Assembly: GCF_900454025.1 (NCBI RefSeq)
Contig: NZ_UGQM01000001.1
Coordinates: 1-64,000, forward strand
Reading direction: 5' to 3'
DNA: 64,000 nt
Source of the DNA: Mycolicibacterium gilvum
Lineage (GTDB): Bacteria > Actinomycetota > Actinomycetes > Mycobacteriales > Mycobacteriaceae
Shown here: in pieces, positions 1-64,000 of the stretch
How positions within the stretch are numbered: the first letter of the stretch is position 1
Layout: the number at the start of each line of letters is the position of its first letter
Position numbers and translations under genes: made by a program
The notes under the pieces: model-generated
Seen by the model: only the letters and a program-made list of their open reading frames with translations
What the model was told of the DNA's origin: nothing
Database searches by the model: none

Positions 1-1479
1 GTGTCGTTGACAACTGACCCCGATCCCCCCTTCGTCGCGATCTGGGACAACGTCGTCACCGAATTGAACGGCACCGGCGGCACCCAGAACGGCTCCCTCA
101 CTCCGCAACAGCGGGCCTGGCTGAAACTGGTGCGTCCCCTCGTCATCACCGAGGGTTTCGCGTTGCTGTCCGTCCCGACGCCGTTCGTCCAGAACGAGAT
201 CGAACGACACCTACGCGAACCCATCGTCGCGGCGTTGAGCCGGCAGCTCGGTCAGCGCGTCGAGCTGGGGGTGCGCATCGCCGATCCCGCCGCCGACGAC
301 GTCAACGACGGCGCCGCGGTGACAGCGTCGCCAGTGCCCGCCGACACCGACGAGGTCGACGACGATCTGGCCGCCAGGGCCAGCGCCGAGGAGAGCTGGC
401 CCTCGTACTTCAACCGGGCCAAGACCTCCGCCGAAGACGACAGCCTGTCGGTCAACCTGAATCGTCGCTACACCTTCGAGACGTTCGTCATCGGAGCCTC
501 GAACCGCTTCGCGCACGCTGCGTCCCTGGCCATTGCCGAAGCGCCCGCCCGCGCGTACAACCCGTTGTTCATCTGGGGCGAATCGGGTCTGGGCAAGACC
601 CATCTGCTTCACGCCGCCGGCAATTACGCGCAGCGTCTCTTTCCCGGAATGCGGGTCAAGTACGTCTCCACCGAGGAATTCACCAACGACTTCATCAACT
701 CGCTGCGTGATGACCGCCGTGCCTCGTTCAAGCGCACCTATCGCGACATCGACGTGCTGCTCGTCGACGACATCCAGTTCATCGAGGGCAAAGACGGCAT
801 TCAGGAAGAGTTCTTCCACACGTTCAACACCCTGCACAACGCCAACAAGCAGATCGTGATCTCCTCCGACCGGCCGCCCAAGCAGCTGGCCACGCTCGAG
901 GACCGGCTCCGCACCCGTTTCGAGTGGGGGCTGATCACCGACGTCCAACCGCCCGAGCTCGAGACCCGAATCGCGATCCTGCGCAAGAAGGCCCAGATGG
1001 ATCGTCTCGACGTGCCCGACGACGTTCTGGAACTCATCGCGAGCAGGATCGAACGCAACATCCGCGAACTCGAGGGTGCGCTCATCCGCGTCACCGCTTT
1101 CGCCTCGCTGAACAAGACCTCGATCGACAAGTCGCTGGCCGAGATCGTGCTGCGCGATCTCATCTCCGATCCCGGCACGATGCAGATCAGTACCGCGGCC
1201 ATCATGGCGGCCACCGCCGAGTACTTCGAGACCAGCGTCGACGAGCTGCGTGGCCCGGGTAAGACCCGCGCGCTGGCGCAGTCCCGCCAGATCGCGATGT
1301 ATCTGTGCCGCGAGCTGACCGACCTGTCACTGCCGAAGATCGGCCAGGCGTTCGGCCGCGATCACACCACAGTCATGTACGCGGAGAAGAAGATTCGGGC
1401 CGAAATGGCCGAGCGGCGTGAAGTCTTCGACCACGTCAAGGAACTCACCACACGGATCCGCCAGCGCTCCAAGCGTTGA
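1..1479 (+). CDS. dnaA: Chromosomal replication initiator DnaA
   Basis: DnaA is the AAA+ ATPase that binds DnaA boxes and opens oriC. The 492-residue product has the usual layout: an N-terminal domain, an acidic variable linker (about residues 95-135), an AAA+ core with Walker [10 protein letters not shown] near residue 192 and Walker B LLVDDIQF near 250, and a C-terminal helix-turn-helix with the DnaA signature [12 protein letters not shown] near 455. The GTG start is the first base of the window, so upstream signals cannot be seen. oriC lies immediately downstream and dnaN follows, the standard actinobacterial order. Confidence 0.98.
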
Positions 1480-2044
1480 GCCGAACCCCCGTATCCCTCA
1501 CCCCGTGCGCTGCCCCCGTTGGGCGTGTCGCACGCGTGTCGCGGCCCGACTGTCATTTCGCGCTGAAAATCTTCTGTCACAGCGGTCCCAACAGCCACGC
1601 CACGGCATGTGCACGGCCCTGTGCACAACCTGCGGTCAACCCGTGCACGACGGCATCGGCATTCCCCAGCCGGCTGTCCATCCACAATTGCTCCGCAGCC
1701 GCCGCACAGCTGTCCACAGGTTGCGCACACCGCAGATGCGCCGCTGGCCTGCACGGAAGCGCCCTCATCCCCAATCTGCACAACCCCTACTACTGATACT
1801 TGTTTATCTCTCGAGAAATCCTTTAGAAGAAGGGCCCTGGGGAATGTTGTCGTTCATGGCTCTGACATGCCCCGACTCGCCCGCCTGTCAGCCCGATCGT
1901 TTAGCTTTCAAGTTGGAGCGGAAAGCTCTACGGTGGTTCAGCGGCAGCCGTTCCGGTCGTCGCGGCGCAGTTCGACCGGTGTGCCGCGGCATCTGCCGAA
2001 ACCGCTGGTGAAGGCTTTGGCTTGGTGTGCATCGAAGGGACGCT
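1480..2044. other. oriC: Chromosomal origin of replication (oriC), dnaA-dnaN intergenic region
   Basis: This 565-nt non-coding stretch between dnaA and dnaN is where mycobacterial oriC lies. It holds several imperfect DnaA-box-like 9-mers, for example CTGTGCACAA at 1619-1628, TGTCCACAG at 1711-1719 and TCTGCACAAC at 1775-1784. An AT-richer segment at about 1786-1830 is a candidate unwinding element. No perfect TTATCCACA box is visible, consistent with degenerate mycobacterial boxes. Open frames crossing it (for example 1418-2011) look fortuitous. Confidence 0.9.
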
Positions 2045-3241
2045 ATGAACGTGGCGACAACGGCTGGTCTGTCGGATCTGAAATTCCGGCTGACTCGCGA
2101 AGACTTCGCCGACGCTGTCGCATGGGTCGCGCGCAACCTGCCCTCCCGACCCACCGTCCCCGTCCTGGCCGGTGTGCTGCTGACCGGATCCGACGAGGGC
2201 CTCACCGTGTCGGGATTCGACTACGAGGTCTCGGCCGAGGTGCAGATCCCCGCCGAAATCGCTTCTCCGGGAAGCGTTCTCGTGTCAGGGCGGTTGCTCT
2301 CCGACATCGTGCGGTCGTTGCCGGCTAAGCCGGTGGACGTCAGCGTCGAAGGTACCCGCGTGTCGTTGACCTGCGGAAGCGCCCGCTTCTCGCTGCCCAC
2401 CATGGCCGTCGAGGACTACCCCACCCTGCCCACCCTGCCTGACGAGACGGGCGTCGTCTCGGCCGATCTGTTCGCCGAGGCGATCGGTCAGGTCGCCGTC
2501 GCCGCAGGCCGCGACGACACGCTGCCGATGCTGACGGGAATCCGGGTCGAGATCTCCGGCGAGAAAGTCGTTTTGGCCGCCACCGACAGGTTCCGTCTGG
2601 CGGTCCGCGAGTTGACCTGGTCCGCGGGTGCCGCCGGAGTGGAAGCAGCGGTGCTGGTTCCGGCGAAGACGCTCGCCGAGGCCGCCAAGGCCGGAACCGA
2701 CGGCACCGATGTGCATCTGGCCCTCGGTCAGGGTCCGACGGTCGGCAAGGAAGGTCTGCTCGGTATCCGCAGCAAGGGCAAGCGCAGCACCACGCGTCTG
2801 CTGGATGCGGAGTTCCCGAAGTTCCGCCAGCTGCTGCCCACCGAACACACCGCCATCGCGACCATCGGTGTCGCCGAGCTGACCGAAGCCATCAAGCGCG
2901 TGGCGCTGGTCGCCGACCGCGGTGCGCAGGTCCGGATGGAATTCGCCGACGATGTGCTGCGTCTTTCGGCCGGCGCCGACGACGTCGGTCGCGCCGAGGA
3001 AGATCTTCCCGTGCAGTTCTCCGGGGACCCGCTGACCATCGCGTTCAACCCGTCCTACCTGACCGACGGTCTGGGGTCGCTGCACGCCGAGCGGGTGACG
3101 TTCGGCTTCACCACCCCCAGCCGTCCGGCGGTGCTGCGTCCGGCCGGTGATGATGACGGGAGCGCCACAGGCAGCGGACCGTACCCGGCAGCCCAGACCG
3201 ACTACGTGTATCTGTTGATGCCGGTGCGCCTTCCGGGCTGA
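2045..3241 (+). CDS. dnaN: DNA polymerase III beta subunit (sliding clamp)
   Basis: DnaN is the ring-shaped processivity clamp for replicative and repair polymerases. The 398-residue protein begins [15 protein letters not shown] and contains the conserved stretch [16 protein letters not shown]; it ends in the typical clamp C-terminus ([10 protein letters not shown]). I chose the ATG at 2045 over the in-frame ATG at 2027 because AAGGGA at 2034-2039 is well placed as a ribosome binding site and related mycobacterial clamps start here. The gene follows oriC and precedes gnd. Confidence 0.97.
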
Positions 3242-3274
3242 CCGGGTTCACTCGACACGAGAGGGAGGCTCACC

Positions 3275-4168
3275 ATGCAGCTGGGTCTGATCGGTCTCGG
3301 CAAGATGGGTTTCAACATGCGCGCGCGGTTGCGCGACGGCGGCCACGATGTCGTGGGGTACGACCCGCGACCCGAGGTGTCGGATGTGGAGTCCCTCGAG
3401 GAGTTGGCGCAACGACTGGACGCCCCGCGAGTGGTGTGGGTGATGGTGCCCTCGGGCACGGTGACCGACAGCACGATCACCGAGCTCGCTGAGGTTCTCT
3501 CCGAGGGCGACCTCGTGATCGACGGCGGCAACTCCCGCTACACCGAGGACCAGCCACACGCGAAAATGTTGGCGCAGAAAGGAATCGGATTCGTCGACGC
3601 CGGTGTGTCCGGTGGTATCTGGGGTCTGACCGAGGGCTACGGGCTGATGGTCGGAGGCAGCGACGCCGACATCGCCCGCGCCATGCCGATCTTCGACACG
3701 CTGCGCCCGCCGGGTCCGCAGGAGGACGGGTTCGTCCACGTCGGACCCGTGGGAGCCGGGCACTTCGCCAAGATGGTGCACAACGGCATCGAGTACGCGC
3801 TGATGACCGCGTACGCCGAAGGCTACGAACTGCTGGCCGCCGAAGAACTCGTGAAAGATCCCCAGGCTGTCTATCAGGCCTGGACCAATGGCACGGTGGT
3901 GCGGTCCTGGCTGCAGCAACTGCTGGCCAAGGCTCTCAAAGAAGATCCCGATCTCAGCGAGATCAGCGGCTACACCGAGGATTCCGGCGAAGGACGCTGG
4001 ACGGTGGAGGAAGCCATCCGGCTGCGGGTACCGGTTCCCGGCATCGCCGCGTCGCTGTTCGCCCGGTTCCTGTCCCGTCAGGAGGAATCCCCGACCATGC
4101 GGGCGGTGGCCGCGTTGCGGAACCAGTTCGGTGGCCACGCCGTCAAGCGCGTCAGCGAATCAGGCTGA
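3275..4168 (+). CDS. gnd: 6-phosphogluconate dehydrogenase (decarboxylating), short NAD-type
   Basis: This enzyme oxidatively decarboxylates 6-phosphogluconate to ribulose 5-phosphate in the pentose phosphate pathway. The N-terminal Rossmann motif GLIGLGKMG (residues 4-12) and the substrate-site stretch DGGNSRYTED are visible, as is GVSGGIWGL. At 297 residues it is the shorter GntZ/YqeC-type enzyme rather than the 470-residue form. A GAGAGGGAGG ribosome binding site precedes the ATG. The gene sits between dnaN and recF, as in other mycobacteria. Confidence 0.93.
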   Translation: MQLGLIGLGKMGFNMRARLRDGGHDVVGYDPRPEVSDVESLEELAQRLDAPRVVWVMVPSGTVTDSTITELAEVLSEGDLVIDGGNSRYTEDQPHAKMLAQKGIGFVDAGVSGGIWGLTEGYGLMVGGSDADIARAMPIFDTLRPPGPQEDGFVHVGPVGAGHFAKMVHNGIEYALMTAYAEGYELLAAEELVKDPQAVYQAWTNGTVVRSWLQQLLAKALKEDPDLSEISGYTEDSGEGRWTVEEAIRLRVPVPGIAASLFARFLSRQEESPTMRAVAALRNQFGGHAVKRVSESG

Positions 4169-4180
4169 CAAGGTGTCCCC

Positions 4181-5350
4181 GTGTACGTTCGTCACCTTGC
4201 GCTGACCGATTTCCGGTCGTGGTCGCGCGTCGAACTCGAGCTGTCGCCGGGACGCACGGTGTTCGTCGGCCCCAACGGCTTCGGTAAGACGAATCTTGTT
4301 GAGGCACTGTGGTATTCGGCGACACTTGGTTCGCATCGGGTGGCCTCGGACGCGCCGCTGATCAGGGCGGGCGCGGAGCGCGCGGTGGTCTCGACGATCG
4401 TCGTCAACGAGGGGCGCGAACTCGCCGTCGATCTCGACATCACCTCGGGGCGGGCCAACAAAGCCCGGCTGAACCGCTCCCCTGTCCGTTCGGCCCGCGA
4501 GATTCTCGGTGTGCTGCGGGCCGTGTTGTTCGCACCAGAGGATCTCGCCCTGGTGCGCGGAGACCCGGGCGACCGCCGGCGCTACCTCGACGAGCTCGCC
4601 ACCACCCGCCGACCGCGGATCGCCGCGGTGCGTGCCGACTACGACAAGGTGGTGCGGCAGCGCACCGCACTGCTCAAGACCGCATCGTCGGCGAGGTTTC
4701 GCGGGGATCGCGGGGCGCTCGAGACCCTCGACGTCTGGGACGGCCACCTGGCCGCCCACGGCGCCCAATTGATCGCTGCACGTGTCGATCTCGTCCACGA
4801 GCTGGCCCCGGAGGTCGAGAAGGCTTACCAGCTGCTGGCCCCGGCGTCACGTCCGGCTGCCGTCCGGTACCGCAGCGGCGTCGAGGTGGTGGAGGCCGAA
4901 GCCGCGGCAGGCAACAGCGACCCGGAGGTGTTCGAGGCCGCCCTGCTCGATGCACTGAGTCGGCGTCGGGACACCGAGTTGGAGCGTGGAGTGTGCCTGG
5001 TCGGACCGCACCGCGACGACCTCGAGCTGAGGCTGGGAGATCAGCCCGCGAAAGGTTTTGCCAGCCACGGGGAATCGTGGTCGATGGCGTTGTCGCTGCG
5101 GTTGGCGGCCTATGAGCTGCTCCGGGCGGACGGGAGCGATCCGGTGCTGCTGCTCGACGACGTGTTCGCCGAATTGGACAGTGCGAGAAGGCAGGCGCTG
5201 GCCCAGGTGGCGGCGTCGGCGGAGCAGGTGCTGGTCACCGCCGCGGTCGTCGAGGACATCCCCGTCGACTGGGATGCCCGGCGGATCGAGATAGCGATGA
5301 CAGACAGCGACCTCGGCAGGGTTTCGGTGCTTTCGGGGGTGACGCAGTGA
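4181..5350 (+). CDS. recF: DNA replication and repair protein RecF
   Basis: RecF is an SMC-like ATPase that helps load RecA at single-strand gaps. The 389-residue protein has Walker [10 protein letters not shown] at about residues 30-38 and a C-terminal Walker [12 protein letters not shown]. It starts with GTG 12 nt after the gnd stop. Its stop overlaps the GTG of the next gene (GTGA), implying translational coupling. Confidence 0.97.
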
Positions 5351-5913
5351 GCGATGACGACGACAACAACATCGGGCCACCCCCGCACCTCGAGGGACTC
5401 AAGGGAATGGACCTGGTCCGTCGCGCACTGGAGGAGGCGCGGGGTGCCGCGCGGCAGCAGGGAAAGAACGTCGGGCACGGCAGGACCGCACCGAGCGGTT
5501 CGCCCCGTCGGGGCACCGCCCGCTCACGACGTCGATGGTCGGGTCCGGGACCGGACAACCGGGACCCGCAGTTGCTCGGTTCCCTCACCGGTGATCTGGC
5601 GCGCGCCCGCGGCTGGTCGGGACGCGTGGCCCAGGGTGCGGTGTTCGGGCGGTGGCGCGCCGTGGTCGGAGATCAGATCGCCGACCACGCCTCCCCCACC
5701 ACTCTCACCGAGGGCGTGCTGACCGTATCGGCGGAGTCGACGGCCTGGGCGACGCAGCTGCGGATGGTCCAGTCGCAGATTCTGGCCAAGATCGCCGCGG
5801 CGGTGGGAGACGGTGTCGTCACGTCGCTGAAGATCGTCGGTCCGGTGGGGCCGTCGTGGCGGAAGGGGCCGTACAACGTGCGGGGGCGGGGTCCCCGCGA
5901 CACGTACGGCTGA
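5347..5913 (+). CDS. DUF721 (DciA-like) protein
   Basis: This 188-residue DUF721 protein is the constant neighbour between recF and gyrB in mycobacteria. DciA-family proteins with this domain are replicative helicase loaders or operators in many bacteria; that role here is inferred from the family. The conserved part is the C-terminal half, including the stretch [15 protein letters not shown] and the core around [18 protein letters not shown]. The N-terminal third is basic and probably disordered. It overlaps recF by four bases. Confidence 0.9.
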
Positions 5914-6052
5914 CCGGGATTTTCACAGTGGGCTGAGAGCCGCCAGAACACAACAGGACACTTCTCTCGCCGTCAAGACCTAACTACGACCGAGAAATTC
6001 CGCGCACGGCGCGAATAGCTATGTGGAAACACCCCCGCAGAATCGGTCCTGA

Positions 6053-8176
<2,124 letters not shown>

Positions 8177-8207
8177 GACGATCTTCGCGATTGAGGACTG
8201 AAACCAT

Positions 8208-11200
8208 ATGACTGACACCACCCTGCCGCCCGGCGACGAGGCCGGCGACCGCATCGAGCCGGTCGACATCCAGCAGGAGATGCAGCGCAGCTACATCGAC
8301 TACGCGATGAGCGTGATCGTCGGCCGCGCGCTGCCCGAGGTCCGCGACGGTCTCAAGCCGGTGCACCGCCGCGTGCTGTACGCGATGTTCGACTCGGGCT
8401 TCCGTCCCGACCGCGGACACGCGAAATCCGCACGCTCCGTTGCCGAGACGATGGGCAACTACCACCCGCACGGTGACTCGTCGATCTACGACACCCTGGT
8501 GCGCATGGCCCAGCCGTGGTCGCTGCGCTACCCGCTCGTCGACGGCCAGGGCAACTTCGGTTCGCCGGGCAACGACCCGCCGGCCGCGATGCGGTATTGC
8601 GTCACGGGCGACGCGATGGTGGCCTTGCCAGAAGGCAAGTCCATTCGCATAGGTAAGGTGCTGCCGGGAGCCCTACCGCACACTGACAACTCGATCGAGC
8701 TCAAAGTTCTCGATCGTCACGGTGAGCCGGTTCTCGCTGATCGCCTGTTCCACTCCGGCTATCACCAAACATGGACCGTGCGTACAGAAGCCGGACACTC
8801 GGTCACTGGCACGGGCAACCACCCATTGTTGTGCCTCATCGATCTCGGTGGCCTGCCCACACTGCTGTGGAAGCTCGTCGAAGAGATCGAACGCGGTGAC
8901 ATCGTGGTGATGCACGCCGAAAGTACGGTTGTTGAAAGAAATCGGTCCGATGAGGTCATAAACTGTGCACTCGCGAGGCTCAACGACCGCTTTCCGGACG
9001 ATCCCGATGTGCGTTCGATCGCCACCGAGCTCACGGATGGACGCTTCTACTATGCGCGCGTGGCCTCCGTCAGCGACGCCGGCGTGCAACCCGTGTACAG
9101 CCTCCGAGTGGACACCGACGACCATTCATTCATCACCAACGGTTTCGTCAGCCATAACACGGAAGCCCGCCTCACCCCGCTGGCGATGGAGATGCTGCGC
9201 GAAATCGACGAGGAGACAGTCGATTTCGTCCCTAACTACGACGGCCGGGTGCAGGAGCCGACGGTTCTGCCGAGCCGGTTCCCCAACCTGCTGGCCAACG
9301 GCTCCGGCGGCATCGCCGTCGGTATGGCCACCAACATGCCTCCGCACAACCTCCGCGAGCTCGCCGAGGCGGTCTACTGGTGCCTGGACAACCATGAGGC
9401 CGACGAGGAAGCCACCCTCGATGCCGTGTGCGAGCGGGTCAAGGGCCCCGACTTCCCGACCTACGGGCTGATCGTCGGCTCGCAGGGCATCGACGACACC
9501 TACAAGACCGGGCGCGGTTCGATCCGCATGCGCGGCGTCGTCGAAATCGAAGAGGATGCGCGCGGGCGCACCTCTCTGGTGATCACCGAGTTGCCGTATC
9601 AGGTCAACCACGACAACTTCATCACCTCGATCGCCGAGCAGGTGCGCGACGGCAAGCTGACCGGGATCTCGAACATCGAGGACCAGTCCAGCGACCGCGT
9701 GGGTCTGCGCATCGTCGTGGAGATCAAGCGTGACGCCGTGGCCAAGGTGGTGCTGAACAACCTCTACAAGCACACCCAGCTGCAGACCAGCTTCGGCGCG
9801 AACATGCTCTCGATCGTCGACGGCGTCCCCCGCACGCTGCGGCTCGACCAACTGATCCGGCACTACGTCAACCACCAGTTGGACGTCATCGTGCGCCGCA
9901 CCCGGTACCGGCTGCGCAAGGCCAACGAGCGCGCCCACATCCTGCGCGGTCTGGTCAAGGCACTCGACGCCCTCGACGAGGTCATCGCGTTGATCCGGGC
10001 ATCGCAGACCGTCGAGATCGCCCGCAGCGGCCTGATCGAGTTGCTCGACATCGACGAGATCCAGGCCCAGGCGATCCTCGACATGCAGTTGCGGCGCCTG
10101 GCCGCTCTCGAGCGCCAGCGCATCGTCGACGATCTGGCCAAGATCGAGGCCGAGATCGCCGACCTCGAGGACATCCTGGCCAAGCCGGAGCGTCAGCGCG
10201 CGATCGTGCACGACGAGCTCAAGGAGATCGTCGACAAATACGGTGACGACCGCCGCACCCGGATCATCCCGGCCGACGGCGACGTCGCCGACGAGGACCT
10301 CATCGCCCGCGAAGAGGTCGTCGTCACGATCACCGAGACCGGCTATGCCAAACGCACGAAATCCGACCTGTACCGCAGCCAGAAACGCGGCGGCAAGGGT
10401 GTTCAGGGTGCGGGCCTCAAGCAGGACGACATCGTCAATCACTTCTTCGTGTGCTCCACCCACGACTGGATCCTGTTCTTCACCACGCAGGGCCGCGTCT
10501 ACCGGGCCAAGGCCTACGACCTGCCCGAGGCGTCGCGGACCGCGCGCGGTCAACACGTCGCGAACCTGCTGGCCTTCCAGCCGGAGGAGCGCATCGCGCA
10601 GGTGATCCAGCTCAAGACCTACGAGGACGCGCCGTACCTGGTCCTCGCGACCCGCAACGGGCTGGTCAAGAAGTCCCGCCTGGTCGACTTCGACTCCAAC
10701 CGTTCCGGCGGCATCGTCGCGGTGAACCTGCGTGACGGCGACGAACTCGTCGGCGCGGTGTTGTGTTCGGCCGACGACGATCTGCTGCTGGTGTCGGCGA
10801 AGGGTCAGTCGATCCGCTTCTCGGCGACCGACGAGGCGCTGCGGCCGATGGGCCGCGCCACCTCGGGTGTGCAGGGCATGCGGTTCAACGAGGAAGACCA
10901 GCTGCTGTCGCTCAACGTGGTCCGTGAGGGGACGTATCTGCTGGTGGCCACCTCCGGCGGTTACGCCAAGCGCACCGCGATCGAGGAGTACTCCGCGCAG
11001 GGCCGCGGCGGCAAGGGCATCCTCACGATCCAGTACGACCGTCGTCGTGGCACGCTGGTCGGAGCGCTGATCGTCGACGACGACACCGAGCTGTATGCCA
11101 TCACGTCCGGGGGCGGTGTCATCCGGACGGCGGCGCGGCAGGTTCGTAAGGCCGGGCGCCAGACGAAGGGTGTTCGGTTGATGAACCTGGGCGAGGGCGA

Positions 11201-11291
11201 CACACTGATCGCGATCGCCCGGAACGCTGAAGCCGGCGACAGCACGGACGAGGTCGAGACCGACCCGGACGCGACGGATGAGGAGTCGTAG
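8208..11291 (+). CDS. gyrA: DNA gyrase subunit A, intein-containing precursor
   Basis: GyrA carries the catalytic tyrosine that cleaves and rejoins DNA. The 1027-residue precursor is about 187 residues longer than mycobacterial GyrA (about 840) because an intein (131-317) interrupts it. The catalytic site reads AAMRY up to Tyr130, then the intein, then [13 protein letters not shown]. The QRDR region ([10 protein letters not shown]) and C-terminal beta-pinwheel repeats (for example RGGKGVQG, the GyrA box) are present. Active gyrase therefore requires protein splicing. Ligated exteins would give a normal 840-residue GyrA. Confidence 0.98.
8598..9158 (+). other. GyrA mini-intein (187 residues)
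   Basis: In-frame insertion encoding a self-splicing protein element. Intein block A is [13 protein letters not shown] (intein residues 1-13). Block B is TGTGNHPLL with catalytic His75. Block F is [14 protein letters not shown] (165-178). Block G is ITNGFVSHN (179-187), followed by extein Thr. Cys1, the penultimate His186, the terminal Asn187 and the +1 Thr are all intact, so splicing should work. Only about 85 residues separate blocks B and F and no LAGLIDADG motifs are visible, so the homing endonuclease is absent. The insertion site and sequence resemble the known M. xenopi GyrA mini-intein (198 residues). Confidence 0.97.
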
Positions 11292-12251
11292 GTGAGCTCT
11301 CCGAAAGAGCCCGGGCCCGCCCATGCGGGTGACGGTGCGGCCCCTGCCGAAGGTCCCGGGAACGGATCTGCGGCTCCCGGTCACGACGCCGGCGCGCGGC
11401 CTGCGCACGTCGCCGACACGACCGAGCTGCCGCCGTGGCAGCGGGGCCCGGCCACCCGGGCCAGGCAGCAGCCCCAGGCTCCGGGGTCACCTCGTCCCGA
11501 CGGTCCGCGCGGAGGCAATCAGGGCGGGCTCGACGCCCGGTTGAACCGGTTCATGGCAGGGGGATCCGCCCCGTCGGGTGCACCGGACGCTCCCCCGCGC
11601 AACGAGCCACCTCGCAATGACGCACCCCGCAACGAGCCGCCGCGCAACGAGCCGGCCCCGCGGAACGACCGCACCGACGTCGTCCGCCCCGAGCCGAAGC
11701 CGCGGCACGAGGGCGGCCGGCCCGAGGGCGCCGCGTACGCCAGCGAACTGCCGGACCTGTCGGGCCCGCGGCCGCCGCAGCCGCCGCGCAAGCCCATCGA
11801 GCGACCGTCGACGGAGTCGAAGCCGCCGGCCAAGGGTTCGCCGTCACCGGCGGGGCGGGTGCAGGTGGCGTCGCGGCAGCACCGGGGTCCGGTGCGCGCC
11901 AGCATGCAGATCCGTCGCGTGGATCCGTGGAGCACGCTGAAGGTCTCGCTGCTTCTGTCGGTGGTGCTGTTCTTCGTGTGGATGATCGCGGTTGCGTTCC
12001 TGTACCTCGTGCTCGGCGGCATGGGCGTGTGGAGCAAGCTCAACAGCAACGTGGGCGATCTGTTGACCAGCGCCAGCGGAAGCTCCGGCGGGGAGTTGGT
12101 GTCCAGCGGCACCATCTTCGGCGGGGCGGCACTGATCGGCCTGGTGAACATCGTCCTGCTGACGGCCGGAGCGACGATCGGCGCGTTCATCTACAACCTC
12201 ACCACCGACCTGGTGGGCGGTGTGGAGGTCACGCTGGCCGATCGCGACTGA
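11292..12251 (+). CDS. DUF3566 transmembrane protein (Rv0007-like)
   Basis: A 319-residue membrane protein of unknown function conserved downstream of gyrA in mycobacteria. The first 200 residues are Pro/Arg/Asn-rich and probably disordered, with a degenerate repeat NEPPRND/NEPPRNE at about residues 103-125. The C-terminal DUF3566 domain (from about 205, [19 protein letters not shown]) contains two hydrophobic segments. It starts with GTG directly after the gyrA stop, so it is probably co-transcribed with gyrBA. Confidence 0.9.
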
Positions 12252-12322
12252 GGTCACCACTTCGCGGTTTGGGAGACGGGTTGTCCGTGAGGTAATCTCG
12301 CTGCTCGGCCCGTGAGGTTGAC

Positions 12323-12396
12323 GGGGCTATAGCTCAGGCGGTTAGAGCGCTTCGCTGATAACGAAGAGGTCGGAGGTTCGAGTCCTCCTAGCCCCA
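12323..12396 (+). tRNA. ileT: tRNA-Ile (GAT)
   Basis: A 74-nt cloverleaf. The acceptor arm GGGGCTA pairs with TAGCCCC, anticodon GAT is at 12357-12359, the T-loop is TTCGAGT and the discriminator base is A. It sits in the standard place downstream of gyrA and the DUF3566 gene. Confidence 0.98.
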
Positions 12397-12411
12397 CAGG
12401 AAGGTACGTCG

Positions 12412-12525
12412 ATGAAGCTGGTGCTGGCGCTCGCTGCGGGCGCCGCGGTGCTCGCCTCGTTGGTCGTGTGGCGAACCCAGCACGGTGCCGAGGTCTGGCA
12501 CCGACTCGACGAGACGCCTTCCTGA
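12412..12525 (+). CDS. Micro-protein between tRNA genes (DLW-39-like)
   Basis: A 37-codon frame, MKLVLALAAGAAVLASL followed by VVWRTQHGAEVWHRLDETPS, starting at ATG 12412. It has an N-terminal hydrophobic helix and a short polar tail with an acidic-hydrophobic-Trp motif (EVW). Its size, position between tRNA-Ile and tRNA-Ala, and hydrophobic start fit the small actinobacterial DLW-39 family, recalled from memory and not verified. Its function is unknown; a single-pass membrane peptide is the most that can be inferred. Confidence 0.6.
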   Translation: MKLVLALAAGAAVLASLVVWRTQHGAEVWHRLDETPS

Positions 12526-12531
12526 CGGCGA

Positions 12532-12588
12532 GGGGCCTTAGCTCAGTTGGTAGAGCGCTGCCTTTGCAAGGCAGATGTCAGGAGTTCG
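12532..12588 (+). pseudogene. alaT: Host tRNA-Ala (TGC), 5' part split by island insertion
   Basis: The first 57 nt of a normal tRNA-Ala are present: acceptor strand GGGGCCT, D-arm, anticodon arm with TGC at 12565-12567, and the 5' T-stem AGGAG followed by TTCG. After TTCG the sequence departs from any tRNA. The missing 16 nt are at 29089-29104. Joined, the two parts make a perfect 73-nt tRNA-Ala with T-stem AGGAG/CTCCT and the G3:T70 pair that defines alanine identity. This piece alone cannot fold into a functional tRNA. Confidence 0.95.
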
Positions 12589-12605
12589 TGCCTTATCTGT
12601 AGGAG
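12581..12605. other. Left attachment junction (attL) of the tRNA-Ala island
   Basis: The host T-stem AGGAG and TTCG meet island sequence here. The 12-mer TATCTGTAGGAG at 12594-12605 is an imperfect inverted partner (11 of 12) of CTCCTAGAGATA at 29074-29085 beside the right junction. The only sequence shared by both junctions is TCG (12586-12588 and 29086-29088). Re-joining the two island ends gives a dyad of two 12-bp arms around TCGTGCCT, the architecture of a tyrosine-recombinase core site. Confidence 0.75.
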
Positions 12606-12639
12606 AGTGAGTTCGAAGTGGGGATGACCAGCGGTGACA

Positions 12640-12663
12640 CCGTCACGGTCATGTCCGTGACGG
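12640..12663 (+). repeat. Hairpin abutting the island tRNA-Ala
   Basis: A perfect 9-bp inverted repeat, CCGTCACGG (12640-12648) and CCGTGACGG (12655-12663), with a 6-nt loop. The second arm includes the first two bases of the tRNA. It could act in transcription or processing of the tRNA, or block read-through from the upstream tRNA operon; no poly-T tract follows. Confidence 0.5.
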
Positions 12664-12732
12664 GGCCATAGTTCAACGGTAGAACGGGGCCTTTGCAAGG
12701 CTCAGATCGGGGTTCGATTCCCCGTGGCTCCA
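12662..12732 (+). tRNA. Divergent tRNA-Ala (TGC) carried by the island
   Basis: A complete 71-nt cloverleaf. Acceptor GGGGCCA pairs with TGGCTCC including G3:T70, the alanyl-tRNA synthetase identity pair. The D-arm is GTTC-AACGGTA-GAAC with a short 7-nt loop. The anticodon arm is GGGCC-TTTGCAA-GGCTC with TGC at 12694-12696. The T-arm is CGGGG-TTCGATT-CCCCG and the discriminator is A. The body differs strongly from the host tRNA-Ala at 12532, and the D-arm looks like those of some phage or glycine tRNAs. CCA is not encoded. It probably supplies the function lost when the island split the host gene. Confidence 0.92.
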
Positions 12733-12814
12733 CGAATGGAGTACAGACGAATTCATATCTGAGACCTCCTTCCCGACGAGCAAAAGTGTCATACCCGTGG
12801 AGTACCACCGGATG

Positions 12815-13097
12815 CGGCCTTGATCAGCACCAGGTCCGGCGCTGGCGCTCCTGGCACCGCTGGACCACCCTGGCCATGCTTGCCCACGCCTTCCTGGCGG
12901 TGGCCACCGCGATCGAACGCGACACCACGGCCACCCCGGCAGGCCTGATCGCGTTGACCGTCAACGAGTTTCGACGTCTCTTCGACGCCCTGCTCCTGGC
13001 CACCACCCACACCATCGAAACCCTGCTGGCCTGGTCACGATGGCGACGACGACACCAATACCGAGCACGCCTTTCCCACTACAAACGGCGCGAACAC
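12815..13097 (+). pseudogene. IS701-family transposase 3' fragment
   Basis: This 283-bp segment encodes the C-terminal part of an IS701-type transposase (from LDQHQVRRWRSWHRW to SHYKRREH). It matches the copy at 17936-18218 without gaps and with at least one visible substitution, in the opposite orientation. Both termini of the IS are missing, so the fragment is dead. It joins directly onto the truncated resolvase at 13097/13098. Confidence 0.9.
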
Positions 13098-13474
13098 TCC
13101 GCCAGCGAGCCGAGGACGCCAATCATCATGCGCCCCGCCGGTGTGGAGTAGTCGATGCCGTCGGTGACCGACACCAGGGTGATGCCTCGCTCGGTCAACT
13201 CTTTGACGGTCTGAAGGACGTGAAGCATGTTGCGGCCCAGCCGGTCGAGTTTCCACACGACGACCGTGTCGCCCTCACGGACGTAGTCGAGGAGGGCAGC
13301 GAGGCCGGGCCGGTCGTCGCGGGAACCCGACATCACATCGGAGAACATCTTGCTGACCCCGGCGGTGGTGAGTGCCTCGTTCTGCTGATCAAGCGTCTGG
13401 GCCACGGTCGAGACGCGGGTGTAGCCGATGCGGGTGCCCATGGGCTTGGCGGAGGCGTCCGCGTACTGACTCAT
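13079..13474 (-). pseudogene. Serine recombinase (resolvase/invertase), C-terminally truncated
   Basis: The reading frame begins MSQYADASAKPMGTRIGYTR and contains the resolvase catalytic domain: IGYTRVSTVAQ with the nucleophilic Ser, the SGSRDDRPGLAALLDYV stretch, and VWKLDRLGRNMLHV. Homology stops at LGSLAE, where the frame runs into the IS701 fragment at 13097. The helix-turn-helix DNA-binding domain (about 60 residues) is lost, so the protein is probably inactive. It would normally resolve cointegrates of a Tn3-type or IS607-like element. Confidence 0.88.
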
Positions 13475-13492
13475 AACAGCGCCAACGCGATT

Positions 13493-13601
13493 ATCGAGAC
13501 GCCTATTTCTGCGACCAACATTCGAGACACGTCGACCTGGTCCTTCTTGGCGCTGCGAGCCGTGCAGCGCCCAGTCTCAGGTGTGATCCATTTCGAGACA
13601 C
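13493..13601. other. Candidate resolvase res site
   Basis: Three copies of a YTCGAGACRC-like motif lie just upstream of the resolvase start: ATCGAGACGC (13493-13502), TTCGAGACAC (13521-13530) and TTCGAGACAC (13592-13601). Repeated subsites next to the recombinase gene are what a res site looks like. The half-site pairing of a true res site was not established. Confidence 0.4.
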
Positions 13602-13741
13602 GCCTGGCAGTGACTAGCAACAGTAGAAACGTCAGTCGCCTCAACTGCAAAGTCTGGGCAGAGCATCAGAGTCTGACCTGAGTTAGGACATTTTGCTTAG
13701 TGCCCCGGTTCCGGGGATGCCGAGGCGGACCAATCGTGGCG

Positions 13742-15997
13742 TCAGACGGGCGTCGCGTTGAGGATTTCAACGTCGACCTCGGTAACCCGTAACACCCGGC
13801 TCGACCCGATGTCGAAGAAGAGCCCGGCCAACTCGACTCGTTGCTCCGTGGTGGCGGGTCCGACGACGGGATGGCCCCTCAGAGTGTGCAACTGCTGAGC
13901 CACGTTCACCATGGCCAACTGGTCGCAGGGATCGAATCCGGCGGCGGCTGCCGCCCGGCCGACTGGGTGGCCGGCGCGAAGCGCATGCAGACTCGGCGCC
14001 GCCTGGTCAACCCATGCTGCGACCGCAGCCGGGATACCGTCGTTATGACCGGCTTCGACAAGCAACGCTTTCATCGCCCCGCACCCGGAATGTCCACAGA
14101 CGATGACGGTGTTGACGTCTAACTCGATGACGCCATACGCCAGCGCCGCTTCCACCGACATGTCGGCACCGTTCGGCGGGACGATATTGCCGAGGTTGCG
14201 CACGGTGAAAAGGTCGCCCGGTCCACTGGCGGTGATCAGGTTGGGTACGACGCGCGAGTCGGCGCACGTCAGAAACAGGGCGTGCGGTCGCTGCCCGTGG
14301 CGTAGATCATCGAAATGTCCAAGAAGCAGCGGAGCGTGTCGGCGGTGATAACGCGCGATGCCCTCCAACACCGGGGCGAGTGTCGAACCGGTCCCGTCGT
14401 CGTGGTGGCTGTGGGCACGCCAGGGCAAGAGTAAGCGCGCGATTCCGGGCTGCGGCCGGCGAATCGGCGGTCCGGCGGTGGCTTCTGTCATCGCGGTCCC
14501 GCCGATCTCGTCGATGACGACGGTCCCGCCGGTCGCGCGGTGCCGTCGGGCCCAGTCCTCAATGACCTCATAGGCGGCGTGGTCGAGGAAGTCGACGGTT
14601 ATCTCGACGGTGACGTGGCTGCCGTCCGGGACCGAGGCCAGCACATGCGACAACCGAGGCAACGACAGGAAGCTAAGTGTCCCTTCCAGGGTGACACGCC
14701 AGCGGTTAGAACCCTGCTCGCCGATCGGCTCGGCATGCACCGATGCGCGTACCACCCGCCACAACACCACCACGAGGGACACCGCGATGCCGAGGGCGAC
14801 CCCTTCCAGCAGGTTCAAGAACATTACCCCGGCGACCGTGACGGCATACACCCCCAGGTCGCCGGTGCGGTGAGCCAGCCGGATGTGCGCCAACTTGACC
14901 AGCTGGATGCCGATCACAACCAGCAACCCGGCCAGTGCCGCCTTCGGTATCTGCTGCACCAGACCGGCCAACAGCAAAGAAAACACCATCACCCACACGC
15001 CGTGCAGGATCGCCGAAGCTTGAGTGCGCGCACCTGCGGTGACGTTGGTGGCGCTGCGGACGATCACGCCGGTCACCGGCAGGCCCCCGAGCATCCCCGA
15101 CGCCATGTTGGCCGCCCCCTGACCGATGAGCTCGCGGTCCAGATTCGCCTTGCGGCCGCCGTGCATCTTGTCGACCGCGACGGCCGACAGCAGGGTCTCC
15201 ACACTGGCGATCAACGCGAACGTCAGCACGGCCAAAGCGAACGCGAACCATCTGCCGTCCGGCAAGGCCGGCAGGCCGACCGCGTCGAAAATCGAGCCGT
15301 TGAATTCAAGTCTGTCGGCGTTGACCGGCGGAATCAGCGACACCAGCGTGGCGGCGACGATCGCCACCAGCGGCCCGGGCAGTTTCTGTAACCAGGCCGG
15401 CATCCACTTCCAGCCCAGCATCACCGCGACTACGACCAGCCCCACGGCGACGTCGCTGAGATGTGGGGAACGAATCTGATCCGGCAACGCCGACAAGTTG
15501 CCCCACACCGAACTCATAGACGTGTGGCCCATCAGAACGTGGACTTGCTGGAACGCGATCGTGATGCCGATTCCGGCGAGCATCGCGTGCACCACTATCG
15601 GCGATATGGCCAGCGCTGTTCGCGCGATGCGGCTTAGACCGAAGATGATCTGCAACACGCCCGCCGCGACCGTGATCGCGGTGGTGACTTTCCAGCCGAA
15701 GGTGTCCACAGTCTGGGCCACCACGACGGTCAACCCAGCTGCCGGGCCTGCTACCAGCAGCGGCGCCCCGCCCAGTACTCCGGCGATGATCCCGCCGACC
15801 ACCGCGGCAATCAGGCCCGCCATGATCGGCGCGTTGGAGGCGATGGCGATGCCCAACGACAGCGGCAACGCCACCAAGAACACCACGATCGACGCCGGCA
15901 CGTCGTACCGCACTACGGATCTCAGCAGGTCACGGAGCGCCGTCGGCTGGCGGACGGGTGCGTCGTCAGCTGTGGCGGTCGAAGCGGGTACGGGCAT
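13742..15997 (-). CDS. SulP anion transporter fused to beta-carbonic anhydrase
   Basis: A 751-residue fusion. The N-terminal half is a SulP/SLC26 permease with about 10-12 hydrophobic segments, followed by a short STAS-like domain (about 420-490). The C-terminal 200 residues form a beta-class carbonic anhydrase with zinc motifs LTCADSRV and CGHSGCGAMK. Such fusions (Rv3273 type) are thought to import bicarbonate and interconvert it with CO2. A promoter-proximal duplication lies just upstream. It is the largest intact metabolic gene in the island and has no obvious operon partner. Confidence 0.93.
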   Translation of the reverse strand: MPVPASTATADDAPVRQPTALRDLLRSVVRYDVPASIVVFLVALPLSLGIAIASNAPIMAGLIAAVVGGIIAGVLGGAPLLVAGPAAGLTVVVAQTVDTFGWKVTTAITVAAGVLQIIFGLSRIARTALAISPIVVHAMLAGIGITIAFQQVHVLMGHTSMSSVWGNLSALPDQIRSPHLSDVAVGLVVVAVMLGWKWMPAWLQKLPGPLVAIVAATLVSLIPPVNADRLEFNGSIFDAVGLPALPDGRWFAFALAVLTFALIASVETLLSAVAVDKMHGGRKANLDRELIGQGAANMASGMLGGLPVTGVIVRSATNVTAGARTQASAILHGVWVMVFSLLLAGLVQQIPKAALAGLLVVIGIQLVKLAHIRLAHRTGDLGVYAVTVAGVMFLNLLEGVALGIAVSLVVVLWRVVRASVHAEPIGEQGSNRWRVTLEGTLSFLSLPRLSHVLASVPDGSHVTVEITVDFLDHAAYEVIEDWARRHRATGGTVVIDEIGGTAMTEATAGPPIRRPQPGIARLLLPWRAHSHHDDGTGSTLAPVLEGIARYHRRHAPLLLGHFDDLRHGQRPHALFLTCADSRVVPNLITASGPGDLFTVRNLGNIVPPNGADMSVEAALAYGVIELDVNTVIVCGHSGCGAMKALLVEAGHNDGIPAAVAAWVDQAAPSLHALRAGHPVGRAAAAAGFDPCDQLAMVNVAQQLHTLRGHPVVGPATTEQRVELAGLFFDIGSSRVLRVTEVDVEILNATPV

Positions 15998-16067
15998 GGC
16001 AAGTCATCCTATCCGTGCGTCGTCAAACACCCAGTGTGCCGAAGAAAGTGGACATGGCAAGTCATCC
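15995..16067. repeat. 15-bp direct repeat covering the sulP-CA start
   Basis: CATGGCAAGTCATCC occurs at 15995-16009, containing the transporter start codon on the minus strand, and again at 16053-16067. The duplication of a leader and start context 58 bp apart could come from a small tandem duplication, or could form a regulator-binding direct repeat. Confidence 0.6.
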
Positions 16068-16144
16068 GATGTACCCGACGCCCCGCTCGCCACCCAGACC
16101 CTTGCTGAGCGCGCGACGGTGCGGGCCAGACCTACCCTGATCTC

Positions 16145-16190
16145 GTGACCACCACGGTGCTGGTCGTCGATGACGAAAAGAAGTTGCGGC
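16145..16190 (+). pseudogene. Response regulator N-terminal fragment
   Basis: Starting at GTG 16145 the frame reads (V/M)TTTVLVVDDEKKLR, the first beta strand and acidic pocket of a two-component receiver domain. Homology ends near 16190, where a rhodanese remnant begins in the opposite strand. Only about 15 codons remain, so it is a relic of a regulator once divergent from the transporter gene. Confidence 0.75.
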
Positions 16191-16318
16191 CTGAAATACC
16201 AATAGGCGTAAGCGGCGAACCAGTTGTTGTTGCCGCCCTAGAGGATCACCGTGTCGTCGTTGGAGATGCCGCGCTCGCTGAGCAGCTTGGAGAACTGGTC
16301 TCGATCGACGAAGTCGCG
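16191..16318 (-). pseudogene. Thiosulfate sulfurtransferase (rhodanese) fragment
   Basis: On the minus strand the sequence reads RDFVDRDQFSKLLSERGISN, then DDTVIL, a TAG stop, then GGNNNWFAAYAYWYF. This is the N-terminal rhodanese-domain region of mycobacterial CysA2/CysA3-type thiosulfate sulfurtransferases, where the stop replaces a Tyr codon. Both flanks are lost. It is far too short for the ORF it came from (about 277 residues). Confidence 0.85.
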
Positions 16319-16418
16319 GCACCATCTACTGACCTTAATAGTGGATCACCTACGGCAGTGCTACGTAGACCTCACCAAGCTGGAAACGGATCCCTCACCG
16401 CATTCTGAGAGTCGCCTC

Positions 16419-17807
16419 TCACGGCAGGCCGAACCAGCGCTCTCGGCGCTGGGGGGCGAAGTCCCGCTTCTCGGCAGCCAGTGCGGCGGATGGTCCCTCC
16501 AGAACCCCGGTCGGTTTGGCGCCGCTCAGGAAGTTGGCGTGCACCTTGCCGACCTCGCCGCGGCCGAACTCGATGAAGCAGTCACCAGCTCCGTCGTACG
16601 GCGGCGGCCGCGGTGTCCCCCGCAGTCGCGCGGCGATGTCGTCGGCGACGACCGCGCGGGCGCGGGTCTCTTGGGCGTAGAGCGTCTTCTGATCGCGCCG
16701 CGCTCGTTTGGCCGAATACGCCCAGATCGCCCGCCACGCCCCCTGATGATCGTCGGGGTTCCACACCGGTTCGGCTCGGTGCGCGATGTCGTTGACGGTG
16801 CTGTTGGCGTGCCGAGGTGTGACGGTGTCGATGATCTGCCGATCGGTGAAAACGTCACCGTTCCAATGGAAATGCGAGGCAAGGTCGATCGGGACCTTCA
16901 CGCTGCGTGACCCAACGATGAACCCCAACCCGGCCTCATCGAGTGCGGTGAGGTTCGACGCCCAGAGCATGCCGGCGTCCGCGGCCACCACCATCGGAGT
17001 ATCGGTCAGGTCGTGACGTTCGGCGAAGGCGGTGATGATCGGCACCAGGGTGGTGGACTCGGCGGTGTTGCCCTCGAAACAGCCGATCTCCAAGGGGAAC
17101 CCGGTGCGATCGACCAACAGACCGATGACGATCTGGGGGTCGATGCGGCGTTCCCTGGAGTACCCGACCTTGCGCAGGTCGTCTTCGTTCTCGGCCTCGA
17201 AGTACAACGTCGTCACGTCGTACAACAACAGGCTCAACCCGCCCCGGTCGGCGGCGTGGGTGAAGCACTTCCCAGCGATGGCGTCGCGGTACTTGCCGGT
17301 GTTGATCTTCACCAGGTGACGTTGAATCGTCCTGTACGACACCGTGTCTGCGCCCAGATCGGTCAGCACCCGCGCCGCGTCGACCTTGCTGGTGGGCTCC
17401 ACGATCCGAGCGATCACCAACTCCCTGAACACGCCGTCATCGACCTCGTCGAAACCGAGCCAGTCATAGACCACGCCGATAATGTCGTAGAGCAGCCGCG
17501 AATGGGTCGAGGTGGTACGCCCCGGCGGCGCCGGGGCACCCTTGGGCCGGGTCGTCGCGGGAATCAGCGCACCGGCCCGCCAGTCTGCGATCCCATCGAC
17601 GGATTGGGTCCGGGCCGCCACCTCGATATCGAGAACACCTTGATCCTCGGCGGCCATGCGGCGGGCCCGCTCGAGCAAGATCCCCAGCTGCGCATCGGTA
17701 TGGGCTGACCCCACATGAGCCAGGATCGTCCGTTGACCTCGATGTTTACGCACGACCTGCACCGCCACCGCACCCGAGGCCGTGCGCACCCTCCGCACGT
17801 ACGCCAC
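16419..17807 (-). pseudogene. IS1634/IS1549-family transposase, C-terminally truncated
   Basis: The 462-residue frame begins MAYVRRVRTASGAVAVQVVR and has the IS1634-family DDE core, including LLYDVTTLYFEAENEDDLRK and PMVVAADAGMLW. IS1634-type transposases are normally longer and continue with a conserved KGYVTN-type region after the helical insertion. That region is absent; the last 50 residues are atypical, so a frameshift or deletion has removed the catalytic C-terminus. It is probably inactive. Its right flank contains relics of other genes. Confidence 0.8.
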
Positions 17808-17823
17808 CGCCTGAACTTACCCA

Positions 17824-17849
17824 TTTAGTGCCCCAACCAGGGCACTAAA
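17824..17849. repeat. Inverted repeat at the IS1634-type element's 5' side
   Basis: TTTAGTGCCC (17824-17833) and GGGCACTAAA (17840-17849) form a perfect 10-bp dyad with a 6-nt loop, 17 nt upstream of the transposase start. A related decamer TTAGTGCCCC occurs at 13697-13706. It may be part of the IS terminus or a transcription stop protecting the transposase from outside promoters. Confidence 0.5.
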
Positions 17850-17866
17850 GCCAGGAAACCCGCAGG

Positions 17867-19301
17867 TCAGTCCATCGGCAATCCAAAAACCAACCGGCCG
17901 CGTCCTAATACTGCAGCCGTAGATCGGGAGCATTGGTGTTCGCGCCGTTTGTAGTGGGAAAGGCGTGCTCGGTATTGGTGTCGTCGTCGCCATCGTGACC
18001 AGGCCAGCAGGGTTTCGATGGTGTGGGTGGTGGCCAGGAGCAGGGCGTCGAAGAGACGTCGAAACTCGTTGACGGTCAACGCGATCAGGCCTGCCGGGGT
18101 GGCCGTGGTGTCGCGTTCGATCGCGGTGGCCACCGCCAGGAAGGCGTGGGCGAGCATGGCCAGGGTGGTCCAGCGGTGCCAGGAGCGCCAGCGCCGGACC
18201 TGGTGCTGATCAAGGCCGGTGAGTCCTTTGGCTGCCTGGAAGGACTCCTCGAAGCGCCAGCGCTGCCCGGCCACGGCCACCAGCGTGCGCAGTGGCACCG
18301 GGCGCGGGCTGTAGCAGCGTAGGTAGGCGTGCTCGCCGGTAGTGTCGTTGCGGCGGATCAGCAAATGGTGCACACCAGTGTCGGTGTCGTCTTCGGCCAA
18401 CAGGCGAAACCAGGTCCAGGAGTACAGACGTGGGCCGTGCGCCCCGGCGCCGGCGGAGTGTTTCCGCCAGGCGTGTGCCGGGATGAGCGCGGGTAACTCG
18501 TCGACACGGATCGGACCCGCGTGGGTGGGCACGCGCCGATTGGCCGCTACAGCCAGCACGTAGCCCAGGTCATGACCACGAATGGTTGCGCGCAGGCGCG
18601 GGTCGGCGCCATAGACTTCGTCGCCGGCCACCCACGCCGCGGGAACCTTCGCGGCCACCGCGCGGTCGATCAGCGTGACAGCCAAGGCAGGTTTGGTAGC
18701 GAAACCCCGCTTATCCGCAGGGATTCCGGGCATCGGTGCACCGGTCATCGTCGTCGGCCCAGCTACGCAGAAGATACAGCGCCCGATCGATCAAGGCGTG
18801 CCCGCGCGGTGCTGCATACATCAAATACACCGCGACTTGAGAGTTCTCGATACGCCCAGCAGTGCCACTGTACTGACGTTGCACCCCGACACTGTGGATG
18901 CCCTTCTTCACGTCGCCGGTCTCGTCGACCACCAGAATCGCGCCTCGGTCGCCGAACGCATCGACGACATAGTCACGCAGATCGTCGCGGACATCGTCGG
19001 CGCCCCAGCTCGCCCGTGCCAGCAGGTGCTGTAACCCGTCGGGACTGACAGCGCCACGGTGCTCGGCGATGGTCCAGCAATTCTTGCGATCCAGGCCCGA
19101 GACCATCCCCGACATCAACTCCGCGGCATGCAGAAGTGGTTCGTAGCGACGAAATCGCGGCGCGATCCGGTCGATCACCGCAGAGAACTCCGTCTGCCAC
19201 CGATCAGGGTCTACGCTGTGAACCGCGGCGCCGCGGCGTATTCGGTTGTCTTCACAAACTCTGAACAATGCCGCGGTCACCGCTCCTACCAGCGCAGACA
19301 C
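17867..19301 (-). pseudogene. IS701-family transposase, frameshifted
   Basis: Two overlapping frames together encode a full IS701 transposase. The first (from 19301) carries AILVVDETGDVKKG with a catalytic Asp, and RALYLLRSWADD. The second (ending 17867) starts in homology at GIPADKRGFATKPALA and continues through GDEVYGADPRLR to the C-terminus. Alignment of the two needs one base removed around 18725 (GCCC to GCC), so a single extra C breaks the gene. A programmed +1 shift is possible but not known in this family. Confidence 0.85.
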
Positions 19302-19341
19302 GCCAGCATCACTAATCCCTATCTACGGCTGCAGTACTAGG
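17904..19341 (-). mobile_element. IS701-family insertion sequence
   Basis: A 1438-bp element bounded by imperfect 21-bp terminal repeats: CCTAATACTGCAGCCGTAGAT at 17904-17924 (first base shared with flank) and its inverse at 19321-19341 with one mismatch. The inner 16 bp, TACTGCAGCCGTAGAT, are identical. IS701 elements duplicate a YTAR target; here the flanks are CTAA on the left and CTAG on the right, so they do not match, suggesting recombination after insertion. The right end provides the stop codon of the neighbouring dipeptidase. Confidence 0.85.
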
Positions 19342-20293
19342 CCTGCCAGGCGCGTTGCGCTACGCGATAGAAGTTGCCTCCAAGGACTGCCCGAATGTCT
19401 TCGTCGGACCAACCCCGTTCCGTGAGGTGCTCACCAAGAGTTAGAAGCGTTTCGGGTGGCATCCACTGAATCGCTCCCCACCGGGTATAGCTGGCATCGA
19501 ACAGGTGAGGGTTGCGGGTGAGTTCTTCGACGAAGTCCGCGTAGTCGAAGGAAAAGTCGGTGCTGATGCCGACGTGGTCGATGCCCACCAGGTCGACGGC
19601 GTACTCGAGGTGGCGTGTCATCGCCTCCAGCGTCGGCGTGTTGGGGCCCAGGAAAATACCGACGCCGGTGATTCCTATAACCCCACCGGTGGCGGCGCAC
19701 GCCCGTGCCTGGTCATCGGTGATGTTGCGCGGGTGATCCCAGACTGCCCGCATGCAGGAGTGGCTGTAAATGACCGGGCCGCTTGAGGTGTCGCACATGT
19801 CGAGCCCGGTGCGAGGGCTGCAGTGCGAACCGTCGGGAACGATGCCGACAGCGTTCATTTCGGCGATGATCGCCCGGCCCCACGCGGTGAGACCACAGTC
19901 GGTGGTGTCCAGGCAGCCATGGCCGGCGCGGTTGGCGTGGTTGTAGGTCGGCAACAACGTGCGCACGCCGAGCTCAGAGAGCGTGACCAGGTTGTCGAGG
20001 TTGTTATCGAGGGGCCGTGAGTCTTCGAGGTCGAACACCACGGCGATACGTCCAGCGCCGGTAATCGCGGCGACGTCATCGGAACTGGCCGCCAGTTCCA
20101 TCGATGGGTGCGCATCGACCGCGGCACGATAGTGCGCCAGCAGCGCCATGGTGGCGTTGAAGCTGTGCGGCGAATACCCTGCATTGACGGACACGAATGC
20201 GCCGCCATCACGCTGATACCGGGTCAGCAGGTCCACGTCGGCCACGGGCTGCAAGGGCAGACAGGTGTGCTGATCCCAAAGGAGCGAGGTCAT
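19337..20293 (-). CDS. Membrane dipeptidase-like metallopeptidase (M19 family)
   Basis: A 318-residue M19 (renal dipeptidase type) zinc hydrolase that would cleave dipeptides. Visible ligands include WDQHTCLP near the N-terminus, the bridging Glu in FDLEDS, and the two histidines in PDGSHCS and YSHSC. The classical DxHxD motif reads DQHTC, so the second Asp is Cys, as I recall for a subset of the family. I chose ATG 20293; the longer frame to 20476 is antisense to the acetyltransferase relic. The stop codon lies in the IS701 terminus, so a few C-terminal residues may be altered. Confidence 0.8.
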   Translation of the reverse strand: MTSLLWDQHTCLPLQPVADVDLLTRYQRDGGAFVSVNAGYSPHSFNATMALLAHYRAAVDAHPSMELAASSDDVAAITGAGRIAVVFDLEDSRPLDNNLDNLVTLSELGVRTLLPTYNHANRAGHGCLDTTDCGLTAWGRAIIAEMNAVGIVPDGSHCSPRTGLDMCDTSSGPVIYSHSCMRAVWDHPRNITDDQARACAATGGVIGITGVGIFLGPNTPTLEAMTRHLEYAVDLVGIDHVGISTDFSFDYADFVEELTRNPHLFDASYTRWGAIQWMPPETLLTLGEHLTERGWSDEDIRAVLGGNFYRVAQRAWQA

Positions 20294-20832
20294 GGCTATC
20301 GATCCTGCATCATCGGGGCCGCCAATCGCCTTACCTTTTCGCACCGAGCGGCTGACCATTCGGCCCCTGACGCTAATCGACGTCGAGGCCATGCATGTCG
20401 TGTATTCCGACCCCGCGGTCACGCGGTTCATCCCGGGCGGGGTGCGCGACGCGGACGGAACGCGCCAACGTGTCATCGACTTGATCGCCCACCATGAGTG
20501 TTATGGAGTGAGCAAATGGGCTGTGACGCTGAATGATTCGGGTGTTTGATCGGTGACTGCGGGTTGCAGTTCTTGCCTGGGCGGCCGGATTTGGAACTGG
20601 GGTTTCACCTCGCTCGGGAGTATTGGGGACACGGGTGTGCCACGGAAGCCGCTTCAGCGTGCCTGGGCTGGGCGTTAATCAACCGAACCGAACGGGTCGT
20701 GGCCATCGTTGACCCCCAACACCGGACCTCGCAACGGGTTCTGACCAAGCTTGGGCATGCAGCCCGTGGGACGTGACCACATACTTTGACCGAACCTGGA
20801 TCGTCTATGAGGCCACCGGTGAGCGGGAGTAG
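20292..20832 (+). pseudogene. GNAT acetyltransferase, multiply frameshifted
   Basis: Conceptual translation gives a complete GNAT protein of the RimJ/RimL type: LPFRTERLTIRPLTLIDVEA, then a frame change at about 20545 to GDCGLQFLPGRPDLELGFHL and REYWGHGCATEA, then two more changes near 20755 and 20790 before DRTWIVYEATGERE. At least three single-base shifts make it a pseudogene. Its ATG overlaps the dipeptidase ATG on the other strand, so the two genes were divergent. Confidence 0.85.
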
Positions 20833-20865
20833 CCCAGGCCATGATGCCCAGCATCACAGTGACAA

Positions 20866-21201
20866 TCAAATGGCGTCTCTCGCTGGAGGAGGGCTTTCGG
20901 TCAGGCCATTGCTGTGTGCGTGTCGCCAGCCGGCGGCGAGGTTGGCGGTTCGGTTCTTGGCGGAGACCTCGCAGAGGTACTGGCTGCATTGCTTGTTGTT
21001 GGTCTGCCACCGCAGTTCGGCGTACAGACGCCGGTTTCTGCGTTGGAGGACCACCCGTCCGAGGGCTCGTGCGCTGTCTCGTACCACGCGGTGATGGCGG
21101 CCGCCTGCGGCGCGGTCCTGCTCAAGAGCTTGCCCCTGCTTAGTCCAATGGACCGGCGCCCTCCACTGCTCGTCGCGGACCGGGGTGCGGTTCCAGCCCA
21201 C
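20866..21201 (-). CDS. Small basic protein downstream of the XRE/ImmA gene
   Basis: A 111-residue frame beginning (V/M)GWNRTPVRDEQWRAPVHWT. It is rich in Arg, Gln and Asn with no clear motif and I do not recognise the family. It lies 15 nt after the XRE/ImmA stop, in the same frame, without an obvious ribosome binding site, so translation would depend on coupling. Position suggests a partner or target of the ImmA-like protease. It may alternatively be a chance open frame. Confidence 0.5.
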   Translation of the reverse strand: MGWNRTPVRDEQWRAPVHWTKQGQALEQDRAAGGRHHRVVRDSARALGRVVLQRRNRRLYAELRWQTNNKQCSQYLCEVSAKNRTANLAAGWRHAHSNGLTESPPPARDAI

Positions 21202-21216
21202 GATCGCGCCCGATAG

Positions 21217-22356
21217 CTAGACCATGCTGAGGTGCCGGGCGCGGGGCCCGTTGCTTGCCGATCCGAAGAGAGCGCCGCGTTGCGCGCTGGTGAGCAGCGT
21301 GATGTCGTCGAGTTCGTTGCTGGTGTAGCCGGCGGCGGTGAGTTGGTCGAGTACGGTGCCAACGAGCTGGGGCACCTCCTCGGCCACGCCCGGGCGTGGG
21401 CCGTACATGCGGCCGGTCTCATTGAGCAGCCGGAACATCGACCGGTACTGATATCCGGACAGCACACCGCGCTCGTGGGCCCGCACGACCAGCGACGACG
21501 CGCTCACACCCCAAGTGAGACGCAGCTCGTCGAGTTCGTGCACGGTCCGCACCGACACGCGGTCCAAGTCGAAGCCGATATCGCCGATAGGTGCAAGGAA
21601 CTCGGCGGCGAAACTGTTGGCCCGGCGCTCGACTTCGGCGGGGCTGACCAGTGTCATCGCGTCCATGACGAGATGACCGAGTTCGTGGGCCAGCGTCATC
21701 CGCATGCGGTCGGGCGGCCGGGCCGCGTTGACATACACCAGGTGCGGGTGATGCTCACTTGCACGCAGGGTCACCGCGTCGATCTCGTCGTCGAGAAAGT
21801 CGTCGACCACAACGAACACGCCTGCGGCTTCGAGCAATTCGGTCATGGACCGGATCGGGCCGGCGATACGCCACAAGCGGCGCAGAACCTGGGCGACGGT
21901 GATCTCGCCGAGCTCGGACGCGAAGTCGGCCGGGTCAAGATCGGGAAGCGCGAGCTTGGGGTTGATGTCGGCGTGCGACACCAGGCGGCCGATCCGCATC
22001 GCGACAAGATTCGCCCGGGCCCACACGCGGTCACGCTTCCACTCAGCCGCACTCAGGTTGGCCCGGAAATGGCTGCCCTGAGCGGGGGACCGGGTGAAGG
22101 GCACACACAACGCCTCCGGCCGGCATCCCATGGCCTGCGCGTAGTCGAGCAAGGCCTTCCCCGCCAGGGGCAGCAGTCCCGCCTCCACTCTGCTGACGTG
22201 TGAGGCGGATACCGCGGCCTCGTCGGCCAACCGCTTTTTCGACCATCCACACGACAGTCGGGTCAACTGCACCATCACGCTGTTCGCCGCGTCGTCGTAC
22301 GGATTCGGTGCCGTCACAGATCGCCTCCCATCCGTCTCGGTGCTGTCTTCCGACAC
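21217..22356 (-). CDS. XRE-family regulator with ImmA/IrrE metallopeptidase domain
   Basis: A 379-residue two-domain protein. Residues about 30-85 form a Cro/CI helix-turn-helix (SKKRLADEAAVSASHVSRVE). The central part is a DUF955/ImmA-IrrE peptidase with the HExxH motif in TLAHELGHLVMDAM and a downstream Glu in RRANSFAAEFLAP. Proteins of this kind often cleave or control repressors in mobile elements and toxin-antitoxin modules. GTG 22356 is the start; the divergent recombinase cluster begins 230 nt upstream. Its target is unknown. Confidence 0.9.
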   Translation of the reverse strand: MSEDSTETDGRRSVTAPNPYDDAANSVMVQLTRLSCGWSKKRLADEAAVSASHVSRVEAGLLPLAGKALLDYAQAMGCRPEALCVPFTRSPAQGSHFRANLSAAEWKRDRVWARANLVAMRIGRLVSHADINPKLALPDLDPADFASELGEITVAQVLRRLWRIAGPIRSMTELLEAAGVFVVVDDFLDDEIDAVTLRASEHHPHLVYVNAARPPDRMRMTLAHELGHLVMDAMTLVSPAEVERRANSFAAEFLAPIGDIGFDLDRVSVRTVHELDELRLTWGVSASSLVVRAHERGVLSGYQYRSMFRLLNETGRMYGPRPGVAEEVPQLVGTVLDQLTAAGYTSNELDDITLLTSAQRGALFGSASNGPRARHLSMV

Positions 22357-22527
22357 TAGCCCGTCGTTGCCGCGGAATCGCGTAGAAACACCGTTTGATC
22401 TGCGTTTTCCCAGTTCACACTCGCTATCCGGCGTGGGACGTGTGTGGCTGGTGTGACGATAGCCAATTTTCGGCCCGGGCGCTCGCCAAACTGCGGCCCC
22501 GTGCGCGAACGGCGTGTCTTCCAGACC

Positions 22528-22567
22528 AAAACCTTACCACGGTCTGCACGATTCTATGCAAGGTTTT
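22528..22567. promoter_or_regulatory. Inverted repeat upstream of the recombinase operon
   Basis: AAAACCTT (22528-22535) and AAGGTTTT (22560-22567) are perfect inverses separated by 24 nt, in the divergent gap between the XRE/ImmA gene and the recombinase operon. It is a plausible operator for the XRE protein, or a recombinase binding site. Confidence 0.45.
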
Positions 22568-22585
22568 CGGCTGAAAGGCGGGGTC

Positions 22586-23290
22586 GTGACAGCTCCGATG
22601 GATCAACCCACCGCACCCGAGGGTCCGGTCTCTCGCAAGGAGGCCCGGCGGCTGCTCAAACAGGTGACGGTCGGGGTGGGAGCGATGCTGCTGGCTGCGG
22701 TCGATGACTGGAATGCGTTGTCGGCGAGGCACTCCGCGCATCTTCGGACGGTGATGCAAGGGCTCGGACGCGGCGCTTATGTGGCGGCCGCCGTTGCGGC
22801 GGGCACCGATGTATGGCTGAGCACGCACGGAATGCATCCACCCGGACACACCGTCGTGAAGCCCTACCGCTGGCCCGAGATCAGCAGCCGCGGGAAGACA
22901 CACATGATGATCCACCACAACGAGATGGAACCGACCACCCCGCGGCGGACCGCGTTCTTCACCCAGGACTCGGCGACCCTGGGCCTGGTCGGCGATCCCA
23001 CTCATTGCGAGCTCACGTGGGACTACGACATCGTCACCGACACCCACATCCGTCGGATCTGGGTCAGCGCCCCGGGTGTCGACTGGGACCGCTTCGAGGT
23101 CCCCATGGCCAAAGTGCAGGCCCAATACGCGACGTGGCGCAATCGTGACATGAAATGGCTGCCCGGGGCGCTGCCCACTGACACCGCCGCAGCCGAGCCG
23201 ATGCCGTCTCGCGAACCGCAGGAAGACCTGCGGCCCGACATCCAGGTGCGGCGGCCCCGGCGCCCCGAGGAAACCCGGGATGCCGAGTGA
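22586..23290 (+). CDS. Hypothetical protein leading the recombinase operon
   Basis: A 234-residue protein from GTG 22586 (ribosome binding site GAAAGGCGG 13 nt upstream): (V/M)TAPMDQPTAPEGPVSRKEAR. I do not recognise a domain. It has an N-terminal helical part (LLKQVTVGVGAMLLAAVDDW), an Ala-rich segment, a central region rich in aromatic and His residues, and a charged C-terminal tail rich in Pro and Arg. Its stop overlaps the GTG of the next recombinase (GTGA), so it is coupled to it and may be an accessory factor of recombination. Confidence 0.7.
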   Translation: MTAPMDQPTAPEGPVSRKEARRLLKQVTVGVGAMLLAAVDDWNALSARHSAHLRTVMQGLGRGAYVAAAVAAGTDVWLSTHGMHPPGHTVVKPYRWPEISSRGKTHMMIHHNEMEPTTPRRTAFFTQDSATLGLVGDPTHCELTWDYDIVTDTHIRRIWVSAPGVDWDRFEVPMAKVQAQYATWRNRDMKWLPGALPTDTAAAEPMPSREPQEDLRPDIQVRRPRRPEETRDAE

Positions 23291-24399
23291 GGGCGGCACC
23301 GGTGTCCATCCACGGACGGGCGACGTGGACCGTGGTGGACGCATCGGGCCTACCGATCGGGGAGGTCGAGCAGTTCCTGCACTGGCTGCGCGCGGTCGGT
23401 CGTTCCCAGAACACCGTCCGCTCGTATGCACGCCACCTGAGCTTGTTCTACCGGTGGCTGGGCGCGCGCGGAATCCCCTGGGACGCCGTGGTATTCGACG
23501 CACTGTGCGATTTTGTGGGCGCCCTGTCCGCCGGTTTGCCGCCTCTGCCGACCCGCACGGGCAGCCGGGCGCCGGGAACGGTGAAGGCGGTCAGCGCGGC
23601 CGTCCGCGAGTTCTACGAGTTCCATCGTGTAGAAGGCCGCGGACCGCAGGATCTCGTGTTGACCCGCAACCCATCTCGGCTCCCGCGCCGGTCACACAAC
23701 TTCCTGTCCCACATCGAGCAACGACACCCGAGTGCGGTCTCCCGGTTGACCCGGCCGGGCAAACAGCCCGCGGAGACCGTGCAGACGATCGACTTCGAGG
23801 CGGACTTCGCGACGTTGCTGGCGGCGGCGTCGACCTGCCGCGACCGGCTGCTGCTCTCCGCGCTGTATGACCTGGGGCTGCGGATCGGGCAGGCGTTGGG
23901 GTTGCGGCACGCCGACCTGGACCCGATGCGCAAGCGAGTTCAGGTATGTCGCCGGGAAGACAACACCAACGGGGCGCTGTCAAAGCAGCGCGCACAGTTC
24001 GCGGTGGACGCGCCCCGCCGGTTCTTCGACCTGTACGCCGCCTACCTACTCGGTGAGATCAGCGGCATAGACAGTGATTACGTCTTCGTCAACCTGTCCC
24101 GGCCCCCGATCGGCGGACCGCTGTCGTACTCGAACGCCTACCAGATCATCGAACATATCGGCTCGGCTGCGGGTCTCGACGGGCTGCACCCGCACATGCT
24201 GCGCCACACCCACGCCACCGCCCTGGCGAAGGCCGGCTGGACATCGGCCGAGATCGCCGCCCGGCTCGGGCAATCTCACGCCGCCAGCGCCGACGTCTAT
24301 ATCCACCTCGCCAGCGACGACCTGGCAGACCGGCTGCGCCGCACCGAGCGTCTGGTGTGGGCGCCACCGCAGCCCGGGGCAGGCCGTGAGAAACGTTGA
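23287..24399 (+). CDS. Tyrosine recombinase 1 (TnpA-like)
   Basis: A 370-residue phage-integrase-family recombinase. The N-terminal SAM-like core-binding domain (QFLHWLRAVGRSQNTVRSYA) is followed by the catalytic domain with the first Arg in YDLGLRIGQALGLRHAD, the HxLRH box in HPHMLRHTHATALA, and the nucleophilic Tyr in SADVYIHLA. All catalytic residues look intact. It overlaps both neighbours and corresponds in size and order to TnpA of Tn554-like elements. It is a candidate for the island integrase. Confidence 0.92.
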   Translation: MRAAPVSIHGRATWTVVDASGLPIGEVEQFLHWLRAVGRSQNTVRSYARHLSLFYRWLGARGIPWDAVVFDALCDFVGALSAGLPPLPTRTGSRAPGTVKAVSAAVREFYEFHRVEGRGPQDLVLTRNPSRLPRRSHNFLSHIEQRHPSAVSRLTRPGKQPAETVQTIDFEADFATLLAAASTCRDRLLLSALYDLGLRIGQALGLRHADLDPMRKRVQVCRREDNTNGALSKQRAQFAVDAPRRFFDLYAAYLLGEISGIDSDYVFVNLSRPPIGGPLSYSNAYQIIEHIGSAAGLDGLHPHMLRHTHATALAKAGWTSAEIAARLGQSHAASADVYIHLASDDLADRLRRTERLVWAPPQPGAGREKR

Positions 24400-26392
24400 A
24401 TCCCAGCGAGGCTCCTCCCGGGGAGGTCGCCGTTCGCCGCTACAGGTGCCCGACGGGCCGTGGTGTCAGCCGACGTGGCAGGTCGTCGAAACAGCCGGAG
24501 ACCGCCGCCGCCGGGCCACCGACCCCTGCGCCGTCGACGCATGCAAGAGCGAGCGGTACTGGCTTGGCGGCCCCCAGACCACCGGCGAACGACGCGGATT
24601 GTGCTACGCGCACTACTTCCAATGGTTCCGCGCCGGCCAGCCCGCCGACTTCACCGCTTGGGCGAACTTCGAAGCCCGGCCGGTCGGAGCCCCGCGCGGC
24701 TACCTCTCGGCCCAGGTCGTCGACTTCCGGCGGTTACCGCAGGTCGCGGCCGATGAGATCCGGTTCGTCGTTGCCACCAAAGTCCGCCGCGGCGACTGGA
24801 CCCCCAACACCAGCCTCCGCCGCTTCCTCATGGTGCTGATCGACACCGCCGACGGGCGAATCACCGACTCGCTTACCGAGCGACCCACTGAGGACTGGCT
24901 TCTGCTGTGCCGGCAACATTGGCCGCACACCAGCTCGTTCGACTCGCTGTGCGCGCCCTACCTTCGGCGCTTCTTCCGGCTCCTCGACGGCGCCACCAAC
25001 CCCAACCTGTGGGCCGACGACCATTGGCACTGGCGAGACGGATTCGAATTCGTCCTCGACGCAACCCAATCCGGATCGACACACACAGCCGTGGACTGGT
25101 CCACGGTGCCCCTGCCGTGGCTGCGGACTGCGGTCAAAGAACTCGCACGACGACAGCTCACCACCGCCACCATGTCGTGGGGAACGCTGACCCAGTGGGT
25201 GCGCGCCACCCGCCAACTCGCCCGGTTCCTCACCCGCGACGACGAGCAGCCGGAGCCGTGCGCGGTGACCAGGCCGGTCTTCCTTGACTACCTGGCGTGG
25301 ACGCGTCGACCGGACACCGAAGCGGACTCCCGGCTCGCCAATACCGCTGCCTACCTGCTGGAGTCGCTGCACGACACCCAGATCGTGCCCGATCTCGGGG
25401 CGGCGGTGTTCCTCCGACGAGGCGAAAACGTGCACCGCAAGACCCGCAGCCCCCGCCCGTTCCCGCCGGACGTGATCGACCGCGTCGACACACTGATCGT
25501 CGACAACCCCGCAACCGACCCCACCCTGCGGTCGATGATCGCCACGACCCGGTGGGCAGGCTGCCGCATCTCCGAACTGGTCGCACTGCCCATCGACTGC
25601 CTGCACCGCTCCGACGCGGGCTACTGGATCGAATACTGGATGCCCAAAACCCGAGCATGGCGCCGATTCCCCATCCCCGACAGCCTCGCAACAATCGTCC
25701 TCGACCAGCAGACCCGCGTCCGCGACACCTACGGACCCGACGCCGAACACCTATTCCCAGGCGCTCGGTCGAACGCCGCCGCCGGCCGCACCCAACCCTG
25801 GTCGACCAGCGGCCTCCGGCACCGACTCGCCGCCCTGTTCACCGAACACGGGATCACCACCTCAACCATCACCGGCGAGCCGATCTCCGGCGGCGACGTG
25901 CACCGCTTCCGGCACACCATCGGAACCACGCTGCTCAACAACGGGTGGACCCAACAAGAAGTACGTGACTTCCTCGGCCACCACAGCGACACCATGACCT
26001 CTGCATACGCCCGCATCACCGACGACACCCTCGCCCGCAAAGCACGCGAATTCTGGGACAGCGCCACCGCCGACACGACCAACACCGATGCCGATGTTGA
26101 GCGACTCCGGGCCCGATTCACCATGGCTCTGCCCAACGGATTCTGTACTCTCCCAACGGCACAACGCTGCGAATTCCGGCCCAACCCCTGCCTCGACTGC
26201 TCCTTCCACGACCCCGGCGGCCGCGTCTTCCTCGGCGCCCACATCGCCCACCGCGACCAACTGCAACGCCTCACCGCGGACGCCCGCGAATGCGGCGACA
26301 CAGCCGCCGTCGAGTTGAACACGGCGATGCTCGACAAAGTCACCAAGCTGATCAGCGAAATCGACCCGAAGACCTCGCAGGACGCCCAGTGA
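24386..26392 (+). CDS. Tyrosine recombinase 2 (TnpB-like, large)
   Basis: A 668-residue recombinase, starting at GTG 24386 inside the end of the previous gene. The N-terminal region contains a Cys-containing motif (CAVDACKSERYW...CYAHYF) that may bind zinc. The C-terminal catalytic domain shows Arg in RWAGCRISELVALPID, HRFRHTIGTTLL and LGHHSDTMTSAYARI with Tyr. A further Cys cluster near the end (CEFRPNPCLDCSFH) may bind metal. Size and place between a TnpA-like and a small DUF6262 protein fit TnpB of Tn554-like transposons. Confidence 0.92.
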   Translation: MRNVESQRGSSRGGRRSPLQVPDGPWCQPTWQVVETAGDRRRRATDPCAVDACKSERYWLGGPQTTGERRGLCYAHYFQWFRAGQPADFTAWANFEARPVGAPRGYLSAQVVDFRRLPQVAADEIRFVVATKVRRGDWTPNTSLRRFLMVLIDTADGRITDSLTERPTEDWLLLCRQHWPHTSSFDSLCAPYLRRFFRLLDGATNPNLWADDHWHWRDGFEFVLDATQSGSTHTAVDWSTVPLPWLRTAVKELARRQLTTATMSWGTLTQWVRATRQLARFLTRDDEQPEPCAVTRPVFLDYLAWTRRPDTEADSRLANTAAYLLESLHDTQIVPDLGAAVFLRRGENVHRKTRSPRPFPPDVIDRVDTLIVDNPATDPTLRSMIATTRWAGCRISELVALPIDCLHRSDAGYWIEYWMPKTRAWRRFPIPDSLATIVLDQQTRVRDTYGPDAEHLFPGARSNAAAGRTQPWSTSGLRHRLAALFTEHGITTSTITGEPISGGDVHRFRHTIGTTLLNNGWTQQEVRDFLGHHSDTMTSAYARITDDTLARKAREFWDSATADTTNTDADVERLRARFTMALPNGFCTLPTAQRCEFRPNPCLDCSFHDPGGRVFLGAHIAHRDQLQRLTADARECGDTAAVELNTAMLDKVTKLISEIDPKTSQDAQ

Positions 26393-26802
26393 GCGCCGGT
26401 GACCGCGAACGCCGCACCGCCCGCCTGGGCGAAGCTGCCGCCGCTCGCACCGCAGACGCCGCAGCGCGCGCCCGCAGGGCGATCACAAAACTGCGCAACA
26501 CCGGTGAACCCGTCACCTTCGTCGCCGTCGCCCGTGAGGCGAGTGTGTCAACCAGCTTCCTCTACCAGCACAGCCAACTCCGCAATGACATCACCACTCT
26601 CAGGACCACCGCCAGTGCCGCGGCGGCGACCGGAGTTAAATCCGCCGCCAGCATCGAATCGCTCCGCACCAAACTGGCAGCCGCCATCGCCCGAAACCGT
26701 GAGCTCACCGAAGAGATCGCACAGCTACGCACCGAAAACGAAGCGCTCCGCAGCCGACTCCTCGAAATCCGCACTCCCGCAGCAGCAACTTGTCCGTCTT
26801 AG
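26389..26802 (+). CDS. DUF6262 (TnpC-like) accessory protein
   Basis: A 137-residue, highly charged and Ala-rich protein starting at GTG 26389, overlapping recombinase 2 by four bases. It has a predicted helix-turn-helix-like segment (VTFVAVAREASVSTSFLYQH) and a C-terminal coiled coil (about 90-125). This is the usual third gene after paired tyrosine recombinases in Actinobacteria and matches TnpC in position, which affects transposition frequency and orientation in Tn554. Function here is inferred. Confidence 0.85.
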   Translation: MSAGDRERRTARLGEAAAARTADAAARARRAITKLRNTGEPVTFVAVAREASVSTSFLYQHSQLRNDITTLRTTASAAAATGVKSAASIESLRTKLAAAIARNRELTEEIAQLRTENEALRSRLLEIRTPAAATCPS

Positions 26803-26878
26803 CGCCGTCAGCAGCCGCCCACGGTTGGATTGCCCGCTAACGGGGACCAGTCGTGTCCGGATGGCTTGTGCACCAATC

Positions 26879-28198
26879 TTAGTCGCGCTGTCCGATGCGA
26901 TGATTGCGGCCTCGTGAGGAACTTAGTCTGGCGCGGAACTTCTCAATCTCCGTTGCGAGTTGGGCCCTGATCTCGGCGAACGTAGCCCGCCGCTGCTCCG
27001 GGTGATTGAGAAGTGTCGTACAGGCTGCGGCGAGCAGGCGCGAGGTGGTGAACAGCTTGGTCGACTGAAGGTCGCGGTTGATCACTCGCAGCAGGGTGGC
27101 CGCGCCGTCCGGATCGTTTGCAACCCGCCGGAGGAGCTCGGTGACCAGCGGTGAAGGTGCCCCTGGTGGGGCCATCTGCATGGCGAACCAGTACATGTCG
27201 TAGGAACTGCGGTCGCGGTGCTGCCACCAGCGTTTCATCGCCTCGTCTTGGGCGGTCGCCGAGCCGGCCGATGCGCTGATGGCCGTCGACAGCGCCTTGG
27301 CCTGGCAGAGCGCGTCGGAGATGCCCTGACCGGGGGTGAAATCCTTGAAATGCCCGGCATCCCCGACCAGTACCCACCCCGGTCCGGCCGATTCCCGAAA
27401 GTAGCTGTGCCAGTTCGCCATCACCCGCAGCGGACCGTCACGTTCGGCGCCGCCCACGATGTCATCGAGCTCAGGCCAGGCGCGAATTGCGTTGCGGAAA
27501 TTGGCTTCTCGATCCCGATGGAAATTGTGCGCAGCGTCATGGTCGACAGCGACCGTCGCCATGTACAGGCCCGAGTCTGTCGGGCTGGCGAGGAAGGCCA
27601 GGTTGCCTTTTCGACCGATCCGTAGTCGGGGTTCGTGCGGCCCAGTGGCAAAGTAGCCCCAGACCGGTATACGCCCCGCAGGTTTTACCAGGTACTTGTG
27701 CGCGCCCACCGACTCGGCAATCACCGACCCGCGGCCGTCAGCCCCGACCACCAGACCAGCTTCCAGTGGCCCGTGCGCGGTGTCGATACCGATGACTCTT
27801 CCGCCGGACCTGCGGGCACCGGTGACTCGGCATCTGGTTCGCACATCGGCACCGGCGTCCCTGGCTATCTGCAGCAAGGCCTGATCGAGGATCGTCCGGC
27901 GCACGTTTAGTCCCGGATGTGTGTATCGGTCATCGAGGACACCGTCGATGCGGATGTCGTCGATCACCACGCTGAATCGGTCCAACTGTGCCGCACTGCG
28001 AGCCAGCAGCGGCTCCAACGCGCCGAGTTCGTCAAGGATCGCCACGCCCCGGGGCTGCAGCACATGGGTGGACGGTGTCTCACTCGGAAAGGCAGCCTTA
28101 TCGATAAGGCAGACCCGCATGCCGGCCCGCGCCAAGTAAATGGCGAGCGCTGAACCAGCACAACGCGCACCCACCACGACAACGTCGAACGATTCCAT
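26879..28198 (-). CDS. FAD-dependent monooxygenase/oxidoreductase
   Basis: A 439-residue flavoprotein of the aromatic hydroxylase/UbiH class. It shows the dinucleotide fold VVVGARCAGSALAIYLARAG at residues about 6-25, the DG motif VVGADGRGS and the GD motif VLVGDAGHFKDFTPGQG. The substrate is unknown. I chose ATG 28198 (MESFDVVVVG) with GGAGAAG upstream over the longer frame. It is divergent from a TetR regulator, which probably represses it in response to an aromatic or lipophilic ligand. Confidence 0.88.
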   Translation of the reverse strand: MESFDVVVVGARCAGSALAIYLARAGMRVCLIDKAAFPSETPSTHVLQPRGVAILDELGALEPLLARSAAQLDRFSVVIDDIRIDGVLDDRYTHPGLNVRRTILDQALLQIARDAGADVRTRCRVTGARRSGGRVIGIDTAHGPLEAGLVVGADGRGSVIAESVGAHKYLVKPAGRIPVWGYFATGPHEPRLRIGRKGNLAFLASPTDSGLYMATVAVDHDAAHNFHRDREANFRNAIRAWPELDDIVGGAERDGPLRVMANWHSYFRESAGPGWVLVGDAGHFKDFTPGQGISDALCQAKALSTAISASAGSATAQDEAMKRWWQHRDRSSYDMYWFAMQMAPPGAPSPLVTELLRRVANDPDGAATLLRVINRDLQSTKLFTTSRLLAAACTTLLNHPEQRRATFAEIRAQLATEIEKFRARLSSSRGRNHRIGQRD

Positions 28199-28227
28199 GG
28201 GCACTTCTCCGCGCGGCTCGCCTGACG

Positions 28228-28274
28228 AACTTACCAATGGTTAAAGTAGCGATGATCTGCAAACTTATCAATGG
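28228..28274. promoter_or_regulatory. Candidate TetR operator (direct repeat)
   Basis: AACTTACCAATGG (28228-28240) and AACTTATCAATGG (28262-28274) are direct repeats differing at one base, 34 nt apart, in the gap between the flavoprotein and the TetR gene. The first copy has a partly palindromic centre (ACCA-A-TGGT). The second includes the upstream ATG at 28271, which argues that translation of the regulator begins at 28304. Confidence 0.55.
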
Positions 28275-28303
28275 CAAAATCGTCTACGCAGTATCCTGCA
28301 GCA

Positions 28304-28927
28304 ATGTCTGAAGCTGGGGAGCACCGGCACTACCACCACGGTGACCTCCGAGCAGCGGCGGTCGCCGCGGCGGTCGCCGAGGTCGAGGAAGTGGGCATTT
28401 CGGCAGCTTCGATGCGCCGAATCGCACGAAGGGCGGGTGTGACACACGCGGCCCTCGCTCATCACTTCGCCCACAAAACCGGTCTGTTCACCGCCGTTGC
28501 CACAGAAGGATTTAGGCGAATGGCGGAGGCGATCGAGCCAGCCGCATCTGGTGATCGGGGATTCCTGTACGGGGGCGCGGAGTACGTGAGGTTCGCACTC
28601 GAGAACCGTGGGTTCTACGAGGTGTTGTTCCGCCCCTACCTATGCCATCAGGACGACCGAGACCTCAAGCAGGCTCGGACAGCGGCCTTCGACATCCTCT
28701 ACGGAACCGCCCGGCGAAGCCTAGCCAGTGTTTGCGATGCCGATACCCTCACCGATGCCGACGTTGCCAGCCTCGTCATCGCCGGCTGGTCGATGTCTCA
28801 CGGCTACGCGACCCTCCTGGCGACCGAAAACCTCGCCGACCGGCCGTCCGGAGACATCCTTCGCGGAGTCGAGCTCCTCGCCAGGCTGGTCGGTAGTCCG
28901 CCGAACGACAACGAGGCGACGCGCTAG
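28304..28927 (+). CDS. TetR/AcrR-family transcriptional regulator
   Basis: A 207-residue repressor (from ATG 28304, MSEAGEHRHYHHGDL). The N-terminal helix-turn-helix includes SMRRIARRAGVTHAALAHHF and HKTGLFTAVATEGF. The C-terminal ligand domain resembles the WHG type. It is divergent from the flavoprotein gene and probably autoregulates through the intergenic direct repeat. The in-frame ATG at 28271 is an alternative start. It is the last intact gene before the right island end. Confidence 0.88.
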   Translation: MSEAGEHRHYHHGDLRAAAVAAAVAEVEEVGISAASMRRIARRAGVTHAALAHHFAHKTGLFTAVATEGFRRMAEAIEPAASGDRGFLYGGAEYVRFALENRGFYEVLFRPYLCHQDDRDLKQARTAAFDILYGTARRSLASVCDADTLTDADVASLVIAGWSMSHGYATLLATENLADRPSGDILRGVELLARLVGSPPNDNEATR

Positions 28928-29008
28928 CTCCAGTTGTCGAGATGGACAGGGGGCTCGGCGCGACTGAACACGAGCAGCGCCGCCGTCAACGACTTCCTAG
29001 AGATAATC

Positions 29009-29055
29009 CGTCCACGACGACGGGCCGACGCTTCGCTGTGGGCCCGTCGTGGACG
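29009..29055. repeat. Long hairpin near the right island end
   Basis: CGTCCACGACGACGGGCC (29009-29026) is the inverse of a segment ending at 29055 (GGCCCGTCGTGGACG), apart from a 3-bp ACG insertion; the loop is about 14 nt. It follows the TetR gene and may be its terminator. It lies between two copies of TCCTAGAGATA (28995-29005 and 29075-29085), so it could also be part of the recombination site. Confidence 0.6.
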
Positions 29056-29073
29056 TCGACTCCACGCTCGGGC

Positions 29074-29104
29074 CTCCTAGAGATATCGAATCTCCTAGGC
29101 TCCA
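29074..29104. other. Right attachment junction (attR) of the island
   Basis: Island sequence ending CTCCTAGAGATA (29074-29085) meets TCG and the host tRNA-Ala 3' end. The arm is the inverse of TATCTGTAGGAG at the left junction (11 of 12). An additional direct copy TCCTAGAGATA at 28995-29005 may be an integrase arm site. Confidence 0.75.
29089..29104 (+). pseudogene. alaT: Host tRNA-Ala (TGC), displaced 3' part
   Basis: AATCTCCTAGGCTCCA completes the T-loop, the 3' T-stem (CTCCT), the acceptor strand (AGGCTCC) and the discriminator A of the tRNA-Ala whose first 57 nt are at 12532-12588. The preceding TCG (29086-29088) is common to both junctions. On its own it is non-functional. Confidence 0.93.
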
Positions 29105-29216
29105 CAATCTTTCCCCAGGCCGAACCTCCGCCATGTGAGGTTCGCCTCTCCCCCGTGCGGGTAGCCCCCTGAAGTGCCGCGACGACGCGGCGACCATATT
29201 CGAGGAGGGGCACGAG

Positions 29217-29384
29217 ATGGCTGAATCCGCCGACGTGGAGAAAGAAGCCAGGGACGCGCTGCTCGAGGCGATCCGCGCGGCTACCCCGAGCGCGTCCACG
29301 ACCGGGCTGCAGGAGCTGGCGACCGCGTATGCACTCACCGTCGGCGCCCGCGGTGGCCATCTTCCGGGGGTCGCGGCCTCCTAG
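29217..29384 (+). CDS. Small hypothetical protein
   Basis: A 55-residue frame from ATG 29217 with a strong ribosome binding site (GAGGAGGGG, 29202-29210): MAESADVEKEARDALLEAIR, continuing with Ala- and Thr-rich helical sequence and ending GGHLPGVAAS. The first half looks like an amphipathic helix. No family is recognised. It is convergent with the serine dehydratase gene 12 nt away and lies just outside the island. Confidence 0.7.
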   Translation: MAESADVEKEARDALLEAIRAATPSASTTGLQELATAYALTVGARGGHLPGVAAS

Positions 29385-29396
29385 CGGCCGCTGCGG

Positions 29397-30755
29397 TCAG
29401 CATTCGACGACGTTGAGGGCCAGGCCCCCCAGCGACGTCTCCTTGTACTTCTCGGCCATGTCCGCGCCCGTGTCGCGCATGGTCTTGATCGCGGTGTCGA
29501 GGCTGACGCGGTGCGTGCCGTCACCGAACAGTGCCAGGCGCGCGGCGGCGATCGCCTTCACAGACGCGATCGCATTACGCTCGATGCACGGGATTTGGAC
29601 GAGCCCGCCGACCGGATCGCAGGTCAGGCCGAGGTTGTGTTCGATCCCGATCTCGGCGGCGTTCTCCACCTGGGCCGGCGTCCCGCCGAGCACCGCGGCC
29701 AGCGCACCGGCCGCCATCGAGCACGCCGATCCGACCTCGCCCTGACAGCCGACCTCCGCGCCGGAGATCGACGCGTTGGCCTTGAACAACTGTCCGATCG
29801 CTGCGGCGGTCAGCAGGAACTCGACCACCCCGTCCTCGTCCGCCTCCGGGACGAACCGCCAGTAGTAGTGCAGGACAGCGGGAATGATGCCGGCAGCGCC
29901 GTTGGTCGGTGCGGTGACGACCCGTCCGCCCGCGGCGTTCTCCTCGTTGACCGCCAGCGCGTACACCGTCACCCAGTCCATCGCGTACAGCGGATCGCTG
30001 CGGTCCCGCTCCAGCGCCTCGGCCAGCACGTGTGCCCGTCGCTGGACGTGCAGGCTGCCCGGCAGGGTGCCGTCGGTGGCCAATCCCCGAGCGACGCAGT
30101 CGCGCATGGCCGACCAGATCCGCAGCAGGCCAGTTCGTAGCCGTGCGCCGTTACCGAGGGCCTGCTCGTTGGCGCTCACCAGATCTGCGATGCGGCAACG
30201 ATTCTCCTCGGCGAGGCGGACCAGCTCGGCTCCGGTGTGGAACGGGAACGGAAGCGCGACCTGCTCCGGCGCGTCCTCCGCAGCCTCGTCCTCGTCGACG
30301 ACGAACCCGCCGCCCACCGAGTAGTAGACACGGCGCAGTACGGGGGCGCCGATGGAGTCGAACGCGGTGAAGACCATGCCGTTGCTGTGAAAGTCCATGG
30401 CCCGCAGGGACAGAACGATGTCGGCCGCCGGGTCGAACGCGATCGCGTGCTCCCCCGCCAGCAGCAACTGCCGCCGCTCCCCTATCTCGGCGACGCGGTG
30501 TCGCGCCTCGTCGGGGTCGACGCTCTCGGGGTCGGCGCCTTCGAGCCCCAGCATCACCGCACCCGGGGTCCCGTGTCCCGCGCCCGTCGCGCCGAGTGAC
30601 CCGTACAGCTCCACCTGTACGCCGGCGACGCCGGCCGGCGACCCGTCATTCTCCAACAGGCCGACGAAACGCCGGGCGGCCCGCATCGGTCCCACGGTGT
30701 GTGAGCTCGATGGGCCGATGCCGATCGAGAAGAGATCGAACACCGAGACCGCCAC
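29397..30755 (-). CDS. sdaA: L-serine ammonia-lyase (single-chain, iron-sulfur)
   Basis: A 452-residue enzyme that deaminates L-serine to pyruvate. The N-terminal beta domain starts (V/M)[22 protein letters not shown], and the C-terminal alpha domain has the Cys residues [15 protein letters not shown] and [14 protein letters not shown] that bind the 4Fe-4S cluster. The terminal Cys (NVVEC) is typical of the family. GTG 30755 was chosen because the longer frame to 31313 is antisense to cwsA. It follows cwsA by 17 nt and is probably co-transcribed. Confidence 0.95.
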
Positions 30756-30772
30756 GGTCGTAACCCTTTTCG

Positions 30773-31174
30773 TTAGGGCTTCGGGGTGACCTCGACGCTG
30801 GGCGGCAGCGGCGAGGGATCGGGTTGAGCGGATCGGCGCAGGATCGAGAACGTCACCGCGCCGCCGGCGAGCACCGCGACGGCGACGCCGGCCAGCAGCA
30901 GAGGGCGTACCCGTCGGCGCGGCTTGCGGGCGTTCTGCACGACCTCGGGCAGGTTCGCGACGACCTGCTGGGCCGCGGCGAGCTCCGTGCGCAGCTGACG
31001 GGCCACCTTGCTGCGGCGGTACCGGTCCCCGGCCCACGAGGCGGACGACCGCGCCGACTCCACGCCGAGTCCCACCGCTCCCCTGGTGACGTCGACCGGA
31101 CCGACGGTCGAGTACTTCAGGCCGCGGCTCAGCCGCTGGCGGGGGGTCAGGCGTTCGCGGGTCGTGGAGCTCAT
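30773..31174 (-). CDS. cwsA: Cell wall synthesis protein CwsA
   Basis: A 133-residue protein with one C-terminal transmembrane helix (LLLAGVAVAVLAGGAVTFSIL) and a short Pro-rich tail. It begins MSSTTRERLTPRQRLSRGLK. CwsA (Rv0008c) interacts with CrgA and Wag31 in mycobacterial cell-wall synthesis and division. Its position divergent from ppiA supports the call. The serine dehydratase gene follows on the same strand. Confidence 0.9.
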   Translation of the reverse strand: MSSTTRERLTPRQRLSRGLKYSTVGPVDVTRGAVGLGVESARSSASWAGDRYRRSKVARQLRTELAAAQQVVANLPEVVQNARKPRRRVRPLLLAGVAVAVLAGGAVTFSILRRSAQPDPSPLPPSVEVTPKP

Positions 31175-31282
31175 GTCCCACCTCTTTCTCGATGGACGGA
31201 TGTCGCGTGTTCAGCCTGCCATCTGCGCCGAGCGCACGGTGCCCGGTTGGCCCGCAGACCGCGCGTGGCAGACTTGATTCCC

Positions 31283-31810
31283 GTGACGAGTCCCATTCAG
31301 ACCGCGACCGCAACCCTGCACACCAACCGCGGCGATATCAAGATCGCTCTGTTCGGAAACCACGCCCCCAAGACCGTGTCCAACTTCGTCGGACTGGCCC
31401 AGGGCACCAAGGAATACAGCACGGAGAATGCGTCGGGTGGCTCGTCGGGGCCGTTCTACGACGGCGTGATCTTCCACCGCGTCATCGAAGGCTTCATGAT
31501 CCAGGGCGGCGACCCCACGGGTACCGGCCGCGGCGATGCGGGCTACAAGTTCGCCGACGAATTCCATCCCGAGCTGCAGTTCGACAAGCCCTACCTGCTG
31601 GCGATGGCGAACGCCGGGCCGGGCACCAACGGTTCGCAGTTCTTCATCACCGTGACCGAGACCCCGCACCTGAACCGTCGCCACACCATCTTCGGTGAGG
31701 TCGTCGATCCGGAGTCGCGCAAGGTCGTCGACGCGATCGCCACCACGGCGACAGATCGCAGCGACCGTCCGGTCGAGCCGGTCGTCATCGAGTCGATCAC
31801 CATCTCCTAG
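31283..31810 (+). CDS. ppiA: Peptidyl-prolyl cis-trans isomerase PpiA (cyclophilin)
   Basis: A 175-residue cyclophilin catalysing proline isomerisation, starting at GTG 31283 ((V/M)TSPIQTATATLHTNRGDIK). Core motifs FHRVIEGFMIQGGD, MANAGPGTNGSQFFI and HLNRRHTIFGEV contain the active-site Arg, Phe, Gln and His. No signal peptide is seen, so it is cytosolic. The long frame upstream of 31283 is antisense to cwsA and not used. A strong hairpin terminator follows. Confidence 0.96.
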   Translation: MTSPIQTATATLHTNRGDIKIALFGNHAPKTVSNFVGLAQGTKEYSTENASGGSSGPFYDGVIFHRVIEGFMIQGGDPTGTGRGDAGYKFADEFHPELQFDKPYLLAMANAGPGTNGSQFFITVTETPHLNRRHTIFGEVVDPESRKVVDAIATTATDRSDRPVEPVVIESITIS

Positions 31811-31820
31811 CAGTGATTCG

Positions 31821-31857
31821 GGTGTAGTTGGTCAACCTCACGTTGACCAACTACACC
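31821..31857. terminator. Bidirectional hairpin terminator between ppiA and the PH-domain gene
   Basis: GGTGTAGTTGGTCAAC (31821-31836) and its exact inverse (31842-31857) form a 16-bp perfect stem with a 5-nt loop; flanking bases extend it with mismatches into the PH-domain stop codon. It separates two convergent genes and lacks a poly-T tract, as is usual for mycobacterial terminators. Confidence 0.85.
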
Positions 31858-31861
31858 GAAA

Positions 31862-32284
31862 TCACCCCGGGCCGGGGGCGAAACCGGCCTCGGTCAGTGC
31901 GTCGAGCACGTTCAGCGGGTCGGTGGACAGGTCCCAGCGACTCAACACGTAGAGCTTGTCGTCGGTCGTGTCGATCTCCAGGAGCCGGACTTTGCGTCCG
32001 ATCCGGCGGAACTCCGTGATCCGGATGCGCTTGATGTCGGCGGTCGTGATCCGCCGCGCTGTGAACCACCCGCGGTAGACCAGAGCGTCATCGGAGATTG
32101 CCAGCTTCGGCCGGGCCCGCCACGACATCAGTGCAAACACAATTAATCCGACCGCGGCAAAACCGATCAGGATGCGGCCGGGAGCGTCTGTGACCAGCGT
32201 CACAGCGCCTACAGCGAGCACGACACCCAAGATCGCCTGGACGACAAGTCCCGCCGTCTGCGGCTGCCAAGAAGTTTGCTGCAC
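31862..32284 (-). CDS. PH-domain membrane protein (Rv0010c-like)
   Basis: A 140-residue protein with two N-terminal transmembrane helices (about 12-55) and a C-terminal bacterial PH (bPH6-type) domain, from about KLAISDDALVYRGWFTARRI. It is conserved at this position between ppiA and crgA in mycobacteria. Its role is unknown; a membrane-associated envelope function is inferred from its neighbours. Confidence 0.88.
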   Translation of the reverse strand: MQQTSWQPQTAGLVVQAILGVVLAVGAVTLVTDAPGRILIGFAAVGLIVFALMSWRARPKLAISDDALVYRGWFTARRITTADIKRIRITEFRRIGRKVRLLEIDTTDDKLYVLSRWDLSTDPLNVLDALTEAGFAPGPG

Positions 32285-32320
32285 GGGTTCTTCACACCCC
32301 TCTACCGCGTCAAACGGTGG

Positions 32321-32329
32321 TTATCCACA
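32321..32329 (+). promoter_or_regulatory. Perfect DnaA box outside oriC
   Basis: TTATCCACA matches the DnaA-box consensus exactly, in the gap between the PH-domain gene and crgA, about 30 kb from oriC. Chance occurrence of one 9-mer in 64 kb is not small. Confidence 0.4.
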
Positions 32330-32441
32330 AGTGCTATCCCCAATGGGGATGAATCACATCCGTGTGATCCGGTGACAGCCTGGTTGCGGCCAGGAGAACG
32401 GCAGGCGTCCAAGATGAATTCATCCGGGGCACCGCGCCCGG

Positions 32442-32723
32442 TCACCGCCAGCGCATCGTGAGCAACAGCCCCGTGATCATGAAGGCAAACGCGATCGCGT
32501 AGTTCCACACGTTCAGGTCGGCCATCCACTGCAGGAAGCCCGGGACTTCGGGCCCACTGCCGGCGAGCTGGAACACGATCAGCCAGACCAGACCGATCAG
32601 CATCAGACCCACGAACAGCACGACGAACCAGGTGCTCGACGGGCCGGCCTTGACCTTGACCGGAGTCCGGCTCACCGGGTTGATGGTGAAGTCGTTCTTC
32701 TTACGGACCTTGGACTTGGGCAT
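32442..32723 (-). CDS. crgA: Cell division protein CrgA
   Basis: A 93-residue divisome protein with two transmembrane helices (about 32-52 and 72-90). The N-terminus [20 protein letters not shown] is typical. CrgA recruits and stabilises FtsZ-associated and peptidoglycan-synthesis proteins (FtsQ, FtsI, CwsA) at the septum. It is the expected neighbour of the DUF881 gene and the pknAB operon. Confidence 0.95.
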
Positions 32724-32833
32724 GCTTACCTTCGGACGTTCGGCGCCGCGGCTGGAGCCGGTGTCGTGAACGACCGGTCAGTGCGACGATGTGTAGAGGA
32801 AAGCCTAACGCAGGACAGGAGTGGCACCTCCCG

Positions 32834-33595
32834 ATGACCGACCGGCGCGAACTTCCGCGGAAACGCTCCGTGTGGCGTTTCGGCGTCCCGGTGGTCTGCG
32901 TGGCGGCCGGCCTGCTTCTCGGCACCACCTACGGGGTGTCCGGTGGCGACGAGATCCGCCGTAGCGATGCGCCCCGCCTGGTCGACCTCGTCCGGGAGGC
33001 CCAGCAGTCCGTCGACCGGTTGAGCGCCGAGCAGGGCGCACTGGCCCTGCGGTTCGACAACCACCACGGCGGCTCGCCGGGCGCCGCCGCCGCACTGACC
33101 GCCATGACCGACCGCGGCAACGCCCTCGCCGCCCAGGCCGGGCTCACACCGCTGCGCGGACCGGGCCTGGTGGTCACCCTCAACGACGCGCAGCGCGACG
33201 CACAGGGCCGGTTCCCGCGCGACGCCTCCCCCGATGACCTCGTCGTGCACCAGCAGGACATCCAGGGCGTCATCAACGCGATGTGGAGCGCGGGCGCCGA
33301 AGGGATCCAGGTGCAGGACCAGCGGATCATCGCAACGTCGGCGCCGCGGTGTGTCGGCAACACGCTGCTGCTCAACGGCCGGACCTACAGCCCGCCGTAC
33401 GTGATCTCGGCGGTCGGAGATCCCGGCGCGATGCAGGCCGCCCTCGCCGAGTCCCCGCTCGTCACGCTCTACAAGCGCTATGCGGTCCGATTCGGCCTCG
33501 GGTACACCGAAGAGACTCGCGACGTGGAGCTCGTCGGACATTCCGAATCGGTCCGGATGAAGTTCGCCCAGCCCATGGGCCCGCTCGGCTACTGA
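32834..33595 (+). CDS. DUF881 secreted or membrane-anchored protein (Rv0012-like)
   Basis: A 253-residue protein with an N-terminal hydrophobic segment ([19 protein letters not shown], about 12-30) and the DUF881 fold including [17 protein letters not shown] and [21 protein letters not shown] coiled-coil stretch ([19 protein letters not shown]) follows the anchor. I chose ATG 32834, 15 nt after AGGAG; the upstream ATG gives an unlikely N-terminus. DUF881 genes cluster with division genes across Actinobacteria; its function is not established. Confidence 0.9.
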
Positions 33596-33629
33596 ACCGC
33601 GCCGTACCCCTGGCGGTAACCTGTGCAGA

Positions 33630-34334
33630 ATGCAGGTCCTCGTCGTCGACAACTACGACAGCTTCGTGTTCAACCTGGTCCAGTATCTGGGTCAGCTGGG
33701 CGTCGAGGCGAAGGTCTGGCGCAACGACGACGAGCGCCTCGTCACCGACGCGGACATCGCGGAGGTCGCCGGCGACTTCGACGGTGTGCTGCTCAGCCCC
33801 GGACCCGGTACGCCCGAGCGCGCGGGTGCCTCCATCCCGCTGGTGCACGCGTGCGCCGAAGCGGGCACACCGTTGCTCGGCGTCTGCCTGGGCCATCAGG
33901 CTATCGGCGTCGCGTTCGGCGGCACCGTGGACCGGGCACCGGAGCTGCTGCACGGTAAGACCAGCACCGTGCACCACGCCGACGAGGGTGTGCTCAAAGG
34001 CCTACCGGATCCGTTCACAGCGACGCGGTACCACTCGCTGACGATCCTGCCGGAGACGGTGCCCGACGAGCTCGAGGTGATCGCGTGGACGGGCCGGGGC
34101 GAGCGCAGCGACGGGGGAGAGCAGCGCGGGGTCATCATGGGCGTGCGGCACCGGGACCTGCCGATCCACGGCGTGCAGTTCCATCCCGAGTCGATCTTGA
34201 CCCAGGGCGGTCACCGGATGCTGGCGAACTGGCTCGGCGACTGCGGCGACGCTCCCGACGAGGCGCTGATCCGGGCGCTCGAGGAGGAGGTCGAGACCGC
34301 GGTCGCGGCGGCTACGACGCGAAATTCAGCGTGA
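33630..34334 (+). CDS. trpG: Anthranilate/aminodeoxychorismate synthase glutamine amidotransferase
   Basis: A 234-residue class I glutamine amidotransferase supplying ammonia for anthranilate or 4-amino-4-deoxychorismate synthesis. It starts [20 protein letters not shown]. The nucleophile is Cys in [11 protein letters not shown], with the His/Glu pair in [10 protein letters not shown]. No synthase subunit lies nearby, as in M. tuberculosis (Rv0013). Its 3' end overlaps the convergent pknB gene by 23 nt. Confidence 0.94.
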
Positions 34335-36189
34335 TCGTCGCGCCGTAGTTCACCCCGGACCCGGCCGACGGGCTCTGCCGGACCACGGCGTTGGTGCGTT
34401 GACCGCTGTTCTGCACGTCGCCGCCCTTGTCGAGGACGCCCGTCCATCCGAGCGCGCGCAGCCGGGGTTCGGCGTCGGTCCAGAACTGGCCGGTGAGGTC
34501 GGGCATCACGAACTGGTTGCCGCGCGACACCTGAATCTGGATGACCGAGTCCTGCGGCACCGTCTGGCCCGGCGCGGGCTCGATACCGACGACCTGGCCG
34601 GCCGATACGGTGCTGTCGACCTCGACGGGCACGGCCTTGGTGAAACCGGACGCCGACAGGATCTGCTGACAGGTCTCGACGGTCTGCCCGACGCACTCGG
34701 GCACCACGGCCGTCGCCGGACCCTTGCCGATGACGACGGTGATCTCGTTGGTGATCGCCGAGGTCTGGTTCGCCGGCGGCACCGTCGACAGCACGCGGTC
34801 CTTCTGCTCGGGCAGCGAGGTCGACGTGGTCTGCCGGAACCTCTCGAAGCCGGCGTCGGTGAGCCGCCGGACCGCGTCGGCGTAACTCAGGCCCGAGACG
34901 TCCGGCACTTCGCGCTGCTCGGGTCCGGTCGACACGTTGAGGGTGATCTCGTCGCCGGCGGCGACCGACGTGTTCGCGTTGGGGTCGGTGTCGATGACGT
35001 GGTCGGGCGGCACCTCGGAGTCGGGTTTCTGCTGGGTGCGGATCGAGAAGCCACGATTCTGCAGCGTGGCGATCGCGTCGGCCGAAGCCTGCCCGCTGAC
35101 GTCGGGCACCTGGACCTCACGGGTCTCGCCGCCGAACGCGTTGATGCCGATGGTGACCAGGACCGTCAACACCGCCAGCACGGCGACCGCGATGAGCCAG
35201 CGGCCCAGGGAACCGCCGCGCTCCCGTTCGTCGTATCGCGGCTGGTGCGGGCCGACGGGGTCGACGGGCTCGGTGCGCAGGTGCGCCGGCGTCGAGGCCA
35301 GCAGCGACGTTCGTTCGGCGTCGGTGAACACCTTCGGGGCGTCGGGAATCTCGCCGCTGTGGACCTTGACCAGGTCGGAGCGCATTTCCGCGGCCGTCTG
35401 GTAGCGGTTGTCCGGGTTCTTGGCCAGCGCCTTGAGCACCACCGCGTCGAGTTCGGGGGAGATGCCGGTGTGCCGCTGCGACGGCGGCACCGGGTCCTCC
35501 CGGACGTGCTGGTAGGCGACGGCGACAGGTGAGTCACCGACGAACGGCGGCTCACCGGTGAGCATTTCGTAGAGCACGCACCCGAGCGAGTACACGTCGG
35601 AGCGGGCGTCGACCTTCACCCCGCGCGCCTGCTCCGGGGACAGATACTGCGCGGTGCCGATGACCGCGGCGGTCTGGGTGACGGGATTGCCGGCATCGGC
35701 GAGCGCGCGGGCGATGCCGAAGTCCATGACCTTCACCGCGCCGGTCTTGCTGATCATGATGTTCGCCGGCTTGACGTCGCGGTGGATGATCCCGTGCTGG
35801 TGGCTGAAGTTCAGCGCCTGGCACGCGTCGGCGATGACCTCGATCGCCCGCTGGGGCGGCATCGGCCCGTCGCTGTGCACGATGTCGCGCAGCGTCACGC
35901 CGTCGACGTACTCCATCACGATGTAGGGCAGCGGGCCGGTGGGCGTCTCGGCCTCGCCGGTGTCGTAGACCGCGACGATCGCCGGGTGGTTCAGTGCCGC
36001 GGCGTTCTGTGCCTCCCGACGGAAGCGCAGATAGAAGCTGGGGTCGCGGGCCAGGTCCGCGCGCAGCACCTTGATCGCGACGTCGCGGTGCAGTCGCAGG
36101 TCACGGGCCAGATGGACTTCGGACATGCCGCCGAAGCCGAGGATCTCGCCGACTTCGTAGCGGTCAGAAAGGTGCTGTGGGGTGGTCAT
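34312..36189 (-). CDS. pknB: Serine/threonine protein kinase PknB
   Basis: A 625-residue receptor kinase essential for growth control in mycobacteria. The kinase domain (1-280) has the P-loop GFGGMSEV, catalytic Lys40 (VAIKVLR), [13 protein letters not shown] and the TQT activation loop (NPVTQTAAV). A transmembrane helix (about 333-353) leads to four extracellular PASTA domains that bind muropeptides. It begins on the overlapping ATGA of pknA and ends the leftward operon. Confidence 0.97.
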
Positions 36190-37496
36190 CGCAGTATCTG
36201 TTCTGAAACGTGCAGCATCACCGACGGCGATGCGGTGTCGACGGGTCCGGATACCCGATTCTGGCCGGGTTCATCGGGTTTCACCGGAGCCGCGGCGCCG
36301 GGGGTTTTCGCGGGACCTTCACCGGGCGCCGCGGGCGGGCTGCCCGGGGTCTCGGTGACGGTGTTGGTGGTCCGGTTCGGGCTGTTCTGCTGGTCCTGGT
36401 GGTTGAGGACGATCAGGATCGCGATGACGATCGCGAGCGCGCCGAGCACGCCTGCGGCCCACAGCAGTGCGCGCTGACCCGACGAGAACGTGCGCCGCGC
36501 GGGCGGGGCGGAGCGGTGGTGGCTGCCGGTGGTTCGGGTGCGTGAGGTCTGGGCCGGGGCGCGGCCGGTCGCCTCGGCGGGTGGCCGGTTCTGGATGGCG
36601 GGCGGTACCGCGGCCGGGGCGGCGCGCCCGATCGACGGTGCGGCGTTGGGCCGGGGTGGCCGGCGTCCGGCGCGCACCGCGGCGACGGCGTCGGCGAACG
36701 GGCCGCCGGACTTGTACCGCATGCCGGGGTTCTTGACGAGGGTGATCTCGATGAGCTCGCGGACGTTCGGCGGCAGGTCGGCGGGCAGCGGCGGAGGGGT
36801 CTCCTTGATGTGTTTCATCGCGACGGTCAGCGCGCCGTCCCCGGTGAACGGCCGCTTGCCCGACACCGCCTCGTAGCCGACGACGCCGAGGGAGTACACG
36901 TCGCTGGCTGCGGTCGCGTCGTGGCCGAGGGCCTGCTCGGGGGCGATGTACTGCGCGGTGCCCATCACCATGCCGGTCTGGGTGACGGGTGCGGCGTCGA
37001 CGGCCTTCGCGATGCCGAAGTCGGTGAGCTTCACCTGGCCGGTCGGGGTGATCAGGATGTTGCCCGGCTTCACGTCGCGGTGCACCAGGCCGGCCGAGTG
37101 GGCCACCTGCAGAGCGCGGCCGGTCTGCTCGAGCATGTCCAGCGCGTGCCGCAGCGACAGTCGGCCGGTCCGTTTGATCACCGAGTTCAGCGGTTCACCG
37201 TTGACGAGCTCCATCACCAGGTAGGCGGTGCGGCCCTCGCCGTCGATGTCGGTCTCGCCGTAGTCGTAGACCCCGGCGATGCCGGGGTGGTTGAGCATCG
37301 CGACCGTGCGGGCTTCGGCGCGGAAGCGCTCGACGAACTCGGAGTCGGTCGAATATTCGGCCTTGAGCACCTTGATGGCGACGCGGCGACCCAGCCGGGA
37401 GTCGACACCCTCCCAGACCTGGCCCATGCCGCCGGTCGCGATCAGCCTCTGCAGGCGATAGCGACCCGACAGGGTGACGCCCACGCGGGGACTCAT
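36186..37496 (-). CDS. pknA: Serine/threonine protein kinase PknA
   Basis: A 436-residue membrane kinase acting with PknB on division and envelope targets. It starts [20 protein letters not shown] at ATG 37496 and has [13 protein letters not shown] loop ([11 protein letters not shown]), Lys42 (VAIKVLK), [11 protein letters not shown] and DFGIAKA. After a Pro-rich linker, one transmembrane helix ([21 protein letters not shown]) is followed by a short Pro-rich extracellular tail without PASTA domains. The longer frame upstream is antisense and shadowed by pbpA. ATGA overlaps join it to both neighbours. Confidence 0.96.
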
Positions 37497-38968
37497 GAGG
37501 CACCTCGCAGTGCCGCCGCGATCGTCGCGCGACCGATCGGCGCGGCCAGCGCTCCACCGGTGGCTCCGAGGCGGTCCCCGCCGTTCTCGACGAGCACCGC
37601 CACCGCGACTGTGGGTGCCTGCGCGGGCGCGAAGGCGATGTACCAGGCATGCGGCGGCGTGTTGCGCGGATCCGTGCCGTGCTCCGCAGTGCCGGTCTTG
37701 GATGCGATCTGCACGCCGGCGATGGCTCCCTTCTGCTGAGTCACCTGCTCGGCGGCGACCATCAAGTCCGTAAGTGTATCCGCGACCTTCTCCGGTACCG
37801 CCCGGCGCTCTTCGGTGGGGGAGGTGGTGGCGATGTTCGCAAGGTCGGGACCCTTCAGGCTCTCGACCAGGTAGGGGGTCATCGTGACGCCGTTGTTCGC
37901 GACGGTCGCGGCCACCATCGCGTTCTGCAGCGGGGTCATCGCGACGTCGCGCTGGCCGATGCTGGTCATCCCGAGGGCGGCGTCGTCGACGATCGGTCCG
38001 ATGGTCGACTCGGCGACCTGCAGCGGAATCGCCGGGGGAGCGGTGTCCACCCCGAACCCGACGGCGGTGGAGCGCAGCGCGTCGGCGCCGGTGTCGATGC
38101 CGAGTTGGACGAACGCCGTGTTGCACGAGTGTGCGAACGCATATTCCAGTGTCGCGGTCGGGCCGCCGCCGCACGCGGTGCCGCCGAAGTTCTCCAGCGT
38201 CGCGGTGCTGTTGGGCAGCGGGATCTGGGGCGCCGCGGTCAGCTGCGTCTGAGGTGTCGCACCGGCCTCCAGCGCCGCCGCGGTGGTGAGCACCTTGAAC
38301 GTCGACCCCGGCGGGTAGGTCTCGGAGATCGCACGATTGAGCAGCGGCGAGTCGGGGTTGTCCCGCAGCGCCTGCCATGTCTGGGCCTGCTCGTCAATGT
38401 TGTGCGATGCCAACAGATTCGGGTCGTACGAAGGAGCTGACACCATTGCCAGGATCTTTCCGGTCGACGGTTCGAGGGCGACGACGGAGCCCTTGCACGG
38501 CCCGTTGCAGCCGTCCTCCATGGCATCCCACGCGGCCTGCTGAACGTCAGGGTTGATGGTCGTCGAGACGTTGCCGCCGCGGGGATCGCGGCCGGTGAAG
38601 AAGTCGGCGAGCCGGCGTCCGAACAGCCGCTCGTCCGACCCGTTGAGAATCGTGTCCTCGGCGCGTTCGAGCCCCGAGCTCGAGTAGGTCAGCGAGTAGA
38701 AGCCGGTGACGGGGGCATAGGCCATCGGGTTCGGGTAGACGCGCAGGAAGCGGAAACGTCCTTCGGTGGACACCGAATACGCCAGCAGTTGGCCGCCGGC
38801 CGAGATCTGGCCGCGCTGGCGGGAGTACTCGTCGAGGAGGACGCGTTGGTTGCGCGGATCCGATCGCAGTCCGTCGGCGGTGAAGACCTGCGTCAGAGTG
38901 GCGTTGGCCAGCAGCACGACGATCAGGGCCATGATCATGACGGAGATGCGGCGCAGTGAGGTGTTCAT
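37493..38968 (-). CDS. pbpA: Penicillin-binding protein PbpA (class B transpeptidase)
   Basis: A 491-residue monofunctional transpeptidase that cross-links peptidoglycan at the septum. One N-terminal transmembrane helix precedes the dimerisation domain and the catalytic domain with SxxK ([12 protein letters not shown]), SxN (SHSCNTAF) and KTGTAEHG boxes. It pairs with RodA, encoded immediately upstream with an ATGA overlap, and is regulated by PknB phosphorylation in M. tuberculosis. Confidence 0.96.
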
Positions 38969-40377
38969 ACCTTCTGGATCACCTCGGTGCTGGCCCCGGC
39001 GATGCTGCCCGGCGGCAGTGGCCTCGTCTGGATCGGTTTACGGGCGTTGTGGGAGATGCGCACCAGGATGGCCAGCAGCAGGTAGTTGGCCACGAGCGAC
39101 GATCCGCCGTAGGACATCCAGGGGGTGGTCAGACCGGTCAGCGGGATCAGCTTGGTGACTCCGCCGACGACGATGAACAACTGGATGGCGAGGGTGGCGG
39201 CCAGACCGGCGGCCAGCAGCTTGCCGAAGCTGTCGCGAATCGCGATCGCAGTGCGCAGCCCGCGGATGATCAGGATGGTGTAGAGCATCAGCACAGCCGA
39301 AAGACCAACCAGCCCAAGCTCTTCCCCGATGGCGGCGATGATGAAGTCGGTGGACGCGGCCGGCACGGTGCCGGGTTGCCCGTTGCCCAGGCCGGTGCCG
39401 AAGATGCCGCCGGTGGCGAAACTGAACAGCGACTGCACCATCTGATAGCCGGCGCCGTCGGGGTCGGCGAACGGGTCGCGCCAGGTCTGCACCCGGACCC
39501 GCACATGGTCGAAGAGAAAGTAGGCGGCGATGCTGCCCGCCGCGAACAGCGCGAGTCCCAGCACCACCCAGCTGAAGCGTTCGGTCGCGATGTACACCAT
39601 CACCAGGAACGAGGCGTAGAGCAGAAGCGATGTGCCGAGGTCTTTTTCGAAGATCATCACGCCGATCGACGCGATCCAGGCGGCCAGCAGAGGAGCGAGA
39701 TCGCGGGGCCGGGGCAGATCCATTCCGAGGACGTGGGTGCCGGCGCTGGTGAACAGGCTGCGCTTGTCCACCAGGACGGCGGCGAAGAAGACCAGCAGCA
39801 GGATCTTGGAGAACTCAGCGGGCTGAATCGAGAAGCCGTGGAACTGAATCCAGATCTTGGCGCCGTTCTGCTCGGACATCGACCGCGGCAGCACCGCGGG
39901 AATCGCGAGCAGAATCAGTCCGGTCAGCCCGCACACGTAGCCGTAGCGGGACAACATGCGATGGTCGCGCAGAAAGATCACCACCGCCGAGAACCCGAGC
40001 ACACCGACGAGCGTCCACAGCATCTGCTGATTGGCCGAGCCACCGAGGCCCTGTGAGGTGTTCTCGCCCTGGGCGAGGTCGAGGCGGTGGATCATCACCA
40101 GGCCGAGGCCGTTGAGCAGTGCGACGACCGGAAGCAGCAGCGGGTCGGCGTACGGCGCGAAACGGCGGACGGCCAGGTGCGCGCCGGTGAACAGCGCGAG
40201 ATAGGCCACCGTGTACTGGGCGAGATCCCAGTGCAGGCCCTGCTCCTGGTTGGCTTCCACCAGCAGCAGCGCGATCGTGGTGAGGAACGCCGCGAAGCCG
40301 AGCAGAAGCAGCTCGGCGTTGCGGCGGTTGGGCAGGGCCGGGGTCACCGCGACGGGAGCCTGCGGCTGGGTTGTCAT
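38965..40377 (-). CDS. rodA: SEDS peptidoglycan polymerase RodA
   Basis: A 470-residue polytopic protein of the RodA/FtsW/SpoVE family that polymerises glycan strands from lipid II. About 12 hydrophobic segments are visible, with the SEDS loop FHGFSIQPAEFSKI, containing the catalytic Asp-region motif, and TTPWMSYGGSSLVANY near the C-terminus. It lies between pstP and pbpA in the pstP-rodA-pbpA-pknA-pknB operon; 73 nt separate it from pstP. Confidence 0.96.
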   Translation of the reverse strand: MTTQPQAPVAVTPALPNRRNAELLLLGFAAFLTTIALLLVEANQEQGLHWDLAQYTVAYLALFTGAHLAVRRFAPYADPLLLPVVALLNGLGLVMIHRLDLAQGENTSQGLGGSANQQMLWTLVGVLGFSAVVIFLRDHRMLSRYGYVCGLTGLILLAIPAVLPRSMSEQNGAKIWIQFHGFSIQPAEFSKILLLVFFAAVLVDKRSLFTSAGTHVLGMDLPRPRDLAPLLAAWIASIGVMIFEKDLGTSLLLYASFLVMVYIATERFSWVVLGLALFAAGSIAAYFLFDHVRVRVQTWRDPFADPDGAGYQMVQSLFSFATGGIFGTGLGNGQPGTVPAASTDFIIAAIGEELGLVGLSAVLMLYTILIIRGLRTAIAIRDSFGKLLAAGLAATLAIQLFIVVGGVTKLIPLTGLTTPWMSYGGSSLVANYLLLAILVRISHNARKPIQTRPLPPGSIAGASTEVIQKV

Positions 40378-40450
40378 TCCTCGACTCCCGCTCGCTCCGG
40401 TCCTCGCTCGTACCTCGCTGCGATCCTCACTCGCGCTCGTCTTCGGGTCG

Positions 40451-42007
40451 TCATGACACTTCCCGGCAGTTCGTCCCTGGTTCGGGCGGGGGGGGCGGCA
40501 GCGCGGTGACGGTCGGTGACGGGGACGGAGGCGGGGGCGGGGCCGAACCCGACGGTGACGGAGCCGACGACGTGCGCGGCGGAACGGGTGCCGGCGTGCC
40601 GGTACGCGGATCCGGGCTCGCCGCAGGCGATTCCGGCGGGGTCGTCGTCGGGGTGGACGCGGGCGGCGCCGGCCGCGGCAAGGACGCGCCCGGGGAGGGC
40701 GCGGGCCTGGGGCTCGGGGTCGGGGTCGGGGTTGTGTGCGTGGCGCACACCGGGAGCACGGAGCTTCGGGACAGTTCCTCGATCTGGCCGATCGCCTGGT
40801 CGAGAGATCCGGACGGGAGACCGGCGATCACCTGCGCACGCTCGGAGGGGCGCATGTCGTCGACGCCGAGGAGACGGCAGTCGCGGGGCTCACCGGACTG
40901 GTCGGCGCTGATGAGGGAGAGTTCGTTGCGGTTGTTCAGACATCCGAGGAGATAGGGCTCCTGCAAGGAGACTCCGAGAAAGGAGCCCTGAACACCTCGC
41001 ATGATGGAGACGGTGCCGTCGTTCTCGCTGACGTAGTAGTTGTTGCGCACGATCTCGCGTCCGACAGCCAGCCCCGCCAGCACCACCAGGACCAGGACCG
41101 TCGCGGCGATAATGGGACGCCGCCGTGACCGGGGTCGCGGCGGCGGTTCTTCGGGTTGGGGCACAACGCGTTTGGCGGCGTTGCGCTTCGGATTGAACGC
41201 CGAGGCGCGCCCGGCCGCGGTGTTGGGCGGCGCCGACTGGTCGTCGTCCCCGGACACCGCACCCGCGAGGATCGGCTGGGTCTGCCCGTAGTCGTAGTCG
41301 ACGACGTCGGCCACCACCACGGTCACGTTGTCGGGCCCGCCGCCGCGCAGCGCCAATTCGATGAGACGGTCGGCGCTTTCGGTGACATCGTCGATCTGCA
41401 GCGCCTCGGCGATGGTGTCCTGGCTGACCGGGTCGGACAGACCGTCCGAGCACAGCAGGTAGCGGTCACCGGCACGGGCTTCCCGCATGATCAGCGTCGG
41501 CTCGACCTCGTGACCGGTCAGCGCGCGCATGATCAGGGAACGCTGCGGGTGGCTGTGTGCTTCCTCCGCGGTGATCCGGCCCTCGTCGACGAGGGTCTGA
41601 ACGAACGTGTCGTCCTTGGTGATCTGCGTGAGCTCGCCGTCCCGCAGCAGATAGCCGCGGGAGTCACCGATGTGGACCAGACCAAGACGGTTGCCCGCGA
41701 ACAGGATTGCCGTCAGCGTGGTGCCCATGCCCTCGAGCTCGGGGTCGGCTTCCACGTGGGAGGCGATCGCGTTGTTGCCCTCACGCACCGCGGAGTCGAG
41801 CTTGCTGAGCAGGTCGCCGCCGGGCTCGTCGTCGTCGAGGTGCGCCAGCGCCGCGATCACCAGCTGGGACGCGACCTCCCCGGCGGCATGACCGCCCATC
41901 CCGTCGGCGAGGGCGAGCAGACGCGCACCGGCGTACACCGAGTCCTCGTTGTTGGCGCGCACCAGGCCCCGGTCACTGCGGGCTGCATATCGAAGAACGA
42001 GTGTCAC
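40451..42007 (-). CDS. pstP: Serine/threonine phosphatase PstP (PPM/PP2C family)
   Basis: A 518-residue membrane phosphatase that dephosphorylates PknA, PknB and their substrates. The PP2C domain (1-240) has metal-binding Asp residues in NEDSVY, LALADGMGGHA and CSDGLSD, GGGPDNVTV. A transmembrane helix (about 300-320) and a Pro/Ser/Thr-rich extracellular tail with tandem PTPTPSP-like repeats follow. GTG 42007, overlapping the fhaB stop (GTGA), gives the family length; the longer frame to 42133 is antisense extension. Confidence 0.95.
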   Translation of the reverse strand: MTLVLRYAARSDRGLVRANNEDSVYAGARLLALADGMGGHAAGEVASQLVIAALAHLDDDEPGGDLLSKLDSAVREGNNAIASHVEADPELEGMGTTLTAILFAGNRLGLVHIGDSRGYLLRDGELTQITKDDTFVQTLVDEGRITAEEAHSHPQRSLIMRALTGHEVEPTLIMREARAGDRYLLCSDGLSDPVSQDTIAEALQIDDVTESADRLIELALRGGGPDNVTVVVADVVDYDYGQTQPILAGAVSGDDDQSAPPNTAAGRASAFNPKRNAAKRVVPQPEEPPPRPRSRRRPIIAATVLVLVVLAGLAVGREIVRNNYYVSENDGTVSIMRGVQGSFLGVSLQEPYLLGCLNNRNELSLISADQSGEPRDCRLLGVDDMRPSERAQVIAGLPSGSLDQAIGQIEELSRSSVLPVCATHTTPTPTPSPRPAPSPGASLPRPAPPASTPTTTPPESPAASPDPRTGTPAPVPPRTSSAPSPSGSAPPPPPSPSPTVTALPPPPPEPGTNCREVS

Positions 42008-42471
42008 GGGCGCAACTCGATCACCGTCTTGCCGATTCGCACCGGGGTGCCCATCGGAACTCGTACCGCTGTCGTCACCTTCGCCCTGTCGAGGTATGTA
42101 CCGTTGGTTGATCCTAGGTCCTCTACATACCATTCCGGACCTCGTGGCGAGAGCCTGGCGTGGCGCGTCGAGGCGTAATCGTCGGTCAGCACGAGGGTGG
42201 AGTCATCGGCGCGTCCGATCAGCACCGGCTGGGTGCCCAACGGGATGCGGGTGCCGGCCAGTGCGCCTTCGGTGACGACCAGCTGGCGCGGCGTGGTCCT
42301 GCGGCCCCGGTGGGGGAGCAGCGATCCACGCAGGGCCAACCCGCGGCGAACCATCACCGCGCCGGTCGGCGCGTAGATGTCGGTGCGCAGGATGCGCAGC
42401 ACCGACCAGATGAACAACCACAGCAAGAGAAGGAAGCCGACACGGGTCAGCTGCAGAACAAGCCCCTGCAT
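42004..42471 (-). CDS. fhaB: FHA-domain protein FhaB (FipA)
   Basis: A 155-residue protein with an N-terminal transmembrane helix (VGFLLLLWLFIWSVLRIL) and a C-terminal FHA domain that binds phosphothreonine (LIGRADDSTLVLTDDYASTRHA, split by convention, and DLGSTNGTYLDR). FipA links FtsZ and FtsQ through PknA phosphorylation in M. tuberculosis. I started it at ATG 42471, matching the 155-residue family length. It is translationally coupled to pstP. Confidence 0.95.
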   Translation of the reverse strand: MQGLVLQLTRVGFLLLLWLFIWSVLRILRTDIYAPTGAVMVRRGLALRGSLLPHRGRRTTPRQLVVTEGALAGTRIPLGTQPVLIGRADDSTLVLTDDYASTRHARLSPRGPEWYVEDLGSTNGTYLDRAKVTTAVRVPMGTPVRIGKTVIELRP

Positions 42472-42597
42472 CTGACGTCCTCTCCGTACCCGGTCATGCT
42501 CCTCGCGCAAGCGCTCGTCGGTCTTTCGGCAGCGCCACCATACTGGGGCCGCGGTCGACGTGACGTCTACACCACCGCTTCCCTCAAGCGCCTGTCC

Positions 42598-44034
42598 TCA
42601 GTGAACGCGGACGATGATCTCGGAGTGTCCGAGCCGGATGACGTCGCCGTCGGCCAGCTGCCACTCCTGAACCGGAGCGTTGTTCACCGTGGTGCCGTTG
42701 GTGGAATTGAGGTCTGACAATAGCGCGACCTGACCGTCCCAGCGGATTTCCAGGTGACGACGGGACACACCCGTGTCGGGCAACCGGAACTGCGCGTCCT
42801 GTCCGCGACCGATCACGTTGGCGCCTTCGCGCAGCTGGTAGGTGCGGCCGCTGCCGTCGTCGAGCTGCAGCGTGACGGTCGCACCGGCGGGGTAGTCGCC
42901 CTGCCCTGCGCCGTAGCCGCCGTAACCGCCCTGCTGGCCGGCGGGGGCGCCGTAGCCCTGGTCGCCATAGCCCTGCTCGCCGTAACCCTGCTCGCCATAG
43001 CCCTGGTCGCCGTAGCCGGCGGGCTCGCCATAGCGGCCGTAGTCGGGCTGGGCGTAGTCCTGACGGCCGTAGGACTGCTGGCCGCCCGGGGCACCGTAGC
43101 CGCCCTGATCCGGGTAGCCGCCCTGGTCCGGGTAGGCCGGGCGGGGAGGCTGGCCGTAGCCGCCATCGTCGGGACGACGGCCGTAGTCGTAGTCGCCGGC
43201 CGGACCGCCGTAACCAGGGGCGCCGCCGGGAGGCGGACCGTAACCGCCCGGGCCCTGCCGGTAGCCCTGGTCGGGGTATCCGGGGGGCGGGCCGTAGCCG
43301 GCGGGCGGACGCTGCTCGTAGGACTGCGGGGGATAGCCGCCCTGGCCCTGGTAACCACCCTGATCCTGGTAGCCGCCCTGCTCGGGGTAGCCGCCGCGGG
43401 GTGGGTAGCCCTGGTCCTGCGCGGGGTAGCCGCCCTGATCGCCGTGGGGGTAGCCGCCGCGCTGCTCGTCACCGCGGTTCTCGGGACGGTTGTAGCCGCC
43501 CTCGTCTTCGGGGCGGTTCTCCGGCGGGCGGTTGTAGTACTCGTCGGGCCGACCCTGTCCTGGGCCGCCTCGGTAGCTCGGATTGTCGGTCATCGCTGGT
43601 ACTCCTGGTTCTGCCTGGGACGTAGCGTCTCGAGATGGTGGAGCGGGTTCGACTGTGGTCGCGTCGGGATTGACCGCGCCACGCGCGCGAAACTGTCCGG
43701 TGTGCAGGTTGGGCGACTGCTCGAATCTGACAACCACATCACCATACGTTTGCCATCCCTGCTCATGGATGTATCCCTCCAAGTGCTTGGCGAACGTAGT
43801 GGCGGTGATGTCCGGATCGGCATTCACCTTCTGAAAGTCAGGCACACTGAGGGTAATGACGTAGTCGTTCGGTACCAAAATGTGGCCACCGTGGACTTTA
43901 CGGGCGTTCGTCTCGGCTTCGCGGCGCAGAAGTACCTCGACCTCGCGCGGAACGATCGATCCGCCGAACACCCGGGCGAAGGCATCACCGACCGAATCCT
44001 CGAGCTTGCGCTCGAACCGGTCGACCAGTCCCAT
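42598..44034 (-). CDS. fhaA: FHA-domain protein FhaA
   Basis: A 478-residue adaptor of the PknB pathway. The N-terminal DUF3662 domain ([20 protein letters not shown] to about residue 120) is followed by a very long Gly/Tyr/Gln/Pro-rich linker and a C-terminal FHA domain ([34 protein letters not shown]). In M. tuberculosis it binds phosphorylated MviN to restrain peptidoglycan synthesis. It is the first gene of the operon. The frame upstream of 44034 is antisense and not used. Confidence 0.95.
42900..43580 (-). repeat. GYGxQ-type tandem repeats in fhaA
   Basis: The linker codes for degenerate repeats such as [21 protein letters not shown] and GGYPDQ, giving about 225 residues of low complexity. 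At DNA level this is a run of short near-identical units, prone to slippage and length variation between strains. Confidence 0.85.
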
Positions 44035-44279
44035 CGCCCCGCTCGCCTCCCTCGTTGGGTGGGTGAATTTTGCCCACGCAACATCGCACCGGCGCGTCGA
44101 CCGGCAGCAATGCTTCATGCATGCTATCGGCCCGCTGTGCCCGAGCGGGACCAACAGTTCTGTGAGAATCGCATCGGCGCAGGTCAGGGTTCCGCAGGCG
44201 GCCGTTTTGGAGATCACGGGGGTGCGCCAGTACGGTTGTGAGGCCGGGATGCCTGCGTGATAGGCTCCCTCGGTCATTC

Positions 44280-44362
44280 GGGCGAGTGGCGGAATGGCAG
44301 ACGCGCTGGCTTCAGGTGCCAGTGTCCTTCGGGACGTGGGGGTTCAAGTCCCCCTTCGCCCA
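44280..44362 (+). tRNA. leuT: tRNA-Leu (CAG)
   Basis: An 83-nt class II tRNA: acceptor GGGCGAG with TTCGCCC, anticodon arm CTGGC-TTCAGGT-GCCAG with CAG at 44313-44315, long variable arm GTGTCCTTCGGGACGT, T-loop TTCAAGT and discriminator A. It is divergent from the fhaA operon, as in M. tuberculosis. Confidence 0.97.
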
Positions 44363-44370
44363 CACGAGAC

Positions 44371-44408
44371 AAAGGTCGTGGACTCTTCGGAGTCCGCGAC
44401 CTTTTTCG
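44371..44408 (+). terminator. Intrinsic terminator after tRNA-Leu
   Basis: AAAGGTCGTGGACTC (44371-44385) pairs with GAGTCCGCGACCTTT (44390-44404) around a TTCG tetraloop, with one G-T pair, followed by TTTTTCG. It is a textbook rho-independent terminator, unusual for mycobacteria. Confidence 0.92.
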
Positions 44409-44517
44409 TTGAGGCGGTTCCTTCCGAGCTCTGAAGTTGCTTCTCGATCGCGTGTAACAGCGGTGCGTGCGAAGGCGACACAGTGGCGGTAATTCGAATT
44501 GGGGGATCTGAGGGGGA

Positions 44518-45057
44518 ATGGTGAAACCGCGGGAAATGACGTTCGCGTCCAGGCGTGCAATCGCCGGCTTCGGAGCGGCGATGCTCGTTGGTTTGGCAGC
44601 AGGAATGACGACGCCGTCCGCATTCGCGACACCGGTGGACGACGCCTACTTGGCGGCAATAGAAGCGGAGAGTGTCCCAATTCTCGGCCGGGACTATGTA
44701 GTGGCGCTCGGCCACGCCATCTGTGACACCGCGGTGCAGAACCCGGCGATGCAGCTCGTCGATCTGGTGCTCAGTGTGGTCGGCAATGAGAACAAACCAA
44801 GTCCGTACACCCTCGAGCAGGGCATGGTCATCGCACGCGCAGCACTGGGGAACTACTGCGCCGGTGCCGCAGGCAGTCGAGGCGACGGCGCGCCCGCGGT
44901 GGTCCCGCCGGTAGTGGCACCGGTTCCAGGACCGGCCGGCTACCCACCGTCCGTCCCGGATGTTGCGGATGCGCCCAGGCTGAATCTCGGCTGCACCTGG
45001 GTGAACGGATACACCAAGAAGAACGGGACGCGCGTTCGCGGGCATTACCGGTGCTGA
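44518..45057 (+). CDS. Secreted DUF732 protein
   Basis: A 179-residue protein with a signal peptide (AIAGFGAAMLVGLAAGM...SAFA) and a DUF732 domain (TPVDDAYLAAIEAESVPILG to about 110) with Cys residues CDTAV and NYCAGA that probably pair. A Pro-rich stretch and a C-terminal Cys-containing segment ending GHYRC follow. DUF732 proteins are abundant, secreted and of unknown function in mycobacteria. ATG 44536 is an alternative start. Confidence 0.85.
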   Translation: MVKPREMTFASRRAIAGFGAAMLVGLAAGMTTPSAFATPVDDAYLAAIEAESVPILGRDYVVALGHAICDTAVQNPAMQLVDLVLSVVGNENKPSPYTLEQGMVIARAALGNYCAGAAGSRGDGAPAVVPPVVAPVPGPAGYPPSVPDVADAPRLNLGCTWVNGYTKKNGTRVRGHYRC

Positions 45058-45067
45058 CGTAGGACGG

Positions 45068-45140
45068 GACTTTCGCGAGACTGCACAGACGGTTGTCGGC
45101 GGGCCGATTTCACAACCGTGACGGCAGTCTCGCGAAAGTC
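45068..45140. repeat. Large nested inverted repeat
   Basis: GACTTTCGCGAGACTGC (45068-45084) and its exact inverse (45124-45140) form a 17-bp stem; inside, ACGGTTGT (45089-45096) and ACAACCGT (45112-45119) make an inner 8-bp stem. It lies between the DUF732 and HNH genes and could terminate the former, or be a dispersed palindromic element. Confidence 0.85.
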
Positions 45141-45200
45141 GGGACCCGTTGACTGCCAATCGAACCCGAACTTGTCAGACCCTTCTGCCACACTGGGGTC

Positions 45201-46535
45201 ATGCGGCCAGGCAGCGCACCGTCTTTCATCCCGAGCCCGCCTCGGGAAGCGCGGTTGGAGGCCCTGTTCGACGAACTGTCCGAACTCGCCGGCCAGCGCA
45301 ACGCCATCGACGGGCGCATCGTCGACATCGTCGCCGAGATCGACGGCGATCAACTCTGGGGTGCCACCGGAGCCCGTTCGATCGCGGCGTTGGTGGCGTG
45401 GAAGCTGGGCACCTCCGCAGGAAACGCCGAGAGAATCGTCGCGATCGCCGACCGGGCCGCCGAGTTCCCGCGCTGCACCCAGGCATTGCGCGAGGGACGC
45501 CTTTCTGTCGACCAGGTCGGGGTGATCGCCCAGGGCGCCGGTCAGGGCTCTGACGACCACTACGCACGGTTGGCGCAGAATGCCTCGGTCAGCCAGTTGC
45601 GCACCGCGATCAAACAGGAACCCCGACCCGAACCCGAACCGTCCGCCGACGACGGCGACGGCGACGGCGATGACCACGACCTGCCCGACCTGCCCGACCT
45701 GCCCGAGGACGATGAGCCTGAACCACCGCCGCTACCGACCGCCGAGATCACCACATCCTGCGACGCCGACTACACCTACTGGCGGATCAAGCTGCCCCAT
45801 GAGCAGGCCGCGACGTTTCAGGCCGCCCTGCACTCACACAAAGACGCGCTGATCGCCCAGTGGACCCGCGACCACGCCGACAGCGACGCGGGCCCGCACC
45901 GGCCCCCGCTGCCCAATCTCGCCGAGGCGTTCCTGGCGCTGGTCGAGGCCTCCTGGGACGCCGAAGCGGTGCGCCGCCCCCACGGCCAGCACACCACCGT
46001 CGTCGTGCACGTCGACGTCGAATCCAAGCTGGCCGCGCTGCATCTGGGCCCGCTGCTGACCGCCGGGGAGCGCCGCTACCTGAGCTGTGATGCGACCTGC
46101 GAGGTGTGGTTCGAACGCCACGGCCGCCCGATCGGCGCCGGACGAAGCACCCGCACCGTCAACCGCCGCCTGCGACGCGCGTTGGAACACCGCGACCGCA
46201 GTTGCGTGGTCCCCGGCTGCGGGGCCACCCGAGGCTTACACGCCCACCACATCGTGCACTGGGAAGACGGCGGAGACACCGAGCTCGACAACCTCGTGCT
46301 GGTCTGCCCGTACCACCACCGCGCCCACCACCGCGGCATCATCGTCATCACCGGACCCGCACACCAGCTCGCCGTCACCGACCACACCGGCCGCGCCCTG
46401 CACTCCGCAACCCTGGCCCGCCCACCAACCCAACCCCCACCCGCTGTCCCCGCCTACCGAGGACCATCCGGCGAACGCCTCTACTGGAAGTGGTACCACC
46501 CCTACCAACCACCACCAACGGCTGCCGCCAACTGA
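45201..46535 (+). CDS. DUF222/HNH endonuclease-signature protein (13E12-repeat family)
   Basis: A 444-residue member of the large mycobacterial 13E12/DUF222 family. The N-terminal DUF222 domain (about 15-270) is followed by an HNH motif (CVVPGCGATRGLHAHHIVHW and LVLVCPYHHRAHH) with four Cys/His ligands. An acidic, Asp-rich stretch (about 145-175) with a repeat LPDLPDLPEDDE interrupts DUF222. These genes are present in many copies and may be mobile or defence-related; no activity is established here. Confidence 0.9.
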   Translation: MRPGSAPSFIPSPPREARLEALFDELSELAGQRNAIDGRIVDIVAEIDGDQLWGATGARSIAALVAWKLGTSAGNAERIVAIADRAAEFPRCTQALREGRLSVDQVGVIAQGAGQGSDDHYARLAQNASVSQLRTAIKQEPRPEPEPSADDGDGDGDDHDLPDLPDLPEDDEPEPPPLPTAEITTSCDADYTYWRIKLPHEQAATFQAALHSHKDALIAQWTRDHADSDAGPHRPPLPNLAEAFLALVEASWDAEAVRRPHGQHTTVVVHVDVESKLAALHLGPLLTAGERRYLSCDATCEVWFERHGRPIGAGRSTRTVNRRLRRALEHRDRSCVVPGCGATRGLHAHHIVHWEDGGDTELDNLVLVCPYHHRAHHRGIIVITGPAHQLAVTDHTGRALHSATLARPPTQPPPAVPAYRGPSGERLYWKWYHPYQPPPTAAAN

Positions 46536-46761
46536 GTCGGTGTTCGGCGGCGCGTCAACGCCGTGATGACCAGGTCTTGCGCGGACCAGGACATGGGCGG
46601 ATCCCCGAGTCGGTAGGGCCGAACAGTCATGGTGTGCCGACGTCGTCGATAGCCAGGTCGAAGTGTCGGGTGGTGATTTGGACACTTTGGCGCGTAAATA
46701 CGGGCACTCCGGAGGTTCGGAGACAACACGATCCGCGAGGTAACGGGCGTTAAAGTGCGAT

Positions 46762-47109
46762 ATGGCGTTCGACAAGAAGAGGCAAGCCCCGTTGGGCAAT
46801 TTCCTGTCTCCACCGCAGAGTAGTCAGCGTCTGTCGGGCGAGGCCGTTCGCAAATCGCCGGAAGAAACGATAGTCATCGAATTCGATATGGCAGGTCGGA
46901 CCTACCAGGTTCGGATGAAGAAGACCCTGGCAACGGCGCATGGTTTCGGGAACTATTGGACCCAGATGGTGACCGAGGAAACGGATCTTCTCACGGGACA
47001 ACAGATTATCGTGACTTGGTCACACATCGGTGTCATCCGCTTGATCGATCAGCCACCGGCAGCCCAACGCCTCGGGCAGGGGGCGCAGAGAGCAACGAGG
47101 CCGAGTTGA
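46762..47109 (+). CDS. Hypothetical protein
   Basis: A 115-residue frame from ATG 46762 (MAFDKKRQAPLGNFLSPPQS). It contains a beta-rich central part (ETIVIEFDMAGRTYQVRMKK) and a basic tail. Codon use is less GC-rich than its neighbours and no clear ribosome binding site is seen, so confidence is modest. The 226 nt upstream contain no recognisable gene. Confidence 0.6.
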   Translation: MAFDKKRQAPLGNFLSPPQSSQRLSGEAVRKSPEETIVIEFDMAGRTYQVRMKKTLATAHGFGNYWTQMVTEETDLLTGQQIIVTWSHIGVIRLIDQPPAAQRLGQGAQRATRPS

Positions 47110-47170
47110 ACGCGGTTCGACGCTGTCGGCGCTGACAGCACGCACGTTCGGATCAACGCGTCGGCCCCCC

Positions 47171-48535
47171 TCACTCGCCCCGATCGGCCGCCCACATCCC
47201 GATCACGAACGCCGTCAAGTCATTGTGCTGCAACGGGTCTCGACCGGTGATCTCCTGAATCCGCCCCAGCCGGTGCCGCACGGTGTTGGTGTGCAGAAAC
47301 AGTTCCTTCGCGGTCTCACTCAGCGATCCGTTGCACGCGACGAACGTTCGCAGCGTCCGGACGTGCTGCGTGCCCCGCGAGGTGTCCAGCTCCGCGAGAG
47401 GGTCGATCAACAGCTGCCGGAAGGGCGCGAGCTGGGCAAGCGGCAACTGCTCGAGCAGGCTCTCCAGCGTGCTCAGCTGATCGGGCCCGACCCGGCCGCC
47501 CCGGTGCTCGGCCAGTGTCAGCGCGATGCGGGCCTGCGCGATCGCCGACCCGAGATCGGCCAGCGTCACCGGTGCCGAATGTCCGGTCGGCAGCGCCAGA
47601 TCGTCGGGCATCTCCACCGCACCCGCGGTCAGCATCATGCACAGATCGGGAGCGTCACCGATGAGGGCGCCCGGGAAGGAGATCGACAACAGCGCCCCGG
47701 CACCGGCCGGCCACGCCGAGCACGCGATCTCCCCGGCGAAACCCGGCCACTGCACCAACTGGCTCAGCGCATCAGGCAGCAGCATGCGTCGTTCCACCAG
47801 AGACAGCAGCTGACCCACCCGCTCCCGGGTCAACGCCGCTTCGATGTCGCGCTCACCCTGCGCCGCCCGCACGAACCGGGCGATCAGGTCCAGCAGCGCC
47901 GGCTCCGGCCGGTCGCCCCGTCCCATCCACACCAGCGCGCCGAGGCCGGGCACCGGAACCGTCACCGCAGCTTCGTCGCCCTTTGCGGCCCCCTCGGGCT
48001 CCAGCAGGAAGTAGCACCCCAGCACCTGCCCGGCGGCGTCCAGCAGCCGACGGGGTGAGTCGTGCCGACGCAGCGACAGCAGCAGTTCGGGCACCAGCGC
48101 GTTGGTGGCCCGGGCGACGGCGATCTCGGTGCCGAGCCGCGATTCGGCGACGAACCGACTGATCACGCTGAACGGCACGCTGGGCGGGGCGACCAGCACG
48201 GGAAGACCGGCCCGACGGCAGGCGTCCAGCAGCGCGGCGGGGACGTCGTCGTGGCCGTCGCCGACACCGAAGCACACCCCGGCCGCGCCGGCGCCGGCCA
48301 ATGCGTCGACGAACGTCGAGCAGTCCTCGGCGCTGTGCAGGCTGATGCCGACCGTGCACACGAGTTCGCCGCCCCGCAGATACCGCGACGGGTCACGCAT
48401 CTCGGTGGTGTGCACCCAGCTGACCTCGCGGTCCAGATTGCGGTCAGCGGGATCAGGGCCCGACACGCTCAATTGCGCCGCCTCCAGAAGGTCGCGCAGT
48501 GTCGGCGCAGCCGACTCCGCGCGGTCCTCAGACAC
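47171..48535 (-). CDS. PucR-family transcriptional regulator
   Basis: A 454-residue regulator with an N-terminal PucR (purine catabolism regulator) sensor-like domain (TLRDLLEAAQLSVSG... VHTTEMRDPSRYLRGGELVCT), a central GGDEF-like CdaR region and a C-terminal HTH_30 (CNGSLSETAKELFLHTNTVRHRLGRIQEI). PucR/CdaR proteins often activate adjacent nitrogen-catabolic genes. It is divergent from the permease gene, with an inverted repeat between them. Confidence 0.92.
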   Translation of the reverse strand: MSEDRAESAAPTLRDLLEAAQLSVSGPDPADRNLDREVSWVHTTEMRDPSRYLRGGELVCTVGISLHSAEDCSTFVDALAGAGAAGVCFGVGDGHDDVPAALLDACRRAGLPVLVAPPSVPFSVISRFVAESRLGTEIAVARATNALVPELLLSLRRHDSPRRLLDAAGQVLGCYFLLEPEGAAKGDEAAVTVPVPGLGALVWMGRGDRPEPALLDLIARFVRAAQGERDIEAALTRERVGQLLSLVERRMLLPDALSQLVQWPGFAGEIACSAWPAGAGALLSISFPGALIGDAPDLCMMLTAGAVEMPDDLALPTGHSAPVTLADLGSAIAQARIALTLAEHRGGRVGPDQLSTLESLLEQLPLAQLAPFRQLLIDPLAELDTSRGTQHVRTLRTFVACNGSLSETAKELFLHTNTVRHRLGRIQEITGRDPLQHNDLTAFVIGMWAADRGE

Positions 48536-48572
48536 CCCGCGAGCGTAACGCGGTCGTCACACGGGAGAGGGT

Positions 48573-48598
48573 CGCCGTTGTGCGATTGTTCAACGGCG
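48573..48598. promoter_or_regulatory. Candidate PucR operator
   Basis: CGCCGTTG (48573-48580) and CAACGGCG (48591-48598) are perfect inverses 10 nt apart, centred in the 142-nt gap between pucR and the permease gene. One helical turn of spacing fits a dimeric regulator. Confidence 0.5.
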
Positions 48599-48677
48599 GG
48601 CCCGTGCGGCGGTGCGATCCTGACGTGTTCGCCGTGAGCGCTGGCGTCGGGAAACGCTTCGCGTGATAGTTCGAGCC

Positions 48678-50129
48678 ATGTCGTCATTGGTCAGCCCGGC
48701 TGAACAGCAGCCACAGTTGCGCCGCGAATTCTCTCTCGGATCGGCGTTCGCCTTCGCGTTCGCGTTCATCTCGCCGATCGTCGCCCTCTACGGGATCTTC
48801 GGTCTCGCGCTGTCGGCGGCCGGACCGAGCTTCTGGTGGGGCTTCGGGCTGGTCTTCGCCGGCCAGTTCCTGGTGGCGCTCGTGTTCGCGACGCTGGTTT
48901 CGCGGTGGCCGCTGGAGGGCTCCATCTACCAGTGGTCACGACGCCTGCTCGGCACCACCTACGGCTGGTTCGCCGGTTGGGTCTACATGTGGACTCTGGT
49001 GATCGCGATGGCGACCGTGGCGCTGGGAGCGGCCGGATTCACCGCGAACATCGTCGGCATCGAGGAGCCGTCCGGCGGCACCCTGGCGCTGATCGCGCTG
49101 CTGATCCTGCTCGCCGGCACCGCGGTGAACCTGATCGGACGCCAGGCCCTGAAGATCTTCATGATCGGCAGCATCATCGCCGAGGTCATCGGCTCGGTGG
49201 TGCTGGGTACGTGGCTGCTGATCTTCCATCGCAAGAACTCGATCTCGGTCCTGTTCGAGGGCGGTGGCGCCGACGTCGATCTCGGTGCCTACCTCGGCGG
49301 TCCGTTCCTGCTCGCGGTCGCGTTCATCGGCTGGTCGTTCGTCGGCTTCGAGAGTGCCGGTTCGATCGCCGAGGAGGTGCACAACCCGCGCCGCGATCTG
49401 CCCAAGGCCGTGCTGTTCTCGCTGGGCTTCATTGCGCTCGTCGTCGGTTATTCGGCGCTGGCGATCATCCTGGCCATCCCCGACCTGGACGCGGTGGCCG
49501 AGGGTGCTGTCGCCGATCCGGTGTACGACACGCTGACCACCGCGCTGGGCGCCGGCATCGCCAAGCCCGTCCAGGTGATGTTCGTGATCGGCTTCCTCGC
49601 GAGCTTCCTGGCGTTGCAGACCTCGGCGTCGCGGGTCATCTGGGCCTACTCCCGCGACGGGGCGCTGCCCGCGGCGCGCACGCTGGTGCAGCTGCGCGGC
49701 AAGGCCCGCATCCCGACGGCCGCGATCCTGGTGACCACCGTCATCGGAGCCGCGCTGTTCCTGCTGAGCATCGTCGCCGGCGACATCTACTCCCTGATGG
49801 TGAACTTCACCGCGGGCGGCTTCTATCTGGCGTTCCTGTTCCCGCTTGTCGGCTTCCTGGTGGTGCTGCTGCGCAAGGCCTGGAAGCCCGGATCGTTCTC
49901 ACTGCGCGCCGCGACGATGCCGGTGGCGGTGGTCGCGGTGGTGTGGGCGGTGCTGCAGTTCCTCAACATCGCCTGGCCGCGAGTCGCTTTCGAGCAGCGC
50001 TACCTGGACTGGTCGGTCTGGATCGGTGTGGTCGTGCTCGGCATCATCGGTGCGGCGCTCTTCGCGAGCGTGAAGTCCCGGATCGTCGCGCCCCAGGATC
50101 GCGACGAGCCGGTACCGGCCGATGACTGA
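48678..50129 (+). CDS. APC-superfamily amino acid/amine permease
   Basis: A 483-residue transporter with about 12 hydrophobic segments (starting ATG 48678, MSSLVSPAEQQPQLRREFSL). The first helix has the APC signature (SPIVALYGIFGL) and a conserved Glu-rich motif follows helix 6 (GSIAEEVHNPRRDLPKA). The substrate may be an amine or guanidino compound given the downstream ureohydrolase. It overlaps the next gene by 8 nt, so it heads a five-gene operon. Confidence 0.9.
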   Translation: MSSLVSPAEQQPQLRREFSLGSAFAFAFAFISPIVALYGIFGLALSAAGPSFWWGFGLVFAGQFLVALVFATLVSRWPLEGSIYQWSRRLLGTTYGWFAGWVYMWTLVIAMATVALGAAGFTANIVGIEEPSGGTLALIALLILLAGTAVNLIGRQALKIFMIGSIIAEVIGSVVLGTWLLIFHRKNSISVLFEGGGADVDLGAYLGGPFLLAVAFIGWSFVGFESAGSIAEEVHNPRRDLPKAVLFSLGFIALVVGYSALAIILAIPDLDAVAEGAVADPVYDTLTTALGAGIAKPVQVMFVIGFLASFLALQTSASRVIWAYSRDGALPAARTLVQLRGKARIPTAAILVTTVIGAALFLLSIVAGDIYSLMVNFTAGGFYLAFLFPLVGFLVVLLRKAWKPGSFSLRAATMPVAVVAVVWAVLQFLNIAWPRVAFEQRYLDWSVWIGVVVLGIIGAALFASVKSRIVAPQDRDEPVPADD

Positions 50130-50814
50130 CCGGCCGGTCGCGCTGGTCACCGGCGGCGCCAGCGGGATCGGCGCCGCGGTGGTCGACGCGCTCACCGCGC
50201 GCGGCTATGCGGTGGGCTGCGTGGACCTGCACCCGGGTGCCGCCGAAAACACCGTGGCCGCAGACGTTTCCGACGCCGATGCGGTCGCCCGCGCGGTGGC
50301 AGAGCTCCGAGACCGGTTGGGGCCGGTCAGCGCCGTGGTGACGTCGGCGGGCTACTACGAGATGGCGCCGGTGTCCGAGATCGGCGAGGACGCCTGGCGC
50401 CGGATGCTGCGCGTACACCTGGGCGGTCTGGTGAACATCGCACGGGCGACCCTGTCGGACCTGACCGCGACCGGTGGCGCGCTGGTCGCAGTGGCCAGTG
50501 AACTCGCCGTCGGTGGCGGCGACGAGGACGCCCACTATGCCGCCGCCAAGGGAGCGATCCTCGGACTGGTGCGCAGCCTGGCCGTCGAGACCGCCGGCAG
50601 CGGGGTTCGGATCAATGCGGTCGCCCCCGGACCCACCGACACCCCGCTGCTGGCTCCCGACTCGCCCTGGCGCGCCGCCGAATACCTGCAGACGCTGCCG
50701 CTGCGCCGGCTCACCACCCCGGTCGAGGTCGCCCGCAGTGTCGAATACCTGGTCTGTGACGCCACATTCAGCACCGGCGACGTCGTGAACGTGAACTCGG
50801 GAGCGGTGATATGA
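50122..50814 (+). CDS. Short-chain dehydrogenase/reductase
   Basis: A 230-residue SDR with the cofactor motif TGGASGIGAAVV near residue 10, NAVAPGPTDTPLL and an active-site Tyr in HYAAAKGA. An Asp after the second strand (CVDLHP) favours NAD(H). Its substrate is unknown, probably an alcohol or aldehyde from the same catabolic route. It overlaps both neighbours. Confidence 0.88.
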   Translation: MTDRPVALVTGGASGIGAAVVDALTARGYAVGCVDLHPGAAENTVAADVSDADAVARAVAELRDRLGPVSAVVTSAGYYEMAPVSEIGEDAWRRMLRVHLGGLVNIARATLSDLTATGGALVAVASELAVGGGDEDAHYAAAKGAILGLVRSLAVETAGSGVRINAVAPGPTDTPLLAPDSPWRAAEYLQTLPLRRLTTPVEVARSVEYLVCDATFSTGDVVNVNSGAVI

Positions 50815-51575
50815 GCACCGACCTGCGTGACCGGGTGGCGCTGGTGACCGGTGCGGCGCAGGGCATGGGTGCCGCGCACGCGCGCCGGCTCGCGAAAGCC
50901 GGTGCCACCGTGGCGGTCAACGATCGCGAGGACAGCGAGGCGCTGTCCGCACTGGCCGCCGAGATCGGCGGCCTGACCGCGGCGGGCGACGTCTCCGATC
51001 CGGCGCAGTGCCGAACGATCGCGGACCACGTGGCCGCGACCGCCGGCGGTCTCGACATCCTGGTGGCCAACCACGCCTACATGACGATGGCGCCGCTGCT
51101 CGAGCACGACGCCGACGACTGGTGGAAGGTGGTGGACACCAACCTCGGTGGCACCTTCTTCCTCGTCCAGGCGGTGCTGCCGCACATGCGCGCGGCGGGG
51201 GCCGGCCGCATCGTGGTGATCTCCAGCGAATGGGGAGTGACGGGCTGGCCCGACGCGACCGCGTACGCGGCCTCGAAGTCGGGGCTGATCTCTCTGGTCA
51301 AGACGCTGGGCCGCGAGCTGGCGCGCGAGCACATCATCGTCAACGCGGTGGCGCCCGGGGTGATCGACACCCCGCAGCTGCAGGTCGACGCCGATGCCGC
51401 CGGTGTCGCGCTCGAGGTGATCCACCGGCGCTACGCCGAGGCGATTCCCGTCGGGCGCATCGGCACCGGTGACGAAGTCTCGGCGGCGGTGGAGCTGCTG
51501 GCCGACTTCGACGTGGAAGCAATTGTGGGACAGGTGGTCTCGTGCAACGGTGGATCGACGCGGGCGCGGGCATGA
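50811..51575 (+). CDS. Short-chain dehydrogenase/reductase
   Basis: A 254-residue SDR with TGAAQGMGAAHARRLA near the N-terminus, Ser in ISSEWGVTG and the YAASKSG catalytic Tyr-Lys. It is related to but distinct from the preceding SDR, so the operon has two different dehydrogenases rather than a recent duplicate. The start overlaps the previous stop (ATGA). Confidence 0.9.
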   Translation: MSTDLRDRVALVTGAAQGMGAAHARRLAKAGATVAVNDREDSEALSALAAEIGGLTAAGDVSDPAQCRTIADHVAATAGGLDILVANHAYMTMAPLLEHDADDWWKVVDTNLGGTFFLVQAVLPHMRAAGAGRIVVISSEWGVTGWPDATAYAASKSGLISLVKTLGRELAREHIIVNAVAPGVIDTPQLQVDADAAGVALEVIHRRYAEAIPVGRIGTGDEVSAAVELLADFDVEAIVGQVVSCNGGSTRARA

Positions 51576-52555
51576 ACGAGGAGTCATCAGTGCAGAACGA
51601 CCCACGGATGCAGTCGGCGTCCGGTGTGCTCGGCCAGATCGACGCGCAGCAGGTACCGCGCTACGCCGGGTTCGGCACGTTCGCCCGGCTGCCCCAGCGA
51701 CACGAGGTCACCGAGCACGACATCGCGGTGATCGGGGTGCCGTTCGACAGCGGTGTCACCTACCGCCCTGGCGCGCGTTTCGGTCCTGCGGCGATCCGGC
51801 AGGCGTCGCGTCTGCTCAAGCCCTACAACCCCGCGCTCGAGGTCGCGCCGTTCGCGACCGCGCAGGTGGTCGACGCCGGCGACATCGCGGCGAACCCGTT
51901 CGACATCACCGAGGCGGTGGACCAGATCAGGGACGGGATCCTCGGGCTGGTCACCCGCGCCGACCAGCGGTTCGTGCTGCTCGGCGGCGACCACACCATC
52001 GCGCTGCCGGCACTGCAGGCCGTCAACGAACTGCACGGCCCGGTTGCGTTGGTGCACTTCGACGCTCACCTCGACACGTGGGACACCTACTTCGGGGCGC
52101 CCTGCACCCACGGCACGCCGTTCCGTCGCGCGTCCGAGCAGGGGCTGATCGTCAAGGGGCACTCCGCCCACGTCGGCATCCGGGGCTCCCTGTACGGCGC
52201 GGCCGATCTGCTCGACGACGCCGAACTCGGCTTCACCGCGGTGCACTGCCGCGACATCGATCGCATCGGGGTGGACGGCGTCATCGAGCGGGTGCTCGAG
52301 CGTGTCGGCGACCACCCGGTGTACGTGTCGATCGACATCGACGTGCTGGACCCGGCGTTCGCGCCCGGCACCGGTACCCCGGAGATCGGCGGCATGACCA
52401 GCCGGGAGCTGGTCGCGGTGCTGCGGGCAATGCGCGCGCTGAACATCGTCGGCTCCGACGTCGTCGAGGTCGCGCCGTCCTACGACCATGCGGAGGTCAC
52501 CGCGGTGGCCGCCGCGAACCTCGCCTATGAGCTGATCAGCCTTATGGTCGGGTGA
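51572..52555 (+). CDS. Agmatinase/ureohydrolase-family protein
   Basis: A 327-residue binuclear-manganese ureohydrolase. All metal motifs are present: GGDHTIALP, FDAHLDTWD and SIDIDVLDPAFAPGTGTPE. The family cleaves guanidino groups (agmatine, guanidinobutyrate, guanidinopropionate or proclavaminate), releasing urea; the exact substrate cannot be read from sequence. No urease is in view. ATG 51572 overlaps the preceding stop; GTG 51590 is an alternative. Confidence 0.9.
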   Translation: MNEESSVQNDPRMQSASGVLGQIDAQQVPRYAGFGTFARLPQRHEVTEHDIAVIGVPFDSGVTYRPGARFGPAAIRQASRLLKPYNPALEVAPFATAQVVDAGDIAANPFDITEAVDQIRDGILGLVTRADQRFVLLGGDHTIALPALQAVNELHGPVALVHFDAHLDTWDTYFGAPCTHGTPFRRASEQGLIVKGHSAHVGIRGSLYGAADLLDDAELGFTAVHCRDIDRIGVDGVIERVLERVGDHPVYVSIDIDVLDPAFAPGTGTPEIGGMTSRELVAVLRAMRALNIVGSDVVEVAPSYDHAEVTAVAAANLAYELISLMVG

Positions 52556-53418
52556 TGGACGCGTTCGCCTGGCCCGCCGGAAAGACCGCCGCTGCGGCCT
52601 TCACCTTCGACGTGGACGCCGAGTCGGCGGTGCTGTGGGGCAACGAGAGTGTCGGCGCACGGATGAGCGTGATGAGCCACCAGGCCTACGGACCGCTGGT
52701 CGGCATCCCGCGGATCCTGGATCTGCTTGAGGAGCACCAGATTCCGTCGACGTTCTTCGTGCCGGGGCACACCGCCGACAGATACCCCGAGGCGGTGCGC
52801 AGCATTGTGGCGGCGGGTCACGAGATCGCCCACCACGGCTATCTGCACGAGCAGCCCACCGCGCTGACGCTGGAGGAGGAGATCGACGCGCTCGACCGTG
52901 GTCTGGCGGCGCTGGCCGAGGTCGCCGGGGTACGTCCGCTCGGCTATCGGGCGCCGATGTGGGATCTGTCCTGGCGCACGCCGGCGCTGCTGGCCGAACG
53001 CGGATTCCTGTACGACTCAAGCCTGATGGACGCCGACCATCCCTACGAGCTGGCGGTGACCCCGGGGGCTGCGCAGTCGTTGGTCGAGATCCCGATCCAG
53101 TGGGCGCTCGACGACTGGGAGCAGTACTGCTTTCTGCCCGACATCTCGGGCAGCGGCCTGATCGAGAGCCCGCGCAAGGCTCGCGAACTCTGGCAGCTCG
53201 AGTTCGACGCGCTGCGCCGGGTCGGTGGCTGCTGGGTGCTGACGAACCATCCCTTCCTGACCGGCCGTGCGTCGCGGGCCGCGGAGCTGGGGGAGTTGAT
53301 GCGCTACGTCCTCGACCACGACGACGTATGGGTGGCGTCCCTCGGTCAGATCGCCGAATACGTTCGCGCGCTGGGACTTCCGCCCCGCTCGATCACCCCG
53401 CCCGACGTTCCGCGGTGA
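52555..53418 (+). CDS. NodB-domain polysaccharide deacetylase-like hydrolase
   Basis: A 287-residue NodB-homology protein resembling the cytosolic PuuE/HpPgdA-type amidohydrolases rather than secreted chitin deacetylases. It has the metal motifs FTFDVDAES and HEIAHHGYLHEQP and no signal peptide. Such enzymes open cyclic imides or related amide bonds, so it may act on a cyclic intermediate of the same pathway. It is coupled to the ureohydrolase by a TGATG overlap (GTG 52552 possible). Confidence 0.85.
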   Translation: MDAFAWPAGKTAAAAFTFDVDAESAVLWGNESVGARMSVMSHQAYGPLVGIPRILDLLEEHQIPSTFFVPGHTADRYPEAVRSIVAAGHEIAHHGYLHEQPTALTLEEEIDALDRGLAALAEVAGVRPLGYRAPMWDLSWRTPALLAERGFLYDSSLMDADHPYELAVTPGAAQSLVEIPIQWALDDWEQYCFLPDISGSGLIESPRKARELWQLEFDALRRVGGCWVLTNHPFLTGRASRAAELGELMRYVLDHDDVWVASLGQIAEYVRALGLPPRSITPPDVPR

Positions 53419-53421
53419 CGG

Positions 53422-53952
53422 TCAGCCGCCGCGGATCTCGTCGGTGATCTCGACGCCGGGTGTGTCGCGGTGGTCGTTCATGTTGCGGCACTCACCGTAG
53501 ATCTGGATGCCGCCCCGTTCGGGGTTGTTTCCCGGTCCGATCGACGCCCACACGCCGCCCCTGTGGACGACCTCTCCGGCAGGGACGTAGCCGGGCGGCG
53601 GTCCCGATTCCCAGCCGGGCTGCGCGGCAACGGATGTCGCAATCTCGGCGCTGCGGTTTTCACCGGACGCCGTGACGAACGCGAGCTCGACCTTGGCCCG
53701 GTACGGTGGGTCGCCCTGGTCGTTGCACCACTCCCATTGCAGGTTCGCATAGGTGACGTCGAGATCGGCGGCCCGCACGATCTCCTTGGCGGCGTCGACG
53801 ACCTGTCCGCGGGACTCGTCATCGGACAGCGTCGGCGTGTCCGGTTGTTCGGGCTGGGACGGGGACATCGCGGAGCATCCTCCAATCGGGGCGACCACGG
53901 TGGTCAGCACGGCGAGTGCGGCCGCGGCGCGGCGTTTTGTTGTGAGCGTCAT
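53422..53952 (-). CDS. Lipoprotein, hypothetical
   Basis: A 176-residue predicted lipoprotein: signal peptide (AAAALAVLTTVVAPIGG) with a lipobox ending at Cys26 (GGC). The mature part is Pro/Asp-rich, then folded with two Cys (WEWCND and YGECRN) that may pair. No family name is recognised. It lies 8 nt below the alpha/beta hydrolase gene in the same direction and is probably co-transcribed. Confidence 0.8.
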   Translation of the reverse strand: MTLTTKRRAAAALAVLTTVVAPIGGCSAMSPSQPEQPDTPTLSDDESRGQVVDAAKEIVRAADLDVTYANLQWEWCNDQGDPPYRAKVELAFVTASGENRSAEIATSVAAQPGWESGPPPGYVPAGEVVHRGGVWASIGPGNNPERGGIQIYGECRNMNDHRDTPGVEITDEIRGG

Positions 53953-53959
53953 CGGTCGG

Positions 53960-55837
53960 TCATTCTGCCGGGCGGTTCCATTCCGGGTCCAAGATCACCG
54001 GAGTCTCGATCTGCACCTGCGGCAACGGGACCTCCCCGACGAACGGGAGGTCGACCTGTCCCGGTGTCGCGAGCGACATCTCGGTCCGCGGCGGAGCCAG
54101 CAGGCCGAGTTCACCGAGCCTGTCGCCGTTGCCGGTGACGATCTCGGCCATGCTGCGCAGCGACTCGCTACCGGGGGTGTAGTAGTACGAGTGGTCGCCG
54201 GGATCGATCATGTCCGCGCCGGGGACCTCGGCGCGAAAGCGCGTCGCGCCGAAGTCCTCGAAGGCCGGGTCGGCGCCGAGGCCCGCCGACGGGCCGGCCA
54301 TCGAGCCCAGCGTGTCGTTGATCTCACCGGGCAGTGCGTTGCCCATCTGCCCGAGCCAGCCGACCGGATCGGTGGAGGCGTCGCCGATGTAGACCCGGTC
54401 GCCGTCGACGCCGAAATCCGCGGCGCTCTGCGCGACGTCGGTACCGGGGCTGCCGAGCAGGACGGCGTTGTCGGCCTGCATCCCGCTGTGGGCGAAAGCG
54501 TCTGCGACAGTGGTGGATCCGTAGGAGTGTCCGGCAACGGTGAGATGGTGCGGGACGCCGGCGTCGTGGGTGACGGCGAGGCTGTTGACGTCCCAGGCCA
54601 GCGCGTCGCCGCCGGTGCGGGCGAGTCCGGTGGTGGCGATGTTGGGGTCGGTGAAACTCTCGGGCGTGTTGTAGCCCATCCAGGAGATCACGGCGGTGGG
54701 GTTGTCGGGGTCGACCTGCAGCGACTGGTTGTACAGGTTGATCGCATCGTTGTGGCCGTCGGAGAGCCAGCCGTCGCGCACGCTGGCGCTGGTGCCGGGC
54801 ACGATCACCGCGGTGTTGGCGGATCTGTCCGGGTTGCCGATCGACACCGCGGCGCGGCCCTTGCCGTCGAAGGCCTGCGGGTCGTAGGACCACAACATGG
54901 TGGGGCGCCAGTTCTTGTCCGCCCGTTCCGCGGCCCCGATGTCGCTGTAGCGCCGGTCATCACCGCCCGGCCCGGGCAACGAGTTCTCGCCCGTCATCTG
55001 GTGGATCAGACCCTCCTGGGTCTCGCGGGCGTTCTGGTAGCGGGTGACGTCGCCGTCGGACAGGCCGAAGCGCGCGGGGTCCGCCGTGACGTCGTCGGTG
55101 CTGACGCCGTGGGCGGCGACGACGGACTCCACCCTGTCCAGGTCGTCGTCGAGTACCGCGACGTTGACCTGATCGCGCACATCGGCTGGAATTCCGTTGA
55201 GATTGCCCAACATCGGGGGGTGCTGGGCGATCAGCCCGTCGCGCTGCTGCTGGGTCAGCCCGTCCCACCACTGTTGGACCTGGGCGGGATCGGTGTCGGG
55301 GGACGGAATGTGGAGCTGCGTGCCCCCGATGTCCACGGGTGGATTGGGGATGTCGACGCCGGCGGCCTGGTCGATGGCCGCGGCGGTGTTCTCGTCGAGA
55401 TCGGTGAAGAGTTGCAGCATCTTCTGCAGGAACGCGGTGAGATTGCGCGCGATGCTGTCGAGGAAATCTCCGATCAGCCACTGCTCGGGGGTGACGGTGC
55501 CGTCGTCGGCGACGGCGAATCCGAATCGCTCGGTGGTGGCCACGAGGTCCAGCAGCGCGTCGCGCAGCGCGGCCATCTGCAGGCCGCCGCTGCGCAGCGC
55601 CGACTCCAGGTGGGCCAGTCGCGCGGCGGTGCGCTCCTGCCGGTCGGTGTCCCGCAATCCGGTGGCAAGCGCTGCGGTCGCGGCGTCACCGGACCAGTGG
55701 CCTTGCAGGAACGACAGCATCTCGCGTTCGCCGGTGACGATGGCCTGCAACGAGCTGTGCTTGCCGCGCATCGCGTCGGCGGCGTCGACCAGTCGGGCGG
55801 GCTGCGATTCCCGCACCGTCGACACCGACACGGCCAT
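53960..55837 (-). CDS. DUF1023 alpha/beta hydrolase with helical N-terminal domain
   Basis: A 625-residue protein. Residues 1-200 are helical (WXG-like lengths with repeats of Ala/Leu), and the C-terminal DUF1023 domain contains the nucleophile elbow AGHSYGSTT and LLGSPGTDV. Family members in mycobacteria are predicted hydrolases of unknown substrate. ATG 55837, 8 nt after AGGAGGGG, is the start; the frame upstream to 56143 is antisense to the YdeI-like gene. Confidence 0.85.
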   Translation of the reverse strand: MAVSVSTVRESQPARLVDAADAMRGKHSSLQAIVTGEREMLSFLQGHWSGDAATAALATGLRDTDRQERTAARLAHLESALRSGGLQMAALRDALLDLVATTERFGFAVADDGTVTPEQWLIGDFLDSIARNLTAFLQKMLQLFTDLDENTAAAIDQAAGVDIPNPPVDIGGTQLHIPSPDTDPAQVQQWWDGLTQQQRDGLIAQHPPMLGNLNGIPADVRDQVNVAVLDDDLDRVESVVAAHGVSTDDVTADPARFGLSDGDVTRYQNARETQEGLIHQMTGENSLPGPGGDDRRYSDIGAAERADKNWRPTMLWSYDPQAFDGKGRAAVSIGNPDRSANTAVIVPGTSASVRDGWLSDGHNDAINLYNQSLQVDPDNPTAVISWMGYNTPESFTDPNIATTGLARTGGDALAWDVNSLAVTHDAGVPHHLTVAGHSYGSTTVADAFAHSGMQADNAVLLGSPGTDVAQSAADFGVDGDRVYIGDASTDPVGWLGQMGNALPGEINDTLGSMAGPSAGLGADPAFEDFGATRFRAEVPGADMIDPGDHSYYYTPGSESLRSMAEIVTGNGDRLGELGLLAPPRTEMSLATPGQVDLPFVGEVPLPQVQIETPVILDPEWNRPAE

Positions 55838-55897
55838 GACCCCTCCTGTTCGCCGCATCGATAGTTCCATACCGACAACCGGCGTTACCCTGGCCGC

Positions 55898-56167
55898 GTG
55901 AGCAGCACACAAGTCTCCGGAGGAGTGGTGCACGAGCTGCCCGCGGATCTGCGGGCAGCGCTGGCGGGTAATGCGACCGCCCTGGCGGCCTGGAACGACA
56001 TCACGCCTCTGGCCCGCAACGAGTTCATCTGCTGGGTCGAGGACGCCAAACAGGACACGACGCGTGAGCGACGGATCCGGCGCACTCAGGAGGAACTGGA
56101 AGAGGGCAAGCGACGGCCCTGCTGTTGGCCGGGATGCAAGCACCGCGAGCGCACCGGCAAGGCGTAG
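55898..56167 (+). CDS. YdeI/OmpD-associated family protein
   Basis: An 89-residue protein of the YdeI/OmpD-associated family, sometimes linked to bacteriocin or peptide resistance. The conserved part is DITPLARNEFICWVEDAKQD followed by TTRERRIRRTQEELEEGKRR and a C-terminal CCWPGCKHR with three Cys. It starts at GTG 55898 and is divergent from the large hydrolase. Confidence 0.85.
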   Translation: MSSTQVSGGVVHELPADLRAALAGNATALAAWNDITPLARNEFICWVEDAKQDTTRERRIRRTQEELEEGKRRPCCWPGCKHRERTGKA

Positions 56168-56173
56168 CGCCGG

Positions 56174-56593
56174 CTAGCGGTTCCGCGCGGTCTCGCGCCG
56201 ATTCGCCTTCATGATCGCGGTGACGAGTTCGTCCTTGGTCATGGTGGAACGGCCGCGGACGTCGAGTCGTCGGGCCACCTCGAGGAGGTGCTTCTTCGTG
56301 GCGTTGGCGTCCACACCTTCGGCGCTCTCACCGGCCGGGTTCGGGCCACCGCTCTCGCTGCGTTCATCCGAGGGCCCTCGCTGGTCCTTCTCCTCCCAGT
56401 GGTCGCCGACCTTCTCGTAGCTGTGCTTGAGCGCGGCGTAGGCGACCCGGTGTGCGCGTTCGCCTTCGCCGTACTGTTCGGCCGCGGCGTCGTGGGACTT
56501 GGTGAAGGTCCGCTCGGCCTTTTCGTCGGATTTCTGCAGGGTGCTCGGCAACTCGCTCTTCTTCGCATCCCCGGATTTGGTCGTCTTCGGCAC
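56174..56593 (-). CDS. ChaB-family protein with Rho N-terminal-like domain
   Basis: A 139-residue protein: an N-terminal ChaB domain (SELPSTLQKSDEKAERTFTK to about 70) and a C-terminal SAP/Rho_N-like helical hairpin (TKKHLLEVARRLDVRGRSTM...ELVTAIMKAN) that binds nucleic acid in other proteins. The GTG 56593 start has GGAGGC upstream. It is adjacent to a DUF3072 gene, as often in mycobacteria, and may be stress-induced. Confidence 0.85.
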   Translation of the reverse strand: MPKTTKSGDAKKSELPSTLQKSDEKAERTFTKSHDAAAEQYGEGERAHRVAYAALKHSYEKVGDHWEEKDQRGPSDERSESGGPNPAGESAEGVDANATKKHLLEVARRLDVRGRSTMTKDELVTAIMKANRRETARNR

Positions 56594-56628
56594 CGGAGCC
56601 TCCTTCGTCGCTGAACGCGGAATACCCG

Positions 56629-56840
56629 CTATTCGCCGCGTCCGGTCCGCTGCTGGAGTTCGTCGATCAGATCGGAGGCCTCGGCCTTGGTCGCATCGGC
56701 GGGTGCTTCCACGCCGGCCTCCCGGGCCAGCGTCTGCAGATAGCTGCGTTGGGCGCCGGTCATGGGTTCTTCGCCGGTCACCCACTGCGAAGTGTCCTTC
56801 TCGGCGTTCTCAAGGGGGCCTGTGTCGTGTTGTCGCTCAT
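56629..56840 (-). pseudogene. DUF3072 protein with an apparent frameshift
   Basis: The DUF3072 core WVTGEEPMTGAQRSYLQTLA and EAGVEAPADATKAEASDLID is intact from about 56790 down. The expected N-terminus MSDNTTQAP starts at ATG 56840 but is one frame off; adding a C in the G/C run at 56814-56818 would join them. Either a sequencing error or a real one-base deletion is present. An internal start is possible but has no ribosome binding site. Confidence 0.65.
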
Positions 56841-56935
56841 GCGCCGTGAATGCCCATCGCACGGATGTTCGAAACACAGGGGTGGGAAGAGCCACCCGGC
56901 TGACGCAGCGTCCGACGGCCTGCCAGTATCGACGC

Positions 56936-57433
56936 GTGGGTAAGAACGAGCGCGGAAAAATCGTGATGACCGACGACGAGATCGCCGAGTTCATCGAACG
57001 CAGCCGGACCGCCACCATGGCGACGGTGCTGCCGAACGGACGGCCGCATCTGGTCGCCATGTGGTACGCCGTCCTCGACGGGGAGATCTGGTTCGAGACG
57101 AAGGCCAAGTCGCAGAAGGCCGTCAACCTTCGCCGGGACCCGACGATCACGGTGATGATCGAGGACGGGCTGTCCTACGACACCCTGCGCGGCGTGTCCA
57201 TCGACGGGACTGCCGAGATCATCGACGACCCGGAGACCAATCTGCGCGTCGGCATCAGCGTCTGGGAGCGCTACACCGGCCCCTACACCGACGAGATGCG
57301 CCCGTTCGTCGAGCAGATGATGAACAACCGGATCTCGGTGCGCGTGATCCCGTCGCGCAAGCGCAGCTGGGACCACCGCAAGCTAGGCATGCAGGGCATG
57401 CCGATATCGGGCAGTACCGCGCAGTACCTCTGA
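56936..57433 (+). CDS. PNPOx/F420-type flavin-fold protein
   Basis: A 165-residue split-barrel protein of the PPOX class, starting at GTG 56936 ((V/M)GKNERGKIVMTDDEIAEFI). The core FIERSRTATMATVLPNGRPH and MWYAVLDGEIWFETKAKSQK is typical of F420-dependent reductases. Substrate and cofactor (F420 or FMN) cannot be decided from sequence. It is divergent from the DUF3072 relic. Confidence 0.85.
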   Translation: MGKNERGKIVMTDDEIAEFIERSRTATMATVLPNGRPHLVAMWYAVLDGEIWFETKAKSQKAVNLRRDPTITVMIEDGLSYDTLRGVSIDGTAEIIDDPETNLRVGISVWERYTGPYTDEMRPFVEQMMNNRISVRVIPSRKRSWDHRKLGMQGMPISGSTAQYL

Positions 57434-57437
57434 GCGA

Positions 57438-58244
57438 TCAGTTGAACGCGCGCGGCGGACTGAACCCCGGGTTCGCCAGCGCGGTGGCGGTCGCGGTCCC
57501 GAGTGGGCCGGTCTCGTCGACGACGATCGCGGTGCCGGTCGCGACACCGGCGTCGCTGTCATGGGTCAGCGCCGCCAGGCCCAGGTACGGCCCGTCGGGC
57601 AGCCGGCTCAGCGTCAGCGTGTAGTCGGCGTTGATGAACGGCAGCCCGTCCTCGCCGAAGTGGGTCAGCGAGCTGGCCATGTCGCCGGCCAGGGCCGCGC
57701 GTTCGAACGGTGTCAGCTCGGTGCCGGCGACGATCGGGGCGAGTTCGAGCGCCCAGATGTACTTGGGACCGTCGTAGGTCCACGCGCCGAGGCCCAGGCT
57801 CGGTGTGTCGCCGTCCTTGCCGTAACTCCATACCAGCGTGGCGATGTCGTCGGGGATCGGATCCGGCCTGGGCACTGCCGGCATCGGAACCGTGGTGGTG
57901 AAGCGGGGTCCGGGCGGCTGCTCTCCGCGACGCAGGAACAGCGTGCTCGCGCGGGCGACGACGGTGCCGGCCTGGGTCATCACGGCATCGACGAGCTTGA
58001 GCCGGCGCCCTTCGCGCACGACGGTCGTCTCGACGCGCACGGGTTCGGCGAGGCCGGCGGGCCGGCACAGGTCGACGGTGAATCGTGCCGGCTGGAGATC
58101 GGCGTCGCCCGCGTCCCGCTCGACGACGTGGCCGAGCAGGCCGCCGACGTAGTTGCCGCTGATGGTCTTCCCCCAGGGCCCGCGGGCCCATTCGATCGGG
58201 GCGAACGCGTCACCGTCGGGGAGGAAGAAGGCCCGGCTGCTCAC
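57438..58244 (-). CDS. Acyl-CoA thioesterase (double hot-dog)
   Basis: A 268-residue TesB-like thioesterase with two hot-dog units (AFAPIEWARGPWGKTISGNY at the N-terminus and INADYTLTLSRLPDGPYLG in the second). Acyl-CoA hydrolysis is the family role; chain length is unknown. The GTG 58244 start is preferred to the longer frame. It lies 28 nt below a small acetyltransferase on the same strand. Confidence 0.82.
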   Translation of the reverse strand: MSSRAFFLPDGDAFAPIEWARGPWGKTISGNYVGGLLGHVVERDAGDADLQPARFTVDLCRPAGLAEPVRVETTVVREGRRLKLVDAVMTQAGTVVARASTLFLRRGEQPPGPRFTTTVPMPAVPRPDPIPDDIATLVWSYGKDGDTPSLGLGAWTYDGPKYIWALELAPIVAGTELTPFERAALAGDMASSLTHFGEDGLPFINADYTLTLSRLPDGPYLGLAALTHDSDAGVATGTAIVVDETGPLGTATATALANPGFSPPRAFN

Positions 58245-58272
58245 CGCGGCGACGATAGCGCAGCCGCGGGGA

Positions 58273-58605
58273 TCACTTCTGCGACAGGAGCCGCTTGACC
58301 TCGGTGGTGACCGGATCGGCGATGTCCTTGTACTCGGGGTTCTTGTCGATGAAGCCGGCGACCATCGAGCAGACCGGCACGACGCGCAGCCCTGCGTCGC
58401 GGGTCGCGTCGAGGGCACCGCGGACGAGAATCGTGGCGAGTCCGCGCCCGCCGAACTCGTCGTCGATCTCGGTGTGCGGGAAGATTCGCTGGTTCTCGTG
58501 GTCGACAAACTCCGTGAAGCCGGCCTTCTTTCCGTCGACGGAGATGCTGAAGCGGTCGGATTCCTGGGTGACCTCGGTGGGGGCGCCGGTCTTGTCGGTG
58601 GTCAT
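58273..58605 (-). CDS. Small GNAT-like N-acetyltransferase (YjdJ type)
   Basis: A 110-residue minimal GNAT domain of the YjdJ/NATD1 type, with the conserved HTEIDDEFGGRGLATILVRG acetyl-CoA loop and RVVPVCSMVAGFI containing the conserved Cys. Target unknown. It is 7 nt below pirin. Confidence 0.88.
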   Translation of the reverse strand: MTTDKTGAPTEVTQESDRFSISVDGKKAGFTEFVDHENQRIFPHTEIDDEFGGRGLATILVRGALDATRDAGLRVVPVCSMVAGFIDKNPEYKDIADPVTTEVKRLLSQK

Positions 58606-58612
58606 GGGTCCT

Positions 58613-59578
58613 CTATACCCCTGGCGCGGGCCGCGGACGCAGGGTGGCGTTCGGCAGCGGTGGGGCGGGCAGGTGAGTGACGGCGCCCGTGTAGCCGTCG
58701 ACGGCGCCGAACCGCTCGTCGTGCTGCTGCCACTGCTCGCGGTAGGCGACGATCTCGTCGTGGCTGCGGCCGACGAAGTTCCACCACATCACCAGCTCTT
58801 CGCCGAACGGGGTGCCCCCGAGCAGAATCACCCGGGCCGGGTTGTCGCCGCGGTTGACCAGCCGCAACCGGTCGTGCCCGGTGCCCTGGTAGGCGAGGTC
58901 GGCGACCGCCAGCGCGGATCCGCAGGCCTCCACGTCGCCCTGGTCGACGAGCACGCCGTGCTCGAACGATGTGTCGACGTCGAGGGTGACCTCGACGCCC
59001 GGGTCGAGGTCGAGCTGGGCTCCGAGCAGCGGGGTGAAGGTGTGCACGGGGGAGTGCTCGCCCTCGAGTTCGCCGAGGAAAACCCGGGTCGTCACGCCGC
59101 CCGAGGCCCGGGCGGGGGGTGCGTAGTGCGCGAAGTCGCGTTCGGTGTTGCGGTCGGAATCGGGGAGCGCCACCCACAGCTGGGCGCCGTGCAGCACAGA
59201 CGTCGACGCGGTCGACACCTCGGAATGGCAGATGCCCGCGCCGGCGGTCATCAGGTTGAGCTCACCGGGCCGCACCATCGCGTGCACACCGGCGCTGTCG
59301 CGGTGTTCGACCTCGCCGCTGAACAACCAGCTCACGGTCTGCAGGCCGGTGTGGGGGTGCGGTGGAACGTCCATCCCGGCGCCGCCGCGGACGTCGTGCG
59401 GACCGTAGTGGTCGGCGAAACACCAGGCGCCGATCAGCGAACGCTCGCGCTGCGGCAGCGTGCGCCGCACCCTTATCGCCCGGGGACCGCCGAGTGGCAC
59501 CTCGCGCGGATGAAGCACCCCGGTGAAACCCGAAGCGACGCAGTCCACTTCATCAGGGGCGGTGTCGGTGTTGCTCAC
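58613..59578 (-). CDS. Pirin-family protein
   Basis: A 321-residue bicupin of the pirin family, with metal ligands in PPHPHTGLQTVSWLFSGEVE and GELNLMTAGAGICHSE. Pirins act as quercetinase-like dioxygenases or redox-linked regulators. The GTG 59578 start overlaps the EVE-domain stop (GTGA), so the two are translated together; the frame upstream of 59578 is unrelated. Confidence 0.9.
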   Translation of the reverse strand: MSNTDTAPDEVDCVASGFTGVLHPREVPLGGPRAIRVRRTLPQRERSLIGAWCFADHYGPHDVRGGAGMDVPPHPHTGLQTVSWLFSGEVEHRDSAGVHAMVRPGELNLMTAGAGICHSEVSTASTSVLHGAQLWVALPDSDRNTERDFAHYAPPARASGGVTTRVFLGELEGEHSPVHTFTPLLGAQLDLDPGVEVTLDVDTSFEHGVLVDQGDVEACGSALAVADLAYQGTGHDRLRLVNRGDNPARVILLGGTPFGEELVMWWNFVGRSHDEIVAYREQWQQHDERFGAVDGYTGAVTHLPAPPLPNATLRPRPAPGV

Positions 59579-60009
59579 CCCTCCAGAGTAGGAGCTACAG
59601 CGGTCATCGCCGAGCGGATCACGTCGAGGTCGTGGTCGTCGATCCGGAACACCCCGAAGCGGAACTTGTAGCCCCACCGGGCCTTGTCCTCGATGAAGTC
59701 GAGCGCGTCGATCAACGGCCGGATCGGCGTCTCGACGCACTCGAGGAAGTCGACGTTGCGCCGCCACGGCTGGAAATCGGGCGTCATCTCGACCTGGTAG
59801 GGCTCGTCGTCGGCGACCCGGCCGATCGCTGTGAACGCCTGCAGCGGCGCACCGTTCGGGTGTTCGGTCCTCGGCGAGTAGAAGATGATCCAGTCGCCGC
59901 GTGACATCTTGCGCAGCATGTGGGGCTTGCCGTGGTTGGCCTGAGTGAAGCGGCCGCGAACGCCGCGTTCGACGTGATCGCGGCTGACCGTGTTGATCCA
60001 GTTCGTCAT
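59575..60009 (-). CDS. EVE-domain (PUA-like) protein
   Basis: A 144-residue EVE-domain protein: MTNWINTVSRDHVERGVRGR, GDWIIFYSPRTEH and RWGYKFRFGVFRIDD. EVE domains bind modified bases in nucleic acid and occur in restriction or RNA-related contexts. It heads an EVE-pirin-GNAT-thioesterase run on the minus strand. Confidence 0.88.
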   Translation of the reverse strand: MTNWINTVSRDHVERGVRGRFTQANHGKPHMLRKMSRGDWIIFYSPRTEHPNGAPLQAFTAIGRVADDEPYQVEMTPDFQPWRRNVDFLECVETPIRPLIDALDFIEDKARWGYKFRFGVFRIDDHDLDVIRSAMTAVAPTLEG

Positions 60010-60061
60010 GACCGCACGCTATGCCCGGCACCCGACATTCCACAGGGGCGATATGTCCGCC

Positions 60062-60070
60062 TGTGGACAA
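60062..60070 (-). promoter_or_regulatory. Perfect TTGTCCACA DnaA box
   Basis: The minus strand carries TTGTCCACA, the mycobacterial DnaA-box consensus, in the gap upstream of the DivIVA-motif gene. It may be a titration site or chance. Confidence 0.4.
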
Positions 60071-60110
60071 CGTCGGGTCAGCCGTTGGTGCCGGCGTCTA
60101 GTCTGGCGCC

Positions 60111-60380
60111 ATGAGCGACGGCGCCGTCACGGCTGAGTACCTGCGCAACTTCGTTTTCGACAAGCCCCCCTTCGGCAAGCGGGGCTACAACGAGAAGGCC
60201 GTCGCCGATTTCGTCGCACTGTGCGCACGCCGGTTGGAGGGCCGCGGCCATCTCACGGCCGACGACGTCCGCAGCGTGCGCTTCAACAAGCCGCCCATCG
60301 GCCGGCGCGGCTACGACGATGCCCAGGTCGATCAGCTTCTCAACGAAATCGCCACGGCCATCGCCGAACTCGATGCCTGA
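60111..60380 (+). CDS. DivIVA-motif mini-protein (tandem repeats)
   Basis: An 89-residue protein made of two copies of a DivIVA-type N-terminal motif: VFDKPPFGKRGYNEKAVADF (about 15-34) and VRFNKPPIGRRGYDDAQVDQ (about 55-74). The FxxPPxGxRGY motif inserts into membranes in DivIVA/Wag31; here there is no long coiled coil. It may recruit partners to the pole. Its 3' end overlaps the carboxyltransferase gene. Confidence 0.85.
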   Translation: MSDGAVTAEYLRNFVFDKPPFGKRGYNEKAVADFVALCARRLEGRGHLTADDVRSVRFNKPPIGRRGYDDAQVDQLLNEIATAIAELDA

Positions 60381-61929
60381 CCCCGAGTCCGTCCGCGACG
60401 ATCTGGCCGAGCTGACGCGGCGCCGCGCACTGAACGAGGACGGCGCGCGGCCCGACGCCGTGAAGCGGCGTCACGACGCCGGCGGCCGCACCGCGCGGGA
60501 GAACGTCGCCGATCTGGTCGACCCGGGATCGTTCGTCGAATACGGCCGCTTCGCCGTCGCCCCGCAGCGCATGCGCCGCGACGTCGAGGACCTGATCGCA
60601 CGCACCCCCGCCGACGGTCTGATCGCCGGCACCGCGCGGATCCACGGCGGCGCGTGCGCGGTGCTGTCCTATGACTACACGGTGCTGGCAGGCACCCAGG
60701 GCGGCCTGGGCCATCGCAAGAAGGACCGGCTGTTCGAGCTCATCGAACGGATGCGGTTGCCGACCGTGTTCTTCGCCGAGGGCGGGGGAGGCCGGCCCGG
60801 CGACACCGACTATCCCGCGGTGTCCTCGCTCGACACCCGGGCATTCGCGTTGTGGGCCAAGCTGTCCGGGCTGGTGCCCCGTATCGCGGTGGTCAAGGGA
60901 CGGTGCTTCGCGGGCAACGCGGTGATTGCGGGCGCGTCCGACCTGATCGTCGCGACGCGGGACGCGTCCCTGGGCATGGGCGGGCCGGCGATGATCGCCG
61001 GGGGCGGGCTGGGCGACGTCGCACCCGACGACGTCGGACCGATGGCGGTGCAGGAACCCAACGGCAACGTCGACGTCGTCGTCGACGACGAGGCCGAAGC
61101 GGTCGCCGTCGCGAAGCGGTTGATCGGCTACTTCCAGGGACCGGTCGCACAGTGGTCGGCGCCGGATCAGACCGCGTTGCGTACTGCCGTACCAGAGCGT
61201 GCCCGCCGCGCCTACGACGTCGCGCCGGTGATCGAGACCCTGGCCGACGAGAACTCGGTGACGTTCCTGCGTCCGCGGTTCGCGCGGGAGATGGTGACGG
61301 CGCTGGCACGGATCGAGGGCCGACCGGTCGGGGTGATCGCCAACGACACCAGGTTCACCGCGGGGGCCATCACGGCGGCGGCGTCCGACAAGGCCGCCCG
61401 CTTTCTGCAGCTGTGCGACGCGTTCGGGCTCCCGGTGCTGTCGTTGATCGACTGCCCGGGATACATGGTGGGCCCGGCCGCCGAGGCGGAGTCGCTGGTG
61501 CGGCGCGCGTCGCGAATGTTGGTGGCGGGAGCCGCACTTCGGGTGCCATTGATCGCGGTGATCCTGCGTCGCGGTTACGGCCTCGGCGCACAGGCGATGG
61601 CCGGCGGCAGCCTGCACGAACCGGTGCTGACGGTCGCGTGGCCCGGGGCTCATCTCGGACCGATGGGTCTGGAGGGCGCGGTGCGGTTGGGCATGCGCAA
61701 GGAGCTGGAGGCGATCGCCGACGAAGAGGAACGGGAAGCGCTCGTCGCGGCTGCCACCGCCGCGGCGCAGGAGAACGCGAAGGCGCTCAACGCGGCGATG
61801 CTGTTCGAGATCGACGACGTGATCGACCCGGCCGAAACCCGCGCCGTGGTCGCGGCGACGCTGGCGGCGGCCGAGCCCGGCACGAAAAAACCGGCTCCTG
61901 ACCGGAGCCGGTTCATCGATACCTGGTAG
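60373..61929 (+). CDS. Acyl-CoA carboxylase carboxyltransferase subunit
   Basis: A 518-residue carboxyltransferase of the AccD/PccB type with the N- and C-terminal crotonase-like domains (GLIAGTARIHGGACAVLSYD, ASLGMGGPAMIAGGGLGDVA and VLSLIDCPGYMVGPAAEAES). No biotin carboxylase is next to it, so it may pair with an alpha subunit encoded elsewhere. The start ATG 60373 overlaps the DivIVA-motif gene by 8 nt. The 3' end hides a minus-strand terminator. Confidence 0.9.
   Translation: MPDPESVRDDLAELTRRRALNEDGARPDAVKRRHDAGGRTARENVADLVDPGSFVEYGRFAVAPQRMRRDVEDLIARTPADGLIAGTARIHGGACAVLSYDYTVLAGTQGGLGHRKKDRLFELIERMRLPTVFFAEGGGGRPGDTDYPAVSSLDTRAFALWAKLSGLVPRIAVVKGRCFAGNAVIAGASDLIVATRDASLGMGGPAMIAGGGLGDVAPDDVGPMAVQEPNGNVDVVVDDEAEAVAVAKRLIGYFQGPVAQWSAPDQTALRTAVPERARRAYDVAPVIETLADENSVTFLRPRFAREMVTALARIEGRPVGVIANDTRFTAGAITAAASDKAARFLQLCDAFGLPVLSLIDCPGYMVGPAAEAESLVRRASRMLVAGAALRVPLIAVILRRGYGLGAQAMAGGSLHEPVLTVAWPGAHLGPMGLEGAVRLGMRKELEAIADEEEREALVAAATAAAQENAKALNAAMLFEIDDVIDPAETRAVVAATLAAAEPGTKKPAPDRSRFIDTW
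61885..61913 (-). terminator. Minus-strand terminator inside the carboxyltransferase gene
   Basis: On the minus strand AACCGGCTCC-GGTCA-GGAGCCGGTT is followed directly by TTTT, a 10-bp perfect stem with a short poly-T tract. It lies about 195 nt below the whiB6 stop and would end leftward transcripts, while encoding KPAPDRSRF on the other strand. Confidence 0.8.
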
Positions 61930-62108
61930 CTCGCTACCCGGTAGGGGACGGTGCCGTCTGCGCCTCTCGGCGAGCGGTGGCTCGTGGCGACTGATGTGGA
62001 TGGGGCCCGGGGCATGCCCGGCACCGTCGCACTGTGTAACCGCCCGGGGGCGACACCTATTCCGCGTCCGTCCGCCGCCGACCCCCCGAGACCGGCGGCG
62101 GACGGGGG

Positions 62109-62402
62109 TCATGCGCTCTCGGCGTAGTACACGCGGCGTTCACCGACGGGGTAGCCGTTCTGCTCGGCCAAGGACTTCAGCTGCCGCAGCGCGAAGGTTC
62201 GGCCGCGGCCGGCCTCGGGAACATAGATCCCGGCCCAGAGGCCCTCGGCGCGCGGTGACTCGTAGGCCTCGCGGGCGCACAGCCAGCGCCGGGGGCATGA
62301 GCGGCAGATCGTCTTGGCGTCGTCGTCGGCGGTTGTCGTCCACCGCTCCGGATCCCGCGTGCACTCACCGATCGGCGTGTCGTCCCATGACTGTGCGTTC
62401 AT
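62109..62402 (-). CDS. whiB6: WhiB6-type iron-sulfur regulator
   Basis: A 97-residue WhiB protein with four cluster-ligating Cys (Cys14, 33, 36, 42 in GECTRDPERW, ICRSCPRRWLC), the GLWAGI beta-turn motif and a basic C-terminus (GRGRTFALRQLKSLAEQNGY). The close match of this region to WhiB6 (Rv3862c), which controls ESX-1 genes, gives the call. ATG 62402 has GGGAGG upstream. The EspI-like gene at the window edge supports the ESX-1 context. Confidence 0.9.
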   Translation of the reverse strand: MNAQSWDDTPIGECTRDPERWTTTADDDAKTICRSCPRRWLCAREAYESPRAEGLWAGIYVPEAGRGRTFALRQLKSLAEQNGYPVGERRVYYAESA

Positions 62403-62750
62403 TCGCTGTTCCTCCCCTGGTCTACCGGCGGGCCGTGTGCCGCGATGCGCACAACGTAACCACAAAACCGTAGCGATGCAACGGTAACTGCTTCGGAATA
62501 GGCCACCCGTAGGTCGGGGGTGCGAGGACACACAACACAGAAACATGTGCTGACGTCGGAAAACAGCTTCTGGATCGAGATGCGACCCGCACCGGAAATT
62601 CGTGCAGATTCACCGTTGCATTGGTACGGTATAGACCAGCGCGATGATGTAGTTTTGGTGCGGGTCCGCGCCAGGAATCGACGCTGAACCGTGAATACAA
62701 AGCTCGGTACGATGACCGCACCGCACCAACCGCATGAGGGATTCCGGTAG
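62403..62750. promoter_or_regulatory. Intergenic control region between whiB6 and the XRE gene
   Basis: This 348-nt gap between divergent regulators is AT-richer than its surroundings. It contains a 10-bp inverted repeat, ATGCAACGGT (62476-62485) and ACCGTTGCAT (62612-62621), 126 nt apart, which could allow looping by a regulator. No gene or RNA is recognised. Confidence 0.45.
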
Positions 62751-63485
62751 ATGACCAACGCCGAGCCGATCGACGAGTCGATCGGTGCACCGGACCCGGG
62801 TATGGCCCGGGCGGGTGCCGCGGCGGCCGCGCGACGCCGTGAGCTCAACATCAGCCAGCGGAGTCTGGCGGCCGAAGGGATCATCAACGCCGGCGCGCTG
62901 ATCGCGTTCGAGAAGGGCCGCAGCTGGCCCCGCGAGCGGACGAGGGCACGACTCGAGGACATCCTGCAGTGGCCGCCGGGCACCATCGCGGCGTTGCGCC
63001 GCGGTGAACCGGCCAAGGCGCCGGCCCCCGAGGTCCGCCCTCCGGCGAACGGAGACGAGGTGTCGCTGATCGCTCAGGCCGTCATCACCGCGGTCCATGC
63101 CTTCGGCTCGACCATCTCCACCCTGCCGCCCGCCGACGACGCGGCGTTCATCCCGAGGGTGACGGCGATCCTGTCCGATCTACGTCAGCTCGAGGCCGTC
63201 GCCGCCCGCGCCGCGCGGATCGGCCGCGTCACGCCGGCGCTGATCAAGGCGCTGAGCACGGTCCGCAGCCTGTACGACGACCTGATGCTGCGGGCCGCCG
63301 GCGCACCGCAGGCCGGTCTGGGGCACCGGCTGTACGCCGCACGCCGCGGAGCCAACCTCACCGTGCTCGAAACCGCGCAGGCCGCAGGCGTTTCCGAGCG
63401 GGCGATCGAACAGGCCGAGGCGGGGGAACCCGTCACCGCGAGCGAGGCCGACGCGATCGAGACGCTGGTCGGTCAGATCGCGTGA
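62751..63485 (+). CDS. XRE-family transcriptional regulator, two HTH domains
   Basis: A 244-residue protein with an N-terminal XRE helix-turn-helix (about 25-75: RRRELNISQRSLAAEGIINA) and a second Cro/CI-like helix-turn-helix at the C-terminus (about 190-244: RLYAARRGANLTVLETAQAA). A helical core links them. It is divergent from whiB6 and convergent with the ESX-linked ATPase gene, suggesting a role in regulating that locus. Confidence 0.8.
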   Translation: MTNAEPIDESIGAPDPGMARAGAAAAARRRELNISQRSLAAEGIINAGALIAFEKGRSWPRERTRARLEDILQWPPGTIAALRRGEPAKAPAPEVRPPANGDEVSLIAQAVITAVHAFGSTISTLPPADDAAFIPRVTAILSDLRQLEAVAARAARIGRVTPALIKALSTVRSLYDDLMLRAAGAPQAGLGHRLYAARRGANLTVLETAQAAGVSERAIEQAEAGEPVTASEADAIETLVGQIA

Positions 63486-63494
63486 GCACCGGTC

Positions 63495-64000
63495 TCAGCG
63501 ACGCTGACGCGAGCGGTCGTCCTGGGTGGGAAAGAACGCGGCGAGCGCCGCGCACACCTCGACGAGCTTGCTCCGCGCCGTCCGCGACATCTGCGCCGTC
63601 CCGTCGATGACGCCCCCCGGTCGTAGGTGACCGTCGAACGGAACTTCGACCACCAGTTGACCGTGCCCGGAGAACTGTTGGGCGAGGACTCTTTTCGTCC
63701 GCTTGTCGGCGTGCCCATCCGAATCGTTGAGGACGACCACGGTGTGTTGCAGCAGTGTCGTCATCCCTCTGGCCACCAGCCAGTCCAGGGTCTGCCCGGC
63801 GGCCGCGGCACCGTCGACCCACGGTGAGGACACCACCACCAGCGCGTCGAGATCGCGCAACACCTCCTCGGTGACCGGTGAATCCATCGTGGAGCTGCAA
63901 TCCACGACCGTGATGGTGAAGTAGCGGTCCAGGCGGGCCGTCGCCTCGCGGTAGACAGCGGCATCGAGCACCCGGCGCCGGGCCGGGCTCTCCTCGCCGG
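63495..64000 (-). CDS. EspI-like MinD/ParA-family protein (partial, ESX-associated)
   Basis: The C-terminal part of a protein open to the window edge. It reads LDAAVYREATARLDRYFTIT and VVDCSSTMDSPVTEEVL, then LDALVVVSSPWVDGAAAA, VVVLNDSDGHADKRTKR and a C-terminal PFDGHLRPGGVID box. This is the MinD/ParA-like ATPase domain of EspI (Rv3876) or a close ESX paralogue. The Walker A is expected beyond the window. ATP-linked regulation of ESX secretion is the family role. The stop is at 63495. Confidence 0.85.
   Translation of the reverse strand, partial: GEESPARRRVLDAAVYREATARLDRYFTITVVDCSSTMDSPVTEEVLRDLDALVVVSSPWVDGAAAAGQTLDWLVARGMTTLLQHTVVVLNDSDGHADKRTKRVLAQQFSGHGQLVVEVPFDGHLRPGGVIDGTAQMSRTARSKLVEVCAALAAFFPTQDDRSRQRR

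Follow-up and report, generated by a model that had tools for sequence, protein, structure and literature searches.

Tn554 has its target, att554, in the radC gene. Tn554 and related actinobacterial elements carry two tyrosine recombinases, one normal and the other long, together with a TnpC-like third gene, and combine target specificity with a 6-bp footprint left without target duplication; the descriptions cited here mention no tRNA cargo for them (PMC3414803, PMC10214605). SE, as far as its description goes, obeys the same 6-bp rule, the 6-mer of the target staying at one end and that of the donor arriving at the other, and its donor copies can persist; it differs in its gene set (IntA, Tfp, IntB and Srap), in its Gammaproteobacterial hosts and in that the description mentions no tRNA. 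The GInts are also multi-recombinase genomic islands with a 6-nt staggered exchange and a TnpC-like protein, GinD, but they are described with four genes, ginABCD, and with no mention of a tRNA (PMC5385486). Conventional tRNA-targeting islands likewise pair a tRNA gene site with a tyrosine recombinase, and they restore the target gene (Islander, PMC4383910; PMC8371274); in the wording of a review, integration reconstitutes an intact tRNA gene (PMC8371274). Tycheposons, likened here via the secondary account in PMC10872708 alone, are similar in outline, being elements with an XerD-like tyrosine recombinase and a border tRNA gene, and a split host tRNA that is separately replaced does not feature in that account.

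The window, i.e. the whole 64,000-nucleotide stretch of Mycolicibacterium gilvum DNA analysed here, holds an element with a Tn554-type gene row: a Phage_integrase protein of 370 aa is followed by a second of about 668 aa and then by one with DUF6262, Tn554 itself being likened by description. The 6-bp footprint without target duplication, a preferred site and a fixed orientation were found as well. The target, however, is the T-loop of alaT, the host gene for tRNA-Ala(TGC), and not att554 in radC, a site that defines Tn554 itself and not the wider group; moreover, a replacement tRNA is aboard. In contrast to the SE gene set, tnpA and tnpB overlap with no Tfp-like gene between them, and instead of a ginABCD operon there are three genes, two of which encode catalytic recombinases. 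Unlike the conventional islands, the element leaves alaT split, its halves separate and restored at neither junction, and supplies another tRNA gene. Among the best-ranked literature matches, judged from titles and abstract openings, we found no paper describing such an element.

Results

The initial annotation had proposed that a 16.5-kb island splits alaT between a 57-nt 5' part (12532-12588) and a 16-nt 3' part (29089-29104). Both parts are present on the forward strand, downstream of the host tRNA-Ile(GAT) gene, ileT (12323-12397, +; ARAGORN), and joined they give a 73-nt tRNA-Ala(TGC) that ARAGORN accepts. The size of the island was confirmed, but its exact ends had to be moved: the comparison of copies places the element proper at 12593-29086 (16,494 bp). 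Sequence matches and junction comparisons show that the host bases proper stop at 12586 on the left, and that the 3' part, with its letters checked, spans 29087-29104. The two ends carry a 6-bp overlap. The left 6-mer, CGTGCC (12587-12592, +), varies between alaT copies and is the foreign footprint of a previous site, while the right one, CGAATC (29087-29092), is alaT's own; the split appears to fall at 57/16 because both 6-mers start with CG. The break lies in the T-loop. An alignment of the locus with relatives revealed the empty site, as a single alignment spans the junction in two genomes (G099 and G027; 89% identity). The tRNA at the empty sites is of the host type, and the gene was intact in all four relatives inspected out of 12 loci (L050, L051, L052 and L054).

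The element is bounded by terminal inverted repeats, the left one (TTATCTGTAGG; 12593-12603, +) agreeing in 9 of 11 letters with the reverse complement of the right one (CCTAGAGATAT; 29076-29086, +); the former is conserved in copies, and the latter was set by comparing copies and checking the letters. The recombination genes comprise a tnpA-like tyrosine recombinase (23287-24399, +; 370 aa, Pfam Phage_integrase and motif check), a tnpB-like long one (24386-26392, +; about 668 aa, Pfam and open frame, its start inferred from that annotated in M. farcinogenes) and a tnpC-like DUF6262 protein (26389-26802, +; about 137 aa, Pfam and open frame, with a start likewise inferred). About 40-47% of the TnpB length aligns, at about 28% identity, with plasmid recombinases of Staphylococcus and Enterococcus, some of them annotated beside DUF6262. 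Two further core genes adjoin tnpA in relatives: an HTH/IrrE-like regulator (21217-22356, -; Pfam Peptidase_M78) and orf258, with no family match (22514-23290, +). According to Pfam, the cargo consists of a SulP transporter fused to a carbonic anhydrase domain (13742-15997, -), an M19-family dipeptidase (19337-20476, -), a FAD-dependent oxidoreductase (26879-28237, -), which lies past tnpC towards the right end and is missing at the corresponding place in the G672 element, and a TetR-type regulator (28271-28927, +). The passengers are an IS1634-family transposase (16419-17807, -; NCBIfam, above cut-off) and pieces of a DDE transposase in two frames (17867-19301, -; Pfam DDE_5).

A second, divergent tRNA-Ala(TGC) had been noticed just inside the left end, and ARAGORN places a complete gene there (12662-12733, +), which folds with complete stems and a G3-U70 pair. 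It is 97-100% identical to its counterparts in other split genomes of the same type and about 77% identical to the 5' half of host alaT, i.e. it is a different gene, with the T-loop GTTCGATTC common to both. In 11 of the 19 split loci, identity was 98.3% for the element tRNA versus 77.9% for the bases before it and 51.5% for those after it. A promoter and terminator scan gave no signal, which speaks neither for nor against read-through, and a hairpin upstream has an ordinary folding energy (z -0.41 and -0.56). A serine-integrase or phage origin was rejected, as the recombinases are of the tyrosine type, viral contigs gave no hit to the tRNA pattern and, among phage tRNAs, identity over the full length peaked at 77%; an 87% match spans 46 nt only.

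The inventory of the window's assembly (6.43 Mb, 11 contigs, 100% complete) by a whole-genome Rfam tRNA search returned 49 matches. ARAGORN named a gene at 47 of them, leaving the alaT 5' stump and one weak hit of 33 bits at C1:5037249. Alanine is represented only by the anticodons CGC, GGC and TGC, the last in the island alone. Thus the sole intact tRNA-Ala(TGC) found is the one within the element, 69 bp from its left end, and no second host-type gene was found elsewhere in the assembly, in agreement with the initial view that the element breaks alaT and supplies a spare.

The arrangement was also sought in other genomes, and the island-type tRNA beside a split alaT recurs in many species; a collection pattern yielded 16 genome-contig stretches. 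In 19 of the 21 genomes checked alaT was split or eroded, and each had an intact replacement tRNA, beside the left end of the element and on the strand of alaT. In contrast, the element tRNA had decayed in the only two genomes with an intact alaT; it had also decayed on plasmid pRAW. One split genome of the 19 (G574) departs from the sole-copy rule, as its tRNA array includes a further tRNA-Ala(TGC). The alaT 3' half was present exactly once in 14 split genomes and absent in five. An intact element tRNA was kept in five split genomes with no tnpA relative above 38% identity; together with the decay beside intact alaT, this indirectly supports the proposal that the element is hard to lose. As intact tRNAs occur in element copies outside alaT too, their intactness alone proves nothing. 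In elements of the Tsukamurella type, just a relic is left of the first spare tRNA, behind which comes a second tRNA-Ala(TGC).

Four genomes deserve a comment. G087 counts as a probable reversion. G120 has several element copies and three right ends, none joined to the alaT 3' half, so that its copy must be rearranged. The stretches inspected in G573 (tnpA match 53%) and G642 (partial) held no tRNA and no alaT junction, and both were left out of the 21.

The right 6-mer was CGAATC or CGATTC at all 14 right junctions, part of its last letters having been fixed by the search pattern, and the left 6-mers varied among copies. The T-loop position and the orientation were constant in the 19 alaT copies with a readable left junction; secondary sites exist, and several copies outside alaT are on plasmids. 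The 6-mer of alaT stood on the left in 8 of 12 copies outside alaT versus 3 of 19 in alaT, and therefore the footprints trace moves.

Discussion

Our results make it very probable that these Tn554-like elements put an essential tRNA gene out of action, compensate with a presumably expressed replacement and thereby become hard to lose. This reading is based on the split, the absence of another copy in the window's genome, the recurrence, the footprints and the pattern of decay. The two tyrosine recombinases, helped by the TnpC/DUF6262 protein, would move the element, possibly by a copy-out route, which the several copies in G120 fit but do not prove. The preferred target is the T-loop of tRNA-Ala(TGC), GTT[CGAATC]TCC, with the right junction retaining the 6-mer of the target and the left one receiving that of the previous site. 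Insertion does not rebuild alaT, hence the complete tRNA-Ala(TGC) that the element carries near its left end. Since insertion is orientation-specific, the element tRNA ends up codirectional with ileT and the 5'-alaT stump and directly behind them, within possible reach of host transcription. After insertion it is usually the sole tRNA-Ala(TGC), and selection would therefore keep that part even without the recombinase genes. Copies outside alaT, several of them on plasmids, are the likely vehicles to new hosts. Judged from the genome, the cell survives with a split alaT but appears to depend on the element.

A different explanation is that the tRNA is cargo of the phage type, which would help with codon supply or protect against the cutting of tRNAs, and that its usefulness in alaT is a lucky by-product. 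Actinobacterial mobile elements and phages do carry tRNAs, tRNA-Ala included; however, the 19 split genomes always show one tRNA, of the destroyed isoacceptor and in the same place and orientation, the Tsukamurella type replaced it by a different tRNA-Ala(TGC), and near the 12 more distant Tn554-like loci (24-53% identity) no tRNA-Ala was found and one tRNA-Tyr was. We consider this explanation unlikely. An ordinary tRNA-targeting island, with the host gene restored as the complete tRNA and the pieces as the usual displaced remnant, is very improbable. Such an island would indeed show a complete tRNA-Ala and, at its opposite end, a 3' tRNA piece, but the complete tRNA seen here is distinct from the host gene, it sits 69 bp inside the element with the 5' stump still in place, the ends share CG only and no direct repeat of tRNA length, and the empty sites of relatives hold the host-type tRNA. 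It is scarcely credible that the spare tRNA serves chiefly as a decoy for later insertions of related elements: its T-loop is the same GTTCGATTC, and CGATTC footprints could stem from it or from the alaT of slow growers, yet the loci inspected show no insertion into it, and a second element type lies elsewhere when two share a genome (G013, G175, M. gordonae CTRI). An assembly or scaffolding error is next to impossible, although these repeats are marked by Ns and duplicated stretches in the draft G013, because the same split with an identical junction recurs in independent genomes, the single-contig G002, G185 and G587 among them; the tandem tRNA copies of G013 are likely scaffolding artefacts and were set aside because Ns sit at the joins.

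Returning to destruction and replacement of alaT, we think it probable that this element lineage made itself indispensable by taking over the essential tRNA. Having disrupted alaT, it provides the sole tRNA-Ala(UGC), it leaves 6-bp records as it moves between alaT and plasmids, and it has swapped its own spare tRNA at least once; in several mycobacteria the sole tRNA-Ala(UGC) would now be a domesticated remnant of an element that is itself dead. Such a family contradicts the rule of the reconstituted tRNA gene as the review words it (PMC8371274), and island finders that presume a restored tRNA would miss it. It offers a concrete case of tRNA genes split by mobile elements, represents a form of addiction without a toxin and provides a natural experiment on the replacement of a core translation gene through horizontal transfer. 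The footprints keep a record of the element's moves, and for one 10-kb version, present in four species, the sequences are 99.9-100% identical and the left 6-mers differ.

Interruption of alaT and the tRNA carried by the element

The host gene order in the window is gyrA, a DUF3566 gene, tRNA-Ile(GAT) (ileT) and tRNA-Ala(TGC) (alaT). The initial annotation proposed that alaT was split by an island bringing its own tRNA, and our analysis bears this out: the break lies in the T-loop, the two parts when joined form a tRNA-Ala(TGC) accepted by ARAGORN, and relatives carry the gene uninterrupted. The element between the two parts measures 16,494 bp (12593-29086) and contains, 69 bp inside its left end, a complete and different tRNA-Ala(TGC). 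The same annotation asked whether the genome holds any other gene of this kind; an RF00005 search of the 6.43 Mb gave 49 matches, with the TGC anticodon in the island only. ARAGORN names a gene at 47 of these 49, the remaining two being the 5' stump and one weak match, and the Ala anticodons outside the island are CGC and GGC. The GCA codon requires a UGC anticodon, and the host uses GCA 44 times in the six ORFs read. An intein-splicing domain match (E 5e-8, slightly short of the Pfam cut-off) in the gyrA frame (8208-11291) suggests a possible intein in GyrA.

State of alaT in other genomes

We screened 21 genomes for tRNA-Ala(TGC) candidates, the window genome by a full check with Rfam and ARAGORN and the remaining ones by pattern, which very divergent tRNAs could escape. 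On this basis alaT was split or eroded in 19 of the 21; in the eroded cases the 5' half was not found (genome G044) or was degraded (G094). The initial annotation advised a search of other genomes for the island tRNA next to a split alaT; the element tRNA was intact in 19/19 of these genomes, that of G120 and G175 being read in part from separate contigs. Exactly one copy of the alaT 3' half was present in 14 of the 19, and none was found in the other five (G120, G185, G190, G002 and G044). The other zero-mismatch candidates in the 21 genomes were additional copies of the element and, in G486, a truncated piece of a tRNA. In G574 the element tRNA is accompanied by a further tRNA-Ala(TGC), which belongs to an array on a 278-kb contig (locus L227, contig C2; 19 tRNA genes in 3 kb).

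Several comparisons point to selection on the element tRNA. Across 11 of the 19 split loci (G044, G094, G120, G175, G574 and three loci with a relic first tRNA plus a second tRNA, as in Tsukamurella, were omitted) mean pairwise identity was 98.3% for the tRNA, against 77.9% and 51.5% in the flanking 69 bp upstream and downstream, respectively, and the acceptor stem in G172 shows a paired change from C-G to T-A. The tRNA is kept in five split genomes (G002, G044, G094, G185 and G190) that have no tnpA relative, or none above 38% identity, whereas it has lost bases or stem pairs in both genomes with an intact alaT (G087 and G088). Since an intact tRNA may equally be present in an element copy that lies outside alaT, the evidence for selection is this contrast rather than intactness itself. 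The element tRNA on the M. marinum plasmid pRAW has a changed anticodon. In G087 a relic of the element left end and tRNA directly follows the intact alaT (L097), possibly a reversion of the takeover; this genome has a further tRNA gene group that includes a tRNA-Ala(TGC) (L228, contig C1).

Recombinase genes, cargo and proposed mechanism

One overlapping row of genes in the window element encodes two tyrosine recombinases, one of 370 aa and the other, a long form, of about 668 aa, together with a DUF6262 protein. Both recombinases present R, HxxR, H and Y, the tyrosine recombinase motif, in the expected order. In composition the row agrees with the TnpA-TnpB-TnpC genes described for Tn554-like elements in PMC3414803 and PMC10214605. 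An IrrE-like regulator and orf258 accompany these genes in relatives, and the remaining genes of the window element are variable cargo. A FAD oxidoreductase and TetR pair lies between tnpC and the right end (26879-28927), with nothing similar there in the G672 element. Five loci (L093, L114, L136, L138 and L141) have the IrrE-orf258-tnpABC block in the opposite orientation with respect to the element ends, and L143 (G642) has several tnpA-like genes or pieces inside 10 kb, with 29-84% identity to the window tnpA.

We propose that insertion in a single orientation would break alaT and place the spare tRNA just downstream of ileT and the 5'-alaT stump, presumably in reach of the host promoter; a promoter scan found no separate promoter for the element tRNA. 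The T-loop would offer a conserved target whose use the carried tRNA makes survivable, and mutual dependence of host and element would result. This mechanism of breakage, compensation and mutual dependence is, as a whole, probable. The recombination machinery is already known; the strategy of destroying and replacing a tRNA appears to be new, and our search of open-licence papers, a set outside which the original tycheposon paper falls, found no description of it.

Footprints at the element junctions

The 6-bp footprint of alaT at the right junction was CGAATC or CGATTC at all 14 junctions read, although the 3'-half search pattern itself fixed part of its last letters, and it directly adjoins the element in 13 (G013 has an N at the join). 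On the left, beside the element tRNA, the footprints in alaT copies vary (CGTGCC in the window, CGACAC, CGTTCT, CGCGCC, CAGTAA and others). Of the 19 alaT copies whose left 6-mer could be read, 17 belong to the 21 genomes and the others to M. gordonae CTRI and T. tyrosinosolvens. An alaT-type left 6-mer occurred in 3 of these 19 (G175, G672 and G369), against 8 of 12 copies outside alaT (L105, L110, L113, L114, L152, the G088 copy and two in G120; Fisher's exact test, p 0.007, on hand-entered, post hoc counts that are not all independent). The remaining four copies outside alaT were L109, L111, the copy on G013 contig C137 and pRAW, which has a mutated end and was classed by judgement. Besides alaT, the T-loop of the element tRNA could also be the origin of CGATTC. 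Most simply, these patterns would arise if the 6-mer adjoining the right end moved with the element and became the left 6-mer at its next insertion, as PMC10214605 describes for SEs and Tn554 relatives. In M. gordonae DSM 44160 (G120) the alaT copy has CGCGCA as its left 6-mer, identical to the right 6-mer found at another copy; the alaT copy of M. gordonae CTRI 14-8773 has CGGCGG on the left, identical to a different right 6-mer in G120. The G120 copies have probably recombined, because none of their three right ends joins an alaT 3' half.

Distribution and recent transfer

With the window genome included, the left end plus tRNA had a good match in 12 of 198 same-genus genomes (relatives 84-95%, E 5e-28 or better), a further 177 matching weakly only, like other tRNAs, and tnpA matched in 14/396 genomes of the genus and 3/397 across the order (E 1e-60). 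Matches to the tRNA pattern fell on 16 stretches of genome contigs, including ones from M. gordonae, M. shimoidei, M. kyorinense, M. peregrinum, M. sherrisii, M. hubeiense, M. chelonae S00154 and a plasmid of Ca. M. methanotrophicum. In the plasmid collection, seven of eight matching records contain the greater part of the left end together with the tRNA (M. avium, M. farcinogenes, four of M. marinum and Ca. M. methanotrophicum), and plasmid copies probably carry the element between hosts. The T. tyrosinosolvens record L151 (NZ_LR134456.1), labelled a plasmid, is probably chromosomal, because it carries gyrA and other core genes.

Elements of 9,988-9,992 bp in G672, G574, G175 and G120 (from a collection with a single genome for each species) are 99.9-100% identical, with host flanks at 81.4% over 526 aligned bp between G672 and G574, the sole pair compared; judged by these sequences, this is recent transfer. 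An ArsR-type regulator and a P-type ATPase are among their cargo.

A second replacement tRNA

A second spare was found at L151, in two genomes from another genus of the family (G369 and G486) and in G587, which belongs to the window genus. Their left ends are homologous, as aligned for L151 and judged by eye in the others; the old tRNA is reduced to a relic of its 5' part, followed by a canonical tRNA-Ala(TGC). The need for this isoacceptor seems to have outlasted the first spare tRNA. The sequence immediately following the element tRNA (window 12710-12760) matches, at 86-88%, the sequence that immediately follows the tmRNA gene of G124 and G133 (L073 and L076), and the element may contain an att arm that a tmRNA-targeting island left behind. 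In a second Tsukamurella copy (L115, NZ_LR134450.1), for which no left end was found, the element stops at a 3' piece resembling tRNA-Ala (12749-12800 of L115) where a long tRNA array begins; tRNAs in arrays may therefore serve as targets as well.
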